Positions 1 through 64,000 of a DNA stretch of 64,000 nucleotides are shown one piece after another (positions within the stretch are counted from its first letter, which is position 1; each line of letters starts with the position of its first letter). The DNA is from Tribonema minus (Eukaryota; Sar; Xanthophyceae; Tribonematales; Tribonemataceae), in the NCBI GenBank assembly GCA_017506865.1, contig JAFCMP010000027.1, positions 1-64,000 on the forward strand. The letters run 5' to 3'. Position numbers and translations under genes: made by a program. Under the pieces are notes generated by a model. The model saw only the letters and a program-made list of their open reading frames with translations, did not search any database and was not told the origin of the DNA.

Positions 1-1067
1 CACCACGTGGGACAGCAACAACGGTCCTGGAGCGCTCCGACCCAGCACCTCGCACTTGACAAACCATCTAACACCGAGTGTGCTCTTAGATGCAAAAACC
101 TGTTTCATTGCCAACAAGGACATTCAGGCGGGCAGCCAGCGATGCCAGCGGGGCAAGCGCTGCCCGCAACTGCATGCCATTCACTTCACCCGCTCGCAGC
201 GGCGGCAACATTGTCAACACAGCATCAGCAGCCACCTCTAGCACTGATGCATCGACGCATCAGCTACCACGCGCTTGCCAACAGCAGAAACCGGCGTGCA
301 CACCCATCGGCAACCCCTACGCAAAGGGACCGCGCCACGCGCAGCAGGCACCTGCCTGCTCAGGCTGTGGCAGCAGATCCTCGGTAGCTCAAAGAGGCGG
401 AACGCGGGGGCAGCAGTGCTACACGAGGGGGTTCGGCGGTCGCCAGTGGAGGCGCGGACGTGGCCAATGGAGGACGCGTTCGCAGCGTGGCAGCAATGAG
501 CAGAACATCAGCCGTAGCAGAGGACTAGCGGCGCAGAACCGGAGGCGGCAGCAGCAGCGGTTGCGCGGCGGCGTGCAGCGGCCGCGGTACTAAGGACAGC
601 TGGCGCGGGCAACGGCGCCAGCAGTGATGCCAGCAGCCGGCAGCGGCGGGGTGCTAGCAACAGCGGCAGTGGCGCGGGAACTCACAACGGGCCGCGAGGT
701 GGCGTGGCAGCGGTCGCAGCAGCGACAGCGTGCGGACAAGGCTGTGGTCTTGGCGGCCGCGGCGGAGGCGGAGGGGGCACCAGAGCGGCAGGTGCGGCGA
801 CAGCAGCGGCAGCGCCAGGCCCTGCAGGCGCAGCAGGTGGGGCGGTGGGCTTTTTCACGTGGACCATCTCAACCGCCGCAGTCGCAGCAGTGCTTGACAG
901 CATCAGCCTCGAAGAGCGTGCAAGCTGCAGTTCGCGACAACTAGAAGCCTTGCTAGACCACGCAATCGTCGCTATGTGGGAGCTGCACTGGAGAACGCAG
1001 CAACACATCTGTTGGCACACACAATGACGATGTTCATGCGGCGCGGGAGCCAGATTCCGCAGGGCGG
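1..1067 (+). other. Low-complexity 5' part of the retroelement
   Basis: GC-rich DNA dominated by GCA/GCG/GGC repeats. Short frames encode Ala, Gly, Gln and Arg runs in all three plus frames, so the original frame has been lost. The stretch just before the reverse transcriptase (about 880-1020) looks most protein-like. I read it as the degenerate N-terminal region of the element protein, and no separate gene can be supported. Confidence 0.4.
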
Positions 1068-3151
1068 GTGCAGCGACTGCAAAGATCCACGATTCTACAC
1101 CACCTCATGCCATCACTCATCACCTCCACCGATGGCGCACCTGGCATCACTCGCTCCGACAGAATCAGAATGTTGGCACGCGGTGAGCTTGACCGGTTGG
1201 TGCCAGCGCTCCTCGCACACGCGCGTGCGCACCGGCGCTGGCGCGCGCGCCAGCAAACGGAGGCAGCGATCAACGCCTACGTCCTACAGTGCATGGGCAC
1301 ACGGGGTGGGCTACAGCAGGCAGCGCGTTTCCTTCAGCCCAAAACAGTGGCGATACATGATGATGACTGCTTTGCCGCCATGCAGTCCAAACACCCCCCC
1401 GCTGCGCCAGGGGAACAACTCCATGAGCTATCCGGCATGGTTGATCAGCTTGTGGCGAAAGCAGCCGACATGCCAGCAGAACTCAGCCTGTTACAGGGGA
1501 AGGGAATTGAGCCAGAGACGGTTGCCAAGCTCATCCAGCGAGCAAGCCCTTACAGTGGAGCAGGCCCATCGGGGCTGCGCTACAGCCACCTGCAGGATGC
1601 GCTACGCACAAGCTGGGGACGGCATGAGTTTGCTGCTGTCCTCACACGGTGGCTTCAGACCGTTATGCGGGAGGCTGCGCGGCTGCCGGATGCCTTCTGG
1701 CAGTTGCATGGCGCGGGGCGCCTGACGCCACTTGCAGAACAACAGGAAGATGGTACAGCTAAGCAGCGGCCCATCGTTTGCGGCGAGGTGCTGCAGCGAC
1801 TATGCACTTCGGTGTACGTGGCAGACCGCAAAGACTTCCTGGCGGAGCTCCTTGAGCCAGACGGGCAGTATGGGGTAGCCGTCTCAGCAGGAGCGGAGAA
1901 AGCGGCCATGGCCGGCAAACTCGCGTATGAGCTCGGTCACTGGCAGTTCATGCTGGACCTCAAGAATGCCTTCAACATGGTGTTCGTCCTGGCGGCAGCG
2001 GAATGGGTAGCAGCACAGCTGCCGGACTTCCTCGACTACTTCATCGGCACATACGTTCGCACTCGGCCACGCCTGCTGTTCCAGCACGTCGACGGCTCCA
2101 CGCGCATCATCATATCTCAGCGCGGGTTTAAGCAGGGGGACCCCGCGGCACCGATGCTCTTCTGCGGCGCCATTGCTCAGTGCTTGAAACGGTTCAATGA
2201 GGCGGCGGCCGCGCAGCGCGCGCGGAGGCGGATGGGCGCCTACATGGACGATGCCAACGTCCGAACAGGCGCTTGCACGCTGACTCAGGATGACATACAG
2301 GCGGTGGCGCAGCTCAAACAACACTTTGCGGAGGTGGGCTGGAGCTAAACCTCACCAAGTCACGCGCGCTGCCTGGCAGGGGGCATGTGGTGACAGACCA
2401 CGAGCGGCAACTGCTGCAGCAGCTGGGCGTTCAGCTAGTGGGGGATACGGATGAAAATCAGAACCGTGGAGCTGTGTTGCTGGGGGTGCCGGTGGGCCAC
2501 AGCAGCTTTGTGGACGCATGGCTGCGCAGGGAAGTGGGTGCAGGCTGGGCAGGGGCTCGATTTGCAGAGCGATGCGCGCGCCTGACATCTCCGAGGGCTA
2601 TGTTCAGGTTACTGCGCTACTGCGTGGTGCCTCGCATGACGTACTGCCTGCGCACCATTCCCACTACGCAGACAGCGCCAGCCGCCAAGGAGTGGGATCG
2701 GGTCACGCAGTGGGTGCTTGAGCACTAAATGGGCCTGCAGCCACCAGGCCAGACCTGGCGCCAGTTTGAGCAAAGTGGGGCCCACTTCCATCTGGCAGCG
2801 CACGGCCCAGCCTTACAGCAAGCGCGACTCCCAACACGGCATGGCGGCCTTGGCATTACCAGCGCCTGCGACATCGCTGATGCTGCGTATGTGGCGGGCA
2901 CGTTGCAAGCGCTGCAACCAGCACTCTCTGGATGGGCGGGGGTGCTGCAGCAGGCGGCTCCTCAAGCGGCTGCAGACAACGCTGCTGAGGATGCGGCAAC
3001 ACAAGCGGCACCGGCAGCAGCGGCAGCAGCACCAGCACCAGCAGCATCAGCAGCGGCAACTGTTACAGCGGCAGCGGCGGTTGCCAGTGGACCGCTCCGG
3101 CAGCGGCAACTGCATCAGCTGGCCGCGCTTATGGCGCAGCCATTCCGGTAG
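1068..3151 (+). pseudogene. Reverse transcriptase domain of the non-LTR element, broken
   Basis: The first frame (1068-2348) contains the ordered RT motifs: SGPSGLRY-like motif 0, a RPIVCGEVLQRL segment, motif A as LDLKNAFN (Asp about residue 297), motif B as RGFKQGDPAAP, and motif C as YMDD (about 392-395). At about 2340 the frame shifts by one base: the original frame stops at WS*, whereas the next frame continues with the expected ELNLTKS thumb motif from 2341. That frame meets TAA at 2726-2728 and then continues to 3151 with a GGLGI-type segment and an Ala-rich linker. Both lesions interrupt otherwise recognisable sequence, so this copy cannot make a full polymerase. The start is uncertain, because translation of such elements often begins upstream or internally. 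Confidence 0.93.
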
Positions 3152-3327
3152 CACACGACGCAGCTGCCGCTGGATCAGGGGCCGCGGCGGCAGCACAGGC
3201 GGCACCAGCGGCAGCAGCAGCGGCGGCGCACGGCGCAACTACTCCGGCGGCAGCAGCAGCGGCGGCAGCAGCAGCTGCTCCAGCATCAGAGGCTGCTGCA
3301 GCAGCGGCAGCACATGTTGCACCTCAA

Positions 3328-4863
3328 GTGGCCTCGACGGCATCACTAACTGCAGCATCAACAGCAGCGGCTGCGGGCATAGGCAACACAGCTGCTCCAG
3401 GCCCTACTAGCCTAAGGGCTGCTGCAGCACCTGCAACAGGAGCAGCGTCGGCAGGCGGCGCCGCAACCGTGCCGGCTGCGACAGCGGCAATGGCGGTGGC
3501 AGCGGCCAATGCGGCAGGTGCTGCACCAACACCTGCGGCAGCAGCAACACCACTGGCAGCAGCAGCAACGGCAGGCGGCGCAGCTGCAGCACCAGCGCAC
3601 GCAGCAGCGGCAGCCGTCAATGCAGGCGCTGCGCGTTCCACACCAGCAATGCTACAAGGCGCAGCAGCAGCAGAGGTGGCGCGCCTGCCCCTCATGCGGA
3701 CGATCGCCACAGCTGCCGCATCTCTACGTGCAGCAACAGGTGACAAGCTGGAACATATACTGCCACCAGCGCTAACGCCACTGCAGCAGCAACCACCTAC
3801 GCAGCAGCCGCCGCTGCGGCCGACAGCAGGTGGTGGCACTGGTGCGGATGCTGCTTGCGTACTTGACGCCAGTGCTCTGCAGTTGCAGTGTAGCCTGAAG
3901 CGCCCCAATCAGAGTGCGCTTGCAGATGCCGTCGCTACCGAGCTTGCAGATAAGGTGGAGGCGGACCTGCAACAGCTGCCGCAGGGCACGCAACGCACGC
4001 AAGCACTTGCTCGATTCCGGTCGCAGCGCCACATGCACTCGATCGGCATGGCATTCCTCAACGAGCCCGTGTACTCCACAACGGCTTCGTTCGATGGCCT
4101 ATCCTGGCAGCTGGCCGTCAAACGCGCCATCGGAGTAGAGGAGCGGACGGCAGGCTGCAAGCTGTGCGGGAAGTCGCCGGGCGGCACCCTGCATGCACGG
4201 CTGTGTCAAGCGCCACGCGTCAAGGCGCACGACACCATCGTCCACAATAGCGTCAAGAGGGCCACGCAGCGCATCCTGCGGCAATACCTCAAAACGGGAC
4301 TGGTGGACGAGGACTACACGCCGTTTCTGGGGGCCGCCGGGCCGCCGGGGAGTCGCAGGATGGACATCGTGCTGCCTGCCGACGCCTTCCCGGTGACCGG
4401 CTACGACGACCCGACACGCCACCTACCGCTCATGGTGGACGTTACCTGCTTCGAGGCACAGGTGGCGTCGCGGGCGGCGAAGACTGCAGCAGACCCCGAG
4501 CGATGCTGCCGCGACCAAGAGGCCGCCAAGACTACCCACTATTCTAGTCATTATGATCAGAATTGCTACAAACTTGCCACTTTGGCAATAGGGTCATTTG
4601 GCAGCATCGGGGAGCAGGGGCGGAAGCTGCTGGAGGCTGTGGCGACGGAGTATGCCAGCAGGATGTCAGTGCCCGGAGGAGCGCGCCCTAAAGCTCTCAA
4701 GGGCATCGCCCTGGCGCGCTTACGCTCGGCACTGTCGGCAGCGCTCCACATGGCGTACTCTGGCCGTGTCATGACACACATGGCAGAATCCAGGGGGGGG
4801 GGGCACATGGAGGAGGACGTAGGGGAGGACCCTGATATGCCATTTGGCGGCGGCGGCGTTTGA
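3328..4863 (+). pseudogene. C-terminal zinc motif and restriction-like endonuclease of the element
   Basis: After about 190 residues of Ala-rich low complexity the frame becomes ordinary protein. A Cys-x2-Cys...His-x4-Cys motif (CKLCGK ... HARLC) lies just upstream of a PD-(D/E)XK-like core: RRMDIVLP, then LMVDVTCFE, then basic residues. In R2-like elements this domain nicks the target DNA for reverse transcription. It is in a different frame from the RT pieces, so it is an orphaned fragment of one polyprotein. The frame ends in a Gly run and TGA at 4861, and the following about 115 bases are the conserved 3' tail. The catalytic assignment is by motif order only. Confidence 0.8.
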
Positions 4864-4978
4864 GTGGTTGTCGTTGCGACACTTTCAGACCGTCATACGA
4901 CATGTAGATTCCTTACAGCTAGATGCCAATCATCTGGGCTTTTTCGCGCCCTGAGCGAGAATTAATAAAAAGTACAGT

Positions 4979-5516
4979 GCTAGTCAAAGGAGGCGTGCTG
5001 TACCGAGAAAGAGGGCTCAAAGTTGAAAAAGAGAGATATGGGATGACATGACACTATCAACGGCAGCATGAGTGCGTTCTCGGTGTCTCCACAACCCTCA
5101 GCACTCCCTGCGTATCATCAGCGCCACCGCCTGCTGCCAAATGCCCCGATGGCGTTTCAGCATACGCTACCTGGCATCAAGGGTACACGCATGTATCATG
5201 GAGTGCGAACGGCAAGGAGCGAGAGGTGGCATTTCAGCATGCACCACTTGACGTCTAGGGGGTATGTATGTATCACGGGTGCGCAGCGCGGCTGCAATTT
5301 GTACGAAGGGGGTATGTATGTCATACTTTGGCATGAAGGGGGTATGTATGTATCACGGGGTGCGCTCGCCGACTTCTCGAGCCGCGCGAGCGGCGCCTAG
5401 AGCCACGGTAAGGAGCGACAGACGGCGTTTCAGCATGCGCTACTTTGGCATGAAGAGGGTATACATGTCATACTTTGTCATGAAGGCAGTATGTATGTAT
5501 CACGAGGTTTGCTCAC
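4979..5516. repeat. Imperfect tandem repeats between retroelement and GEMIN2
   Basis: The stretch repeats short units: a GGTATGTATGTATCACG-like word appears at about 5260, 5340 and 5490, and a 'GGCGTTTCAGCATGCGCTAC'-like word at about 5152, 5230 and 5430. It also includes a donor-edge echo of the last visible GEMIN2 exon (5370-5407). The missing C-terminal GEMIN2 exon is not here, and I see no gene. Confidence 0.6.
5370..5407 (-). repeat. Donor-edge echo of GEMIN2 exon 4
   Basis: A near copy of the last about 38 bases of the exon ending at 5517, placed 147 bases downstream in transcription. The donor GT has become GC in the echo (5364-5369). Confidence 0.7.
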
Positions 5517-8500
5517 CGGCTTCTCGAGCCGCGCGAGCAGCGCGTAGAGCCACGCCGCGCGCGCGTTGGACAGGCTGCGCCACCGCAGCCACCCCGCGTG
5601 GTGCGTCAGAACGCGGATCACCGCCACCTGGTCGAGTTGAAGTAGCAGCGCAGTGGACGGCGGGTTTCCCTCTGGACACCTGCGGTGCATGGCGGGACAG
5701 GCAGCAGGTACTTGAAGTTCATGTGGGTCAAGTACTACATTTGACGTTTACGTTTACGTCGGACAAGCGGTGCTAAGGATCTGACACCATGACTCTACTT
5801 TGGCGGAGAAAGCTCAAGAAGTGTGCAAGTGGGCCACTGCAACATAGCGGTCATGCTGAAAGAGCAGCACTGTCTAAAGAGGGAGGGGCTTCAAACCCTT
5901 GATGATGACGACAGTCACCGTTTGACCACATTCGGCGGGGTATGCATGTAGGGCTGTTGGTGATGGTGCCCATCCTGCACGCATATGCTGCACAATATAC
6001 AACACTCTCGTTGAGTGTGGGTGTATGCTTTGGTGCATGAGGATGCAGGTGTCCATATCTGGCAATCAAAACGCTTGCCGCAATTCAAATTTGCTCACCT
6101 TTCGAGCCAGTCCAAGCCCCACGCCCTCGCCTCCTCCGCAGGAGCGTCACCCTCCGCCTCAATCGACTCATCCCCCTCCCCGCCCCCCTCCGCACCCCCC
6201 AAACCCCCCGTGCCACCCCCCTCCTCCTCCCCCTCCAGCACCCTCTCCTCCCCCTCAAACCCCCCTTGCGCCTCCTGAAGTTCAAGTTCGCCATCCTCAA
6301 TCTCTCCCTCCGCCCCCTCGGTGCCCCCCTGTTCCCCTGTTTCAGGGAGAGGGGGCTCTGTCTCGTCGCCCTCTGCGACCTCCGCGCAGCCGAGGCAGTA
6401 AATGTGCCAGCCCTGCTCGTCTTTGAGCGCGGGGACTTCGACGCGCTGGCCCGATTCCTGAGACGTTATGTTGGTTAGGGCGATGTGTGCACGCGGTGAG
6501 CTCGCATGTATCTACATATTCCCAGAAAGCGTGCACTTGATCTTGGGGTGTGTGTGTGTGCGTGTGTGTGTAGGGGGGGGGGGGGGGGGGGGGGGGGGTG
6601 CCTGTGTGTGTGTGCGTGACAACAGACTTGTCTGAGACGGAAACCATGCCGCACATTAGCTCGCATGTATGTACACATTCCCAAGAAGCGTCCTTGAGGT
6701 ATTCAGCGAACTTTGATGTATACATACGTACACACGTGTGACAACAGCTGTGCCAGAATGGGACAGGGCGAGGAGAGATCGAGGCTGCTGTTTTGACCTG
6801 TGTTGGCGGTGACAGCGCCTGCAAGGCTGCACATATCTGTGATAATCTACTTGCCGGAACTTGAAGAGCGCGAGACTGCTTGGCAGTTGTGGCGGCGACC
6901 GGTGCGGTGTGCCACGCATATACGCAGAACTGAAACCTTGGGGCTGCGGCGCACAACACAGCAAAGAGCGTGCTGTGCGCAGTGGCTGTGTATGCACCCA
7001 GCTTGTGGCTGCAGGTGGTGAAGGCCAGCAGAGGCTGGAGGGACCCGATACTGGCAGCAGTTACGCATGGCAGTTAAAACAGAGAGCAAGCCAGGTGCAA
7101 CTATGGGGCGCGTTCGTGGCCGCGCCACAGGTGCAATACGGACCTTGCATCTGACACGCCTTGTACTCGCCATGCTGCTGCGCAATCTACCACTGCAATG
7201 TATACTATCGACATGCTGTACCACATCAAAGTGTTGCATGTTTTGCCAAGATGACTGCCAACTTGAAGTTTGTACTTGAAGCTGCAGCGTACCTTGGACC
7301 CCACGCCCTGGCTGGTCCAGTACACGAGGTACTGCCGAATGACCATGCTGTGAAAACTGTCACTAGACTGTATACTTCGAAGTATACTTTCTTCATGTTG
7401 AATCATATCAATGTCACACACTCTTCACAGACTGCCAACTTGAAGTTTACCTATTTGAAGTTTGCAGTTGAGCAGCGTACCTTGGACCCCACGCCCTGGC
7501 TGGCCCAGTACACGAGGTACTGCCGGATGTCCACAAACGCCGCCAGCGCCTCCCGCTCCCACTCGTCCGCCGCCAGCAGCGACTTGCTGCACGTCACAAC
7601 AGGCTCCAGCCGGGGTATGTAGGTCGACGCGGCAGCGGCGACGGCGGCGGCGGCGGCGCTGCTGCTGCTGGCGCTGTGCTGGCTGCCGACAGTTTCAGTT
7701 ACGGACGGGTCGGCGGTTACGACGTCAGGGATGCCCTCCGCCTCATATCTGCAGTGCGTGAGGGGGTTGGTGCGAGGGGTGGGAGCAGCGGAGTGCTGCT
7801 TGTGGTCAACTTCAACACCAGTGCCAGAAGTTGCATTCCACAACTGCCAAAGAGGGTGTGCCTGTTCAGCGATACAGGGACAGCAACAAAGTTTACTGCC
7901 GTATGCAAGTATTGATGCAAGAACGCTTGCGTGGCTGCTGTGGCAGCGCAATGAACGGGTGTCTGGTTGTACTGTTATAATCAGTATGATGAGCACACCC
8001 AGTTTGTGCATTGCTCCACACTTCTTGTACAAGGCTACGTTGCACACTCGCCAGTGGTTTTCTGTGTGTGTCGGTGGTTGGCAGCTCTGGGAGTGTTGCA
8101 CAAATCGTGTGCACGTGATGAAAGGGTGCTGAACAAGCATACAACATCAGGTAGTTTCCAAAGCAGGTGCTGCGTGCTGCTTAAATTGGAAAATGTGCCA
8201 GGTCATTATGCTGATCGTTGATGAGTTGAACAGAGCAAATGCACCCCTGTGCAGCCAACATGTGCTGGATGTCGTCGAGTTCACCGCGTGCCACAACCTT
8301 CTGATTTGCGCCATAGAGGCCAGCGAGCGTAAAAGCAAGGGAGAACGTGATGCTATCGGCGATCGGTGACCAATGCTCGCAGACTGGTCTCAACATGCAT
8401 GTACCCAGTGAAGGTGTGCAAGGCTGTAGGTCTGGTACTTCAACTAATGTTCCTGATCCTCTTTTTCTGCTAGCAAGCTTCCTTTGTGCTCGCTTGCGAC

Positions 8501-8640
8501 GGCCAACACTCTCTATCAGAAACGCACCTGACCCTGAGCAAGTACTCCTCCGCGCTCAGAGGCGGCTCGCCTAGCTTCGCCCTGGCGAGGATCTCGTCCC
8601 TGGTGAAATCATCGTCGTACACCGGCAGCACAGGCTCCAT
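5517..8640 (-). CDS. GEMIN2: GEMIN2 (SIP1), SMN-complex subunit, C-terminus missing
   Basis: GEMIN2 holds the Sm-protein ring while the SMN complex assembles spliceosomal snRNPs. Four exons join in phase: 8528-8640, 7481-7748, 6099-6457 and 5517-5679 (301 codons). Exon 1 encodes LPVYDDDF and EEYLLRVR, the SMN/Sm-contacting N-terminus of the family. Exon 2 has EAEGIPDVV and the EWEREALAAFVDIRQY helix. Exon 3 has DEQGWHIYCLG followed by an acidic, Gly-rich insert. Exon 4 has AAWLYALLARLEKP, a diagnostic stretch. The family normally continues about 50 more residues; that part is not found before the retroelement, so the gene is either split by it or truncated. The start is the first ATG in frame (8640). 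The neighbouring 9031 gene is divergent. Confidence 0.85.
6540..6620. repeat. Simple repeat: TG run, G run, TG run
   Basis: A GT-rich tract, then about 28 consecutive G, then another GT tract, in a GEMIN2 intron. It may form non-B DNA and is error-prone in sequencing. Confidence 0.9.
7293..7345 (-). repeat. Donor-edge echo of GEMIN2 exon 2
   Basis: Repeats the last about 50 bases of the exon ending at 7481, plus its GTACGC donor, 188 bases further downstream. The flanking intron bases (AACTTGAAGTTT) are copied too, so the duplication spans the splice junction. Confidence 0.85.
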
Positions 8641-9030
8641 CGGGTCCTGCCACGTTTTTGTCCTCAACTAGGCGGCACTTGCGCTCGGGACTCAGACCAG
8701 CAACGCACGCGCCCTTCCTTGTGTGTTGGCAAAAAAATCACGGGAAAAAAAAAATCACAACTTCAACTTTCGAGCATGTGTGAGGCTCATCAAATCGAAG
8801 CTTGAGAGGACGCAGCAGGAGCAGCATGGCGTGCAGGGCTGTTGTGCTCCGGTGAGCTGCGCGTCGCCGCAAAGTCCCCGCTGCTCTCTTCGTGCACGAA
8901 AATCAAGGGTGGCACTTGCACACACAATCGCTGCGGGCATTGATCGCCACCTTCATGCTGGATGCTCTGTGCTCGTGCTGGCAGGTCGCTTCGTGCTGGG
9001 TCCGGAGTAGTGCGGCAGCAGGTGCGATGC
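8641..9030. promoter_or_regulatory. Divergent promoter interval, GEMIN2 / 9031 gene
   Basis: The 390 bases between two head-to-head start codons must hold both promoters and 5' UTRs if no upstream non-coding exon exists. No TATA box or known operator is evident. An A-rich patch (8730-8760) is the only compositional break. Confidence 0.4.
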
Positions 9031-12000
9031 ATGGCTCTCGTTGGGCAGAAGCCCGTGGACGGCCGCCACGACGACTGGATCTCGTTTCCCTACGAGAGGG
9101 AAGGGATGGAAATGAAGTGAGCTTGGCGTGGTGTTGAAGGCTTTGCGGCAACTGCTGTGTATTGCCATGCCTTGTTCTCAAGTGCTCAAATCCACGAGAA
9201 TACGCAATTTTTACACAAGGTGCACGTTGGACGACATGAGGTCAATGAGGGTCTCGGATTGCGTGACAGTGAAGCTTGCCTGCGAAATGTGCAAGGTTGC
9301 CGTGCATTAGGATCCCTTGGAGTAAGAATATGGCACAGAGACACATCCAATGTGTTTCCATTTAACCCTCCCTGCTTCAATTCCTGCATTGATTTCTACC
9401 CAAAGGCAGCTTGCAGGGTGGGTGGGTGCTCTCACGTACACTGAAGCTGACATGTTTGTTTCGTTCGACTGCTGCACCCTGACTTTGAGCATGCACCATT
9501 TCCACCAGACTCATCACTCGTGAATGTTGCACGGTCACCTGCAACACGGTACGCTTTGCCGCTATGGTGTGCCCAGTGCGCTGTGTGACTCAAACAGCGC
9601 TACAGCAGCCTCAGGTCGGCCTTGAACCGCGCAAGTGAGGTGTCGCGTGACTATGACGCATGTCACATTCCACACGTCTCATTTCTACCCACTTTCAATA
9701 CTACTTCAACTTCACTGATATTACCTCAATTTCCAGGGGCGCTCACAACTCTTTATCAACGTCATGACTGCTGTTGTCTGGCTGCTGTCGACAGCTTGAA
9801 CTGGGCCCTGAACCGCGCCAACGTGGTGCCACGCGCCGACGCATTTCACAATCCGCGCCAGCAGCTGCTTGCGGAGCGGCTCAATGCAAAGACGGATGCC
9901 AGCTCTGTACAGCTGCAGGTGAGGCAGCACTCAGCTTGGCAGCAGTGCTCGTGCACAGAACTGGGCTTGTTGCTCCAATACTTTGCAGTTTGCTGATGCA
10001 GTTTTTGGGTTGCTTCCATGTAAGAAATATGCGGGTTCCCTCTGGCTTGCGACCGCTGCTGTTGGCCCCACACACCTGACTCTCCATCACTCTATTGAAG
10101 TTTGCCCTGAGGACGAAAAACTGGCATGGCGACAATCTATGAGGCACGAAGACCATTCATGAGGCACAATGACAGTTAATGCAGTTGAAGTTATGTAATG
10201 ACCGTGACTTGAAGTTATCTAATGACCATGTGCCGCCGCGTTGACTGTGTCGTCTCCGACAGGGCGTCCAGGCGGGCGGCGACTTCCCCCTCTTGGAAGC
10301 CGGCTCAAAAGAGGTGAGGCGCAGCCCGAGGTGCAGCCGCTGGCCGCACTGCATCTGTGCCTTCTTGTTGGGTGCTGACCTTTCAGTAGCACTGTTTCAT
10401 ACCCATAAGGTGTTGCCCCCGCCACTGCCATTGATTCACGCTGTTGCTTTGGTGATTGCTCAGTCTGCGGCAACGCACGGTCACCTGCAGCAACGCTTTT
10501 TCTGCACCAATGCTCAGCCAATTAGATGTACTGCATCGATGTCTCGCCGTCAGTGATCCCTGACAGCATGTGGCTCCATGACTTTATCCCGCGCCTCACC
10601 GTCTGTCGTCGCATGGTCTGCTGGCTCAGCTGCCCTTGGAGTCCATGACTTCATCATTCCGCGCGTCATCCTCTGTTGTTACGCGGTCTGCCGGCGCAGC
10701 TGCCCACTGAGTACATGAATTCATCCTGCGCCTCACTATCTGTTGTCACGCGGTCTGCCGGCGCAGCTGCCCCCTTTGAGTACACAACTTAATGGAAATG
10801 AATCAGAAGATCGTAGAGCTCTTCATCCCGCGCCTCGCTCTCTGTTGTCATGTGGTCTGCTGGCGTAGCTGCCCCCTCCGCGTCCATAACTTCAACCCGC
10901 GGCTCACTCCCTCGGCATGTGATTTGCCGGCGCAGCTGCCCTTTGAGTCCATAACTTCAAAGAAACAAATCAAAAGATCGTAGAGCTCTCCATCCCGATC
11001 GTAGAGCTCTTCATCCCGTGCCTCACCCTCAGTTGTCACGTGGTCTGCCCGCGCAGCTGCCCTTTGAGAAGTACGACACGCTGGAGGGCGTGGTGCAGAA
11101 GTTCTTCAGCGAGCCGGGCCGCGATCTCTACGTGGCCACGGGGTGAGTCAGAGTCTGAGTCTGAGCCTGTAGTAGCTGTTTTGTGTGTGTTCTCCGCGCA
11201 TGATGCAGTGCCCAGCCAGTCCGCCTGAGCCATCAGAGCCTATTCATGGCCACAACGCCTGTCTTTGTGGCACTCATGCGTTGGTGCCAACGCGTATGAT
11301 GCAGTATTGCCCTCTTGCATTGGCCAGCAAAGCCTGGTGGCCCTCGTTAGGCTGAACTTCCTGGCACTGTCCTATCAATCCATCTCTGTTATTGCTTGGG
11401 GCGATCGTGATACGTACCCATATGTCGTGATACCTACCCATATGTCATACTTTCCGCAGTAATGAGCTCCACGGTCATGGCCATGAAAATAGTGAAAGTG
11501 CCAACCTGAGCGCTGAGCATATGTTCCTGCGCTGCTCACTGCCGGGCACAATGTTAACAGATTCATAGGGTCGTACCGGGGCGCGACGGTAGGATGATGT
11601 CCCTACCTGCTTGCACGTGCATCTTGATAGAAGCGGTCGCAGCGGTGCCGTCTGACTAGTTGAGCACCGCAGCACAGGAACTCCGAAGTCATGAAAAGTG
11701 AAACTGCCAACCTGAGCGCTGAGCGCGTATTGCCGCGCTGCTCGCTGCTGCGCACAATGTCAACAGATCCATAGGGTTGTACCGGGGCGCGACGGTCAGA
11801 AGATGTCCAAACCGCTGGCCCGCGTGCACGTACAATCATGTTTGAAGCGGTCGTAAAGGCGCCGCCTGACTACTTGAGCTCCACCGCAACACAGCGAATC
11901 CACAGCAAGTCATGGCATCAAGAGAGTGAAACTGCCCGCCAGAGCGCTGAGCATGTGTTGCCCCGCTGCCGCTCACTGCAACAGATCCGTAGGGTCCTAC

Positions 12001-15000
12001 CGGGGCGCGACGGTCGGCGTGCGAGTCATCACGGACAACCCGGCGCTGTGCCTCATCGCTCAGAACCTGCTGGTCCCCGCGCCGTACATCAAGTACGAGA
12101 CCATCGACTCGCCGCTGCCGCCCGTGGTCTTCTACGTCACGGACAAGCTGCAGGTGAGAGAGCGGGTGCAGATAGTGACAATGGTGGCATGTGGTGATTG
12201 TGGTTGGCGTGGCGGCAGGGTACTTGAGCGCGGCGGCGGCTGCTGCTGCCGCTGCTGCGGCTGGCGCTGCCACCACTGCGGCACGCCCGTGCAAGGTGTT
12301 CATGCGTTTTAGGGTTTACAAACTTCAACTTCAAAAGTTGAAGTTTTTGTCATGTAGTGCGTTTACGGCCGACGAAGTGTTGACGTGCCATTTCTCAAGT
12401 GCACAAATACCCAGTGCAGACGAGAGACTCCAAGTGCCAATTTCTGCACCGGTGCCACGTTGACTGCAGCAGCTGACCTCTGCCAGACGACACCGATTTG
12501 AACACTCGCACCCCTTTGAAGTTACACCATTTCATGCCCCCCCATAGAACCCCTGTCACCTCACAGCCATCCCCCCCCCCCCCCCCCCCCTCCCCGCGCT
12601 CCGCAGACGATAGGCGCGGTGCAGTACCAGGAGGGCGACGGCGGCAGCCTGAGCGGTGCCACGGGCATACTGTGCGGAGCGGCGGGGGCGTGCCAGGCGG
12701 CGCTGATGAGCGCGATTGAGGAGACGGCGGCGGCGCTGCTGCTGGTACGTATGGAAACGATAAAAATGATCGTAGAGCTTTAGGTGACAAGGTGTGGTTA
12801 GCCACCAGTACCTTCCACCAATAACCGTGGTCGCCGCTGCAGCAGCAATTGGCCACGAGTCAAACAGTGCCACCATGTCATCAGGCGCCAAAAGACTTGT
12901 GTGTTTGCGCTTCGCATCAGGTGCTCAGCTGCCACTCTGTAACTGAGACTAGCGGCGACGGCGCTGCTGCTGGCATGTATGCTTGTGCTTCGCACCAGGT
13001 GCTCAGTTGCCATGACTGACTCTGCAGAGTGTTCATGAGCAGATTTTGAGCGTCGATTGAACGCATACTGCCGCCACACAGCAGCAGAAGGGTACGGTGG
13101 TTGATGTCTCAGGTGATGGGGAGTGTGTGCTTGCGGTCATGAGGGAACCGCTGGGGGCGTGCCAAGCGGCGTTTGCAGCTGTTGTCAGGAGGTAGGACGG
13201 CTGAGCCGCTGCCGGCACGTATGTGCATTATACGAGGACGCACCCGCATCACCCAGCAACAATTTACAGCAGCCAATTCAATGGAGAGAAGGTATTCAGA
13301 GTAGGACAGCTATCATGCTGTCGCTTTCTCAGGCCTACTGGCCTGTGGGTATAAAGGAGTTGAAAGGAGGGCTGGCCGCCAAATCTGTGTACACATGCCA
13401 CCGTGCTGGATAACAGGAAGCAGCCGTATCAGAAGGCCTGGGACAGAACAGCTGACACACACATCAGTGTTGACTTCTGCTGAGCAACTCTTGAAGTTTG
13501 CAGTGACCCATTTTCTTGGGGTCCTTGAAAACATCGCTGTATTCATGCCCATACGCAACTCAGAGGCATGACTTATGATGCTATCTCAGGCCTGTGTCCG
13601 TTACTGTAAGGGAGTTGAGAGCCACTTTTGATATGTGTATCCACGTGGGGGGGGGTTACACACTGGGGTACCCGCCTTACCAGAGCGGTTGACCACACAC
13701 AGCACAGCCACGTAGGTAGACTACATACTCTTATCTTGTTGTCTTGAAGCCGCTTTTTGAAGTCAATACCACTAAAAGCGTCCGTTGTGAACATACTTGA
13801 GCCCGCGTGCTGAACCTCCTATTGTATATACCCAAGTGCACCCCATCAAAGCATATTCCGCAAAACCATGTCAAGTCCGCCTTAGGAGCGCGATGCATAT
13901 CACACTTGGGTCAGCTTAGTGTCAGGGTTAGGGTTAGTCGAAGCAGCGCCTCTGTTCTGACGAGCTGACCCTCCGCGCTCGCTGACATGTATTACAGGAA
14001 CACGAGGGAGTGGTGCCACTGCCCGCGTCAGTGCTCCGCAAGGGAGCTAAGACAGCGCTGCTCTTCAACGCCAGGTGAGTTGATCGCTGTGAGGGGGTAA
14101 TCTTGGAACAGCAACGTTATCGGGGCCTCGGCGAAGGTGGGGTTCACATTACCCATGGAACAACGCTTGCTGTGGGGGCATAGGCTTGAAAGTCATGATT
14201 TTCGGGGCTACGGCGAAGATTGGGGTTACATCAGATGTGGGACAGCACCCAGCAGCAGCGGGGGCCAGGCTTCAAAGTTGAGGTTAACGGGGCAGCGAGA
14301 TTAGGATTCAGCTGTGGGACAGCGCTCAGTAGTGGGGGGTCAGGCTTCAATAATGAGGTTATCGGGGCTAGGGCTGGGGTTTGGGGCAGGGTTAGGGTGG
14401 TCACCACGGTACTGCGCTGGCAGTGGGGGGACAGGCTCAAAAGTTTATGTTACTGGGCCTCAATTGCTCATGTGGAAAGCGTGCAAGCTCCAGGCTCCTT
14501 CCTGCGTGTGTTTGCACATCCAAATCCCCACCATTCCTGCGGTCAGCGTTGGCAGCACAGACGCCAGCGTCTGTGGCCTTGTCTGCTTCGTCCGCTTTGA
14601 GACAGTTCGCTGAACAGAGTTAATCACGGGGCCAATAAAGACACGCCAGCTGTGCGGAAGCACACAGTAGCCACCCGCTGCCGACAGCGCATGTCGGTAG
14701 CACGGCATCAGTGCTCAAATGTACTGCCGCTGCCTCGCAGTGCATGCAATTACACGACATCAGCGATCATTCGACTCAAAACATCACAGACCAGTTATAT
14801 GCTGGTCGAACGTCCATTCCCGAGTAGGTCAGCCGCTCACCACAGGGCGCCGGGGGCAGCTGCCACACTTGCTGTGAGACGTTCAGTGTTAGGGTTAGGG
14901 TTGGGTGTGCAGGCACATGTGATGGCCTGGTAGCAACGCCGTACTTCTACCGCGTTGCCTCATGCAACGCCAGTAAGTAAATCCTCACGTAATCATTCCA

Positions 15001-16838
15001 GATCCTCACAGGCGTGCACAGCACGCCTCAGCCGCAACGCCTCCACACCCGCTGCGAAGGCAGCAGCAGCAGCAGCAGCAGTGCAACTATCTCACTCCCC
15101 CCTTCCCCCCCTCCCCTCTCCCCCTTTCAGCACGGCTCAGCTAGGCGAGGCCAAGTCTGCAGGCGCACTGTACTGTGCACACGGCTCAGTCCTGTGCCCT
15201 GACAAGGGGGTGTCGGCCATGTGGGGGGGCGCCGTCGTCCCCCCTGCCAGTGCGGGGCCCGCGCAGGTCAGGAACTTCAGTTTTGCATAACTTCAACTCT
15301 CAGCCACTGCCGCCATGCGTCAGTTCAAACAACTTCATTCCACCTTCAAGTCTTGAGCCCCCCGCCGTGCGTCAGCTGAACAAGTTCATGTCTAGAATTA
15401 TTGAAACCTTGATGCCTATGAATAAGTCAACATTTACAGAGCGATGAGAGAAAGCAACGGTTCTACTTGCCGATGCTGTCAAGGTTCTTGCGGCTAAAAC
15501 CGCTGCAGTGTCAGCTGCTAAGAACACGTCTTTTTATTTGGCACCGCTTCTCTCTTCTGCATGCTGACCTATGCGCCGTTGCTCATATTTGCCGCTGTGT
15601 CTCCTGCAGAGCCAGTTGTCGGTGGTGGCGGAGGGTCTTTACATGATGTGATGATTAACAACGTTTGTTGTGCATGCGTACAGGAACTCAATAGTTTTTC
15701 TTGGGCTCGCGGCTCCCGCCAGACCATAATATCTTTTCATCTGGTGCCGCTTTCTGCATACTGACCTGTGCGCCGTTGCTCACATTTCACATTCGCTGTT
15801 GCGTCTACTGCAGAGCCGGTTGTCGGTGGTGGTGGAGGGTCTCGCAACGGTGACAATGCCCACTGACAACCTTGCCAACGCGCCCACGAAGGCGTTCTTC
15901 CTGGGGTCCAAGGCATCGGGAGAGCTGTCCCAGGACCAGATCAAGGAGGTCAGGCACCCGAATCAATTCATGAATGGATTGATTTAATATTTGTGAATTA
16001 ATGCACTCGATTCACAGTCGCTTGTTCATACGCGTGGACGCATCAGATCGAGGCAGACAGGTGCATGGCACAATGCGACAGCAGACCCCGTTGGTCGTAA
16101 CGCGTAGCTCTCCTTTTGCTGTTGAGGGGTTGCACCCAGTGCTCTCATCAATTGCTCATGCACGTGATCTAGAGATGCACAAGAGTCGCAAGTGTGCAGA
16201 CAAGATGTGTGTTGGCATTTATGCAGAGAGAGAGGGGTAATGCGCAGTGCATGTATTTCCCTCCCTTTTGATGCTGAGCTACCGTCCGTCCTCCAACTGC
16301 AGAGGGGGGTACTGCGCAGCGCATATATTCCCCTGCATTGCGATGCTAAGTCGCTGTCTAACCCTCCAAACATGCAGGAGCTCGAGGCGCTGAGCGTAGA
16401 GGCAGGCGCATTTTCATTTCTTACCCATTGCTTCAATGCCGTACATTTTCCTTTGTTTCACTTCACGTACATGTTCATGTACTTCCCCTTGAAATTGTGT
16501 GTGAGTGTGTGTACACCTTGCGCGGAGGGAGAACACTGTGCACGTACTTCCCTCCCTTAAGATGCTAAGCCACTGTCTATCCTTTGCGTGCAGGAGCTCC
16601 AGGCGCTGAGTGTTGAAACGGTATATTTGGCCAGTTGCAGAGGGGGGTCATGCGCGGTGCATGCATTTCCCTTCCTTGTGATGCTAAACCACTGTCAATC
16701 CCCTTCAACGTGCAGGAGCTCGAGGCGCTGAGCGTAGAGGCGGACGCCGCCGCGCGCTTCCTCGAAGCCGTCGCGGCCTCCAAGATGTTCGTCACGGCCG
16801 TCCCGTCCGTCAAGGCAGCGCTCGACAAGCTCGCATAG
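9031..16838 (+). CDS. Conserved-looking protein of uncertain family, weakly ATP-PEPCK-like
   Basis: Ten exons close in phase to 374 residues: 9031-9116, 9795-9918, 10263-10313, 11057-11142, 11985-12153, 12607-12744, 13998-14074, 15131-15266, 15814-15948 and 16716-16838 (TAG). All donors begin GT and all acceptors end AG. The protein has LNWALNRANVVPRADAFHNP near residue 30 and GVRVITDNPALCLIAQNLL near 125, the latter vaguely like the N-terminal domain of ATP-type PEP carboxykinase. There is no P-loop (no GxxGxGKT) and the length is short, so it would not be an active PEPCK. No signal peptide or membrane segment is seen. I do not recognise the family with confidence and assign no function. Introns 1, 3, 4, 6, 8 and 9 contain diverged copies of the neighbouring exon edges. 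Confidence 0.75.
9615..9690 (+). repeat. Possible acceptor-edge echo, exon 2 of the 9031 gene
   Basis: CAG plus 'TCGGCCTTGAACCGCGC' and following bases resemble the real exon start at 9795 (CAG, then CTTGAACTGGGCCCTGAACC). It is strongly diverged and lies 180 bases upstream. Confidence 0.45.
10605..11056 (+). repeat. Five-fold array of decoy acceptors before exon 4 of the 9031 gene
   Basis: The junction 'GCAG, then CTGCCCTTTGAG' of the real exon (11057) is preceded by five diverged copies whose exon-like starts are at 10630, 10700, 10767, 10869 and 10936. Each carries the upstream CTGTTGTCACGCGGTCTGC-like intron end and then diverges into TCCATAACTTCA instead of AAGTACGAC. Two spacers contain an AATCARAAGATCGTAGAGCT word. 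Confidence 0.9.
11474..11984 (+). repeat. Two acceptor-edge echoes before exon 5 of the 9031 gene
   Basis: About 210-base units end in AACAG, then ATCCRTAGGGT. Exon-like starts are at 11561 and 11767, with the real exon at 11985. The echoes keep about 30 bases of exon (to GGGGCGCGACGGT) and then leave homology. Confidence 0.9.
12750..12830 (+). repeat. Dispersed repeat (GATCGTAGAGCTTTAGGTG family)
   Basis: Shares AGAGCTTTAGGTGACAAG and about 40 further bases (GGTTAGCC...CTTCCACCAATAACCG) with the minus-strand copy at 21345-21432. The head of the motif also occurs near 10797, 10970 and 39075. Confidence 0.7.
12950..13215 (+). repeat. Two donor-edge echoes after exon 6 of the 9031 gene
   Basis: Copies of the exon end GGCGCTGCTGCTG with donor context lie at about 12953-12972 and 13150-13213; the second also keeps GGGGGCGTGCCA from inside the exon. 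In both the donor GT has become GC (GCATGT, GCACGT versus the real GTACGT). Confidence 0.75.
14885..14905 (+). repeat. Interstitial telomere-like repeat (TTAGGG)
   Basis: GTTAGGGTTAGGGTT. Comparable short runs occur at 13925, 18290-18340, 28214, 43412, 44238 and 44876-44912, with CCCTAA-type runs at 50322, 51152 and 53568. Confidence 0.85.
15540..15650 (+). repeat. Acceptor-edge echo, exon 9 of the 9031 gene
   Basis: Intron end and exon start are copied 204 bases upstream. The exon-like start is at 15610 (AGCCAGTTGTCGGTGG); the real exon starts at 15814 (AGCCGGTTGTCGGTGG). Confidence 0.85.
16230..16715 (+). repeat. Acceptor-edge echoes, exon 10 of the 9031 gene
   Basis: GTGCAG followed by GAGCTCGAGGCGCTGAGC occurs at 16378 and, diverged, at 16594, before the real exon at 16716. 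A further intron-only copy ends near 16302. Unit content also includes a repeated GAGGGGGGTMMTGCGCRGYGCAT block. Confidence 0.9.
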
Positions 16839-17677
16839 ACGCGCGCGACGCGCAGCAAACGACAAAACAAGCGCGCGCCAGGCGCTAGCGACCCCATAAT
16901 TTGTCATACAGAAAACAGAAGCGGCGGCGGCGGTGGCGACGGCGGCAGCGGAAGGCGCCGCGCCAGTTGAAACAGCGAGCGGACACGGGCGCGGCGGGCT
17001 GCATGTTGTGTCGCGTCACGGCGTTTTAGGATGCACAGCGGCGGCGTGCGCGCCGGGCGCGTCAACTTCACCTTGAAGTTGTATTTCCAGGGTACCCACC
17101 CCTCCCTCACCGCACTCAGCAGGGTCTTTCGTGCGCTCTGGTGTAGCTTGCAGATACATGACTCAGGGCGGGGACGCGTACGCCCCTGTGTGCGGCGCGC
17201 ACGCGTATGCGAGCACCGAATGTCAGTGACGGCATGAATGAAGGTGGTTTTTGGTCTGCCGCTTGTGGTATGCGCGCCTGTTTGTTGGTTTCCGTGCGCT
17301 GCGCGTGAATGACGCTGCCCTGGTGATTTATTTGGTGTGGTTCAGCAGTGTGCTCGCCACGTTGCGCATTGTAGCCCTGAGTAAGAGCTGTGACGCGGTC
17401 CGTACGCACCTGCAGGCACCTTACAAGGGGCTATAGCAGTCAGCTCATGACAACTGGCTTGCTGTTGGAGCTCATGTGCAGTCGTCTCCAATGTATGTGT
17501 ACCATGTGTGTCGATTCCTCAATGCGACACGTGAGACACGGCAGCGCCGCACAGTCCGAACGACAAACATAATTTTGGAGTACCTGAGTTTTTTGAAATG
17601 TTATACTTCGAAGTACCTGAAACCATCAATTCACTCACGAACAATGAATTCATTGCAGCGGTAAATATGTGTCGTGG
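16839..17677. other. Convergent intergenic region, no gene seen
   Basis: Lies between the 3' ends of the 9031 gene and the PKD2-like gene. It has short open frames with no recognisable protein and one TATACTTCGAAGTA-like palindrome near 17606. It probably holds two 3' UTRs. Confidence 0.5.
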
Positions 17678-20600
17678 TCATTTGTGTGAGCTGTCGTCCA
17701 AGTTCATCACTGGCACGTCCTCCACGGCGCTCTCCGACAGCTGCGGCAGCAGCCGCTTGGCCCCCCTCCCTCCCACTTCCTCCTGCACCGCCGAAATATC
17801 CACGTGAACGTCCAAAGCCGAACCCGCCGCCTGTGTCACTGCCTCCGGAGCGAACGACACTGCCGCCGCCACTGCTGCTGCCGGCGCGCCGCCTGCTGCT
17901 GCGCCGCCTGCTGCTGCAGCTGCGGCGGCGCTGGCACTGGAGGAGTTGGTGGTGGTGTCGGCGTGGCTGTGAAGCGGCGGGTAGAGCTGGTTGATGGCGC
18001 GCGTGCGCACCAGGACCTTGGTGAGGGCGCGTCCGAGGTCCGCCTGCGAGAGCTCCATGTGGTAGAGCTGCGGCGCGGCGGGGCGAGTACGGATTACGTA
18101 GGGTCGCATGAGTATCTATTTGGCCACACAGGTATGTACAGCGTATTTGGGCCGTATTTGGCAACCAGTAATGCATATTGAGCGCGTGCGCACGAAGACC
18201 TTGGTGAGGGCGCGGCCAAGATCCGCTTGGGAGAGCTCCATGTGGTAGAGCTGCAGCGCGGCGGGGCGAATGCGGATGACTAAGGTGTAGGGTTAGGGTT
18301 AGGCTTTAGGGTGAGGGGTTCGGTTAGGGTTAGGGTCGTACGCGGGCAACTGATTGCATCCCTGCGCAATGGCTGCCAGCCTTAAAGGGACCATGGCCAT
18401 CTCATGCTTTCTGCAAGTGAGCCGTGATCAAAACCAACGCACTTGAAGTTCAGCTGCTTCAAGCTGAAACCTTTTACTCTGTATGCACTGCCATTTATTT
18501 GAAGTACAGATACGTAGGGGAGGACCCCGAGATGCCATTTGGCGGCGGCGGCGTTTGAGTGGTTGTCGTTGCGACACTTTCAGACTGTCATACGACATGT
18601 AGATTCCTTACAGCTAGATGCCAATCATCTGGGCTTTTTCGCGCCCTGAGCGAGAATCAATAAAAAGTACAGATACTGAAGTATGTCAGCATCTGATGCG
18701 TGCCTGTGATACGGCAATCAGCTTCCAAGAAACCTCAACCGTTTTGCTCTGTCTGGAAATCAGCCGCGAGGTCAAGATCATTTGAGTACAACTTCACGCT
18801 GAAGCATGTGTTGAAGTTGGCACAGGTATCTCGTTCTAAACCAGAAGCAATACCTACCTGTGACTTGACGGCTGCTAGCCCTTCTTCGCCAAGAACTGAG
18901 AGGGCTGGATCAGCTCGGCGGGGCCCCTCGCCTCTCTCCTCAGCTGCCCTGCGTGCCTGCTTGGCCAGCTGTACACGCTCCTGCGAGCAGAGGAGTTGAA
19001 GTGACAGTGCTGCTTAAGGCTAGGGCTAGGGTTGTGGGCAGTAGATGTTAGATTTTGTGCGTGGATGAGCTGAAGCGATGCTGCAGCTTAGGGTCGGGCT
19101 AAGCGTCAGTGCACACGCACGCGCATGTGAGCATGAACGCTTGCGTTTGCTGCGCCCTTGCACTTTTTGACATCATGTGTGTGTGTTGACTGCTGCGCCA
19201 CCTTGAGCTGTTGCACAGCATTGCTGGCTTGCACTAATAGCATCACCTCAGCCGTCGTGATAAAAATCCGGGAAGGTAGCGTCAGGCTTGGGGCATGGCT
19301 GCAGTTGTACTTTTCATTAATTCTCGCTCAGGGCGCGAAAAAGACCAGATGAATGGCATCTGACTTGAAGCTTGCTGCAGTTATACTACTTGCTCAGGTT
19401 GAGAGTCCATGCATTGATTGTCCATATGCAGACCAGGCATTGGTCGTGGTCGCTTTGAAATGCATTTGCTTGTGCGTTGTACACGCACAGTCAGTACATG
19501 CCTCGCTCAGGTGTACAGCATACTCCGTTTGCATGCGCGCGCTTAGCGCTTCCATCACTTCAACAGCCTGCGCGTCTGCTTCGCATACCGTTGTACACCC
19601 AACTTCAATTTGAAGAATGTCACTTCAACATGCAAGTGGCTTCAAGTCATCAGAGACATCAGAGATACGCGCACCTGTTTCTTCTTCTCGCGCTCATCCC
19701 GAGCAGCTTGTCGCGCCTCCGGGTCCTCCGAGATGTTCTGCAGTTGTAATTGAAGTTGAAGTCGCAATGGCAGTCGCATATGTCACGACCACGGTCATTA
19801 GCAGCAGCAAAAAGGCCGCAAGGGCCTGAAACCGTGCAACGAAAGCAGTAGTCTCAAAAATGGTTTCATGCCTTGGGAGGGTTCGGAGTTGTTTACTGTG
19901 ACGTAGCTTGCACCACCTGTGTACGCGCTGGAGCACACTTTTCTCTGAAGTTCTGCCAAACCGACTTGAACTTTGACATTGAAGTTTGCGTTTGTGCCAA
20001 TGCCCTGTTGTCTCAATCCCGGTCATGTGCACCACGTGGTTATCCCGGTCTTATGCAGCGTACCCCTGGTCTTGCATGCACGCCCACACCTCACAGAGGG
20101 CACGAAGGGTCTTGTACCAAAACATGAGATGGGGGAGTAAACATAAGATGGGGGGGGTAGAGAGGGGGGTTGTCCCCCCATGATCTACGGTAAATGAGTC
20201 AAGGGTAAGTGAGTACTGTTGAAGTGCACACTTATCTGACAAGTGCTGAAAACACCTACACCCAATGTCACATAAGTCTCCATAGGTCCTGTCCCGATAC
20301 AAGAGCACGAGAGCGCTTCAAATGAAGGAGTGCCTTCACTCACCTCTTCCAGGTAGCGTACAAACTTGTTGGCGGCGAACACGAGCCGCTTGAGGTCCTT
20401 GGCCATGGGGTCCAGATGACCTGTAATGATAGAAGCACCCTCACTTGTTAAAACGAGTGGTATGGTGCATGGCAGTGCTCAGAAGCACGCTCACCATGAA
20501 AACTAGGGGTGGTATGTGTGTGCATGGCAGGGTGCTGCTGAGAGGTTCACATGGAGCCATCAACCATGGCGAACGACCTAAGCACAACGTGTGAACAGCT

Positions 20601-23600
20601 TTGCAGGCGCCTTGGGGTGGACAGAAGTTGTTGCTATGCTAGTGACGTTGACCCAGCTTCGATATGACTTCAACAGCCGAACACAAACTTCAAGCCCTGA
20701 CTCACTGTTCAGATGCCACCATTCCCCTCCCTACCCCCCCCCACAAGCTTCAATTGTGACTTGACAGGCAAGCACAAACTTCAAGCCGTGACTCACCATC
20801 GAGGTGCCCCAGCGCTTCACGCACTGTCTCGTACGCCTTGTCGACGGTCGCGAGGAACATGGACACCACCACGAAGAACATGAGGAAGATGAAGCTGAGG
20901 AACAGCAGCGTGCCAATTACAGGCCGTGCGTCACGCAGCTTATCGACGTCAAAATTGCCCAGCACCTGTAGGGGTGGGGGGGGGGGGGGCGGGCGGCAGG
21001 GGGTTGGCGCGGATGTTGCAGAAAGAGTAAGATGTGCAGGGTATGCTATGTGATACGAGCATACATGCCAGCAAGCGGGCAGATGCTGGACGGGCGGACC
21101 GCACCGCACATACTGGCATCAGATCTCTGCTACCGCGGTCTTATAAAATTAATGTGTTACTTCAAGTAGATGGTATCATTTTAGGTACCAGTGTATTCCA
21201 GTCCACTTCCAAGACTCTACTTGCCATGCTCAGTTTCCTGTGTTGTGCTAGCACGATGACCGAGCCATGAGCGGCGTGGACTGTGAATGGCAACAAGGCG
21301 GGTGTGTATTTAAATTAAAGCAGTCGTCGGCTGCGCCATCAAGCTGGTGTACGGTCATTGATGGAAGGCACTTGCGGCCAACCATCACTTGTCACCTAAA
21401 GCTCTATGATCTTTTGGTTCATTTTCATTCATGGTCGTGAGGGCTTCCGCATGCCACACAACTCACAAACGGCCCTGACCGACTCCAGCCGGCAGCAAGG
21501 CTTAACTTCTTTGTAACCTTTGCTGCTGAGCAAGGCCACCAAACTTGGTGCGAGGGCGAAGGCCTGGTACCCCCCTCCTCACGCGCGTGCGCGCACACTC
21601 ACAAAGCATCACAATCAGGCTTGCACTGAACATGCACCCGCTCTGCGCGCAAGTTACTGCGACTGCGTCATTCACCACAAACAATGCGCAACTATCATCA
21701 CCCCCCCCCCCGCACCAGTATTGCCAAGAGGAAGAAGGGCTGAAGCGCTCTGGAAACTTCAATATCAGAGGCAGCTCACGGACCGCAGGTCTGCACATAC
21801 ATGAGCCGCCGCGCACGCGCCGCAGCGCGTCCGTTCTCACCGATTCAAACAGTGACAACAGGGACTCGGTCACGTTCCGGTACTCCTCAAAGTAGGCGCC
21901 AAAGGCGAGTGTGAAGGCCAGGCCGTAGCCAACGCACACAATGACGATGATGGCGGTGAGCACCACCATCTCGGCGTAGGCGACGGCCAGCGTGTCCGTG
22001 AACTGCGCCAGGCGCTTGTTGGTGTGCGTGTACTTGAAGACCTGCGCGGCAGCGCTCAGCGACACGTGAACTAAACTCGAGATCGGAGGATCACTTCTGC
22101 ATGCCGAAATGTCATCACGGGCAAAGCCATGACAAGGGCAACAACAGTCCTGATCAATGTGCAGTGAGAGGTTACTCAAAGGTGTGGTTTCGTGAATTGC
22201 ACCAGGCGCTTGTTGGCGTGCGTGTATTTGAAGACCTGCGCGGCAGCGCTCGGCAGCGAGGCGGCACATGAACTTCAATTGTGAGGTTGGATAATGGCCT
22301 TTGCATTCAGCACTGTCAGCATGCGCAAAGCCATGACACGGGGCAACAGCCTTGCTCACTGTGCAATGACAGTTGACTTACAGGTGAGGGTCAGAGGAAG
22401 GCGCGTAATGTGACACGCGCATTGCCCAGACAGCACGGCGCGACAGAGCACGCATGCATCGGAAGCTCTAGACCTTAGCTTGAGTCTTGTGAAACAGGTC
22501 GCTAAATGCCAACTCCGTAGTGCCATGGTACATGTGTTTGAAATGTGCAATGTACCCTCGATATCGAAACAGAAGTATGCTGAGGAGCAAGCATGGAGTG
22601 AAAAGCAGCATTCTCCACACAGCTGCACTCACTGAGCGCCCGCCACTTTCCAAAGCGACTCTTTGATTTACTTCTATAAGTATTGAGGCACATCACAATA
22701 GCAGGAGATGTGAGCACTGCTGCAGGTGCCATACGCAGAACACTGGCCGCAATGAGCCACATAAAAATTGACGAGAGTGGCATCCACAACATGCAGATCA
22801 GATGGGTGCCAGGCCGCTTGGCCCAGCGAAGCCGAGAGGTGAGCGCAATGGCAGCAATGGCTGCTGTATGCAGATACCATTGGCACCGACACATTCATGC
22901 GCAGCTCTAGTAGCCGTTTTTACGACTACTATCGTCCACACAAGAGCACGTGTGCAAGAAAACTTGGGCACTGGCGTGTGCATTTGGAGCCCCAGTTTTG
23001 ATTTTCATGATTAGCATCGTCCACACAGGGCAGGGGACGCACCTTGATGAAACACAGCACGCCGTTGAACGCGTTCACGGAGTCCGTGTACATGTTGAGG
23101 TCGGCAATCCTGCAGTTGAGCAATGCAACAGCACCAGACAGACATGCGATCAGGCGAGGCAGTCAAATTCTGAGGGGGTGACCAGCAGTGCGTATTGGCA
23201 GCATCACGAGCCTGAGGCATGCAGATGTATCAGCAGGCCCCATCTGGTTTTGCCTATTCACCAATTGCGACTAGCCGAATGACCGGTGGCGCGAGGTGTG
23301 CGCCCTGAGCACTGATGACAGCTGTGGCGACAGGACTGCTGTAGGGCGAGGATGGCAGGAGCAGAGTGCAGGGTCAGGAACTAATACCGCCGTTGCGATC
23401 ATTGCCGCAGAAAAAAAGGCCAGTAAGCGAGACACAGGGCCACCAAGACGGGTCAGTATAGTAAAATTATGAGGCCACCATGGACAGTGAAGTTAGCATG
23501 CTTGAAGCGCCAGTTGCTGGTTGCAGTGGGTCAAATCCCACGCGGCAGCCTTTCTTAACCCCTGATGGGTCGCCGCGCTCCTCAAGAAATGGCCGCGTAC

Positions 23601-26600
23601 TGTGAGGCGCTTGCAGGAGCTGCCACACGGCGCAGCCAGGGCTTCAGACTGTATCCAATGGCATACATCTTAGGTACTTTCTGGAGGACGGACGTCAAAT
23701 TACACCTGCTTGACGGAACGTCTGGAACGATTACGGTAGTACCAGTACAGGGGCACAGATGCCTGCTTACGCCTTGTAAATTACACATTACAGTCCATAT
23801 GAACGTAATTTAGTGACTCGCTCAATGAGGATGGCGCATGTGCACTCTGTGTTGCTGAAAAAAACGGGGGGCGCAATCCCCTCCATGCGCCCAATCATGG
23901 GCGGCATCCATGCTGCAGTGCACTGTTGTACAGTATGCTAAAGTACATGTGGCAGAATCCAGGGGGGGGGGGCGCATGGAGGAGGACGTAGGGGAGGACC
24001 GCGAGATGCCACTTGGCGTCGGCGGCGTTTGAGTGGTTGTCGTTGCGACACTTTCAGACTGTCATACGACATGTAGATTCTTTACAGCTAGATGCCAATC
24101 ATCTGGGCTTTTTCGCGCCCTGAGCGAGAATTAATAAAAAGTACATATGGACTCTGCCAGGACTCGAGGTGTGAGGTTGATGCACCGGCCGCGCTAGTCA
24201 ATGCGCACAATCACGGCCTTGCACATGCCGCGGTACAAGGCACAGTACACTACACAGTCCAGGTGAACCCCCACAATACATGTGAACTCCGCAGAGCGAC
24301 TTACGAAATGAGGTTAATGTAGCGGCCGCGCTGATCAAGATCTGGCGCAATGCCCTCCATGCGTCCGATCATTGCCATGCGCATGCCGATGACCGTGAGG
24401 AAGCACGCGTAGTTGACGCAGTTGATCTTGTTCCACGTGTCCGACAGATAGACGCTCAGGCCGACCTGGGAAGGCGAAATGGATGCCGGGGTCCTGGTGA
24501 ACCTTTCGAAACTAGACTATAGGCGTGCCAGACAGCTTATGCTGAACAAACAGTGGTGCAGGTCACGGCAAGAAGGTCTTATCATACTGATAAAGAGGCA
24601 TCTAAATACAGGTGGCCATGTCACAAGAAACCGCCAATGACCTACTGGGCCATGAAAGCGATAACATGCGCTTGTTCCATGATGATCCCTCTTTGCAGCA
24701 GTCTCTGATTTGCGTAAAGGCGCAGCGGCGCCTTGCGTATTAGTATAATTATTCGTTAAAATCAGTCTTGCTGCGGACATGTGCAGGAGTATAGCGGCGT
24801 GCAAATGTATACTGACATAGGCATGTACTTGAACCCAAAATAGGCAGATCAGCAGCACTGAGCAACAAGCGCCAAGCAGTGAGCAAACGGCCCTCGCTGA
24901 CGTACACCTCATGAAAGCCATTAAACCCTGACTGCTGCGCCTAAACAACACGGAGAGTCACCATGTAGCTCGTGCTCTTGAAGTGCGCCCCGCAGCCCCG
25001 CTGGTGTGCAATACCAGCGGTGCGATGGCCCACTGATGCAAATTGGTGAGTCAATCGCAGTTGTTCAAGACACAGCCAACAAAAGCTGCTGCGAACACTT
25101 GCCTGCAGCGAAACCTCGAATTGATTCAAGAATGGTTGAAGCTCAACATGCACACTCCCGAGTAGGGATGTTGCGTGGTGTGAGGTATTCCTATGTGTGT
25201 CTTTATCTTACTTGCAGTTTGCTTCCTCACATAGCCAGGAGTCACAATGTGTGCGTGTGTATTTGTCATCACTTTGGTATCATGCAGCTGCACAACGCCT
25301 ACGGTCCAACATGGCTGGGGCAGCATATCCACCATGCTAATGGACAAGTCGTTGGCTGCAATGTGAGTTCAATCTGCAACTGGCAACTGTTGAAGTAACT
25401 GATGAGTGTAACTGCAGTTTCAGGGGGTCTCACCCGCTTGTACTCCCGCAACTCCGCCATGACGTAGAAGAGCACCAGGCCGTACAGCACGAGTTCCATA
25501 CCCAAGAAACCGGCATCGAATGATGATGCCTGCTGGTGAAAGACCCTGCAGTGTTGCAGACAATCAAGATGATGGCGCTCTGAACACTCAGTGTCCACGT
25601 CAGCACATTTGCAGTTGGTGAGACACTGATGCACTCTGTCGTGCAAGAGAACCAGCGTGGCGCTTTGCAATCGCGCTACGATGCACGCAAGAAAACAACA
25701 GCAGAGCAATGCTTCACAGCTGCAGCTATGCTCTTTATCAAAGCTGACTGAAATCGCAGCAGCAGAGTAAGTGTGTGTTTGTGCGTGTGTGGTATTTGTG
25801 CAGTGATGAACACTCCAATGCCCGTCGTTGTCAGTGCGACAGCGCTCTCACCTGTGGGGCTTGAGCAGCGGCCCAGTGCGAATCTGCGCATGAACATGAG
25901 CAGTTGCATAAATTCACATGAGCCTAAGTGGCATGAATTCACGCAAGTGTAAATTCATATGAGCACAAGGTGACCATCGCGTTTAGAACTGAATGCACCC
26001 TTTTTAAGTACATACTTCTGAAGTATGTATCATGGACATTTCTGACAGTCGTCAGAGCAAAGGGGAGCACTTCATACTATACAGCGCTAGCCAAGATCGC
26101 ATGCTCCCTTCAAAGCACTGACGACAGATGGTGGTGATGGAATACATGGCCACCCGCATTGTGCATGAGCCAAGGACGCATCGCTTAAGCCATGCCCTAC
26201 GTTCTTTGCAGCTGCAGCCATGGTGCACCGCTGCCTAGTCAACGCGGCAAGCCTTCAACACAAGTGTGTATTTGCTTCTGGTATATACGCTGTAGGCTCC
26301 AGCCACATCTGTCAGATCAGCGGTCACATCCATGTAAATTCAAAGAGTGCTGTGTTGAGCATCTGCAGGGCAAGATTGACATGTGCCTGCCATCAGCATG
26401 CTGCTCGGTGCCTAATAGAATATAGTCTACCATGATCACAATACCCCGGAGGCTTCAAAGCGTAAGTCAGGGACTCTGACACAGGTATGCAGCAGCGCAT
26501 GCTGCGGCGCACGCACACATCTGGGTGCCCATTTGCATCATGATCCACACTGCTGTTATTTGGAAGTATTTTGAGATCAGCTGCGAAACAACCGAAGCAG

Positions 26601-29600
26601 CCATCATGCGGCACAGCCATCATTTGGCACACAATACATACCTTGTAGGACGACCGTGCCGCGCCCATAGAGAGCAGCTCCGTCAGTGCCGTGGTGACCG
26701 CAAACGTGTCCGAGTGGACGTTGTAGACATTGAAGTCCAGTATCATGGCGCGCACTCCCTCGTCTGTTGAAATTGAGGTGAAAGGGTGATTGTATGTGAG
26801 AGTCACTTCAGGCAACCACGCAGATTGGCAACACTCAAAGCAAATTGATAACTTTTCATCCAATACATACACATGCATATCGCGGTAACCGCCCATGTGA
26901 GCGATGAAATCAACACAGCCAGGAGCGTGACAGACAACAACCAAAACTTGTGCCACTGGTTTGCCTATTGGTGCAACACAAATTCTTTTGTGGGATTCAA
27001 GAAGCACGCCAGCAGGTGCGGCTGAAGGCGCGCACTCGAATTGAAATTAGCGCCATCCTGCAGCGCCTGTCAATCCAACTGAGGTATTGATACGACGTGT
27101 AAATGGTGATTCTTGACTTAGGCTGACCGGCCAGGGCCTGTACAAAGTATGCCCTCACAGTCGCTCTTAGACACCGACAACGGCCACCAACGGCTGCTGA
27201 TGTCGCTACCACACTGACGGCCAGCAGCTGAAGACACTAATCAAAGTCGCCGCAGTCCTGCAGCGAGCTAAACATCACCTGATACAGAGTGTTCCAGCAT
27301 GAAATTTGGCGTAGCGAAGTGTTCCTGCATGCTCTTTGACGCAGAATTCCTGACCAGATTGCAGGTGCCTACTTCCACGTGTAAACAATTGCGCGCTTCG
27401 CCCACCGGCGCAACACCGAAGCACTTCTTGAGCCCAGCAAGCACACCGACACGCTGCACTGAAGGCACATACATACCGAAGTCGACGTTGTCTTGCAGCG
27501 CCTGCAGCGCAGCGGCCGCGTCTTCGAGGGTGTCTGGAAGGTCAAGCGCGTAGCCACAGCCGGGGTACTGCGTGCTCGTGCGCAGGCTGCGTGGGCGGCA
27601 GACAAATTGCGCAGCGGGGCGAGTGTGAGGACTGTGAAGCGTTTGCAATGTTGACGTTGCCCAGATCACCATGCAGAGACACCTGAGCTTGTGGCGTGAC
27701 ACGCACGCGCGCACTTGTAAGTAGGAATGAATGTGTTGTTAGGAAAGCACAGCAGGCCTGGGCATACCAGCTGCATAGGCGGAAGACACATTATGCAGCG
27801 CGGCCAGAGCGTGACTACTCCACAGCTGGCAGGCATGGTCAGCAAACACGTATGGCATGGAGGACATACGCTGCCTGACCGCTACCTCCACAGAATCGCC
27901 ACATCCCGCCAGGCATGCATCAGCGGGCGTTGTCCAGGTCATGCAGCACGCTGCTGCAGTCCGTGTGCGGACATGAAGACTACATGGCCCAGATTCACAT
28001 TTGTGTGAAGCGTCATCAGGTCTTTACAATCAATACTACACTGCAAGTGCACAACTTCAAGTGCACCCTGACTGCTAATAAAACAGTGCTGTTTCTCGTT
28101 GTGTGCGTGCATGGGGCGGTGCACATGAACATTGTGGTTGGCACTAGGCACTAATTAAGGGCACCTCAGTGTGGTAAAATCACAACTATTCTACCTGGTC
28201 ATGGAGGGCATCGCCTAGGGTTGGGGTCAGGGTGAGGGTCGAGACCGGTGTCGAATGCGAGGCTCAACCACCGCTGCTCCAACGTTGAGCTTGAGCCCAC
28301 ATTATATGCTCGGGGTGGTGATCCAGACTTGTTGACTTTGATGACTTTGAAGTAACTGTTATTTATATGTTGTTATAACTTATATTTTAAAAGGAAACAA
28401 ATCACAAGACCGTGCCATCATTATTATATTATACCTGGTCATGGAGGGCATGCCGAGGTCGCCGTTGAATGTGAGGCCCGACCACGGCTGCTCGTCCATG
28501 TTGGCGCGTGTCAGCGCTCCGTAGCACGACGGCAGCAGGTCGGAGAAGGCCATTGGCACGACACACGTGTCCCCTCGCACGCGCTGGATCCGCAGCCTGA
28601 GCAATGCAACAGTTGAAGTTAAAGCACAGTCAAGTTGGAAGCGGTATCATTTCGGGCACTGGGCACTTCAATAAAAGGTTGTTCAAGCATGGATCCATAA
28701 CTCTGGTGTTACGGTAGTGCAGGGCAAGCGCCTTTGAGCTTTCTGACTGCGTGTGCGTGCTGGTCTACTTGGACTCTGATTTCAATTCAATCCTTGAGTG
28801 CGTTCCCTTTCCTGAGCACTGGAGGATGTAGGCGGTGTGTGCCTCACCCGTTTTGATGTCATGACAGGAAAACCACACTGCAGCAGCACGAGTGTGTACG
28901 AGGCATTGTTGCAGCTTCGAACTATTTCATCGTGGGTAGTGGTTCACGAGATTAATTAGGTGTTTGGTGATTGGTATGCTTTGAACCCTGCAAATACTTC
29001 AGCAATGCTTCAAATACTTCAGCAGTACCTTTTTTCTGTCAAGTGTGGTGCAAATGAAGCCTGCCAAAATTGTATCACTGATATCAAGCCAGGTTTCCAA
29101 TATTTGTCTAGTACTTGCTCTGCCGCACTTGTACGTGCACTCTGGCAGTCTACCAGGCTTGCCACACCAATCAAGGCCTTGCCACACCATTGTGAATGGG
29201 CGTGCAGAGTGTTTCACGCCCTCCTTTCACTGACAGGATTTTGAATTGACTTGCAAGCATCAAGTGGCGCTCAGGAACAGCGAGTACCATGGCACGTGGT
29301 TCTGTTGCAACTTAGAAGCATGAAGCAGCAGAGGGAAACGAGTTATATGCTACTTGAAGTAGTGCTTGAAGTACATGTAACTGCCAACACACAATGCAAC
29401 TGACCTTGCCTGCCCCACGCGCACGTTGGCGCCGTCTGGCATGAAGTCCGGGCCGAGCCTCGCCACAGCGATCTGAGCGGGCGTGTAGAGCGCTGCCATC
29501 ACCGTGGAATTGTCAACGAAGGTGACGTTTGGCTGCAGCCAGTTGGGCAGAAACTGCAGTGGCGGCAACGCAACACGGTCATTGTCATGAGGTCAAGAAG

Positions 29601-31875
29601 AGATATTGCGGATGGCGGCCCGCATTACAAAGTGAAGACACGAGCACTAGACAAGCGCAGGAAACTGTGATGTCAGCCAGCCGCACACAACAAGCTTGTG
29701 TTACTGCAGGTACACGCGGTGACGGCGGCATGTAGTTTGGCTCAGAGCCACTTGTCGTCATAAAACCAGCGATCGAGATGATCATCAAATACCGGCAGTA
29801 TCACACTTCACGAGGCATTAGAGGCCTATGCGCTGATGGCTTTCCGTACAAGGGATTGTTGCAGCCACCATTGGCGCCCTTGCATTGAGTGCTGAAGTCT
29901 GTGCATTCCATCATCACTGGCGTTTGCAGCAAAAACATATTCTTACGTCACCTGTGCTTGCAGTGGGTGCTGACATCTGCAACAGTCACCATCACAGGTG
30001 TCTGCTCTGACAAAGGATGCTTGCAGCGGAGGCTGGAGTCTGCATGTACCATCGTTGTTTTTCAATGGCACCTTTGCACTGCGTTTATAGCAAGCTGGGT
30101 TCATCCTGGGCTGCTTCATGCATGTGGCACATGCTTGTGAATGACAGCTCTCGCGCTACCAAAGTGCACACCTGCAGTTGAAGTTCCTACCGTCACTTCA
30201 AGTCTACTGAAGCAGCTCTGAGGAATTGCCAGCGCATACAAAACTCAGTTCATTGAGTATATGGTCCAAGTCTGCACCGCTTCACCTGTGTCTGCGCCCA
30301 CTGGAACCAGTCATCGGACGACGCCACATCAGCGAACGTGTTCCTGTAGGAGAACTCGTCCCTAAAGAACGTGTTGACAACCTGCGCGGCGTGTGCGGCA
30401 GCGGGAGCGTCACATGTACCAGTTCGGACTGACTGCACGCCAGCCATCAGCTGATGTCATGTGGCGCAAACTGTCCTGCTGCTGCAGAGCTTCGCTCATC
30501 TCCTGAAACTTAATTCAACACCTACAATGTCATTTTGTCTGAGTAGTGAACAGCCACTACTTCAAAGTACATCTGTTGCAGTCATCATCAACAACCTCAT
30601 CGTTAGGTACAGGCCCACCTCAAGGCTGTCATGTCATTGCTGCATACTGCACCTGACAATGGCTCAGCAGCTAAAGTCGCCAGCACCATTGAGGCAGTTA
30701 CAAGCATGTGTTCTGAAGAAGAAGCAATGCAGCATTGAGCGCTGCTGCAAGACTGCTCCGTCAAACATCAGGGTGCGCAGAACACAGGGTTCAAGCATGT
30801 CAAACTTCAACTGGTGAGCCCCACGCCAGCATCGCATATTATGCGCATGGCAGCACTCCACAGCAGGCACTCCAAGAGCCCCTAGTTTATCAAAAAGAGA
30901 TTTGTGCTGTACAAATGCACAGCCACCTACCTGGCTCTGGAGGAAGAACGATGAGGCGCCGCGCGGCGCAAACACCGCGCAGCAGAACACTCCCAGGAAG
31001 ACCATGTAGGCTAGGGCGGAGCGCGTCTCCTTGGAGATGTCGCGAATGCTGCAGTGGCGGCAGCGATGAGTGACTCTGTAGGTGAAGTTGCAGCCTCAAG
31101 TGGTGACTTGCTGCCCATGAAGCACAGGTCGGGACCGGGCGGTCGAGGCACTTCCATTGAGGTATGGGGGATTTCTGCAGCTCCCATGCAAGTTGGCTGT
31201 TGCTGTGTTGAGGTCGCACGATCAAGCACCGCTGCTGAGCAGCACCCACTTCTGACCGTATCATGCAATCACTCATAACGTCAAGGACTTTAAAAACCTC
31301 AGGGTATGTTTTTTAAAGCAACTGTTGGCGTGGATGAGCACATGTGGCTTTGCCAGCGGAGACGTATTGCCTCCAGTTCAGCCAAAGCAGTGATGGACCC
31401 AGCAGTGCCACCATTTCAACTGACCACTATAAATTGTTGAGCAATGTGCGCCTTACGCCTTGCATGGACCTCCAACACAGCAATTGTGTGCAAGTCGGCG
31501 GAGCCCCTCCCTTTTACTTCCACTGCATATATCGATCAGTGTCCTTGATTCAGTGTGTGGAAATGCACATCTGTTGTCGGAAAGCAACAGAGACATTGAG
31601 GTACCTCATTGGCGTTTATTGAAAGCACTGCTGGTTGAGTTGCTGGTCAAGATATCCACTCAGTTGTGGTGGGCATGCACTTGTGCGCCTTACCTGAATC
31701 TGTCGTTGGCCTCCATCTGTGCCAGTATCTGCTGCTCCTGAGCCGCATGCGCAGCCCTGTTTGCTAGTAGCGTCTTTGCTGCGAACACACCCTTCAAGCT
31801 CAAGCCCCCGCTCGACGACTCCGAGTGCATGAGAGGAGCTCTCTGCACCTTGACGTCCGATTTGCTGTCAGCCAT
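17678..31875 (-). CDS. PKD2: Polycystin-2 (TRPP/PKD2)-type cation channel, 762 residues
   Basis: Sixteen exons close in phase: 31694-31875, 30931-31048, 30286-30381, 29405-29553, 28435-28596, 27477-27586, 26642-26763, 25434-25532, 24305-24465, 23043-23109, 21841-22041, 20797-20965, 20344-20420, 19675-19737, 18858-18980 and 17678-18067. S1 is near residues 72-88, followed by the extracytosolic TOP domain (CGYALDL, MILDFNVYNVHSDTF) at about 100-313. S2 is about 321-341, S3 361-381, S4 410-422, S5 447-473 and S6 505-531 (FLMFFVVVSMFLATV). The filter reads VLGNFD at 490-495, where PKD2 has LGD. The tail has a charged helix (572-633) and an Ala-rich end. The family forms tetrameric ciliary or ER cation channels. 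No EF hand is seen. The start is the first ATG after an in-frame TTG frame. Exon 8 has a NAGNAG acceptor (CAGCAG). Confidence 0.93.
18181..18290 (-). repeat. Acceptor-edge echo of the last PKD2 exon
   Basis: An about 100-base copy of the start of exon 16, 183 bases upstream in transcription. Its exon-like start is at 18250 with an intact CTGCAG acceptor, and the frame stays open for LYHMELSQADLGRALTKV before diverging and stopping. Confidence 0.85.
18514..18664 (+). mobile_element. 5'-truncated retroelement tail with 12-base target duplication
   Basis: Matches the end of the element coding region and 3' tail (compare 4812-4966). It is flanked by AAGTACAGATAC at 18502-18513 and again at 18665-18676. 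It lies in the last PKD2 intron, antisense to the gene. Confidence 0.93.
19312..19373 (-). mobile_element. 5'-truncated retroelement tail
   Basis: About 62 bases of the 3' tail in minus orientation, flanked by GCTGCAGTTGTACT (19298-19311) and GCTGCAGTTATACT (19374-19387), a 14-base duplication with one mismatch. Confidence 0.88.
21345..21432 (-). repeat. Dispersed repeat, second copy (GATCGTAGAGCTTTAGGTG family)
   Basis: Reverse complement of the unit at 12750-12830, sharing AGAGCTTTAGGTGACAAG and a CTTCCATCAATGACCG tail. Lies in a PKD2 intron. Confidence 0.7.
22185..22270 (-). repeat. Acceptor-edge echo of PKD2 exon 11
   Basis: Copies GCGCAG, then GTCTTCAAGTACACGCACRC, 194 bases upstream of the real exon start (22041). 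The exon-like start is at 22235. Confidence 0.88.
23949..24137 (+). mobile_element. 5'-truncated retroelement tail
   Basis: Coding end and 3' tail of the element in a PKD2 intron, with AAAGTACAT on both sides (23940-23948 and 24138-24146). Confidence 0.9.
24172..24216 (-). repeat. Donor-edge echo of PKD2 exon 9
   Basis: A diverged copy of the exon end (CGCGGCCGGTGCATCAACCTCA versus the real RGRYINLIS coding end at 24305). The donor is destroyed. It directly abuts the retroelement tail that ends at 24146. Confidence 0.6.
28190..28290 (-). repeat. Donor-edge echo of PKD2 exon 5
   Basis: Copies the last about 90 bases of exon 5 and its GT donor (exon-like end 28195), 240 bases downstream of the real end at 28435. 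It is interrupted by a TTAGGG-like stretch. Confidence 0.8.
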
Positions 31876-32096
31876 GGTGCCACCAGCACCTTGTAGCCTG
31901 GCTACCGCTGCAGACCTGCTCCGATCCCTGTTGGCTGCGTCGATGCGCAATAAATGTAGGTAGACAGCATCACGGCACTTTCATACTTCCTTTTTTCGTA
32001 GTACATCAACCTCAACAGTTGCACAACGGTGAACTTCAAACGTTGATTGGGGGTCGCCGCCGACTGAAAAACAGAAGACTGGTGCAGCCTCTGTCA
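31876..32096. promoter_or_regulatory. Divergent promoter interval, PKD2 / CTR
   Basis: 221 bases separate the two head-to-head start codons. No core promoter motif is recognised. A shared bidirectional promoter is inferred from spacing only. Confidence 0.4.
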
Positions 32097-34423
32097 ATGG
32101 CGATGGACGACCATGAGATGGGCATGTCCATGTCAATGACCTTCAGCAGGTATGTCTCGCGTGGCGAATTGCAACACGATTGAGAGTGCAGTTGCAGGAC
32201 CCTTTTTTCTCGTTCAGAGGCGCTGTTCATGTAGTCATGTCTCCATGGCCACAGCGATCTTCTGCAAGGCGTCACGGCTGCTTGCGTAATAGTCTTGTGC
32301 ATTTTAAATAGAGTTTGAGGGCAGGGCTTGAACCAGATCTGCACCATGGCTGCGCAGTTTTGAGGGCACATGATGCGGATACAATGCCTGTGCGTGTGTG
32401 TGATTTTTGTTGTCGTCCTTCCCGCTGTGTTCCCAGCCAGAGGCACATACACCTTGCTGGAATCCTTGCACATACTGGTCATGCAGACATAGCACTATGT
32501 ACACTACTACAGGCACAGACACCGTACTGGAATCCTTGCGCATGCTCTTCATGCAGACATGGCACTGTGCAACTACCCATCCATTAGACAGCCTGCAGTG
32601 TTAGCAGTGGCATCGACAAACCATTGGAGACTTACTGGTGTGTGCACATAATGGTAATTATTGTTCACTCAATATGTTTACATATGAATGATTGCAAGAG
32701 CGTCTCAAAAGCCAGTCTCTGTGGCACATACATGCAGGCGACACCGCACACCACCACTTGTCAGTATTGAAAGATGCAGCATCATATTGCGCTTCTCGTG
32801 CACACGCTCCACATGCCCTGGCCACATGGGCCGTCACTACACCAATTGAACGTATCATAGCATTGACAATGCCGCATCGTGTTGCATCGTCGCGCGCTCT
32901 CCTGCAGCCTGGGCACATACACCGTCACCATACTCTGGGACTTCTGGGACGTGCGCACGCGGTGGCAGTACGCGCTGAGCTGCCTCGCGGTGGTGGTGCT
33001 GTGCATGCTGTACCACTGCGTGCGGCGCGCCGAGATGCGCATGCTGCGCGAGATGACTGCTGTAAAGGTGCTGTCGCAGGCGAGCGCAGTTGTTCAGCCC
33101 CATGTATCGTTGGTGTACTGGGTGTTAGCTCTCGCTTGATAGGGCGCAAGAACGCCCAGATGATTGATGTCACGCTCGCCAGCAGAGCATCCACGTACCT
33201 TGCGACAAAGTGTCTCGTTGCGCATTGATGACCACTTCTTAAAGACATCGCCAAATGGCATCTCATTGTCATTGTACTTGATCAATCCTCGCTTAGGGCG
33301 GGAAAGCGCATGGATGATTGATGCCAAGCTTGCTGCCAGAGTCTACATGTACCCTTATAACAAAGGAGTTTGATGTTCCTTGAGGAGCACTTTACATGAC
33401 ATCTCCAGATGACATCTGCCCCCCCCCCTCCACTACGTGCTCTCTTTCCTTGTGTTTCAGAATGGCCTACTGCTGACAGAAGAGGCGGGCCTCCTGCAGT
33501 CCCCTGGAGTCAGCGTCCAAAGGTGAGCTGCACCGGAACGCTTCAACCATATCGAGGTTCACAACTTCAACACAAGCAGACAGCCGAGGCAGTGCACCAT
33601 ATATCAATTCAGGTGCGGCGCGTGAATGGGTTGCTGCAGATCTTGCACAGGCACGTGGCTGCAAACCACCACGCTGCATGTGGTCGCATCATGGCTAAAG
33701 TTAGCACAACTTTCATCGACTTGCTCAGTTGGGCTGTGCGATTGCATTACTGCCAGGGTCAGCGCATTATGCAACAGGTGGTGCAACTGCGTCGTGTGTC
33801 ATGATGAGTCACAATAAATGCCGCCGACCTGCTTGATTTCATACATACTTTGCACATAGTACTTCCTCGAGGTTCTTGATGTTATACAAAGTTTGTTGCT
33901 GTTTGTGGCGTAGTTTTTGAGTTTCTTTAAGTTTCTTCACAACCATGGTGTCATTATACAAAGTTGACGGGTGAAGCACATTTGTACTGCTAGAAGCACA
34001 CTTTTTGACTGCACGCTCAATTTTTCTTCACTTGTACATTGCCACACACGGGTGCATCAAGCCTTCGCTGTTGCCTTGCCTTGCTGGTGATGCTCACAAT
34101 TTCTTGTTCAAGTATGCCACTAGGACGTGAGAGCGGTAATACTTCTGAAGGATGTACAATGAAAGAATCATGCTGTGTCGACACCTGACCCACATTACCA
34201 TTCCATACACAAGTGTGAATGGTGTCTCGCCACCGCTGCCTGCTCCTGCAGGCCACAGGCGCTGCGCAAGCACCGCGCGCAGTTTGCGCTCCTCAGCGCG
34301 TGCGGCTACGGGCTGGCGCTGCTGCTGATGCTCATCGCCATGACGTACAACAGCGGCCTCTTCATCGTGCTGGTCGTCGGCTGGGGCGCCGGCACATATA
34401 CATTCCACGACGCCGCCATCTGA
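32097..34423 (+). CDS. CTR: CTR/COPT-family copper transporter
   Basis: CTR proteins are trimeric channels that import Cu(I). Four exons join in phase: 32097-32149, 32908-33067 (or to 33061 with a GTAAAG donor), 33461-33522 and 34252-34423 (TGA), giving 148 or 146 residues. The N-terminus MAMDDHEMGMSMSMTFSR is Met-rich, as expected for copper capture. Segment 1 is WQYALSCLAVVVLCMLYHCV. Segment 2 carries the diagnostic Met-x3-Met (MLIAM) and segment 3 the Gly-x3-Gly (GWGAG) packing motif. The length fits the family. The ATG at 32097 is used; the next Met is two codons on. The intron 2 donor choice changes two residues and cannot be settled by phase. Intron 2 holds two old retroelement tails. 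Confidence 0.9.
33128..33353 (-). mobile_element. Two diverged retroelement tails in a CTR intron
   Basis: Two consecutive, older copies of the 3' tail in minus orientation (about 33128-33268 and 33278-33347), each showing the CATCAATCATC...CGCCC...GCGAG core. A 77-residue frame reads through both, including an EMPFGD segment matching the element C-terminus. They are more diverged from the 4.9-kb copy than the other tails, so older or from a sister lineage. Confidence 0.75.
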
Positions 34424-36757
34424 TACGCAGTTTGATGTGATCTGCGGGTTTCAGGGGGGGGGGGAGGGGGCGCTGGTGCTGCTGCCGTGCTGCGCACTGA
34501 GCACAGTGAGTGCGCTGGTGCGCTGCGGCTCTGCCGCTGCTGCCGACGGCGAGCTGCAGAGCACTGCCTTGGATGGGGAGCGTAGGCCGCTGCTGCGCGC
34601 CGCTGATACAGCTGTGGAATATTCTGGACATGCCTAGAGCGTTGATGTCAACGATGAGCGCTGCCTGGAACGCTGTTGCCCACACAGGAGACGAGCAGAC
34701 ACCACAGGCCCTGGGTTCATGGCAGGTCCTGCGGGCTCGGCAGGGCGCTGCTGCTGCGCTACAGTCCTGCGCCACTTTCAAGGAGTGTACGGACAGCTGT
34801 GCAGTGATGGGCCCTGCTACCGAGCAGATCCGCCATTGAGCGTTGAAAAGGGCTTCCGCAAGAGCGTGCAACCGTGGTGATATGCCAGACACCAACGCAC
34901 GTGCACCGTCATGTGCCAAGCAGTGCTCGTGTCGAGATGACGCCCGACTGCGGGGATCTTGCAACCACATCTAAAATCACCCTCCAGGCTTACTGAAGGC
35001 GAGGTCAGCATTTCTACAGCAGTGTTGCACAATTACTAAAGCAGAGATTCAAATGCATGCCCGTCCGTTCCCCCCCCTCTCTCCGTCCATCTTGTTCTTT
35101 TCCCCTCTTTCTGTGACTCTTGCACAACATGACATTTGTTTTCTAGCACATGGTCGCTGCACACCGCGGGGATGGAGAGGGTCTGGACCGGACACCTGTG
35201 TGTACTGCAGGTGATGTGGTGGAGCTTGACATTTCAGGTAGATCTGAATGCCCTATAGCAAGTGCAGCAGTTCCAGGCATGGCTTGCATGCTGCGCGCCT
35301 AGGTGTTGTCGTTGGAGCGCATCTCGATACCAGTTTGACACAGAACGACACGTGTACAATGCCAGTATGACACCTGTGCGACACCTGGAACCCAGATGCG
35401 TCGTACGACAACACCTTGCATAGGTATACCGCTGGCGAACAACACCATCCCCGATGCTGCTGCATGCTCACTCCGCGGAGTTGCTGCTGCTTGAGTGCCT
35501 GCGGGGATGAGCTGCAGATACACCAGCTGCCCCTGCTACAAACATCAGCACAAGACTCACGTAAACTCTCCGTAAACTCTCCATAACAAATTTTATGGCG
35601 GCTGGCCCAACAGCATGCTGGCAGCCGGAGGGCAAGAGATACCGAGGTCCTGTTTTGGCACCGCATGGGAGGCGGTCAGCAGCGCAGGAGACATGGGTGC
35701 ATGGGCGTGGTCCGTCAGCCTCTGCACTGCTTTCAGGCTGTTGTAGAGCTGAGCTGAGCTGAGTTGTGCCTCGCATCAGTCCCAGGCCCCCGTGTCACGC
35801 ACTCCATAGGTGCGGCAAGCGCATCGTGGAATAATCTTGCCGCCCTGCAATTGCTGGCTCCGATGAGTGTACTGGCCTGCCTCTTCATCTACAAGGTTGT
35901 GCGGATCATGATCAAAGTTTGAAAGTCTTTTAGAACGAACTTCATAGTTGCAGTTTTCCGTTGACCCGGAAAGTGTTGTGTGTGTGTGTGTGCGTGACAT
36001 AACTGATGGCGCGTGAAGGTAGGGAACGTCCAGGCCCGGTGGTGGCTGTCAATGAGCGTGGCGCTCTGAACGCGCCCCCGAAGTTATCAGGTACGTGTCG
36101 CTTGGCCCACTTCGAATATGTGATCTTGAAGATCTCGATCATGGTTGCGACGACTGCTGCTCTGTGATGATAGCCTCGTGGTTGTTTATAGGCTGCCAAA
36201 TTCTGTAGTTGCATGACGAACCCTAGCGCGTTGCACTTTCGGGCGATCTTGGTATGGTGCCATGAGATCTTTCAAGGTCGGCGTTCACTATTCTGAGACT
36301 GCTGTAGCTTTGCCTCAGGTTTTCTAGTTTGAAGGCTTATGCTGAAGCTTTCCTGCGACTTTGATGCATTCGCCCTGCTTGGATGCCTTCAGGCAAATGT
36401 CTGGTGCTGCAGTGCATACATTTTACCTGCTGCAGTTTGCTTCCAGCTGGTACTTGCACTCGCGCTCTTGAGCGAGGCATCGTTCGGGGATGGCTCAAGT
36501 GCCCGTCGATGTGCACTCTACTGCATATACACTTCAAACATGCTTTGCAGACACAATTGTCATACATGTGCTGCTCCAGGTGGCATCGGCGATGCTTGGA
36601 GCCACGTCCTCGCACTGGTGGGCCCGGGGCACTATACTGCATGTGCACTTCAGACTTGTCCTGAAGACACTGCATTCATACATGTGCTGCTCCAGGCGGC
36701 ATTGGCGATGCTTGGAGCCACGTCCTTGCTCTGGTGGGCCCGGGGCACCACCTGCAG
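34424..36757. other. 2.3-kb region without a supported gene
   Basis: After the CTR stop there are GC-rich patches (34440-34560) and many short frames, none with recognisable protein. A CA/GT run lies at 35977-35996. From 36560 an about 118-base unit is duplicated (36560-36631 and 36678-36748), each with a CTCCAG, then GTGGCATCGGCGATGC-like junction. It could contain the first exon of the ankyrin-like gene. Confidence 0.5.
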
Positions 36758-37676
36758 GCAGCGTCCGTGTGCAAGAGCTGGAGGGAGCTGTATAGCAGTG
36801 CTCATCCTGGCGCGCGGAGCTTCGTACGCGGCATGACCAAGTCGCTGGCGCTGCTGCAGTGGGCGCGCGAGAATGGCTGCCCGTGGTAAGCTGCGATGTC
36901 ATCGTCGCAACTGAGAAAGCATCCGTAGTCCACATGAGTGCAACGCTGCAGAATTTGTCGACCACGGCATGACCCTGCCCCTGACCCAACTTCACTCCGT
37001 CCCTGATGCCAAGAGACTCCCCTTCCCCCCCTCCCCCTGCCGCCGAGCCGCCGCCTGTGGGCGTGCCGCTTTGCGGCACGCATAAGGCGCAGCCCTGCTT
37101 ACACTCAAACCCAATGTCTGACGCTACAACCCCCTGCCCGTTGCCGCCGTCGCCGCCGCCGCCGCCGCGCGCAGGAGCACGTGGACGTGCCGCGACGCAG
37201 CGCGCGCCGGCGCGCTCGACGTCCTGGCGGCGGCGCGGCGCGGCGGCGCCGCGTGGTACGCGAGCACGTGCAGCGAGGCGGCGCGCGGCGGGCACGTCGA
37301 CGTCCTGGCCTTCGCGCGCGCGCGCGGCTGCCCCTGGGACGCCTGGACGTGCGCGTTCGCCGCCAAGGGTGGGCACATCGACGTGCTGCGTTACGCGCTC
37401 GCGCACGGCGCCGCGTGGAGCGCCGCCGCCGCGTGCGCCGCTGCGGGCGAGGGCGGCCAGCTCGGCGCGGTGCTGTGGGCAGGTGAGAACGGACTTGAGG
37501 TTGACGCGCGTGCGGCGTGCGGCGGCGCGGCGCGCGGCGGCCGCCTCGACGTCGTGCGGTGGGCGCGGGAGCAGGGCGCGGTGCTCGATGAGGGAGTCTG
37601 GCGGCAGGCGGTGGCGGGCGGGCACGAGGACGTGCTGCGGTGGCTCAGGGACGAGCGCTGCCCCGGCTCTTGCTAG
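36758..37676 (+). CDS. Ankyrin-repeat-like protein, possibly with F-box start, 5' end unresolved
   Basis: Two exons join in phase: 36758-36885 and 37175-37676 (TAG). The first encodes AASVCKSWRELYSS, which resembles the end of an F-box, then LALLQWARENGCPW. The second has four or five degenerate repeats of the form GGHVDVLAFARARGCPWDAW and GGHEDVLRWLRDERCP, the ankyrin-like pattern common in algal and protist multigene families, which probably mediates protein binding. Upstream sequence must hold the true start; a downstream ATG at 36833 could start a shorter version. Codon use is extremely GC-rich. Confidence 0.6.
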
Positions 37677-38277
37677 GGCTTGAAGTCAGGGCAGCTGTCC
37701 CTGAGCGCTGCTGCAGCAGGCGGGGGCTGAGGGCTGAGCGTTACCTCAGGTCGTGGAGCTAGGGCTTGAAGTTCATGCAGCTGTTTCAGCGCGCAGGCAG
37801 CACATTGGCTCGCGGTGCTGCATTGACTGACGGCTGTGCGCAGTGCACTCCCCCATGGGGGAGGTGAGCTGGTGAGCTGGGACTTCCTTAGAGCAAGAAC
37901 AGGCCGTCTGCAACTTTTTATACATCGACATGGCTGCATGACGCTGGTGCCCGGGGTCTGAGATATATACAAGTATGCTCCCTTGTGCATAGTGTTGTAC
38001 AGCGAAAGAGCTAGTGGCGCACACGCTGGTACCTCATAGGTGGGCGCCTAATGACAACTGGTGTACACGCAAGATGTTGTAGACGTATTGCAGAGCTCAA
38101 GCACTGTGGAGTGTATGCCGGGTTTTTCTTAGCGCTGAGCATGTCAAGTCCTGTGCACTCCGCACGCTTGGTCGGCATAGTAAATAGGCATATAAATGAA
38201 TATTGAATATCGAGACCCATGCAGAAATGGACAGAAATTGACGTGCTTGACCCGTGCTCAACAGCCTGTACCATGCT

Positions 38278-39370
38278 CTTGATTGCATGCCGTGCATTGA
38301 TCATCTGCTCCCATCCTGTCTGGCTTCACATGTACTTAATTCCCATCGCGCATGGCTTCTGTTGCGTCATCACTCAATGCCACCAAACCGCTGCCTGCGA
38401 CGACCCTGATGCGCACAGCGTGCATGCCGTGTATTGATCATCTGCTCCCCATCGCATCTGGCTTCACATTTGCTTGCATGCCGGTGCCATGGCTTCTGTT
38501 GCGTCATCACACAATACCACCAAACCGCTGCCTGCGACGACCCTGATGCACACAGAGTTTGCCCTGCGCCACTTCACAATGTTGAGTGTTGTGAACTATG
38601 CGCTGTCATGCTGACACTGAGCCAGTTGCATGGCGTATCCGGTGTATGCACAACTTGTAACGAGAAGCACGTTGAACTGTACATGCGCAGCAGGGCAGTG
38701 GCGAATCCAAACGCTGTTGGTCAACATGCAGCACGCAAGCTCGCAGACTCTCAAAATGCACATCAGGTGTACATGAGACACGATGTCATGGAACATAATG
38801 GCACCAAGTGTACATATGCTGTATATGTGCCTTGTGTAGACAACGACCGCAGACACTGAACCATATACATTTGCTGAAGAATGAAGTGGTGGCACACCAG
38901 CGCAACCACACACCGCTGCCTGCAATGACCATGTTGTTGGTTGCAAATGCGCACTGGGTTTGCCCTGTGCACTTGAGTGTTGTGAACAGTGTGCTGTCAT
39001 GGTAACACTGAGCCAGTTACATGTGGTATTTGGTGCAAGCACATTTTGCAATAAATAGGACGTTGAACATTTTATTAAAAATGAATCGAAAGATCGTTGA
39101 GCTTATATGCAACAAGGGAGCGGTGCATCTGGGCAATGAGAAGGATTTCGAACTTCTCATATGCAGCAGAGGAGTGTGGTGTATGGGGGGCACCTTGACA
39201 TCAAACGCAGTTTTCAACACGAGGCACGCAAGCTTGCAGGTGCTCAGAATGTACATCAGGTGTACATGAGACATGATGCAATTGAACATAATGGTACCAA
39301 GCACATGCTGTATATTTGTCCTGTGTAGACGACGACCGCAGACACTGAATGATAAACATTTGCTGAATAA
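38278..39370. repeat. Nested diverged tandem duplications
   Basis: A roughly 135-base unit (GCATGCCGTGNATTGATCAT...) occurs at about 38286 and 38421. A longer unit of about 400 bases starts with TTTGCCCTG at about 38561 and again at 38959; both contain GTGTACATGAGACA, GACCGCAGACACTGA and a GCTGCCTGC start. Translation shows no convincing protein. I see no gene between 37677 and 39831. Confidence 0.8.
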
Positions 39371-39831
39371 TGAAGAGGTAATTTGTTTGCGCTGGGGCTG
39401 CCTCGCGTTGTCAGCAAATAGCAAGGTCAACTTGCACCTTGCTTGCTCATTGTACACACGGTGTTCTCATACCAGGGTGCCTGAGAGTCTTTGCTCGACT
39501 TGCCCATGCCCATGCGGAAATGCGAGTGGTCATTGACAGTGTGTGCCAGGAACACCACATAGTTTGCAGTACTGTAAAGACGGAGAGAATGTCCTGGTGC
39601 ACACCCACTAAAAGACCGCATGCGCTGGCGTGATCACACACAGCATGCCCGACGTCAGTGCGGCCTTCGACGCCTTGCCAGCTCTGTGCAGCGCAGCACA
39701 TGGGCGGTGTGGCCACTCATCGCGCCAGCAGAGCTCCGAGTCAATGCTTAGGTAGCATGCGCTTTTAAATATGTACGAAAGGCCTCCGACGTATGAGGGC
39801 AGCGCTCAGCAATGCACGGCTGCAGCAGCGC

Positions 39832-42800
39832 TCAGCAGGCAGCGCCCATGCGCGCCTTGACCTTGCCCTGCAGCGCCACGTCTGCCTCCAGGCGCGCGAT
39901 CATGTCGGCGTTCAGCAGGGCCTCCGTCTCGGACATGTCCACCTGGCGCACATGCACGCACGGAACCAATAACATTATTGATAATGTCACGGAGGTGTTG
40001 CGCGGCTGACGCATGACACGTGCTGGTGTAGCATGCCGGCAGTCGCGGGCTGCCGTGATCTGGATCTGCGATGCATCAAGGGTGACGAGCTCGGCGCAGT
40101 GCAAGAGCGAAGGCGAACGGGTGCGCGCACGCACTGTAGCGCGGCGCAGCGTGAATGGCATTGTGATCATGGCAATATTGCCGCGCACCTGTTGGCGCAT
40201 GCGCCGCGTCTCGGCCATCTGCCGCTCCAGCTCCGCGGTGTAGCGCAGCATGGCGCTGCGTTTACGCTGACGCTTGGCTGCCTCCGCCTGACAGTGGCGC
40301 ATACGCAAGAGACAGCCGGCATTTTCTTCAGGGATCAAGCATTTGTTATTTGCCAGTGCTACATGCTACCGAGCAGCAGCTGTCATGACTGTAAGCATTA
40401 AGCTGCAGTCTGCGCTGTGTAGCTGCAGCTGTCCATCATACAGCAAACACAGCCCCATGCATGAACGCATGTTCATGGTTGCACCACAGGCACTATGCTT
40501 TTGCAACGAAGAGAGTTTTTAAGAACGCAATTCGCTTTAGCTCCCTCGTCCCTGGGGGGGGGGGGGGGGGGGGCGTGTACACAATCCAATTCAGAAGTTT
40601 TGAGCAAACGTCAAGCTTCGAAGTTCAAAGTAAGCATCGCATATCCTCCAACCAGGTAGCGTGCAACACACCTGCACTGCGTGCACCACATCCGCACTTT
40701 TGCACCAGACAGCCAGCCTCTTGTGGATCAGTCCCAAACATGTTATGGAATATACTCCAAAGTACTTCACATATTCGAGGTCAACGAAGTTCACGCATCA
40801 TCGTGCATCTCACCTGCCTGTGAGCTTGGTAACCCATCCCGCAACCCTGATGCTACCCCTACTATCATGAATCTGCTCTTGACCATGACTAGGTCATAGG
40901 TAATCACATCCTGGGTAGACGTGTTCCCTCACCTGCTTATCGGCTTCGGACAGCTTGCGCGCCGTCTCAAGGTACACGCGCTCTTTCTCTTGCTCGTCCG
41001 CCTGCCGGCGCCTCCGCTCTTCCATGGCGAGCCTTGAGGTTAGTGTCAGGGTGTGGATTTGGGTGAGATTCAGTCTACATCTACTGGTGGGGTGGGGGTA
41101 TCATGGCCAGCTTGCACCAGCACCCTCAGTTAGATGACTCGTAAGACGACGTATGAGTTGAGGCAAGTTGGGCTAAAGAACTGGAGCAGCGAGGTTGCAC
41201 TGTAAGTTGCAGTCTCAGCTTTTGCTGAGCACTGCAACCGAAAGCATCTCGGGGGGGGGGTGCAGTCCTTGTTGTTCAGCGTCACCCCTAGAAGTACATA
41301 TGTACGGGGCACCACATCATCTGGGTTTTGCGTCAATTGTGCAAGCTGATGGCGTTTTGCAGGGTGACAATGTGACTTGCAGTCGCAGCACTTCAGGTTC
41401 CTCCATCTGTTGGCAGGTCCTTCTCGTGGCGGCAATGGAAAGTGCTCCTAGTCAAATCATGCAGTACGGCGAAGTACATCAATGTATGCTGGAGGCGGTG
41501 ATGCAGTTCAACCGCCTGCGCCAGCGCAGAGCGCGTTTCTGCGTACACTGCGTACAAGTACTGCGCCACGCGCTGGACGTCCGATGCCTCTCAACTTGAA
41601 GGCCTTCAGCAATGCACTTGAACACTTCTGAGAGGACGCGCAGGAACTCCTGTGCTCGCCGTGGCGTGATGTGCGCGTGCTTTTTGGTCCATGCACGTGT
41701 TTTTGGTCAGCAACTTGAAGTGTGCAGGCATGCGCAGTAGCTAGCAATGCTGGGTCATTGACACTGCGTGCACGCGCCTGATGGTGCCAGAGCGCGGGCA
41801 ATGGGGACGGGTTGTGAAGCACATGCAGAGTGGGGCGATCGCGCTCATGGCATGCCGCCGGCCAGTACACCTCTGGCAAGTGCACTCATGAGGCGCACCT
41901 GTTCTGCAACGCCGTGTTGATGCACCCCGTGCGCTTCTTCTCTCTGTCGTGCAGCTCTCGGGCGATGTCGGCTCGTTCCTTGGCGTTGGCCTCAGCAACA
42001 ATGAGGGCCTGCGGGGCAGTTGAAGTGTTGAAGCGTCAGCGAATTGGTCCCACTGAATTTGGCTTGCCTGCAACGTGCTGTTGAAGAATGGGTGGGTGTC
42101 CTTGCCTCAAGTTCAATGGGTGCTCTTACCTGAAAGTTCAAGCCGAGGTGCGTACTGTACTTCACACTGACGTACTTTCAAAGTGCAGTATAGCAGTAAC
42201 AGCGAACCGCCCAGCTGGAGTGAATGTTGTAAGTATTGGTGTGTTGTCAGAGCTTCAATTGCTGTTCATTGTCGCGCATGTGCTGCTGCGGTTAGCTTGT
42301 AGAAGACGTTGTACAGGATCGCAATGGTGTCAGGGCTTTGCTTGCTGTTGTTTGCCGACAAGTTTTGCTGAGGCTACATAGGTTCACCAACCAAGCTTCG
42401 AGTGTTCAGAAGTCACTCTAGCACTTTCATCATATGCGCACCGGCTTTCAATGGGGCGGGTTGGCGTGCAGGCTATCAAGGGAGGGCTAGGACGTTCGCA
42501 GAATGCCTTCATGTATACAAATCATGATGGAACCAAGTCAGAAGTGTGCAGAGCTCTTGGTGACGAGGTATACATGACCTAAGGCGTCATCATAATGATC
42601 AGCTGTTCGCCGCTGCCTCCTCTCGATTGCCTTGTTGACACGGGGCACTCAAGGAAAAGTTTTAAGTAGAGGTAGGGGAGTCACATGGCAGGCTGGGGTC
42701 ATGACCACCGGGTTATACGTTCAGGATTAAGGGTAGGGTTGAAATTGAAGTTACCTCGGCGCGGCGCTGCTCCTCGGCCTCCTTCTTGCCGGCACCTTTC

Positions 42801-45800
42801 TCAGTCCAGAATGCGCCAATCTGCTCGTACCGCTTCACGCGATCCCTGTGCATGGCGGGTTTTGCACAGTTTCTGCAGAATATTAATTAAGTGAACCTCC
42901 GATTTGTTGTAGTTGGTGACTGTCCTGTGCAGTACACGGATTTAAAAATCCGCAATCTTTGCAAGCAGACAGTGAACAAGAGGTGGGGTTGGAATCTTCA
43001 ATGCAGCACAATTTGAGCCTGCATCAATTGTTATTGCAGGACCAAAAAATCACCAAGCAGCGGGAGCCAATTGTGCGCATTTGCTAGTTCAGCGCTCGCA
43101 ACACGCAAATCACTGAGACATTTATTGTCAAGCTGCGCAGCAGCCTGACCAACAGTAGCAGGATTGAGCATGAAACCTCTTGAAAAGATGCTGTTGGAAT
43201 TCATGAAGTAGCTGTAGATTAGCGCAAGGTTGCGCTCAAATTAGGGGGTCTGAGCAAATCACCATCAGGCTCAGACTGGTGGGTGCAGCCGGCGACCGCA
43301 CGTGTGTGGGCAGCAACGCAGCAACGGCTTTCAAAGGTGGCCTGCTGTGATGTAAATGTAGCCATGAGGGCTCTCAACAGTTGCCCGTGGTAAGGTTTGA
43401 AGGGTACAGTCGGGTTAGGGTTAGGTCCTAACCCTGAGGAAGAGGTACCCACGTGCCGCAATAACCAAAGCATTCAAAACTTCAATCAGCAGCAACTTCA
43501 AGTAGTGACTCGCCTGAGCTTCTCCGCCCTATCGGCTTCCTCCTTGTCCAGCCTCTCCTTGTACTCCTGCATGAGACGCATGTCCTGCTCTGCAGCCTGC
43601 GGAAACCAGGTCACGTGAGAAGGGCACTCGAGACGTCAACACCCGCCACGGCAAGGGTGACGTTTACATGTATACTTCAAGTGTTTGAAGTACAAAATAG
43701 TCTCTTTCTGCCTCAGGAAGTGGGACCCCAAAGTAAGCGATGCAACAGAACTGGGGGGTGAAATGTTCTCTGTGGAGTTTTAAAAATGATCATGTGAGTG
43801 ACGAAGTGTATGTTATGATATAGAACTTGAAGTTGGCATAGGTCATAAGCGTTGGACGCGCAGTGCTGAGAGAGACAGATGTATACCTGCCGCAGGCAGC
43901 CCGCAGGCGCCAGCGTAGGCGCCACGCCAGACCAGAACAGCAAACATGATTAGAAAAGAGATGTAATCGCAATATAACGGCCATTCTCAACATGTATTCG
44001 CACGTCATCACATGGCATGCAACTGATGAGTGCTGACACTGAATCAAACACTAGAATATGAGTGAGGTGCATATTCCATCACTAGAATATGAGTGAGGTC
44101 CATATTCCAACAGCGAGGTCCATATTCCAACAGGCAGGAAGTACTTCGCTGTCTACAAAATACATGTTCAACGAAGTTCGTTGAGAACAATGGCATTACA
44201 CACCCTGTTGTTTCAGCGGTTTCGTGCGCCCATCTCCCCAGGGTTAGGGTTAGGGGTTAGGCACTCGTGGCAGAATATGCCTACCCACCTCTTTAGCACG
44301 CTGCTCCAGGATGATTCTGTGCGCCGCATTTTCCTGCTTTATGCGCTCAAGCCGGGCCCTTTCCGCAGCTTTCTTCTCCTCTGCTCTTGTAACCTCTTCC
44401 TGTGCCTGCAACAGGCAGCATGATAGCAGTTTTGTATCGTTTGCTGTTTGTGAATGGTTGGAGGCAAATGTACTGTCGCACCTGGCAGCTGCAGAACTTT
44501 GGAAAGCAGATTAGGGTTTTACGATTCTCACTGACTCAGAGGTCAGGAAACTTGATGGATGCAGGCTTAAGGTATGCCCTCGTCAAGTTCAGATGCGGGT
44601 GATGACACACATGGCGGAGACTAGAGGGGGCGGACAGATGGACGAGCACGTAATGGGGTAAGAAATCATTTGGCACAGGGAGTGTCAGTGAGCATTGAGT
44701 CGCTGTGTAACAGTGCTGCATGCAGACTCTGATCGCAAGCTGGACATGATTCGCCTGAGTGTGTCCCAGCCAAAGCGAGATTTGCACCAAAGGCATGAAT
44801 GCCATATGCTGAGGCAAGGAGGGCCTTTGCGTGAATCATCACCAATGGCGAGCAAAACAGGGCAATGCTGGGGTTAGAGTTAGGGTTAGGGTTAGCGTTC
44901 GGCTAGGGTTAGGCTACACGTACCCACCTACCCTAGCAGTTCAGCATCTGTACTGAGGTGTATCAGTTAGCAACATAGAAACAATGCAATCAGGAGCACA
45001 ACCATCCGACACTGACGCACCTCCCTAGTGATCCTGGCTAGTTCGGCTTGCTGCCTGCGCACTTCTGAGTCGTGCTCCGCCTGCTGCCTGTGCGCAGACG
45101 CAAATTTGGGCTGATGGTTGGTAGGGCTGATGAGAGTTGAGTTTGGGGTACACATGGCTGAGTGCAGGCCTGTACGTATGGACTTGTAGTTATTTATAAA
45201 GGCCTAAGGGAGGCCGGGTTGCCTATGCAATCGAAAAGCTTGCATGTACTGGACTTTGCCCGCCTGACGGCCAGTGTCCTGCACGCCCAGAGACTCATTT
45301 TATAAAGCGTGGAAGTTCATCATTGTTATTGTGCGCTGCACGTACATGGTCTCAGATCATGGTGTCCTCTCGTGTTGCACAGATGTGGGTGCTAGTGGCA
45401 CAGATGCAAAGTTAGTGCGTGCAGTACATGTTTGACATTGGCTGGTGGGCAGCGATTCATAGCTGGGGGCATGAGGAGGTACAGAAATATTTAGTACCTC
45501 AATGACTTGTCTGTATGGTTTTGTGTATTCCATACATACCAGGAGGTGAGGTGCCACATAGAGACGACATGCCATGTGGTTCAGCACCGTGTACAGCACT
45601 AACCAATCAATCAACAAGAGACCTAGGGCCGTGCGATAGATGCTGATAATCTGGGCTTGTTGGCAGCAGAAGCAGCAAAATGAAGCTCATGTGCTTTTCG
45701 GCAGGGATTGAACTGCCATAAACGTGCTGTGCTGCAGCAACAGTATACTTATAAATAACACTATAGTAATACTCCTAAGCGCCAATTGCGCGCCTGGAAG

Positions 45801-48358
45801 AAGCTGTACTTTTCATAAATGAATTCTTGCTCAGGGCGCGTAAAAGCCCAGATGACTGGTAGCTAAGCTTGCTGTATGGAATCTACATGTCGTGTGACAG
45901 CCTGAAAGTGTCTCAATGACAACCACTGTACTACTAATAGCAGCGTGCGGCAGCGCACCTGGACCGTGTGTTGGCAATCTGGTCCTCTCTGATGCGCCTC
46001 TCCTCGTCATGCGTGGCAGCTATCTGCGCCTTCACAGCGTCCTGTACGGCATATCAACAGCAGGACAGGGTTTGCAGCAGTCAGAGTTGAGTGCATGGAT
46101 TACACAAGTCTTCTCGGTGTGGCATGCGGCTGACCATTGCAAAAGTACGCAAGTACATATACGTTGATGTATGTATGTACTTTTTATTAATTCTCGCTCA
46201 GGGCGCGAATGTATGTACTTCAAGAAGTAAAATACTTATATACATACACTCCCAAGTATGCATGACTTATAGTGTTGGGCTCCAGGATGCAAGACCAGCT
46301 TATGTGGCATCGCTGTCTGCAGGTGGGGTCACGTGGCCATGAAGTGGAAACAAGAACTCCTGCGCATCGGCGCAGTTGTTTTCAAGACGAACGTTTACAC
46401 AGCACAAATCTGCACACGACAAAAATTTGCACTAATCATGAACCACATGATATAAATGATCGGCGTATGAAGTTGCAGTGCTACATCAAGTTCACCTGTT
46501 CTGCTCGCCACCGTTGCAAGTCCTCTGTGGAGGCCTCCCGCAGCATTTTCCTCTCCAGCGCTTCGCTTCTGTGCCTCAACGCGTGCTCCTCCATCTGGCG
46601 CTTAAGATCTTGCTTAAGGCGCTCCTGCTCTAGCTTCTTCCTGGTTTGCTCTCGCTGCTTCTTCTCTTCATCCTCAATCTGGGGGGGGGAGGGGGGGGGG
46701 GGGGGGGGCAACGGGCAGGCTTGTGCTTAGCGGTCCTGCTGCTTAGATATTACTTTACCTTCCACCGAGACTGTTTCAACATTTGACGCCCCTAGAGATG
46801 GTAGAAGTTTGCGGTGCTGTGCAGCTTTACACTGCATGTATGTGTGCTCCTGCATCTGCCGCTTCAAGTCTTGCCGGAGAGCTGCACCCTACCGTTCTGC
46901 TCTTCCCTCTTCCTCTACCTGCAGCAGTGCTTCATGTTGCATATGTCAACTTCCTATAATCACAGCAAGGGGTCTTCACATCTGCTCCACAACCTGACCG
47001 TGCTGATTCCGTTCCAGTCATGTCATACTGCACGCACGCACAGCACTGGTGGCAACGCAGCAGCGACCGTCAGCATTTCATACCAACACAGTTTGCGGTC
47101 CTAGGGGTCGAGTCAGCTGCGCATTGGCGGCGCTTGCAACTAGGGCTACTAGGGCATGGTGGCGCAGTTCACAGCACTCCGCTCACCTGCTTTGCCACAG
47201 CAAAAGCGCACCAGTTGCGCACCAGCTGCTCCTCGCGTCCCCTCCCCTGCGGCGCGGCCTTGCCATCTGCAGCAGCGCGCTGCCCGCACTGTTGCATCGT
47301 ATGACGATCGTCAGCGCAGCGCATGAAGCATACATTGAGTCAGCGCGGGCCATTGTGCTGGTGGAAGCAGATGGACTTGCAAGTGAGTTGTGGACACTGT
47401 TGCCTGCAGATGCCGTGCTCATGAGTATGTATGTATTGGCACCGACTTGGCGGAAACAGCGATTGCGCCTGATGAAAGGTAGTGTGCCTGATCATAGCGC
47501 CCGGTGTTCCCGGAGCTGGGCTGCAGGCCCTCTCGAGAAGGGGCAGTTGTTGACAAATGGCAGGGGGGGTCTTGGCAGAGCACGCTGTGCCTGCCATTTG
47601 TTGAGTGTGCTTGAAGTTTGTCGGTGGCTCGCATTGATTGCATGCATATGTTCCAGACTGCAAAGGACGTCCATGCTGGTGTTGCTTTTCACGTGCCTGC
47701 CTCAAGCAATTACACCCAGGTAGCTGTACCTGTTCCGCCTGATGTGCTGCGCTTGAAGGCAGCTCAGTTGATGTGGCTGGCGATGACGGTGCCTGCCGCC
47801 GCTCTTGCATTTGCTCCCCATCCCTGTCTGTCTGCCCCCTTCGTCTGCGCCTCAAACTACGAATGTCGCTCTCCAGCCGCCCCAGATCGGCATCCGTTGG
47901 CTGCGGCACGCGTTCCAGGAGTTCCTTCACGGCTGCAGCCACATCCGCAGCGTACCTGCGTCGGACGTCGAGGCAGCAGATGTTCAGGCGCCATTGCATT
48001 TGTTTCACTGTCTTCGCATCTGACTGTGTCCTGGTGCAATCCACTTGCTGGTGCAGCAACAATCGCACAAGTGAGCGACTACTGGGTCGTCAGCACCGAC
48101 GACAACGCCAACACAACACACAGCGGCGACTATTGTAGAATGATGGCGTGGCTGAGATAGCACAAGTGGTGCGCCCGCCAATGCCGACGCTGTTGGTGTG
48201 CATCACATGCAACATCGACTGCAATTCATGCGAACTCACTTGGTGCCCAGCTTGCCCACGAACTTGTGCGCAAGCATGGCTGCAAGTCGGGACGACCTGG
48301 CCTTTGCCGCCTCTCTCTGCTGCAAAAGTTGCAGTCTCTTACGATGCGCCTCCTGCAT
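39832..48358 (-). CDS. TPH-type ciliary coiled-coil protein (CFAP53/MNS1/trichoplein-like)
   Basis: Twelve exons close in phase to 462 residues: 48240-48358, 47730-47955, 46496-46678, 45959-46041, 45021-45087, 44289-44405, 43514-43596, 42755-42845, 41899-42008, 40933-41032, 40189-40287 and 39832-39942 (TGA). Almost the whole protein is a charged helix rich in Glu, Arg, Lys and Gln. The central LMQEYKERLDKEEADRAEKL, then RYEQIGAFW, resembles the trichohyalin/plectin-homology region of axonemal proteins, and SETEALLNADMI ends it. Such proteins line axonemal microtubules or basal bodies; the exact member is not settled. The intron after exon 7 uses a GC donor (AG, then GCGAGT), confirmed by phase. 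An extra N-terminal exon (48453-48503, in phase) may exist, in which case the ATG at 48358 is not the start. Confidence 0.78.
45811..45925 (-). mobile_element. 5'-truncated retroelement tail
   Basis: About 115 bases of the 3' tail in minus orientation, inside a ciliary-gene intron. Flanked by CTGTACT at 45804-45810 and 45926-45932. Confidence 0.9.
46183..46208 (-). mobile_element. 26-base retroelement tail, minimal insertion
   Basis: Only the last 26 bases of the element remain, between two copies of ATGTATGTACTT (46171-46182 and 46209-46220). Confidence 0.9.
46681..46709. repeat. Poly-C polypyrimidine tract at a 3' splice site
   Basis: On the minus strand this is an almost pure C run running directly into the CAG acceptor of the exon starting at 46678. 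Comparable C runs precede the acceptors at 12607 and 55820. Confidence 0.8.
46840..46918 (-). repeat. Acceptor-edge echo of a ciliary-gene exon
   Basis: Diverged copy of the exon that starts at 46678, 240 bases upstream in transcription: CTGCAG, then GTAGAGGAAGAGG, and an AAGACTTGAAGCGGCAGATG piece from inside the exon. Confidence 0.7.
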
Positions 48359-48503
48359 GGGCAATCAAGCCGCAAACAATCGCAATGAGCGAACGTGTCA
48401 CCAGCATTAATATCATGCTGCAGTCACGGCACCGACAGAACTCTGCGCCTACCGGCATTTCAGGGCTTGCCGATCTCCTGCTCCTTGTTGGCATTTTCAG
48501 CCT

Positions 48504-49369
48504 CTGCTTGCACGCGCGCCCCCTATACTCCTTTGCTGTGCGTGCACGTGAGCAGCTCGCGTGTGTGTCCCTGCTTCAACTGTCGTTTCGGGAGAACGCG
48601 CCCGAGAGCACGGTGTGCCCGAGAACAGGAAAAAAACGAACACGACGTACCAAAGACAAAGACATGAGGAGGATGATGAAATTGATTTGTATTGCCCTAA
48701 GGACATAAGCGGACAGATATAGTTGTTGAAGATACGCAGCCTTCTCTATTGCACTAGGTAATGGCAACCCAGCCAAGTGGTGGCTTAAGTTTAGACCACA
48801 ACAACTCCCAGTGGTTGTCGCGCTCACGAGGTTCAAAGACGAATCAACGCGAAATCGGCACCGCTGCGGACAGAAACCTGCTTGCTGGCTACAATTGACA
48901 GCAATCATACGTGAACAAACAACGTGTGTGATCGACGTCAGGGGCGGGACCAAGAGCACAGCAGCCGCGCCTGCCGGAACTGTGGCTGACACACACCCAG
49001 GGCGGCTGAGTCATGCACTGCCGCGTGACCGACACGCAGGCTGTTACGCCAAAGCCTCTGCAGGAGCACCCTGCACAGAGCCCGTATCCGGGGCCTGCAG
49101 CGCCGCCCGCTTATCAACGCCCCCAATTGAGCGCTGCCACTTGCAGACACACTCTGTGGGGGCAAGGTGCTGCTGCTCCGGGCGGCGCTGATGGGTTGCT
49201 GTCCTTGAAGTTGAATTTGTGACTGCATCTGGCGCTTCATGCGACCAGGCGCAAGCTTCACAAGCACATCAACTCCGACACCCATCAACGTCAGGCCTCC
49301 CTTGCGTGCGCCGGTGCCGGCGCTGCCGCTGCCGTTGCCGCCGCCGCCGCCGCCGTCGCCACATACTCC
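48504..49369. other. Intergenic or 5' region, no supported gene
   Basis: Short frames only. A minus-strand frame near 49204-49288 (GVGVDVLVKLAPGRMKRQ) looks protein-like but has no usable donor or acceptor, so it is not annotated. It could be a 5' exon of the ciliary gene or the 3' end of the zinc-cluster gene. Confidence 0.4.
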
Positions 49370-52300
49370 TCACATGCTGTGCTTGAGGGCCAGCAGCGCG
49401 TGCGTGATGGCCAAAGGAACACCTTCCTCGTCCTTCTCCTCCCCCACGCCAGCGCCGCCGCCGCCGCCGCCGGCGCACATGGGCGTCGTGGGCGCCGTGT
49501 TGAGCGCTGACGCGGGCATCGCCGAGCGCTGCTGCAGCACCTTGCTGCGCGGGCCGGACAGCAGTGGCGGCGGCGGCGCCAACGCCTCGGGCTCCACCTT
49601 GAAGCCTGGGAGGGAGCCCAGCACGGGCGCGCCAAAGGGGATCGGCAGCGGCGACGGCGCGCGTTTCTGCTGCTGCTGCTGCTGGTGCCGCGGCGGGGGC
49701 AGCGGCAGCGCGTGGCTGCGCCGCGGCGCCGCGACGGGGCGGCGGCGGCGGCGCTGCGCGCCGCTGCTGTCGCTGCTGCCGCCGCAGCTGCTGGCGGCGC
49801 TGCTGACGCTGCAGGCATCCTCGTCGACGGCGCGGGGCGGCCGCACTGGCAGCAGTTTCTGCAAAACATATGCGAGGACAGGGCGCGGCAGCGGGTCAGA
49901 CGCGAATGCCAATAAGACAAGTGCTGTGATCGCGGCGACAAAGCAAAGCTGCATAGCGCCCGTATGCGCTGAGCGATGCTGGCCGGTGGCGGCAGCAGCG
50001 CTCCCCGCAGACGAGTCGAGACAGGCGCCTCAAAGCTCTACGGTATTCAAAAGTGCAGTCCTCCAGCATACACTCACTGCGCCTGTGCGTTTGCGGTGAC
50101 GAAGTCCGTTGACGGATTGGGAAAGGCGGGGTGCATACAACGTTCACCATGCGCGTGTGTGTCATTGCGTGCCTGAGCCCCCTTCCTCATGACAGCAAAT
50201 CAGCTCTACGGCAGGGCCGACAAAGTGTACTGCGGAGCAGGTGACTGACCTTGCGGGTTAATAATGTAAGCGACTACCGCCAAGGCACTTGAGGACACTG
50301 CACTTCAGCTCAGAACACTCTAACCCTGACCCTAGCCCTAAGCGCAGGTCAGAGGCATGTGGTTAACTGCACGTTGCACGTGACATAGATCAACACTTGA
50401 ACCGAGCTGATGATCAAACTGAAACACTGAGTGCTCTGGGCAAAATAATGTCAGTTGCTCCACCTCCTGCTTCCACCAGAAGCTGACAGTAGTTGTGAAC
50501 CGTCCGCACTAACAGCCAGACGCCTGAACAGTGCATGCAATGTCCATGCACACCTTCTGCGCCTTGGCCTCCAGCGCCGCCGCCTCCGCCGCCTTCCCCG
50601 CCGCCGCCGCCGCTGCCGCCGCCGCAGCGCTGCGCATCGCCTTGCTGCCGCGCGTCTGCTGCGGCGGCTGCGCGCGCTGCTGCTGCTGCAGCTGCTGCTG
50701 CGCCGCGGCGCGCACCTTGGGGCCGGGCTTCTGCTTGTACGAGTACGCGCACACGAGGTGCTTGCGCGCGCACATGCAGCACGGCAGCAGGCCATCGCAC
50801 TTGATCTGCGCGCACACGAGAGGGCGGCGGCAGCAGCGGAGCGCGGCGGCGGCAGCGGCAGCGGCGGAGCGGCGCGGTCAGCGCGGTTTGCGAGTCAGTG
50901 TGGCTGTCGCGCGGCGCGCATGTTGAGCAGTGCTGCAACACACACATTTCCACATGCGAAGGCGGCGGCAGGGCGGGGCAGCGGCGCGGCGCGGTCGGCG
51001 CATGTTGAGCAATGCTGCAGTACACGCATCGGAACGTTGAAGTGGTGCTGGCTGCGCGCGCATTCAATGTTGAAGTGGTGCAGGCTGCGCGCGTGTGTAG
51101 CTGTGCGTGCGCCGCGACTTAGCGTTGATGAGGGACCTGAAGGTAAGTCTGACCCTAACCCTCAGCGCAAGCCAGCAAACTGAATTTCAGGTAGGTAATT
51201 CAGCGTTGCCGCTTCCACGACGACACTCCACACTTGGCCTGTGACGTTGCGCTGCTGCATCATCACATGATTGTGTGTTTGCAACTGCACATGTTATTTT
51301 GCTATGTGTGCTGGCGCAGTGTTGCGAGTGCGCTCTGCAGCTGTCTCCACATATCTGCACATGCCGACACACCATAATAGTGTGGTTTCTGCAACTGCAA
51401 TTGGTCAGTTGCGCTGATCTACTACCTGCGCTCCTTGTGAAATCGTCCTTGCCCAAACGCAAAGCTTACAAGCAGCATGCATGGCATTCAAGGCGTTCAC
51501 TGCAGCATTGCCCCGCAACTGCCTCGTGACTCCGTTCATGTTGTAAATAACATTAAACCCCTTGTTCACTGTGTAAAGACGACACGAAGCAGCAATCGGC
51601 CTGCGCACCTTGCGCGCCACGCAGCCGTCGCAGTTCTTCCGTTTGAACAGTGCCTCCTCCGTGCCGCTGCTGCGCTGGGCAGGCTCCGCTTCCGTCTTCG
51701 AGTTAGCAGCAGCCGCTGCCACTGCTGCCCTTGGCTCAGATTCCGCTGCTGCTGCTGCTGCTGCTGCCGCGGCGGCGGCCGCCGCTGCTGCCATCAGCCG
51801 CGAAGGTCTGCGGCTTGATGCAGTGGTGGCGGTGGCAGCCGCAGCAGTAGCAGCTGCAGCAGCAATGACACCGCTAGGAGTCCGAGCAGCGCTCGCCTCG
51901 CTGCAGCTGGAATCGCTTGACTCCTGCTGCTCCTGCTCCTGTTCTTCCTGTAGATCCATCGCATGCAGCGGGGGTCCGCTTCGCGCTGTCGGCTTCAAGG
52001 TCATGAACACATATGGCTTAAATATACCCATGTTGCAGCCGCGGCTGCTGCTAGTGGCGTCGCTGTCGCTTCCGATGCTGCTGGCGCTGCCGAATCCGTA
52101 CTGCTTGAAGCGCTTCAGAGGTGATGCGGGGCCCTCGCCCAAACCGAACGCAGCGTTGCTGACAGTTATGCCTGCGCTTGGTCTCCTGCCGGCCCTCAGA
52201 TGAGGCTCACGTTCGGATTCTCGCGTGGGGCTAGCGTGAGATGGGGCCGTGCTGGGCCTCGCGTCATCTACCTCCATGTGCGAGGGATAGGCCACCAAAA

Positions 52301-52400
52301 CGGCTTCTTCCATGCTGATGGACCGCTCCCTGATCAGGGGATTGGACTTCATGGCTCCTCTGGGTGCGTTGGCTTGCCACACGCTGGGTTCAACCTGCAT
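49370..52400 (-). CDS. Zn(II)2Cys6 (Gal4-type) transcription factor
   Basis: Three exons join in phase: 51609-52400, 50554-50805 and 49370-49858 (TGA), 510 residues. The binuclear zinc cluster is split by intron 1 and restored exactly on splicing: NCDGCVARK joins IKCDGLLPC...C...C, giving C257-x2-C260-x6-C267-x5-C273-x2-C276-x6-C283. This domain binds CGG-type half sites in fungal regulators. The rest is low complexity: Ala runs (residues about 210-240 and 320-335), Gln and His/Gln runs, Pro-rich segments and a C-terminal acidic patch, as usual for activation regions. No fungal middle homology domain is recognised. The start ATG at 52400 follows a TTAG that could end a 5' UTR intron. The last codon is ATG, then TGA, overlapping a possible GTGAGG donor, so the 3' end is not certain. 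Confidence 0.85.
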
Positions 52401-52478
52401 GCCTAATAAGCCGAGACAGGTGCAAGCAGGCAGTGTGAGGGCGCTTTCGTGGCAGGAGTGGTGGCATAAAATACCTTG

Positions 52479-52790
52479 ATGTCTCAAAGCAGCGAGGATG
52501 TCGATGCAGCCATCTCTGACTGCTTGGTTCTAGCAAATGCGCAGGCGGGCAATATTATTGACACGGTGCGGGCGTCAGAGGACGCACATCCTTCGATGTG
52601 CGCACGACGCATCAGACAACAAGCGCGGACAAGCGGCCTGTCATTGCTGCAAGAGCTTAAGAAGGTGAACGCACAGCGCGTGCATCCTCGGCTGGCCGTG
52701 CTGCGACAGAGGCGTTCAAAGTGGTGGTTTCATGGAGTGGCTCGAGAGAGAGTCCTACAGCTTCAATCGAAGCTCTGTACTTACCGATGA
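52479..52790 (+). CDS. Small hypothetical protein, 103 residues
   Basis: An intact frame beginning MSQSSEDVDAAISDCL, with a basic second half, divergent from the zinc-cluster gene by 78 bases. No domain is recognised. It may be a chance frame within the promoter region of the zinc-cluster and pseudouridine synthase genes. Confidence 0.25.
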   Translation: MSQSSEDVDAAISDCLVLANAQAGNIIDTVRASEDAHPSMCARRIRQQARTSGLSLLQELKKVNAQRVHPRLAVLRQRRSKWWFHGVARERVLQLQSKLCTYR

Positions 52791-53020
52791 GAGGGAGGGG
52801 CGTCAGGTATCACGCACACTGCCTTTTGGCACCGCCGGAAACCCCGCGCATGCCAGCGCGTCTTTTGCTCTCTAACCAAACAACCTTCTCTCGGCTGATT
52901 TTTTCTAGGTACATCGGCTGCCAAAAACAGCTTAATTAGCCGGCCATCGTAGGTTGATGTTTGGAGAGGAAACAGGTGACTTTCCGCGTAGCTTAGACGC
53001 AAAGGACACCTGAGTTGCCA

Positions 53021-56000
53021 ATGGAGCATGAAGCGGATTCTGCGCGGCCAGGGGCCAAACGGAGCGCTGAGGGCGGCTCGGAGAAGAAAGCGCAGCAACA
53101 GGCGGCCAAGAGGTTGCGGAGGCAGGAGAAGCAGAAGCGTAAGCACCAAGGCGAGAACCAGCACAAAGGCTCTGGTGCCAAGCCCCAGGGCATTGGCAAT
53201 CTCAGGACCGAGGCTCAAGCTGTGAAGTACTACACCGATGATAATGGATTTCGACAGGTGCCACCCTATGTGCACGAGTTCCAGACTTTTGCCAAGGACA
53301 GGTGAGCACCACGTGATAGCAGTCTCAAGTACCTCCTGTACAGCAATGATACTGCACACATCCTGGGAAGTTTGCAAGCACTGGGCGTGCTTCTAAAATG
53401 CGCTCTGCCTAGGATCAGGTTTGTACATACATGATGTGTTGAACAGGGCCTCTATGGCCAGCAGAACTGCGCTATGCAAGCAGCAGTACACCACACACCA
53501 CCAGATCCATGCAAGAGTGATCCATTCATGCGTGAACAGGAAAGCAGTGACACTCCATCTTCACTGCTCCTAACCCTTACCCTAGGGCAACAGGCAATGC
53601 TACCACAGATGCCTCTTGGTTAAAGCATTTCGACCAGCCTGTGCTAGGTTGAAGTTGCAGGGGCATCACCCACAGGGCTTCCGCCTCTTGCACGGTTTCT
53701 GCGGGCGCATGTTATCAGGCCTGCAGCTGCCCGCACTATTTTCACGCAGAGTCAATGGAGATGGCGAAGGCATACACGCACAGACTGCGGCACAGTTTAA
53801 GGTGAGGACAGAGCCCTCACGAAGCCCAGATACACATGCGCTACAGGGCTGCGCTGCCAGCTGAGCATGGCAGACAGAGACCACAAAACGCTGGCGGCAA
53901 ATGAAGAGCAGCGCTGCTACTGGTACCGCAACCATCCGCCCGCTGTCGCAGGCGGCCGGAGATGAGTGGTGTTTGACGTTGATCTGCACCAGCACTTGCT
54001 GGTGCGCCCCTGTTGCTACTAAGCCTGCAGTCGTGTTCCAGCGCACATGGCGAGTGCGTAGAGCAATGAAGCGCCCGTCAAATGTCCTCGCAGCACCGCG
54101 CGCTCTTGCTGGTGGCTTGGGCAGAGTGTTTTGTGGGCATGCAGACGCGCTCAGATGGAAGGTGCGCGCGATGCACTGCACTGCCGCCGCCCGTCGTCAC
54201 CAGCAGCGTCACCTTTAAAACACAGCGCTCAGCGGTGTAGGGTGCGCCGCCGCCCATCGCTGTCGCCGTCACGGTGCTCCATACCTCCTCCGCACTTGCA
54301 GTTCCGATGTGACTTGCGCTTGCGGTTGTGCTTGTGCTTACGGAAGCTGCACACGTGGACTTGCCCTTGAACTGATGCTTGCGCTTGGACTTATGCTTGC
54401 ACCCGCACTCGTGCTCGCTCATAGCTTGGGGAGCAGTGAAACTGACATCTGCACGGCGGAGTTTGCCGCAGAGACGCGTGCGTACACCACGCTGCTGCCG
54501 TTGTTGTTCACTCCACGTTGCTTTGCAGGCAAATTGCAGCCCTACTTCCACTTGAACTCACACTTCAGCTTCTTCAACTTGCATCTGGACTCAAAATCGG
54601 CCTCAGATGGCTCGGGCGCAGCATTGAGGACGTCAACACGGCAGAGTTCGCCGCAATGGCACGCGCGTATGACGCAGCCGCTGTCGCTCGTTGTGCTTTG
54701 AACCTGATGCACACGTACAATTAAAACTCAAACAAAATAATCACTTCACATGCTCTAATTTATTTTTAGAAATGAATACTTGTACTGCACACCCTACTTA
54801 GATGAATAATTGTGTTCGCACACGTCAGGTGGCTCCGACGCAGCGTCGATGACGTCTACACGGCGGAGTTCGCCGCGGAGACGCGCTTGTACTACGCCGC
54901 TTCCGTTGTTTTTTGCACCTCGGCATTTGAAACACACTTGCACTTGTACACTTGAACTCACACTTTCCACTTGAATGTGAGCTATGAAACCCTCAGGTGG
55001 CTCGGGCGCAGTGTCGAGGAGGTCTACACGGCAACGTTTGCCGCAGAAACGCGCGTGTACTGCGCCGCCGCCATTCTTATTTTCACTCTGGCATTTGAAC
55101 ACACTTGCGCTTGTACGCTTGAACTCACACTTCAACTTCCACTTGAACGACCCTCAGGTGGCTCGGGCGCAGCGTTGAGGACGTCTACACGGCGGAGTTC
55201 GCCGCGGAGACGAGCGCGTACTACGCTGCCGCCGTCGCCGGCGGCCGCATCACCGTTAACGGCGCCATCGTCCCCCGCGACTACAGAGTCGAAGCGGGCG
55301 ACCTGCTGTCGCACAGGGTGCACCGCCACGAGCTGCCGGCGGCGGGAGGCGCAGTTGAAGTTGTGGCGGAGACGGACGAGGTCCTGGTGGCGAACAAGCC
55401 CGCGGGGCTGCCCGTGCACCCGTGCGGCGCGTACCGCTACAACACGCTCGTGTGTGTGCTCGCGCACCAGCGCCCCGCGCTGCCGCAGCTGCACATCTGC
55501 CACCGGCTCGACAGGTGAGGCCGCTGCGCGCGCTGCCAATGTCGCGCCGCAGAGATAGCTGTGCGCGGCGTGGGCAGGCAGGGGGGCACTGTGGATAGGC
55601 CGGCAGACACTGACAGCTCGCTTTCGTGCGCCAGTTGCCAGGCAGTCTTCCCTCAGCCATGAGCCCTGCCGGCAGCTCTTGCTCCCGCTCTGCCTGGCGG
55701 CGCATTGTCCTGACGAGCCTGTATTCCCTCTCAGTGACAAGTGCTGAGTCGGCCGTTAACTCTCCCCCCCCCCCCCCCCCCCTCTCTCTCACCCTCTCTC
55801 TCTCTCTCTGCGTGCGCAGGCTGACGTCGGGCATCGTGATCCTGGCCAAGAGCGCGCAGAAGGCGGCCGCCGTGTGCGCGCGCGTGCGCAGCGCCAGCGC
55901 TCAGAAAACGTACCTGGCGCGTGTCAAGGGGCGCTTCGGCGTCGCCTTCCCCCCCGCCCTCTGTTGGGATGGGCAAGGGGACGCTCCGCCCGCGTACTGG

Positions 56001-57419
56001 CGAAAACACGCACGCCACGACAGCAACGGCGGCGGCGGCGGTGACGGCAGTGGCGATGGCAGTGGCAGCAGTGGCGGCGGTCAGGATGGCGCGGTAGGGA
56101 GTAGTAGCACAGGCGCCGGCGGCGGCGACAGCAGCAATGGCAACGGCTGCAAGGTTGATGGCTGCAGCGCCAATGCCGGTGGCGGCGGCGACGGCCGCAG
56201 CAGCGGAGCAGGCGCCCCTGCGGGCGACAGCAGCGGCGGCGGCGGCAGCGGCCAAAGCGCGCTGAGCATCGACACGGAGGAGGTGGAGGTGTGCGCGCCG
56301 GTGCGCGTGGTCTCGTACCGCGCGTCGACGTACGCGTGCGGCGGCGGCGGCGCGGACGGCGGCGCCGGCGGCGGCAAGTCGGCGGTCACGCGCGTGCGCG
56401 CGCTGCGCTACGACGCCGCGTCCGACACGACGCTCGTCGCGTGCGCGCCGCGCGAGGGGCGCACGCACCAGCTGCGCCTGCACCTGCGCTGGCTCGGCCA
56501 CCCCATCGCCAACGACCCGTGCTACGGCGGCGCGCTGTTCTGCGCCGACGCCGCGGGGCGCGCGCGCGCGGAGGCAGCGCGCGCGTGGCTGCGGCGCCGC
56601 GGCTGCCCCTGTCCGGCCGACACCGGCGCCGAGCCGGAGGAGGAGGCGGCGGATGGCGGCGGCGGTGTCCGCGGCGGCACTGATGCTGGTAGCGGCGGCG
56701 GCGGCGACGCCGGTGCTGCCAGCAACGGGAGCGGCGAAACTGACACCTCTGGCGGCAGTGCTGACGTTCATGGAGACAGCGCCGGCGCCGATGCTGCGGA
56801 AGCGCGCCTGCTGCAGGTGCTGCGCGCGGGGTACAGGGAGGGGGAGAGCGAGGAGTCGTTCGTGCGCCGCACGTGCCGCCACTGCTTCGGCCGCAGCGCG
56901 CCCGCCGGCAGCACTGGCGGCGCGACAACAGAGGCAGCGGCGATGCAAGCGAGCGCGCAATCCGGCGCGTCCACAAAGGATGTTGCAGCGGCGGCGACAA
57001 CGGCGCATGATGAATCGATGACAAAACGCAGCGCAGGTGAGGATGCCGCGGCAGAAGCGCAAGCCGGCGGCGGCAGCGGCAGCGCGGCGGCGCTGCCGAC
57101 GGCGGTACTGCCGGACAGCCCGCGTGCCGCGGCGGGCGTGCCGCTGCCGCTTGTGGCGGCGGCTGTCAGCGGCGCGCCGCCCGTAGATGCTGCTGCTGAT
57201 GAGTGTGAGTGCAGCAGCGGCAGCGGCAGCGGCGGCAGCAGCAGCGGCGGCGGCGTCGACAAGGACTTCGATTACGCGATGGAGATGTCGATGCAGGCGC
57301 TGACGCGGTCGCCGGGGATCTGGCTGCACGCGCTGCGCTACAGCGACGAGGGGTGGAGCTACGAGACGGCGCCGCCGAAGTGGGCCACGGAGACGGGATG
57401 GGGGGGTGTAGAGCCGTGA
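53021..57419 (+). CDS. RPUSD2: RNA pseudouridine synthase, RluA family (RPUSD2/Pus9/Rib2-type)
   Basis: Isomerises uridine in tRNA or other RNA. Three exons join in phase: 53021-53301, 55158-55514 and 55820-57419 (TGA), 745 residues. Order: basic N-terminus; YYTDDNGFRQVPPYVHEF and an S4-like segment ending HRVHRHELP; VLVANKPAGLPVHPCG; then the catalytic loop HICHRLDRLTSG with Asp at about 212, split exactly by intron 2. After it comes GIVILAKS, later GRTHQLRLHLRWLGHPI (motif III). The C-terminal CRHCF and WLHALRYSDEGW segments are those of the Pus8/Pus9/RPUSD2 group. Gly/Ser/Ala inserts of roughly 80, 60 and 130 residues interrupt the fold. The start is the first ATG in frame. Intron 1 contains four copies of the exon 2 start. 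Confidence 0.95.
54420..55080 (+). repeat. Four acceptor-edge echoes before pseudouridine synthase exon 2
   Basis: CAG, then GTGGCTCGGGCGCAGYGTYG, of the real exon (55158) is preceded by copies whose exon-like starts are at about 54424, 54607, 54829 and 54997 (spacings about 183, 222, 168 and 161). Each keeps 70-90 exon bases in an open frame (WLGRSVEEVYTATFAAET-like) and then returns to intron rich in CTTGAACTCACACTT. Confidence 0.97.
55766..55819 (+). repeat. C run plus CT repeat forming a polypyrimidine tract
   Basis: About 17 consecutive C followed by CT repeats lead straight to the GCGCAG acceptor of the last pseudouridine synthase exon. Confidence 0.85.
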
Positions 57420-58427
57420 CGCGTACCTCTGCGCTTCAAACTCATTAGGCTGTTTTCAATGAGATTGTTGTACGATGAAGGGAATCTGGCTGGTGCGAAA
57501 GCTGCCTGCGGCTCCTGGTCGCCAATTCTTAAGCTGTTTTGAATGCAGTTGCTGCAGTTTGAAAGTGCATCTGGCTCTGTTGCGAATAAGATTTTTGCAC
57601 TTTGAAGTGAACCTGGCTCGTGCGTCAGCTGCAACATTGCCAACTGGGGGTACAAGCAGTGCTGCAGCACGCGCCGGACCTGGTGGTGCAGGCAGCGCGC
57701 TTCGAAGTTGAAGTTGCCGCATAAAAGCTACCTACATACCGTCTTGTGCCTAATTAGGCGTTGGTGCAGCACCCGCATTGGCCGCTGCCACCGCCATTGC
57801 ACTTCTTGTCCTTGTCATGACCTGCTTTATCCCCCCTTCGTGGCGTTGATCCTACGCCGGAGGCGCTCCGCCTGCAACTATATGCCCATAAACAACGCAA
57901 TTGACGTCAGGTATGCTCTTTCGGCTTGCACGGATACAGATTTGAAGTTTTCCTCTCATGATTGCACGGCGTGCGCCCCCCCCCACCCCGGCCAGGTCTC
58001 AACGGTCTGTCAACATAGCTGACGTCAATGAGGCCATGTGCGAGCAAACCAGCTGCGGGCAGGGCGCAACATCATGGCCACGAAGAGGATATTCGAATTT
58101 AAAAGCAGCTGAAGGAAGACATGGAGGCAGGAAGTGAAGCAGGAGGCACTGCGGCCCCCTCGGAAAGGCAACGGCGGCAACGCGGGGTCCTGTGGTTTCG
58201 AGGAGGAGGTGTGTGCTGTGCTGCTCTGCAGATGTCGGCGTCCAGCTTGTGGGCCAACAACGAGCACAGCACTGTATGTATGCAGCCAGTTTGAGCTGCT
58301 GGTGCGGTGCAGTAACTTCAAACTAGCAGGGGCCTCGAGCTGCCGGGCGGAGGCGGAAACATCATGCTCGAAAGAAGCCACATGCGACGACACACAAGCA
58401 CTGTTGTGGTCTATCGTGGCTGCGAGC
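57420..58427. other. Intergenic region, no gene seen
   Basis: About 1 kb containing the pseudouridine synthase 3' UTR and the presumed HMG-gene promoter. TTGAAGT words are frequent. The open frame from 58134 upstream of the chosen HMG start is Cys-rich and not protein-like, so probably UTR. Confidence 0.4.
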
Positions 58428-60004
58428 ATGGTGAAGTGTGCGAATAACACCGCTGCGACCGCCGCGCATGCCAAGTTCAAGCTGCTGAAGAAGAAGCAGG
58501 CTCCAAGCGCAGCACCTGCTGCACCGCAAGCCAAGCCCAAGCCCGCAAACGCAATGGCTCCCCAAGACGGAGACAGGGTGGAGAAGGCGATGAAATTTGT
58601 CATCCACGTACTCTACGAAGCTGGTGGCAAGCCTTCACCACAGGTGCAGGATGGCAAACACCGTGTGACTGTGGATGCTGCTTCATTATCCTCATGCAAT
58701 GCGCAAGCCTACATCATGAGGGCACTAATGTTTTGGCAGCAACGTCAATTATAACGAATTTGTATTTGCTTTTTCATCCATGGAGGCCGCACAATCATTA
58801 GGGCAAAAGCTAGTTGATGAATTACTGGCGCAGCCATCACGGTGGTCTTTTTGCATGAAGCTGTCTCTAGACTATGGTGCTCCTTCTCTCCTGCAGGCTA
58901 AGTGCAGCGTCAAGTTGTTGACAACATGAGCATTCTCGCTGCCAGGGGTTAAGGCCAATGGATGACATCAAACTGCCGATGTTCTTGCAGTGATTCTGCG
59001 TCATGATCATGCGTGAATGTCACTGCTGCTGGTCACCGATACCAACTGCGTCATCGCATGCAGGACGGCGGCGGGGCTCCTACTTCCAACAAGTTGAACA
59101 GTGGCTCTCGTGGTGACGTGCCCCCCCCTGGTAACAAGAAGAAAACCAAGCCTCCGGCTGAGCCGCGGCCCCCCACCAATGGCTTCTTTAAGTATGCGGA
59201 GCTCATGCGCCCCATCATCACCAAGATCTGCGATGACGCCAGTGAGTCGCCACACATATAGCACATACTCCAGATTGCCCAACCTTATATGTACTCCAAA
59301 ATTGCACTAGCTCAGCTAGTGCTCCAATCGCTGCCGTTCCTCGCTGACGCCATTTAAACAGTAGCACGCGAGATTGCATGCTGAGGCGTTTTCCGCTCGT
59401 TGAATTGAAATGTGGCGAAATGCAATTTGCGGTAATCCATTGTGATGTTGTCAGACAAGTTGCAAACATTGGCACGTCTTGAGGCTTGAACACGAGGGCT
59501 CCCTTTGGTTCTTCTGGTTGGCTCTGCCGTAGGGCATGAACAAGCATATCTCGTGAAGTAGATGGTGCATGATGCAGGCGGTGCTGCATAGCCAAGTCCC
59601 TTCCAGTCGTCCACCAGTTGTGCGCTGGTGACCTGCTCGCAGCTGTTTGTTGTGAGTGGCGTTTTTTGTTGCACTGGATCATCATGCTTTACTTCACAAC
59701 AGGACACTACTTCGCATTACTTCTGTTCACGCTCAGCCATGTGGCGACTTACTGACACCTTCTTGATGAAGCTGGCTGCGTTACATTGACATTTCTACCC
59801 ATGCTCACCATGAGAGTCCACAACTGGCTTCATTTTGTTTGTCGCTGTGCCACAGGTGACCCCGACGTCAAGGTCAACCAGACACAGGTGTCCAAGATTG
59901 CATCCCTCATGTGGAAAGAGTTGACCGAGGACCAGAAACGGGCCTACAAGGCGGTTGCCAAGGCTGACTGGGATGTCAAGCAGGCCAAGGCAGCCGCCAA
60001 GTGA
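58428..60004 (+). CDS. Small HMG-box chromatin protein
   Basis: Three exons join in phase: 58428-58643, 59064-59241 and 59856-60004 (TGA), 180 residues, or 138 if translation starts at the ATG at 58554. The N-terminal part is rich in Lys, Ala and Pro. The HMG box runs from about residue 106 to 175: RPPTNGFFKYAELMRPII, then VSKIASLMWKELTEDQKRAY, with the expected Trp and the Lys-rich third helix ending KQAKAAAK. HMG boxes bind and bend DNA with little sequence preference. A MKFVIHVLYEAGG segment before the box is not recognised. The start is uncertain because both ATGs are in frame and no splice site decides. Confidence 0.82.
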
Positions 60005-60572
60005 CACATCGAGCGCGTGGTTGGCCTGCTGCCATCATTTACACAGTACACAAAAAGCGCATTCTTGCAGCGGAGCTGCACTGTGACCTAATCTTGACTT
60101 CACTGGCGCTTTTGAGACAGGGATCTCTGGCTCAGGGCAAGTAGCACATTCGCAGTGTCATCGGGGTGTACATAGGATTTTTAAGGTTACCAGCGTTCGA
60201 GCATCATTGAGGTAATTGTAGTGGCGCATGAGTGCTGGCATGATTGCAGAAGCCGGAAGGCTTTTCATGCCGACTCTCTACCCTTCAAGGTACAAAAAGG
60301 CTTCTTGAACAATTGTGTACAGTAGCACACATTTGGCCTTCCGAAAAAATAGTTTACATAAAATCATTGCGCCCTGGCCCCTGAAATTGTTGTCTGTTTA
60401 CATTGACATGCATGCAGCGACTGTGACTGCAGCATCCTGAAGCGCTCAAGCTTGCATGCAGTGCTAATTGTGGTTCATCCACCATGAATTGACTCGCTGC
60501 TGAACATGTGCAGCAGATGCAGCTTAGCATCACCAAGTACAGCACAACCCATCACCACATTGCCAGTGAACG

Positions 60573-61870
60573 TCAAGTCAGGTCATCATTAGGGGGTTTC
60601 TGCTCTTCAACGAGCTCCCCTTGGCTGCCGCCGCGCCACAACGCATAGGGGAACACGGGCCGCCCTCTATGTACATTACTAGGGCCTAGTGATGAGGCAG
60701 CCCCCACCTCCCCCTTGGGGCTCATTGCTAGCACCGCAACGGTGAGTTTTGAGTGCATGCGGCTGTCTGCGCGCGGCCCTCTGGCGGCAGCCTGCAAGCG
60801 CAAACGAGGCAGGAATTAGATATTCAGTCCGCATCGTGCACGTGTGGGAGAGAGAGGGTCAAAATTGGTCTCCGTGGTGTTTGTGTTGTGATGCGCGGCA
60901 CTTGAGTAATACAGATACAGTATACTTGGTAGTGCGCTTGGTAGCGCACGCTCCGTGTACGCGGCAGTGAACCGCGCTTGTCACCGCGCACTGTAGGAGG
61001 AAGCGATTGTGAGCTGACTGACGAGGATGTCTTAGGGGGACAGCAAACTGGCAAGTACTCCCCGGTGCAGAGCAACCCAGGTTCGCCGCCAATGTTGCAT
61101 GCTGCACGTGCATGTACCTCGACAATTACACAACGCATGCATCTTCAGTGTTGTTGTGAAGCATGACATCATGGCGCGATGGCATTGGTGCTCACTGAAG
61201 GCGGTGTACTGCCTGATCAGAGAGGCCGTGGGTGCGCAGGGGGCTGCAAATGCTGGCAGTCTGAGTGGTCTGCGGGGCTAGGACAGATAGGGGTCTGCGG
61301 GGCGAGTACAGATGCTCCACTACTGTAGTGGTCTGCGGGGCGAGTACAGATGCTCTACTAATGTGGTGGCAAGTGGTACTGGCACCGCACCCCAGTACGT
61401 AAAATTGTGCTCAACAAGCAGAGGCCGTGCATGCCTATACAGTTCGAGCCACCGCCTTCACACATGCAGCCAATGATGAACAGGGCTGAGTAGTCTGCCG
61501 AAACTCTGGTGTGTTCAAATCAGCTGGCAGTTCAATGCAGCCAATGATGAACAGGCCGCAGTAGTCTGCCAAACACTCTGGCGCGTATTCACAGTACCTC
61601 GCAGTCCGAAATATTCATGTCATTTGCGGGGCGACAGTGCAGGAAAACAGAAGACACTAGTGGAACATGCCGCACTCGCCTGAACGATCCGTGCCACCGC
61701 CTTCGTACATGCAGCCTGCGGCGTGTGACCCGCGCGCATAAGCTCCACGGCATAGAATGCCGCGCTTGTTCGTAAGATCTCTTCACCATCGCCTGTGGCT
61801 ACCGCGGCGCCGGCGTCGTTGTCGCAGTACAGTCCTGCAAGTACAGGATGGGGTGGGGGGTGTATGGGGT

Positions 61871-61901
<31 letters not shown>

Positions 61902-62596
61902 GGGAGGGCACGGACACCAACGGTAGCCGGATGTTCGGGGGACAGTGCTGTCAACTGCTAGGCTGCAGCTGCTTCATGCACTGCTAGGCTGCGGCAAACT
62001 TTCTACATGAAGTCCATGCACTGCAAGCTTGCACATCTGACACCAGACATCCAGGAAAGCAACGATTAGCTTCTTGGCAAAGCGCGGACCTGCACCAATA
62101 GGCTGTGGCTAATTGCCTACTTCATGCACTGCTAGGCTGCGGCAAACTCCCTACATAAATTTCATGCACTGCGAGCTGAACGCTTGCACATCTGAGACCA
62201 GATATCCAGGAAAACAACACAGCGCTTACTGGCAAAGCGCGCACCTGCACCAATCACTGGAGAGTCGCCCACTTGCCCCCCCCCCCCCACACACACACAC
62301 TTACACACACATGAGATCAGATTTTCAGACAAGACTGAGTAATGACAGTGAGACTACTGGCAATGCGCGCACCTGCACCAATGACGGGGGAGTCACCCAC
62401 TCGCCCCGGGTGCTTGAAGGGCCACCCGCTGGTGCTGGTGCCCGCCGCAAGATGACCATTGACATCCAGGCAGATCATGCCAATGGTGTCGTGGGGAGCG
62501 TCAATCTCAACTGACACGGTTGCCCCTGCTGTGTCCGTTGAAGTGTCACTTGCCGGTGCTGGGCCAGCGGCGGCAGTCCCACTGTTCTCACAAGAC
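60573..62596 (-). CDS. AGA: N4-(beta-N-acetylglucosaminyl)-L-asparaginase (aspartylglucosaminidase), C-terminal exons
   Basis: A lysosomal-type Ntn hydrolase that cleaves the GlcNAc-Asn bond of glycoproteins. Three exons join in phase: 62373-62596, 61680-61834 and 60573-60791 (TGA). The first carries [20 protein letters not shown]; the Thr after HD is the autoprocessing site and nucleophile of the family. [18 protein letters not shown] and [13 protein letters not shown] follow, then [17 protein letters not shown] near the end. The intron after 61680 has a GC donor (GCGAGT), again phase-supported. The N-terminal (alpha-chain) exons are not secured: a minus-strand segment at about 62840-62975 (PYLIAFGLAPRAADL, NTCFWLQKELWP) may be one, and the start probably lies right of the window. 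The gene converges on the HMG gene. Confidence 0.88.
61240..61570. repeat. Minisatellite and exon-edge echo in an aspartylglucosaminidase intron
   Basis: GGTCTGCGGGGCGAGTACAG-type units repeat three times (61265-61350), then CAGCCAATGATGAACAGG repeats at about 61470 and 61537. The GAGCCACCGCCTTCACACAT piece at 61445 echoes the end of the exon at 61680. Confidence 0.75.
62085..62290 (-). repeat. Donor-edge echoes of the aspartylglucosaminidase HDTIGM exon
   Basis: GGTGCAG plus the GT donor of the exon ending at 62373 is repeated with exon-like ends at 62245 and 62090. The units also share CATGCACTGCTAGGCTGCGG and CCAGGAAA words (period about 150). Confidence 0.88.
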
Positions 62597-62659
62597 CTGC
62601 ACAGCACGGAAGCGCGCCACCAGCGGCATTGTATCAAGTGGTGAAGAAAGAATGATTGA

Positions 62660-62710
62660 GGGCATTTCGCCATGATGTTTGTGTCATGCGGAGCATCATC
62701 ACCAGCTGCT
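62660..62710 (-). repeat. Degenerate copy of the aspartylglucosaminidase catalytic segment
   Basis: Minus-strand translation reads [12 protein letters not shown], echoing DAPHDTIGM of the real exon about 170 bases further downstream. It is diverged and has no donor. Confidence 0.6.
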
Positions 62711-62719
62711 CTCTTGTGG

Positions 62720-64000
62720 ATGAACGCCAGCGTTGGTGCATCTGGATAGGTTTGCTGTAAGAAACAGCTGCAATATGGAATTCCGGCTCTCACGGTGGTG
62801 CTGTCAGCAATAACACATCTCGACGTAAGTGATAGTAAATGTCAAGGTGATTGATTCAGCAGTGCTTTTGTGGAGGGCCGGCCACAGCTCTTTCTGGAGC
62901 CAAAAACAAGTGTTCCTGGTTGCAAGGTCTGCGGCTCTGGGGGCCAGGCCAAAGGCAATAAGGTATGGCATGCAGCCCACAGCTTCTCAATATTGCATCA
63001 TGTTGCCCCGCCTGCTGCTGTATGACCACATGATGCGGGCACGACGCTTAGGTCAGCTACTGGTCTGACCTTCACAGTGAGCGCACACCATGTCCAAAGG
63101 GGGACTCATAATGTCAATTGCACTTATGTTGGGCGCGGTGCGTATTGGCCAATGATATGTCAATGACCTCCACTTCCAGCTGGAGGGCTGACCTCCACAG
63201 CTGTATTGAAGGAGACAGTGATCGTAATTCACCGTAGAGAGTACTGTAGATGTGGCAGAGCACAAAGAGTGCAAAGTAGAGCCAGCTGCCTTCAGCCTGA
63301 GGCCTTGAGCTTCTGCGCGCGTAACTCTGGGTGCTAAAACATGTGTCAAGGACCCATGCTCTTCGACCAATCAGCAGCACAACCTAGATGCTTCTGCAAT
63401 TGATTGATATTCACAACATGATAATGCAGCAAGTAATGTCCTAAAAAGTGTGATGACGCCGCTGCACTGGAGCGCCTTGACGTACGGCCAGTCACGCATG
63501 ATTGCGCTTGCGCTCTCATGAATCGTACGCAGCACTTCAAGTGATCTCGCATACCTTGTCATCTTCTTAAATATCCCCAACATTTGTTTGATTCTGCGTG
63601 CGCTGTCCAGATGTGCACTGTCACAGTGGACCACAGAGTGCTGTTGTTTCGCGTATCAACAACTGAGCGTCGGCGCTACATGACTCACGGTGAGTTGCGC
63701 ATTGCTTTATGGGCTTGGTGCGTTGGCGGCATCAAGCATTCTAAATCGTGACTCATTTATTTAAAGTCAAAGTCATAATGTGCACTCTACGTAAATGCCT
63801 CAAGTTCAAGCACAGAAAACCATTCCTGGAGCAATCGCACTCTGTTGCCAACGCAGTATTGCATAAGCCCACACCTTCACTGCTCTTTGACGGCACCTTC
63901 AAAAGCTGTTCAAGACTTGGATGTCTGTTGATTTACAAGTGCGAGTGTGCGTGCAAGCACCTTCCTGGTTCAACTTGAAGTTGATTTTTCTACGGTTTCA
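62720..64000. other. Right-edge region, weak coding signals only
   Basis: Possible minus-strand exons at about 62840-62975 (see aspartylglucosaminidase) and 63560-63620 (ARRIKQMLGIFKKMTR, followed by a GTATGC donor). Neither can be tied to a gene by phase within the window. Confidence 0.3.

Follow-up and report, generated by a model that had tools for sequence, protein, structure and literature searches.

We find that short local direct repeats in Tribonema minus cross exon-intron junctions more often than uniform placement predicts, and that this junction bias turned out to be real in the sample studied. In the final recount, 57 of 79 events crossed a junction against 33.5 ± 4.2 expected, a number reached in 0 of 20,000 draws. 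The intronic copies of exon edges, here called echoes, are probably what is left of short direct duplications, local and mostly head-to-tail, whose unit spanned an exon-intron boundary. The best reading is that short tandem duplication, a known process, is biased to exon edges in some genes.

The sample comprised the 64-kb window (the whole stretch of DNA under analysis), 25 other 10-kb pieces and two kinesin genes, both picked ahead of inspection, amounting to about 330 kb of 158 Mb. Exon boundaries are predictions of a self-trained gene model, part of which is backed by Pfam, and copy identities and divergences were taken from BLAST alignments of the two copies. Repeat rows with trimer complexity below 0.55 (81/318) were removed, as were overlapping lower-scoring pairs; pairs 40-600 bp apart were kept, and echoes were counted at 45 bits or more, weaker events being left out. 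Junction tests were limited to events in genes with at least three called exons and left out exon-exon events, five in the plain and intron-part tests and four in the final recount. The gene model called 15 short exons wholly within local copies, and exon calls below 70 bp in that position were not counted as exons; this is a warning to gene annotators about short exon calls inside copies. The final recount also excludes exon calls below 40 bp, an antisense exon at 36682, and six loci judged to be transposon, virus-like or satellite (L004, L006, L009, L018, L020 and L028). Among the sampled genes, a GAPDH (L014) carries an N-terminal SAAAFAP extension, of a type typical of plastid proteins in algae with secondary red plastids, and on this ground an initial green-algal affiliation was rejected; neither the cryptophyte marker PF02972 nor any of its controls gave a match.

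The repeats have the character of local duplications. The search for local direct repeats gave 318 rows, and one shuffled version of the sequence (two-base units, moved within 300-bp blocks) gave 0; at matched thresholds, 90 independent events in the window and 25 loci were direct and 2 were inverted. An earlier sequence-only reading of the window had proposed tandem duplication across junctions, and this claim stands; the copies are local, locus-specific in the sample and diverged. Its spacing of about 65-240 bp covers the bulk of the events and misses a tail, since junction copies lie 128-338 bp apart in ten window cases and 65-534 bp apart overall. Copies overlap or lie less than 25 bp apart in 35 of 79 events, and in 19 of the other 44 the spacer is homologous to the expected head-to-tail partner when judged against shuffles (14/44 against random stretches). 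About two thirds of the repeats thus appear to be head-to-tail. The spacer shows no recognisable homology in the other 25 of the 79 (30 under the stricter control), for which a head-to-tail origin is only putative.

Ten credible junctions in the window are echoed in the adjoining intron at 45 bits or more (Table 1). They lie at 5517 and 7481 in GEMIN2; 11057, 11985, 15814 and 16716 in a gene at 8.8-16.8 kb; 18067 and 22041 in PKD2; 55158 in the pseudouridine synthase; and 62373 in the aspartylglucosaminidase. Pfam matches were obtained for GEMIN2 (SIP1), PKD2 (PKD_channel and Polycystin_dom), the synthase (PseudoU_synth_2) and the aspartylglucosaminidase (Asparaginase_2). Neither the 8.8-16.8 kb gene nor a coiled-coil gene at about 39.8-48.3 kb had a Pfam match, or a PDB match at E 0.001. 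We take the latter to be the putative ciliary gene of the earlier reading, and it has echoes of at least 45 bits at 0 of its 26 junctions; five of the six genes named there thus carry echoes and this one does not. For the second GEMIN2 echo (7253-7345), the spacer resembles its head-to-tail partner when judged against shuffles (p 0.016), though not clearly so against random stretches (p 0.085). Two further window pairs that scored as junctional are doubtful and were not counted, 36513/36629 because the exon call is antisense to ankyrin repeats read by eye, and 14117/14199 because the exon call is only 25 bp.

Table 1. Exon-edge echoes, the edges that they copy, and duplications clear of called exons in the window
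Position	Strand	Feature	Remark
5305..5407	-	GEMIN2 donor-edge echo, intronic	decoy GT now GC; one in-frame stop
5452..5554	-	GEMIN2 real donor edge (exon 5517-5679)	SIP1 Pfam; counterpart of echo 5305-5407
7253..7345	-	GEMIN2 second donor-edge echo	real edge 7430-7533
7430..7533	-	GEMIN2 real donor edge (exon 7481-7748)	SIP1 Pfam
10575..11068	+	Acceptor echoes, array of ~67-70 bp repeats	ends 12 bp into exon 11057-11142
11474..12017	+	Acceptor echoes, ~three copies, spacing 208	end ~31 bp into exon 11985-12153
15529..15638	+	Acceptor-edge echo of exon 15814-15948	real edge 15732-15842
16298..16747	+	Copies 16298-16409 and 16538-16616, with real acceptor edge 16636-16747 (exon 16716-16835)	
17999..18280	-	PKD2 acceptor edge 17999-18097 and upstream echo 18182-18280	exon outside Pfam-matched part
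21997..22389	-	PKD2 acceptor edge 21997-22187 and head-to-tail echo 22191-22389	exon 21801-22041, within PKD_channel
28187..28458	-	Weak PKD2 donor echo 28187-28219 of edge 28427-28458	33 bp; sub-threshold, uncounted
38284..38558	.	Duplication clear of any called exon	137-bp unit, two copies head to tail
54603..55235	+	Pseudouridine synthase intronic copies 54603-54654 and 54825-54906, with real acceptor edge 55154-55235 (exon 55158-55514)	
61969..62254	-	Duplication clear of called exons, aspartylglucosaminidase intron	unit ~148 bp
62227..62407	-	Aspartylglucosaminidase donor echo 62227-62279 and real donor edge 62355-62407 (exon 62373-62478)	

The junction excess is established by the whole sample and not by the window alone, where the plain test gives 10/15 against 7.3 expected (p 0.12) and a stricter filter 8/13 against 4.2 (p 0.014). 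Seven controls with displaced labels returned 23-37 junctional events for 31.7-33.9 expected, the control shifted by -500 being itself low (23 against 33.8, p 0.006). The excess was present among single-pair clusters (31/45 against 17.2) and among events of at least 100 bits (35/46 against 23.0), and was weaker when five echo-rich loci were left out (15/32 against 8.8, p 0.007). Restricting the test to Pfam-supported exons gave 33/44 against 17.4, with an echo at 36 of 120 junctions; these figures are inflated, since L011, L014, L017, L021, L024 and L027 were sent to Pfam after their echoes had been seen. The unbiased versions of the test are the whole sample and the two pre-chosen kinesin genes, in which 12 of 14 events were junctional against 6.2 expected (p 0.0012).

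One possible, though in our judgement rather doubtful, cause of the excess is that duplication is uniform and that the protected exon edge keeps junction-crossing copies recognisable, or resistant to deletion, for longer. In line with such detection and survivorship, the exon part of the copies is better conserved than the intron part (identity 0.902 against 0.819, and greater in the exon part for 40 of 50 pairs, p 3e-8), simulations give junction-crossing copies a detection advantage over intron-only ones of 1.03-1.42 (exon constraint) or 1.06, and truly young events are few, just nine in the intron-part test being at least 88% identical. However, an advantage of 1.42 predicts 41.0 of 79 junctional events against the 59 observed in the plain count, and the excess persists when the threshold is applied to the intron part alone (34/54 against 18.0). 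That test also splits by age: pairs with intron identity of at least 0.84 gave 13/26 against 6.7 and those below it 21/28 against 11.2, a small comparison with no age difference in the excess (p 0.51), which is compatible with survivorship. Nor did copy-to-copy intron identity fall with distance from the junction. Since the excess is also seen among the less diverged copies, it may at least partly reflect where duplications form.

How formation might be biased is a further matter. A process directed at junctions and tied to transcription or splicing, through pausing, R-loops or paired nicks, could break and duplicate exon edges in a gene-dependent manner, and as the cause of the excess we hold it to be somewhat unlikely. 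The excess over the displaced-label controls speaks for it, as do the large differences between genes (0/26 to 7/10 junctions, chi-square p 5e-8) and the size of the exonic bites, which measure 20-80 bp in 50 of 55 events where 32 would be expected. Against this, the heterogeneity test drew on twelve genes selected once their echo counts had been seen, and the peak in bite size may partly stem from the rule that a call of at least 70 bp within a copy stays an exon. Still more tentatively, exon-intron boundaries would be gene-dependent duplication hotspots in this lineage, tied to transcription or splicing, with introns growing from their ends inward as the exon edge is copied time and again, and strong spare splice sites being continually supplied; this we consider unlikely. 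Our preferred explanation, short tandem duplication biased to exon edges, overlaps with the survivorship and junction-directed rivals on the cause of the excess, and the probabilities behind our wording do not sum to one.

Once formed, the echoes decay roughly as neutral sequence does, while the live edge is under purifying selection at codon positions 1 and 2. The two copies differ at 61/939, 62/937 and 145/941 sites for codon positions 1, 2 and 3, and at 1124/6013 in introns; across 50 junction pairs, identity of the intron part ranges from 73 to 95%. Decoy splice sites, which the earlier reading had expected, are abundant: 47 of 62 echoes keep the GT or AG dinucleotide, and 24 of these 47 equal or outscore the real site. 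Another 15 have lost it, six of them now reading GC, which can still serve as a donor. It is improbable that selection maintains the echoes as functional alternative exons or as regulatory decoys, even though so many intact decoys match the real sites in strength and non-synonymous differences are fewer than a neutral echo predicts (N/S between edge and echo 1.02, against 1.53-1.89), a deficit that the simple model leaves unexplained. Third codon positions and introns diverge freely, a quarter of the decoys (15/62) lack GT/AG, stops occur in 3/62 bites and indels or gaps in 14/62, and the inner end of the bite carries no splice signal of the kind required of a mini-exon (0.065; controls 0.136).

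That the echoes are introner-like mobile introns, or belong to a dispersed repeat, is a very remote prospect. Introners are known in many eukaryotes (PMC9860276, in excerpt) and the sample covers just about 330 kb of the genome, but only 1 of 62 echo units matched another sampled locus, which argues against them. Among 246 introns, 16 partial hits between loci were found, none reaching half of the shorter intron, and a genome search with 3.5 kb of the GEMIN2 region, in which very common words were skipped, matched only itself and one low-complexity stretch; it yielded no haplotype or paralogue that could polarise the duplications. Assembly artefact or chance similarity is scarcely credible, for all that the copies of a single intron-only pair (L014 1759/2036, 87 bp) show no differences, since the 5-27% divergence of intron parts argues against an artefact and the repeats are absent from the shuffle and almost exclusively direct.

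The preferred origin of the echoes may be pictured as follows. A duplication unit, with copies about 65-530 bp apart, would happen to span an exon-intron boundary; one copy would stay the live edge and the other decay at a roughly neutral rate, and repeated copying at one junction would give arrays and longer introns. The live edge would be the outer copy, because only that choice keeps the protein unchanged. Donor echoes lie downstream in 29/29 cases and acceptor echoes upstream in 26/26, as the earlier reading had described, and this pattern is worthless as evidence, since a protein-preserving duplication must leave its spare edge within the intron. Staggered breaks mended by end-joining or fill-in may give rise to the duplications themselves, as may slippage. 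For rice, Vaughn and Bennetzen in 2014 have reportedly described small tandem duplications that stem from break repair; such duplications form at breaks with overhangs, according to excerpts of PMC8355091.

Junction echoes extend beyond the window, as had been anticipated, to 12 of the 25 other 10-kb pieces and both kinesin genes. That most genes are affected was an overstatement: echo-bearing junctions range from none in the putative ciliary gene through 2/40 in PKD2 to 7/10 in one kinesin. In line with the proposed lengthening of introns, the median intron measures 880 bp where copies are present and 418.5 bp where they are absent, and detectable local copies make up 25-43% of called intron bases in the echo-rich loci L017, L024, L035 and L036 and 11% in the window. 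Some genes hold many spare splice sites, mostly decaying, because short local duplications cluster at exon edges beyond chance. In Chlamydomonas and its relatives, Craig et al. 2021 (PMC8226300, in excerpt) regard the advantage of long introns as unknown and the driver of their length as probably ancient. Exon-edge-biased duplication would be a concrete source of intron growth and alternative splice sites, and one that can be counted in any genome.

The earlier view that no named system resembles these echoes went too far, as local tandem duplication is published, including a case at an intron-exon boundary in potato (PMC4974935); this and the following comparisons refer to excerpts of the papers cited. 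Internal gene duplication (Gao and Lynch 2009, as cited in PMC2809761, PMC3488318 and PMC4974935) copies within-gene segments locally, and the echoes are likewise local same-gene copies in direct orientation; they differ in their junction excess over uniform placement, in being intronic, and in leaving the predicted protein visibly unchanged. Tandem duplication of whole exons with both splice sites does not describe them, since of 59 junction events 55 involve one junction only and 3 contain a whole exon or several. In the potato case, a tandem duplication across an intron-exon boundary, with splice signals copied as here, became a new intron, as RNA-seq showed (PMC4974935), whereas here the copy appears to remain in the old intron and many genes are affected; the anatomy suggests that the old intron was only lengthened and no new intron made. 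The Rogers AGGT model (PMC4974935) likewise has tandem duplication provide splice sites, the unit there being exonic and the new intron a copy of exon, whereas the unit here combines intron and exon, the intron is pre-existing, and the 62 pairs align over 6013 intronic and 2817 exonic bases. Small tandem duplications from break repair (PMC8355091) are also short and direct, but most units here exceed their class of less than 100 bp, and the exon-edge bias seen here is absent from the excerpted passages. Introners (PMC9860276) similarly alter intron content genome-wide, but they are dispersed mobile elements, whereas the units here are locus-specific in the sample, with no element shared among the introns of many unrelated genes beyond the 16 shorter hits. 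More crossings than uniform placement gives, as expected of junction-directed duplication, is what the final recount found. Set against these systems, the junction-crossing units here have been tested against uniform placement, are in excess, and recur in many genes.

We show that local direct duplications sampled from this 158-Mb eukaryotic genome cross exon-intron junctions more often than uniform placement predicts, leaving echoes, that is, intronic copies of a splice junction with the adjoining exon edge. When each duplication was shifted randomly within its own gene, with a copy that included at least 10 bp of exon counted as a success, 57 of 79 events crossed a junction versus 33.5 +/- 4.2 expected, and 0 of 20000 draws were as high. 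The excess was likewise present in single-pair clusters only (31/45, with 17.2 expected) and in two kinesin genes chosen for Pfam matches in several exons prior to any echo inspection (12/14 versus 6.2). Seven controls with exon labels mirrored or displaced by 300-1100 bp gave 23-37 crossings for 31.7-33.9 expected; six lay within chance, and the shift of -500 was low (p 0.006).

Exon calls are predictions of a small purpose-written gene finder, for which 314 kb served as training sequence: the window plus 25 scattered pieces of 10 kb picked by coordinate. At convergence it predicted 337 exons of median length 138 bp, and the 282 introns had a median of 404.5 bp; the splice signals, AG|GTG(A/C)G and CAG|G, were sharply defined. 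Many calls are sound, since predicted proteins match Pfam domains, both in five of the seven window proteins submitted (SIP1, corresponding to GEMIN2, PKD_channel, Ctr, PseudoU_synth_2 and Asparaginase_2) and in six other loci (GAPDH, Aminotran_5, Aminotran_3, ATG9, Pkinase and EF-hand/fn3); at least one window call looks wrong (see table). The GAPDH gene, at sampled locus L014, has an N-terminal SAAAFAP extension, which we take to be a sign of plastid targeting in algae with secondary red plastids.

The repeats themselves stand far above shuffled sequence, the comparison that the sequence-only reading had proposed: at spacings of 40-600 bp we found 318 direct-repeat rows versus 0, reducing to 90 independent events after complexity filtering. 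Only two inverted events passed identical thresholds, and the process is therefore one of direct duplication. As that reading had supposed, echoes reach beyond the window, with at least one junction echo in 12 of the 25 scattered pieces; 6/25 lacked any local direct-repeat row. Within the window, echoes accompany ten credible junctions, spread over five genes, which upholds the earlier list of six echo-bearing genes except for the putative ciliary gene, a coiled-coil gene (0/26 junctions).

Because exon conservation aids detection, we simulated this bias. Junction-crossing events gained an advantage of 1.03-1.42 under exon constraint and of 1.06 in a second simulation; even 1.42 would yield just 41.0 junction events, versus the 59 observed. 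The excess persisted when the intron part alone had to pass the threshold (34/54 versus 18.0). The junction signal is concentrated in some loci: the window alone gave 10/15 versus 7.3 (p 0.12), or 8/13 versus 4.2 in the intron-part-only version (p 0.014), and removing five echo-rich loci left 15/32 versus 8.8 (p 0.007). Twelve genes, selected after their echo counts were seen, differed strongly (chi-square p 5e-8).

Among single-junction events, donor echoes lie downstream (29/29) and acceptor echoes upstream (26/26); of the 59 events in total, the four left over involve a whole exon or several exons, or lie inside an exon. The consistent geometry noticed earlier is thus real but forced, because use of the inner copy would bring intron sequence into the mRNA, and the outer copy therefore serves as exon. 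Copies overlap or lie <25 bp apart in 35/79 events; for the other 44, similarity between the spacer and its head-to-tail partner was recognised in 19 when judged against shuffles and in 14 against random stretches. Tandem origin is demonstrated for about two thirds of events (54/79, or 49/79 with the stricter control); for the remaining third it is an assumption. Multi-copy arrays occur at single junctions in the window (see table) and at L036, another sampled locus. The exon part of the echo measures 20-80 bp in 50/55 single-junction events, versus about 32 under uniform units (KS p 0.003), a peak we regard as a lead only, as the treatment of long exon calls inside copies might conceal some longer exon parts.

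Introns with copies are longer (median 880 bp, n=64) than those without (418.5 bp, n=184), in keeping with the proposed intron lengthening, but this is partly a trivial effect of insertion. In 53 introns of at least 900 bp, copies occupy 25-31% of the 200 bp nearest either end, and past 440 bp coverage is 16% from the donor and 12% from the acceptor; this end-to-middle gradient was not seen in introns <900 bp.

Identity between copies is 90.2% in the exon part and 81.9% in the intron part, and differences at codon positions 1, 2 and 3 reach 6.5, 6.6 and 15.4% (introns, 18.7%), roughly the pattern of one live copy under protein constraint and one free copy. Decoy sites are indeed created, as had been suggested: splice dinucleotides are intact in 47/62 echoes, and in 24 of these 47 the decoy score equals or exceeds that of the real site, so that spare splice sites are plentiful, without visible purging. 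Across all 62 echo pairs of the sample, N/S between edge and echo is 1.02, versus 1.53-1.89 (SD 0.20-0.29) in neutral simulations with the intron substitution spectrum. This non-synonymous deficit is a residual anomaly against a fully neutral echo. We do not take it as a sign of translation, because the exon parts of echoes lack, at their ends, the signal required for splicing as a mini-exon; coding duplicates hidden among the 62 pairs could account for part of it.

A unit spanning the exon-intron junction is duplicated, and the data largely establish that the spare copy decays at about the neutral rate. The duplications would arise via break repair or slippage, given their direct orientation, short units and resemblance to the small tandem duplications described in excerpts of PMC8355091. 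The age of the copies bears on whether the exon-edge bias reflects formation or survival. Crossing events numbered 13/26 versus 6.7 at intron identity of at least 0.84, 21/28 versus 11.2 below it, and 4/9 versus 1.6 at 0.88 or more, with no age effect found at the 0.84 split (p 0.51). The less diverged half, a small sample, is already biased, which leans to formation.

Other features were also noted. The first element in the table is probably a dispersed retroelement, as a near-identical C-terminal stretch recurs in L018. Long ORFs almost without introns in the scattered loci L006, L009 and L020 resemble, by eye, helicase-type giant-virus genes, giving the impression of possibly integrated viral DNA. 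Satellite-like arrays with spacings of ~100-390 bp occur in L020, L028 and L012, mainly in called-intergenic stretches.

Features located in the window
Position	Strand	Feature	Reading
1-4860	plus	Long ORFs	By eye resembles reverse-transcriptase element
10575-11068		Multi-copy array at single junction
16298-16747		Multi-copy array at single junction
18288-18336		Imperfect (TTAGGG)n run	Telomere-like; beyond called exons
36682-37634		Exon call	Looks wrong
37182-37352	plus	81-bp tandem repeat	By eye ankyrin-type repeats; minus-strand model exon here looks mistaken
44871-44913		Imperfect (TTAGGG)n run	Telomere-like; beyond called exons
54603-55235		Multi-copy array at single junction

Local tandem duplication within genes, and across an intron-exon boundary, is described in excerpts of PMC4974935. 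In the literature extracts searched, which stop short of the survey likely to be most pertinent (Gao and Lynch 2009), we came across no claim of a clustering of such duplications at splice junctions.
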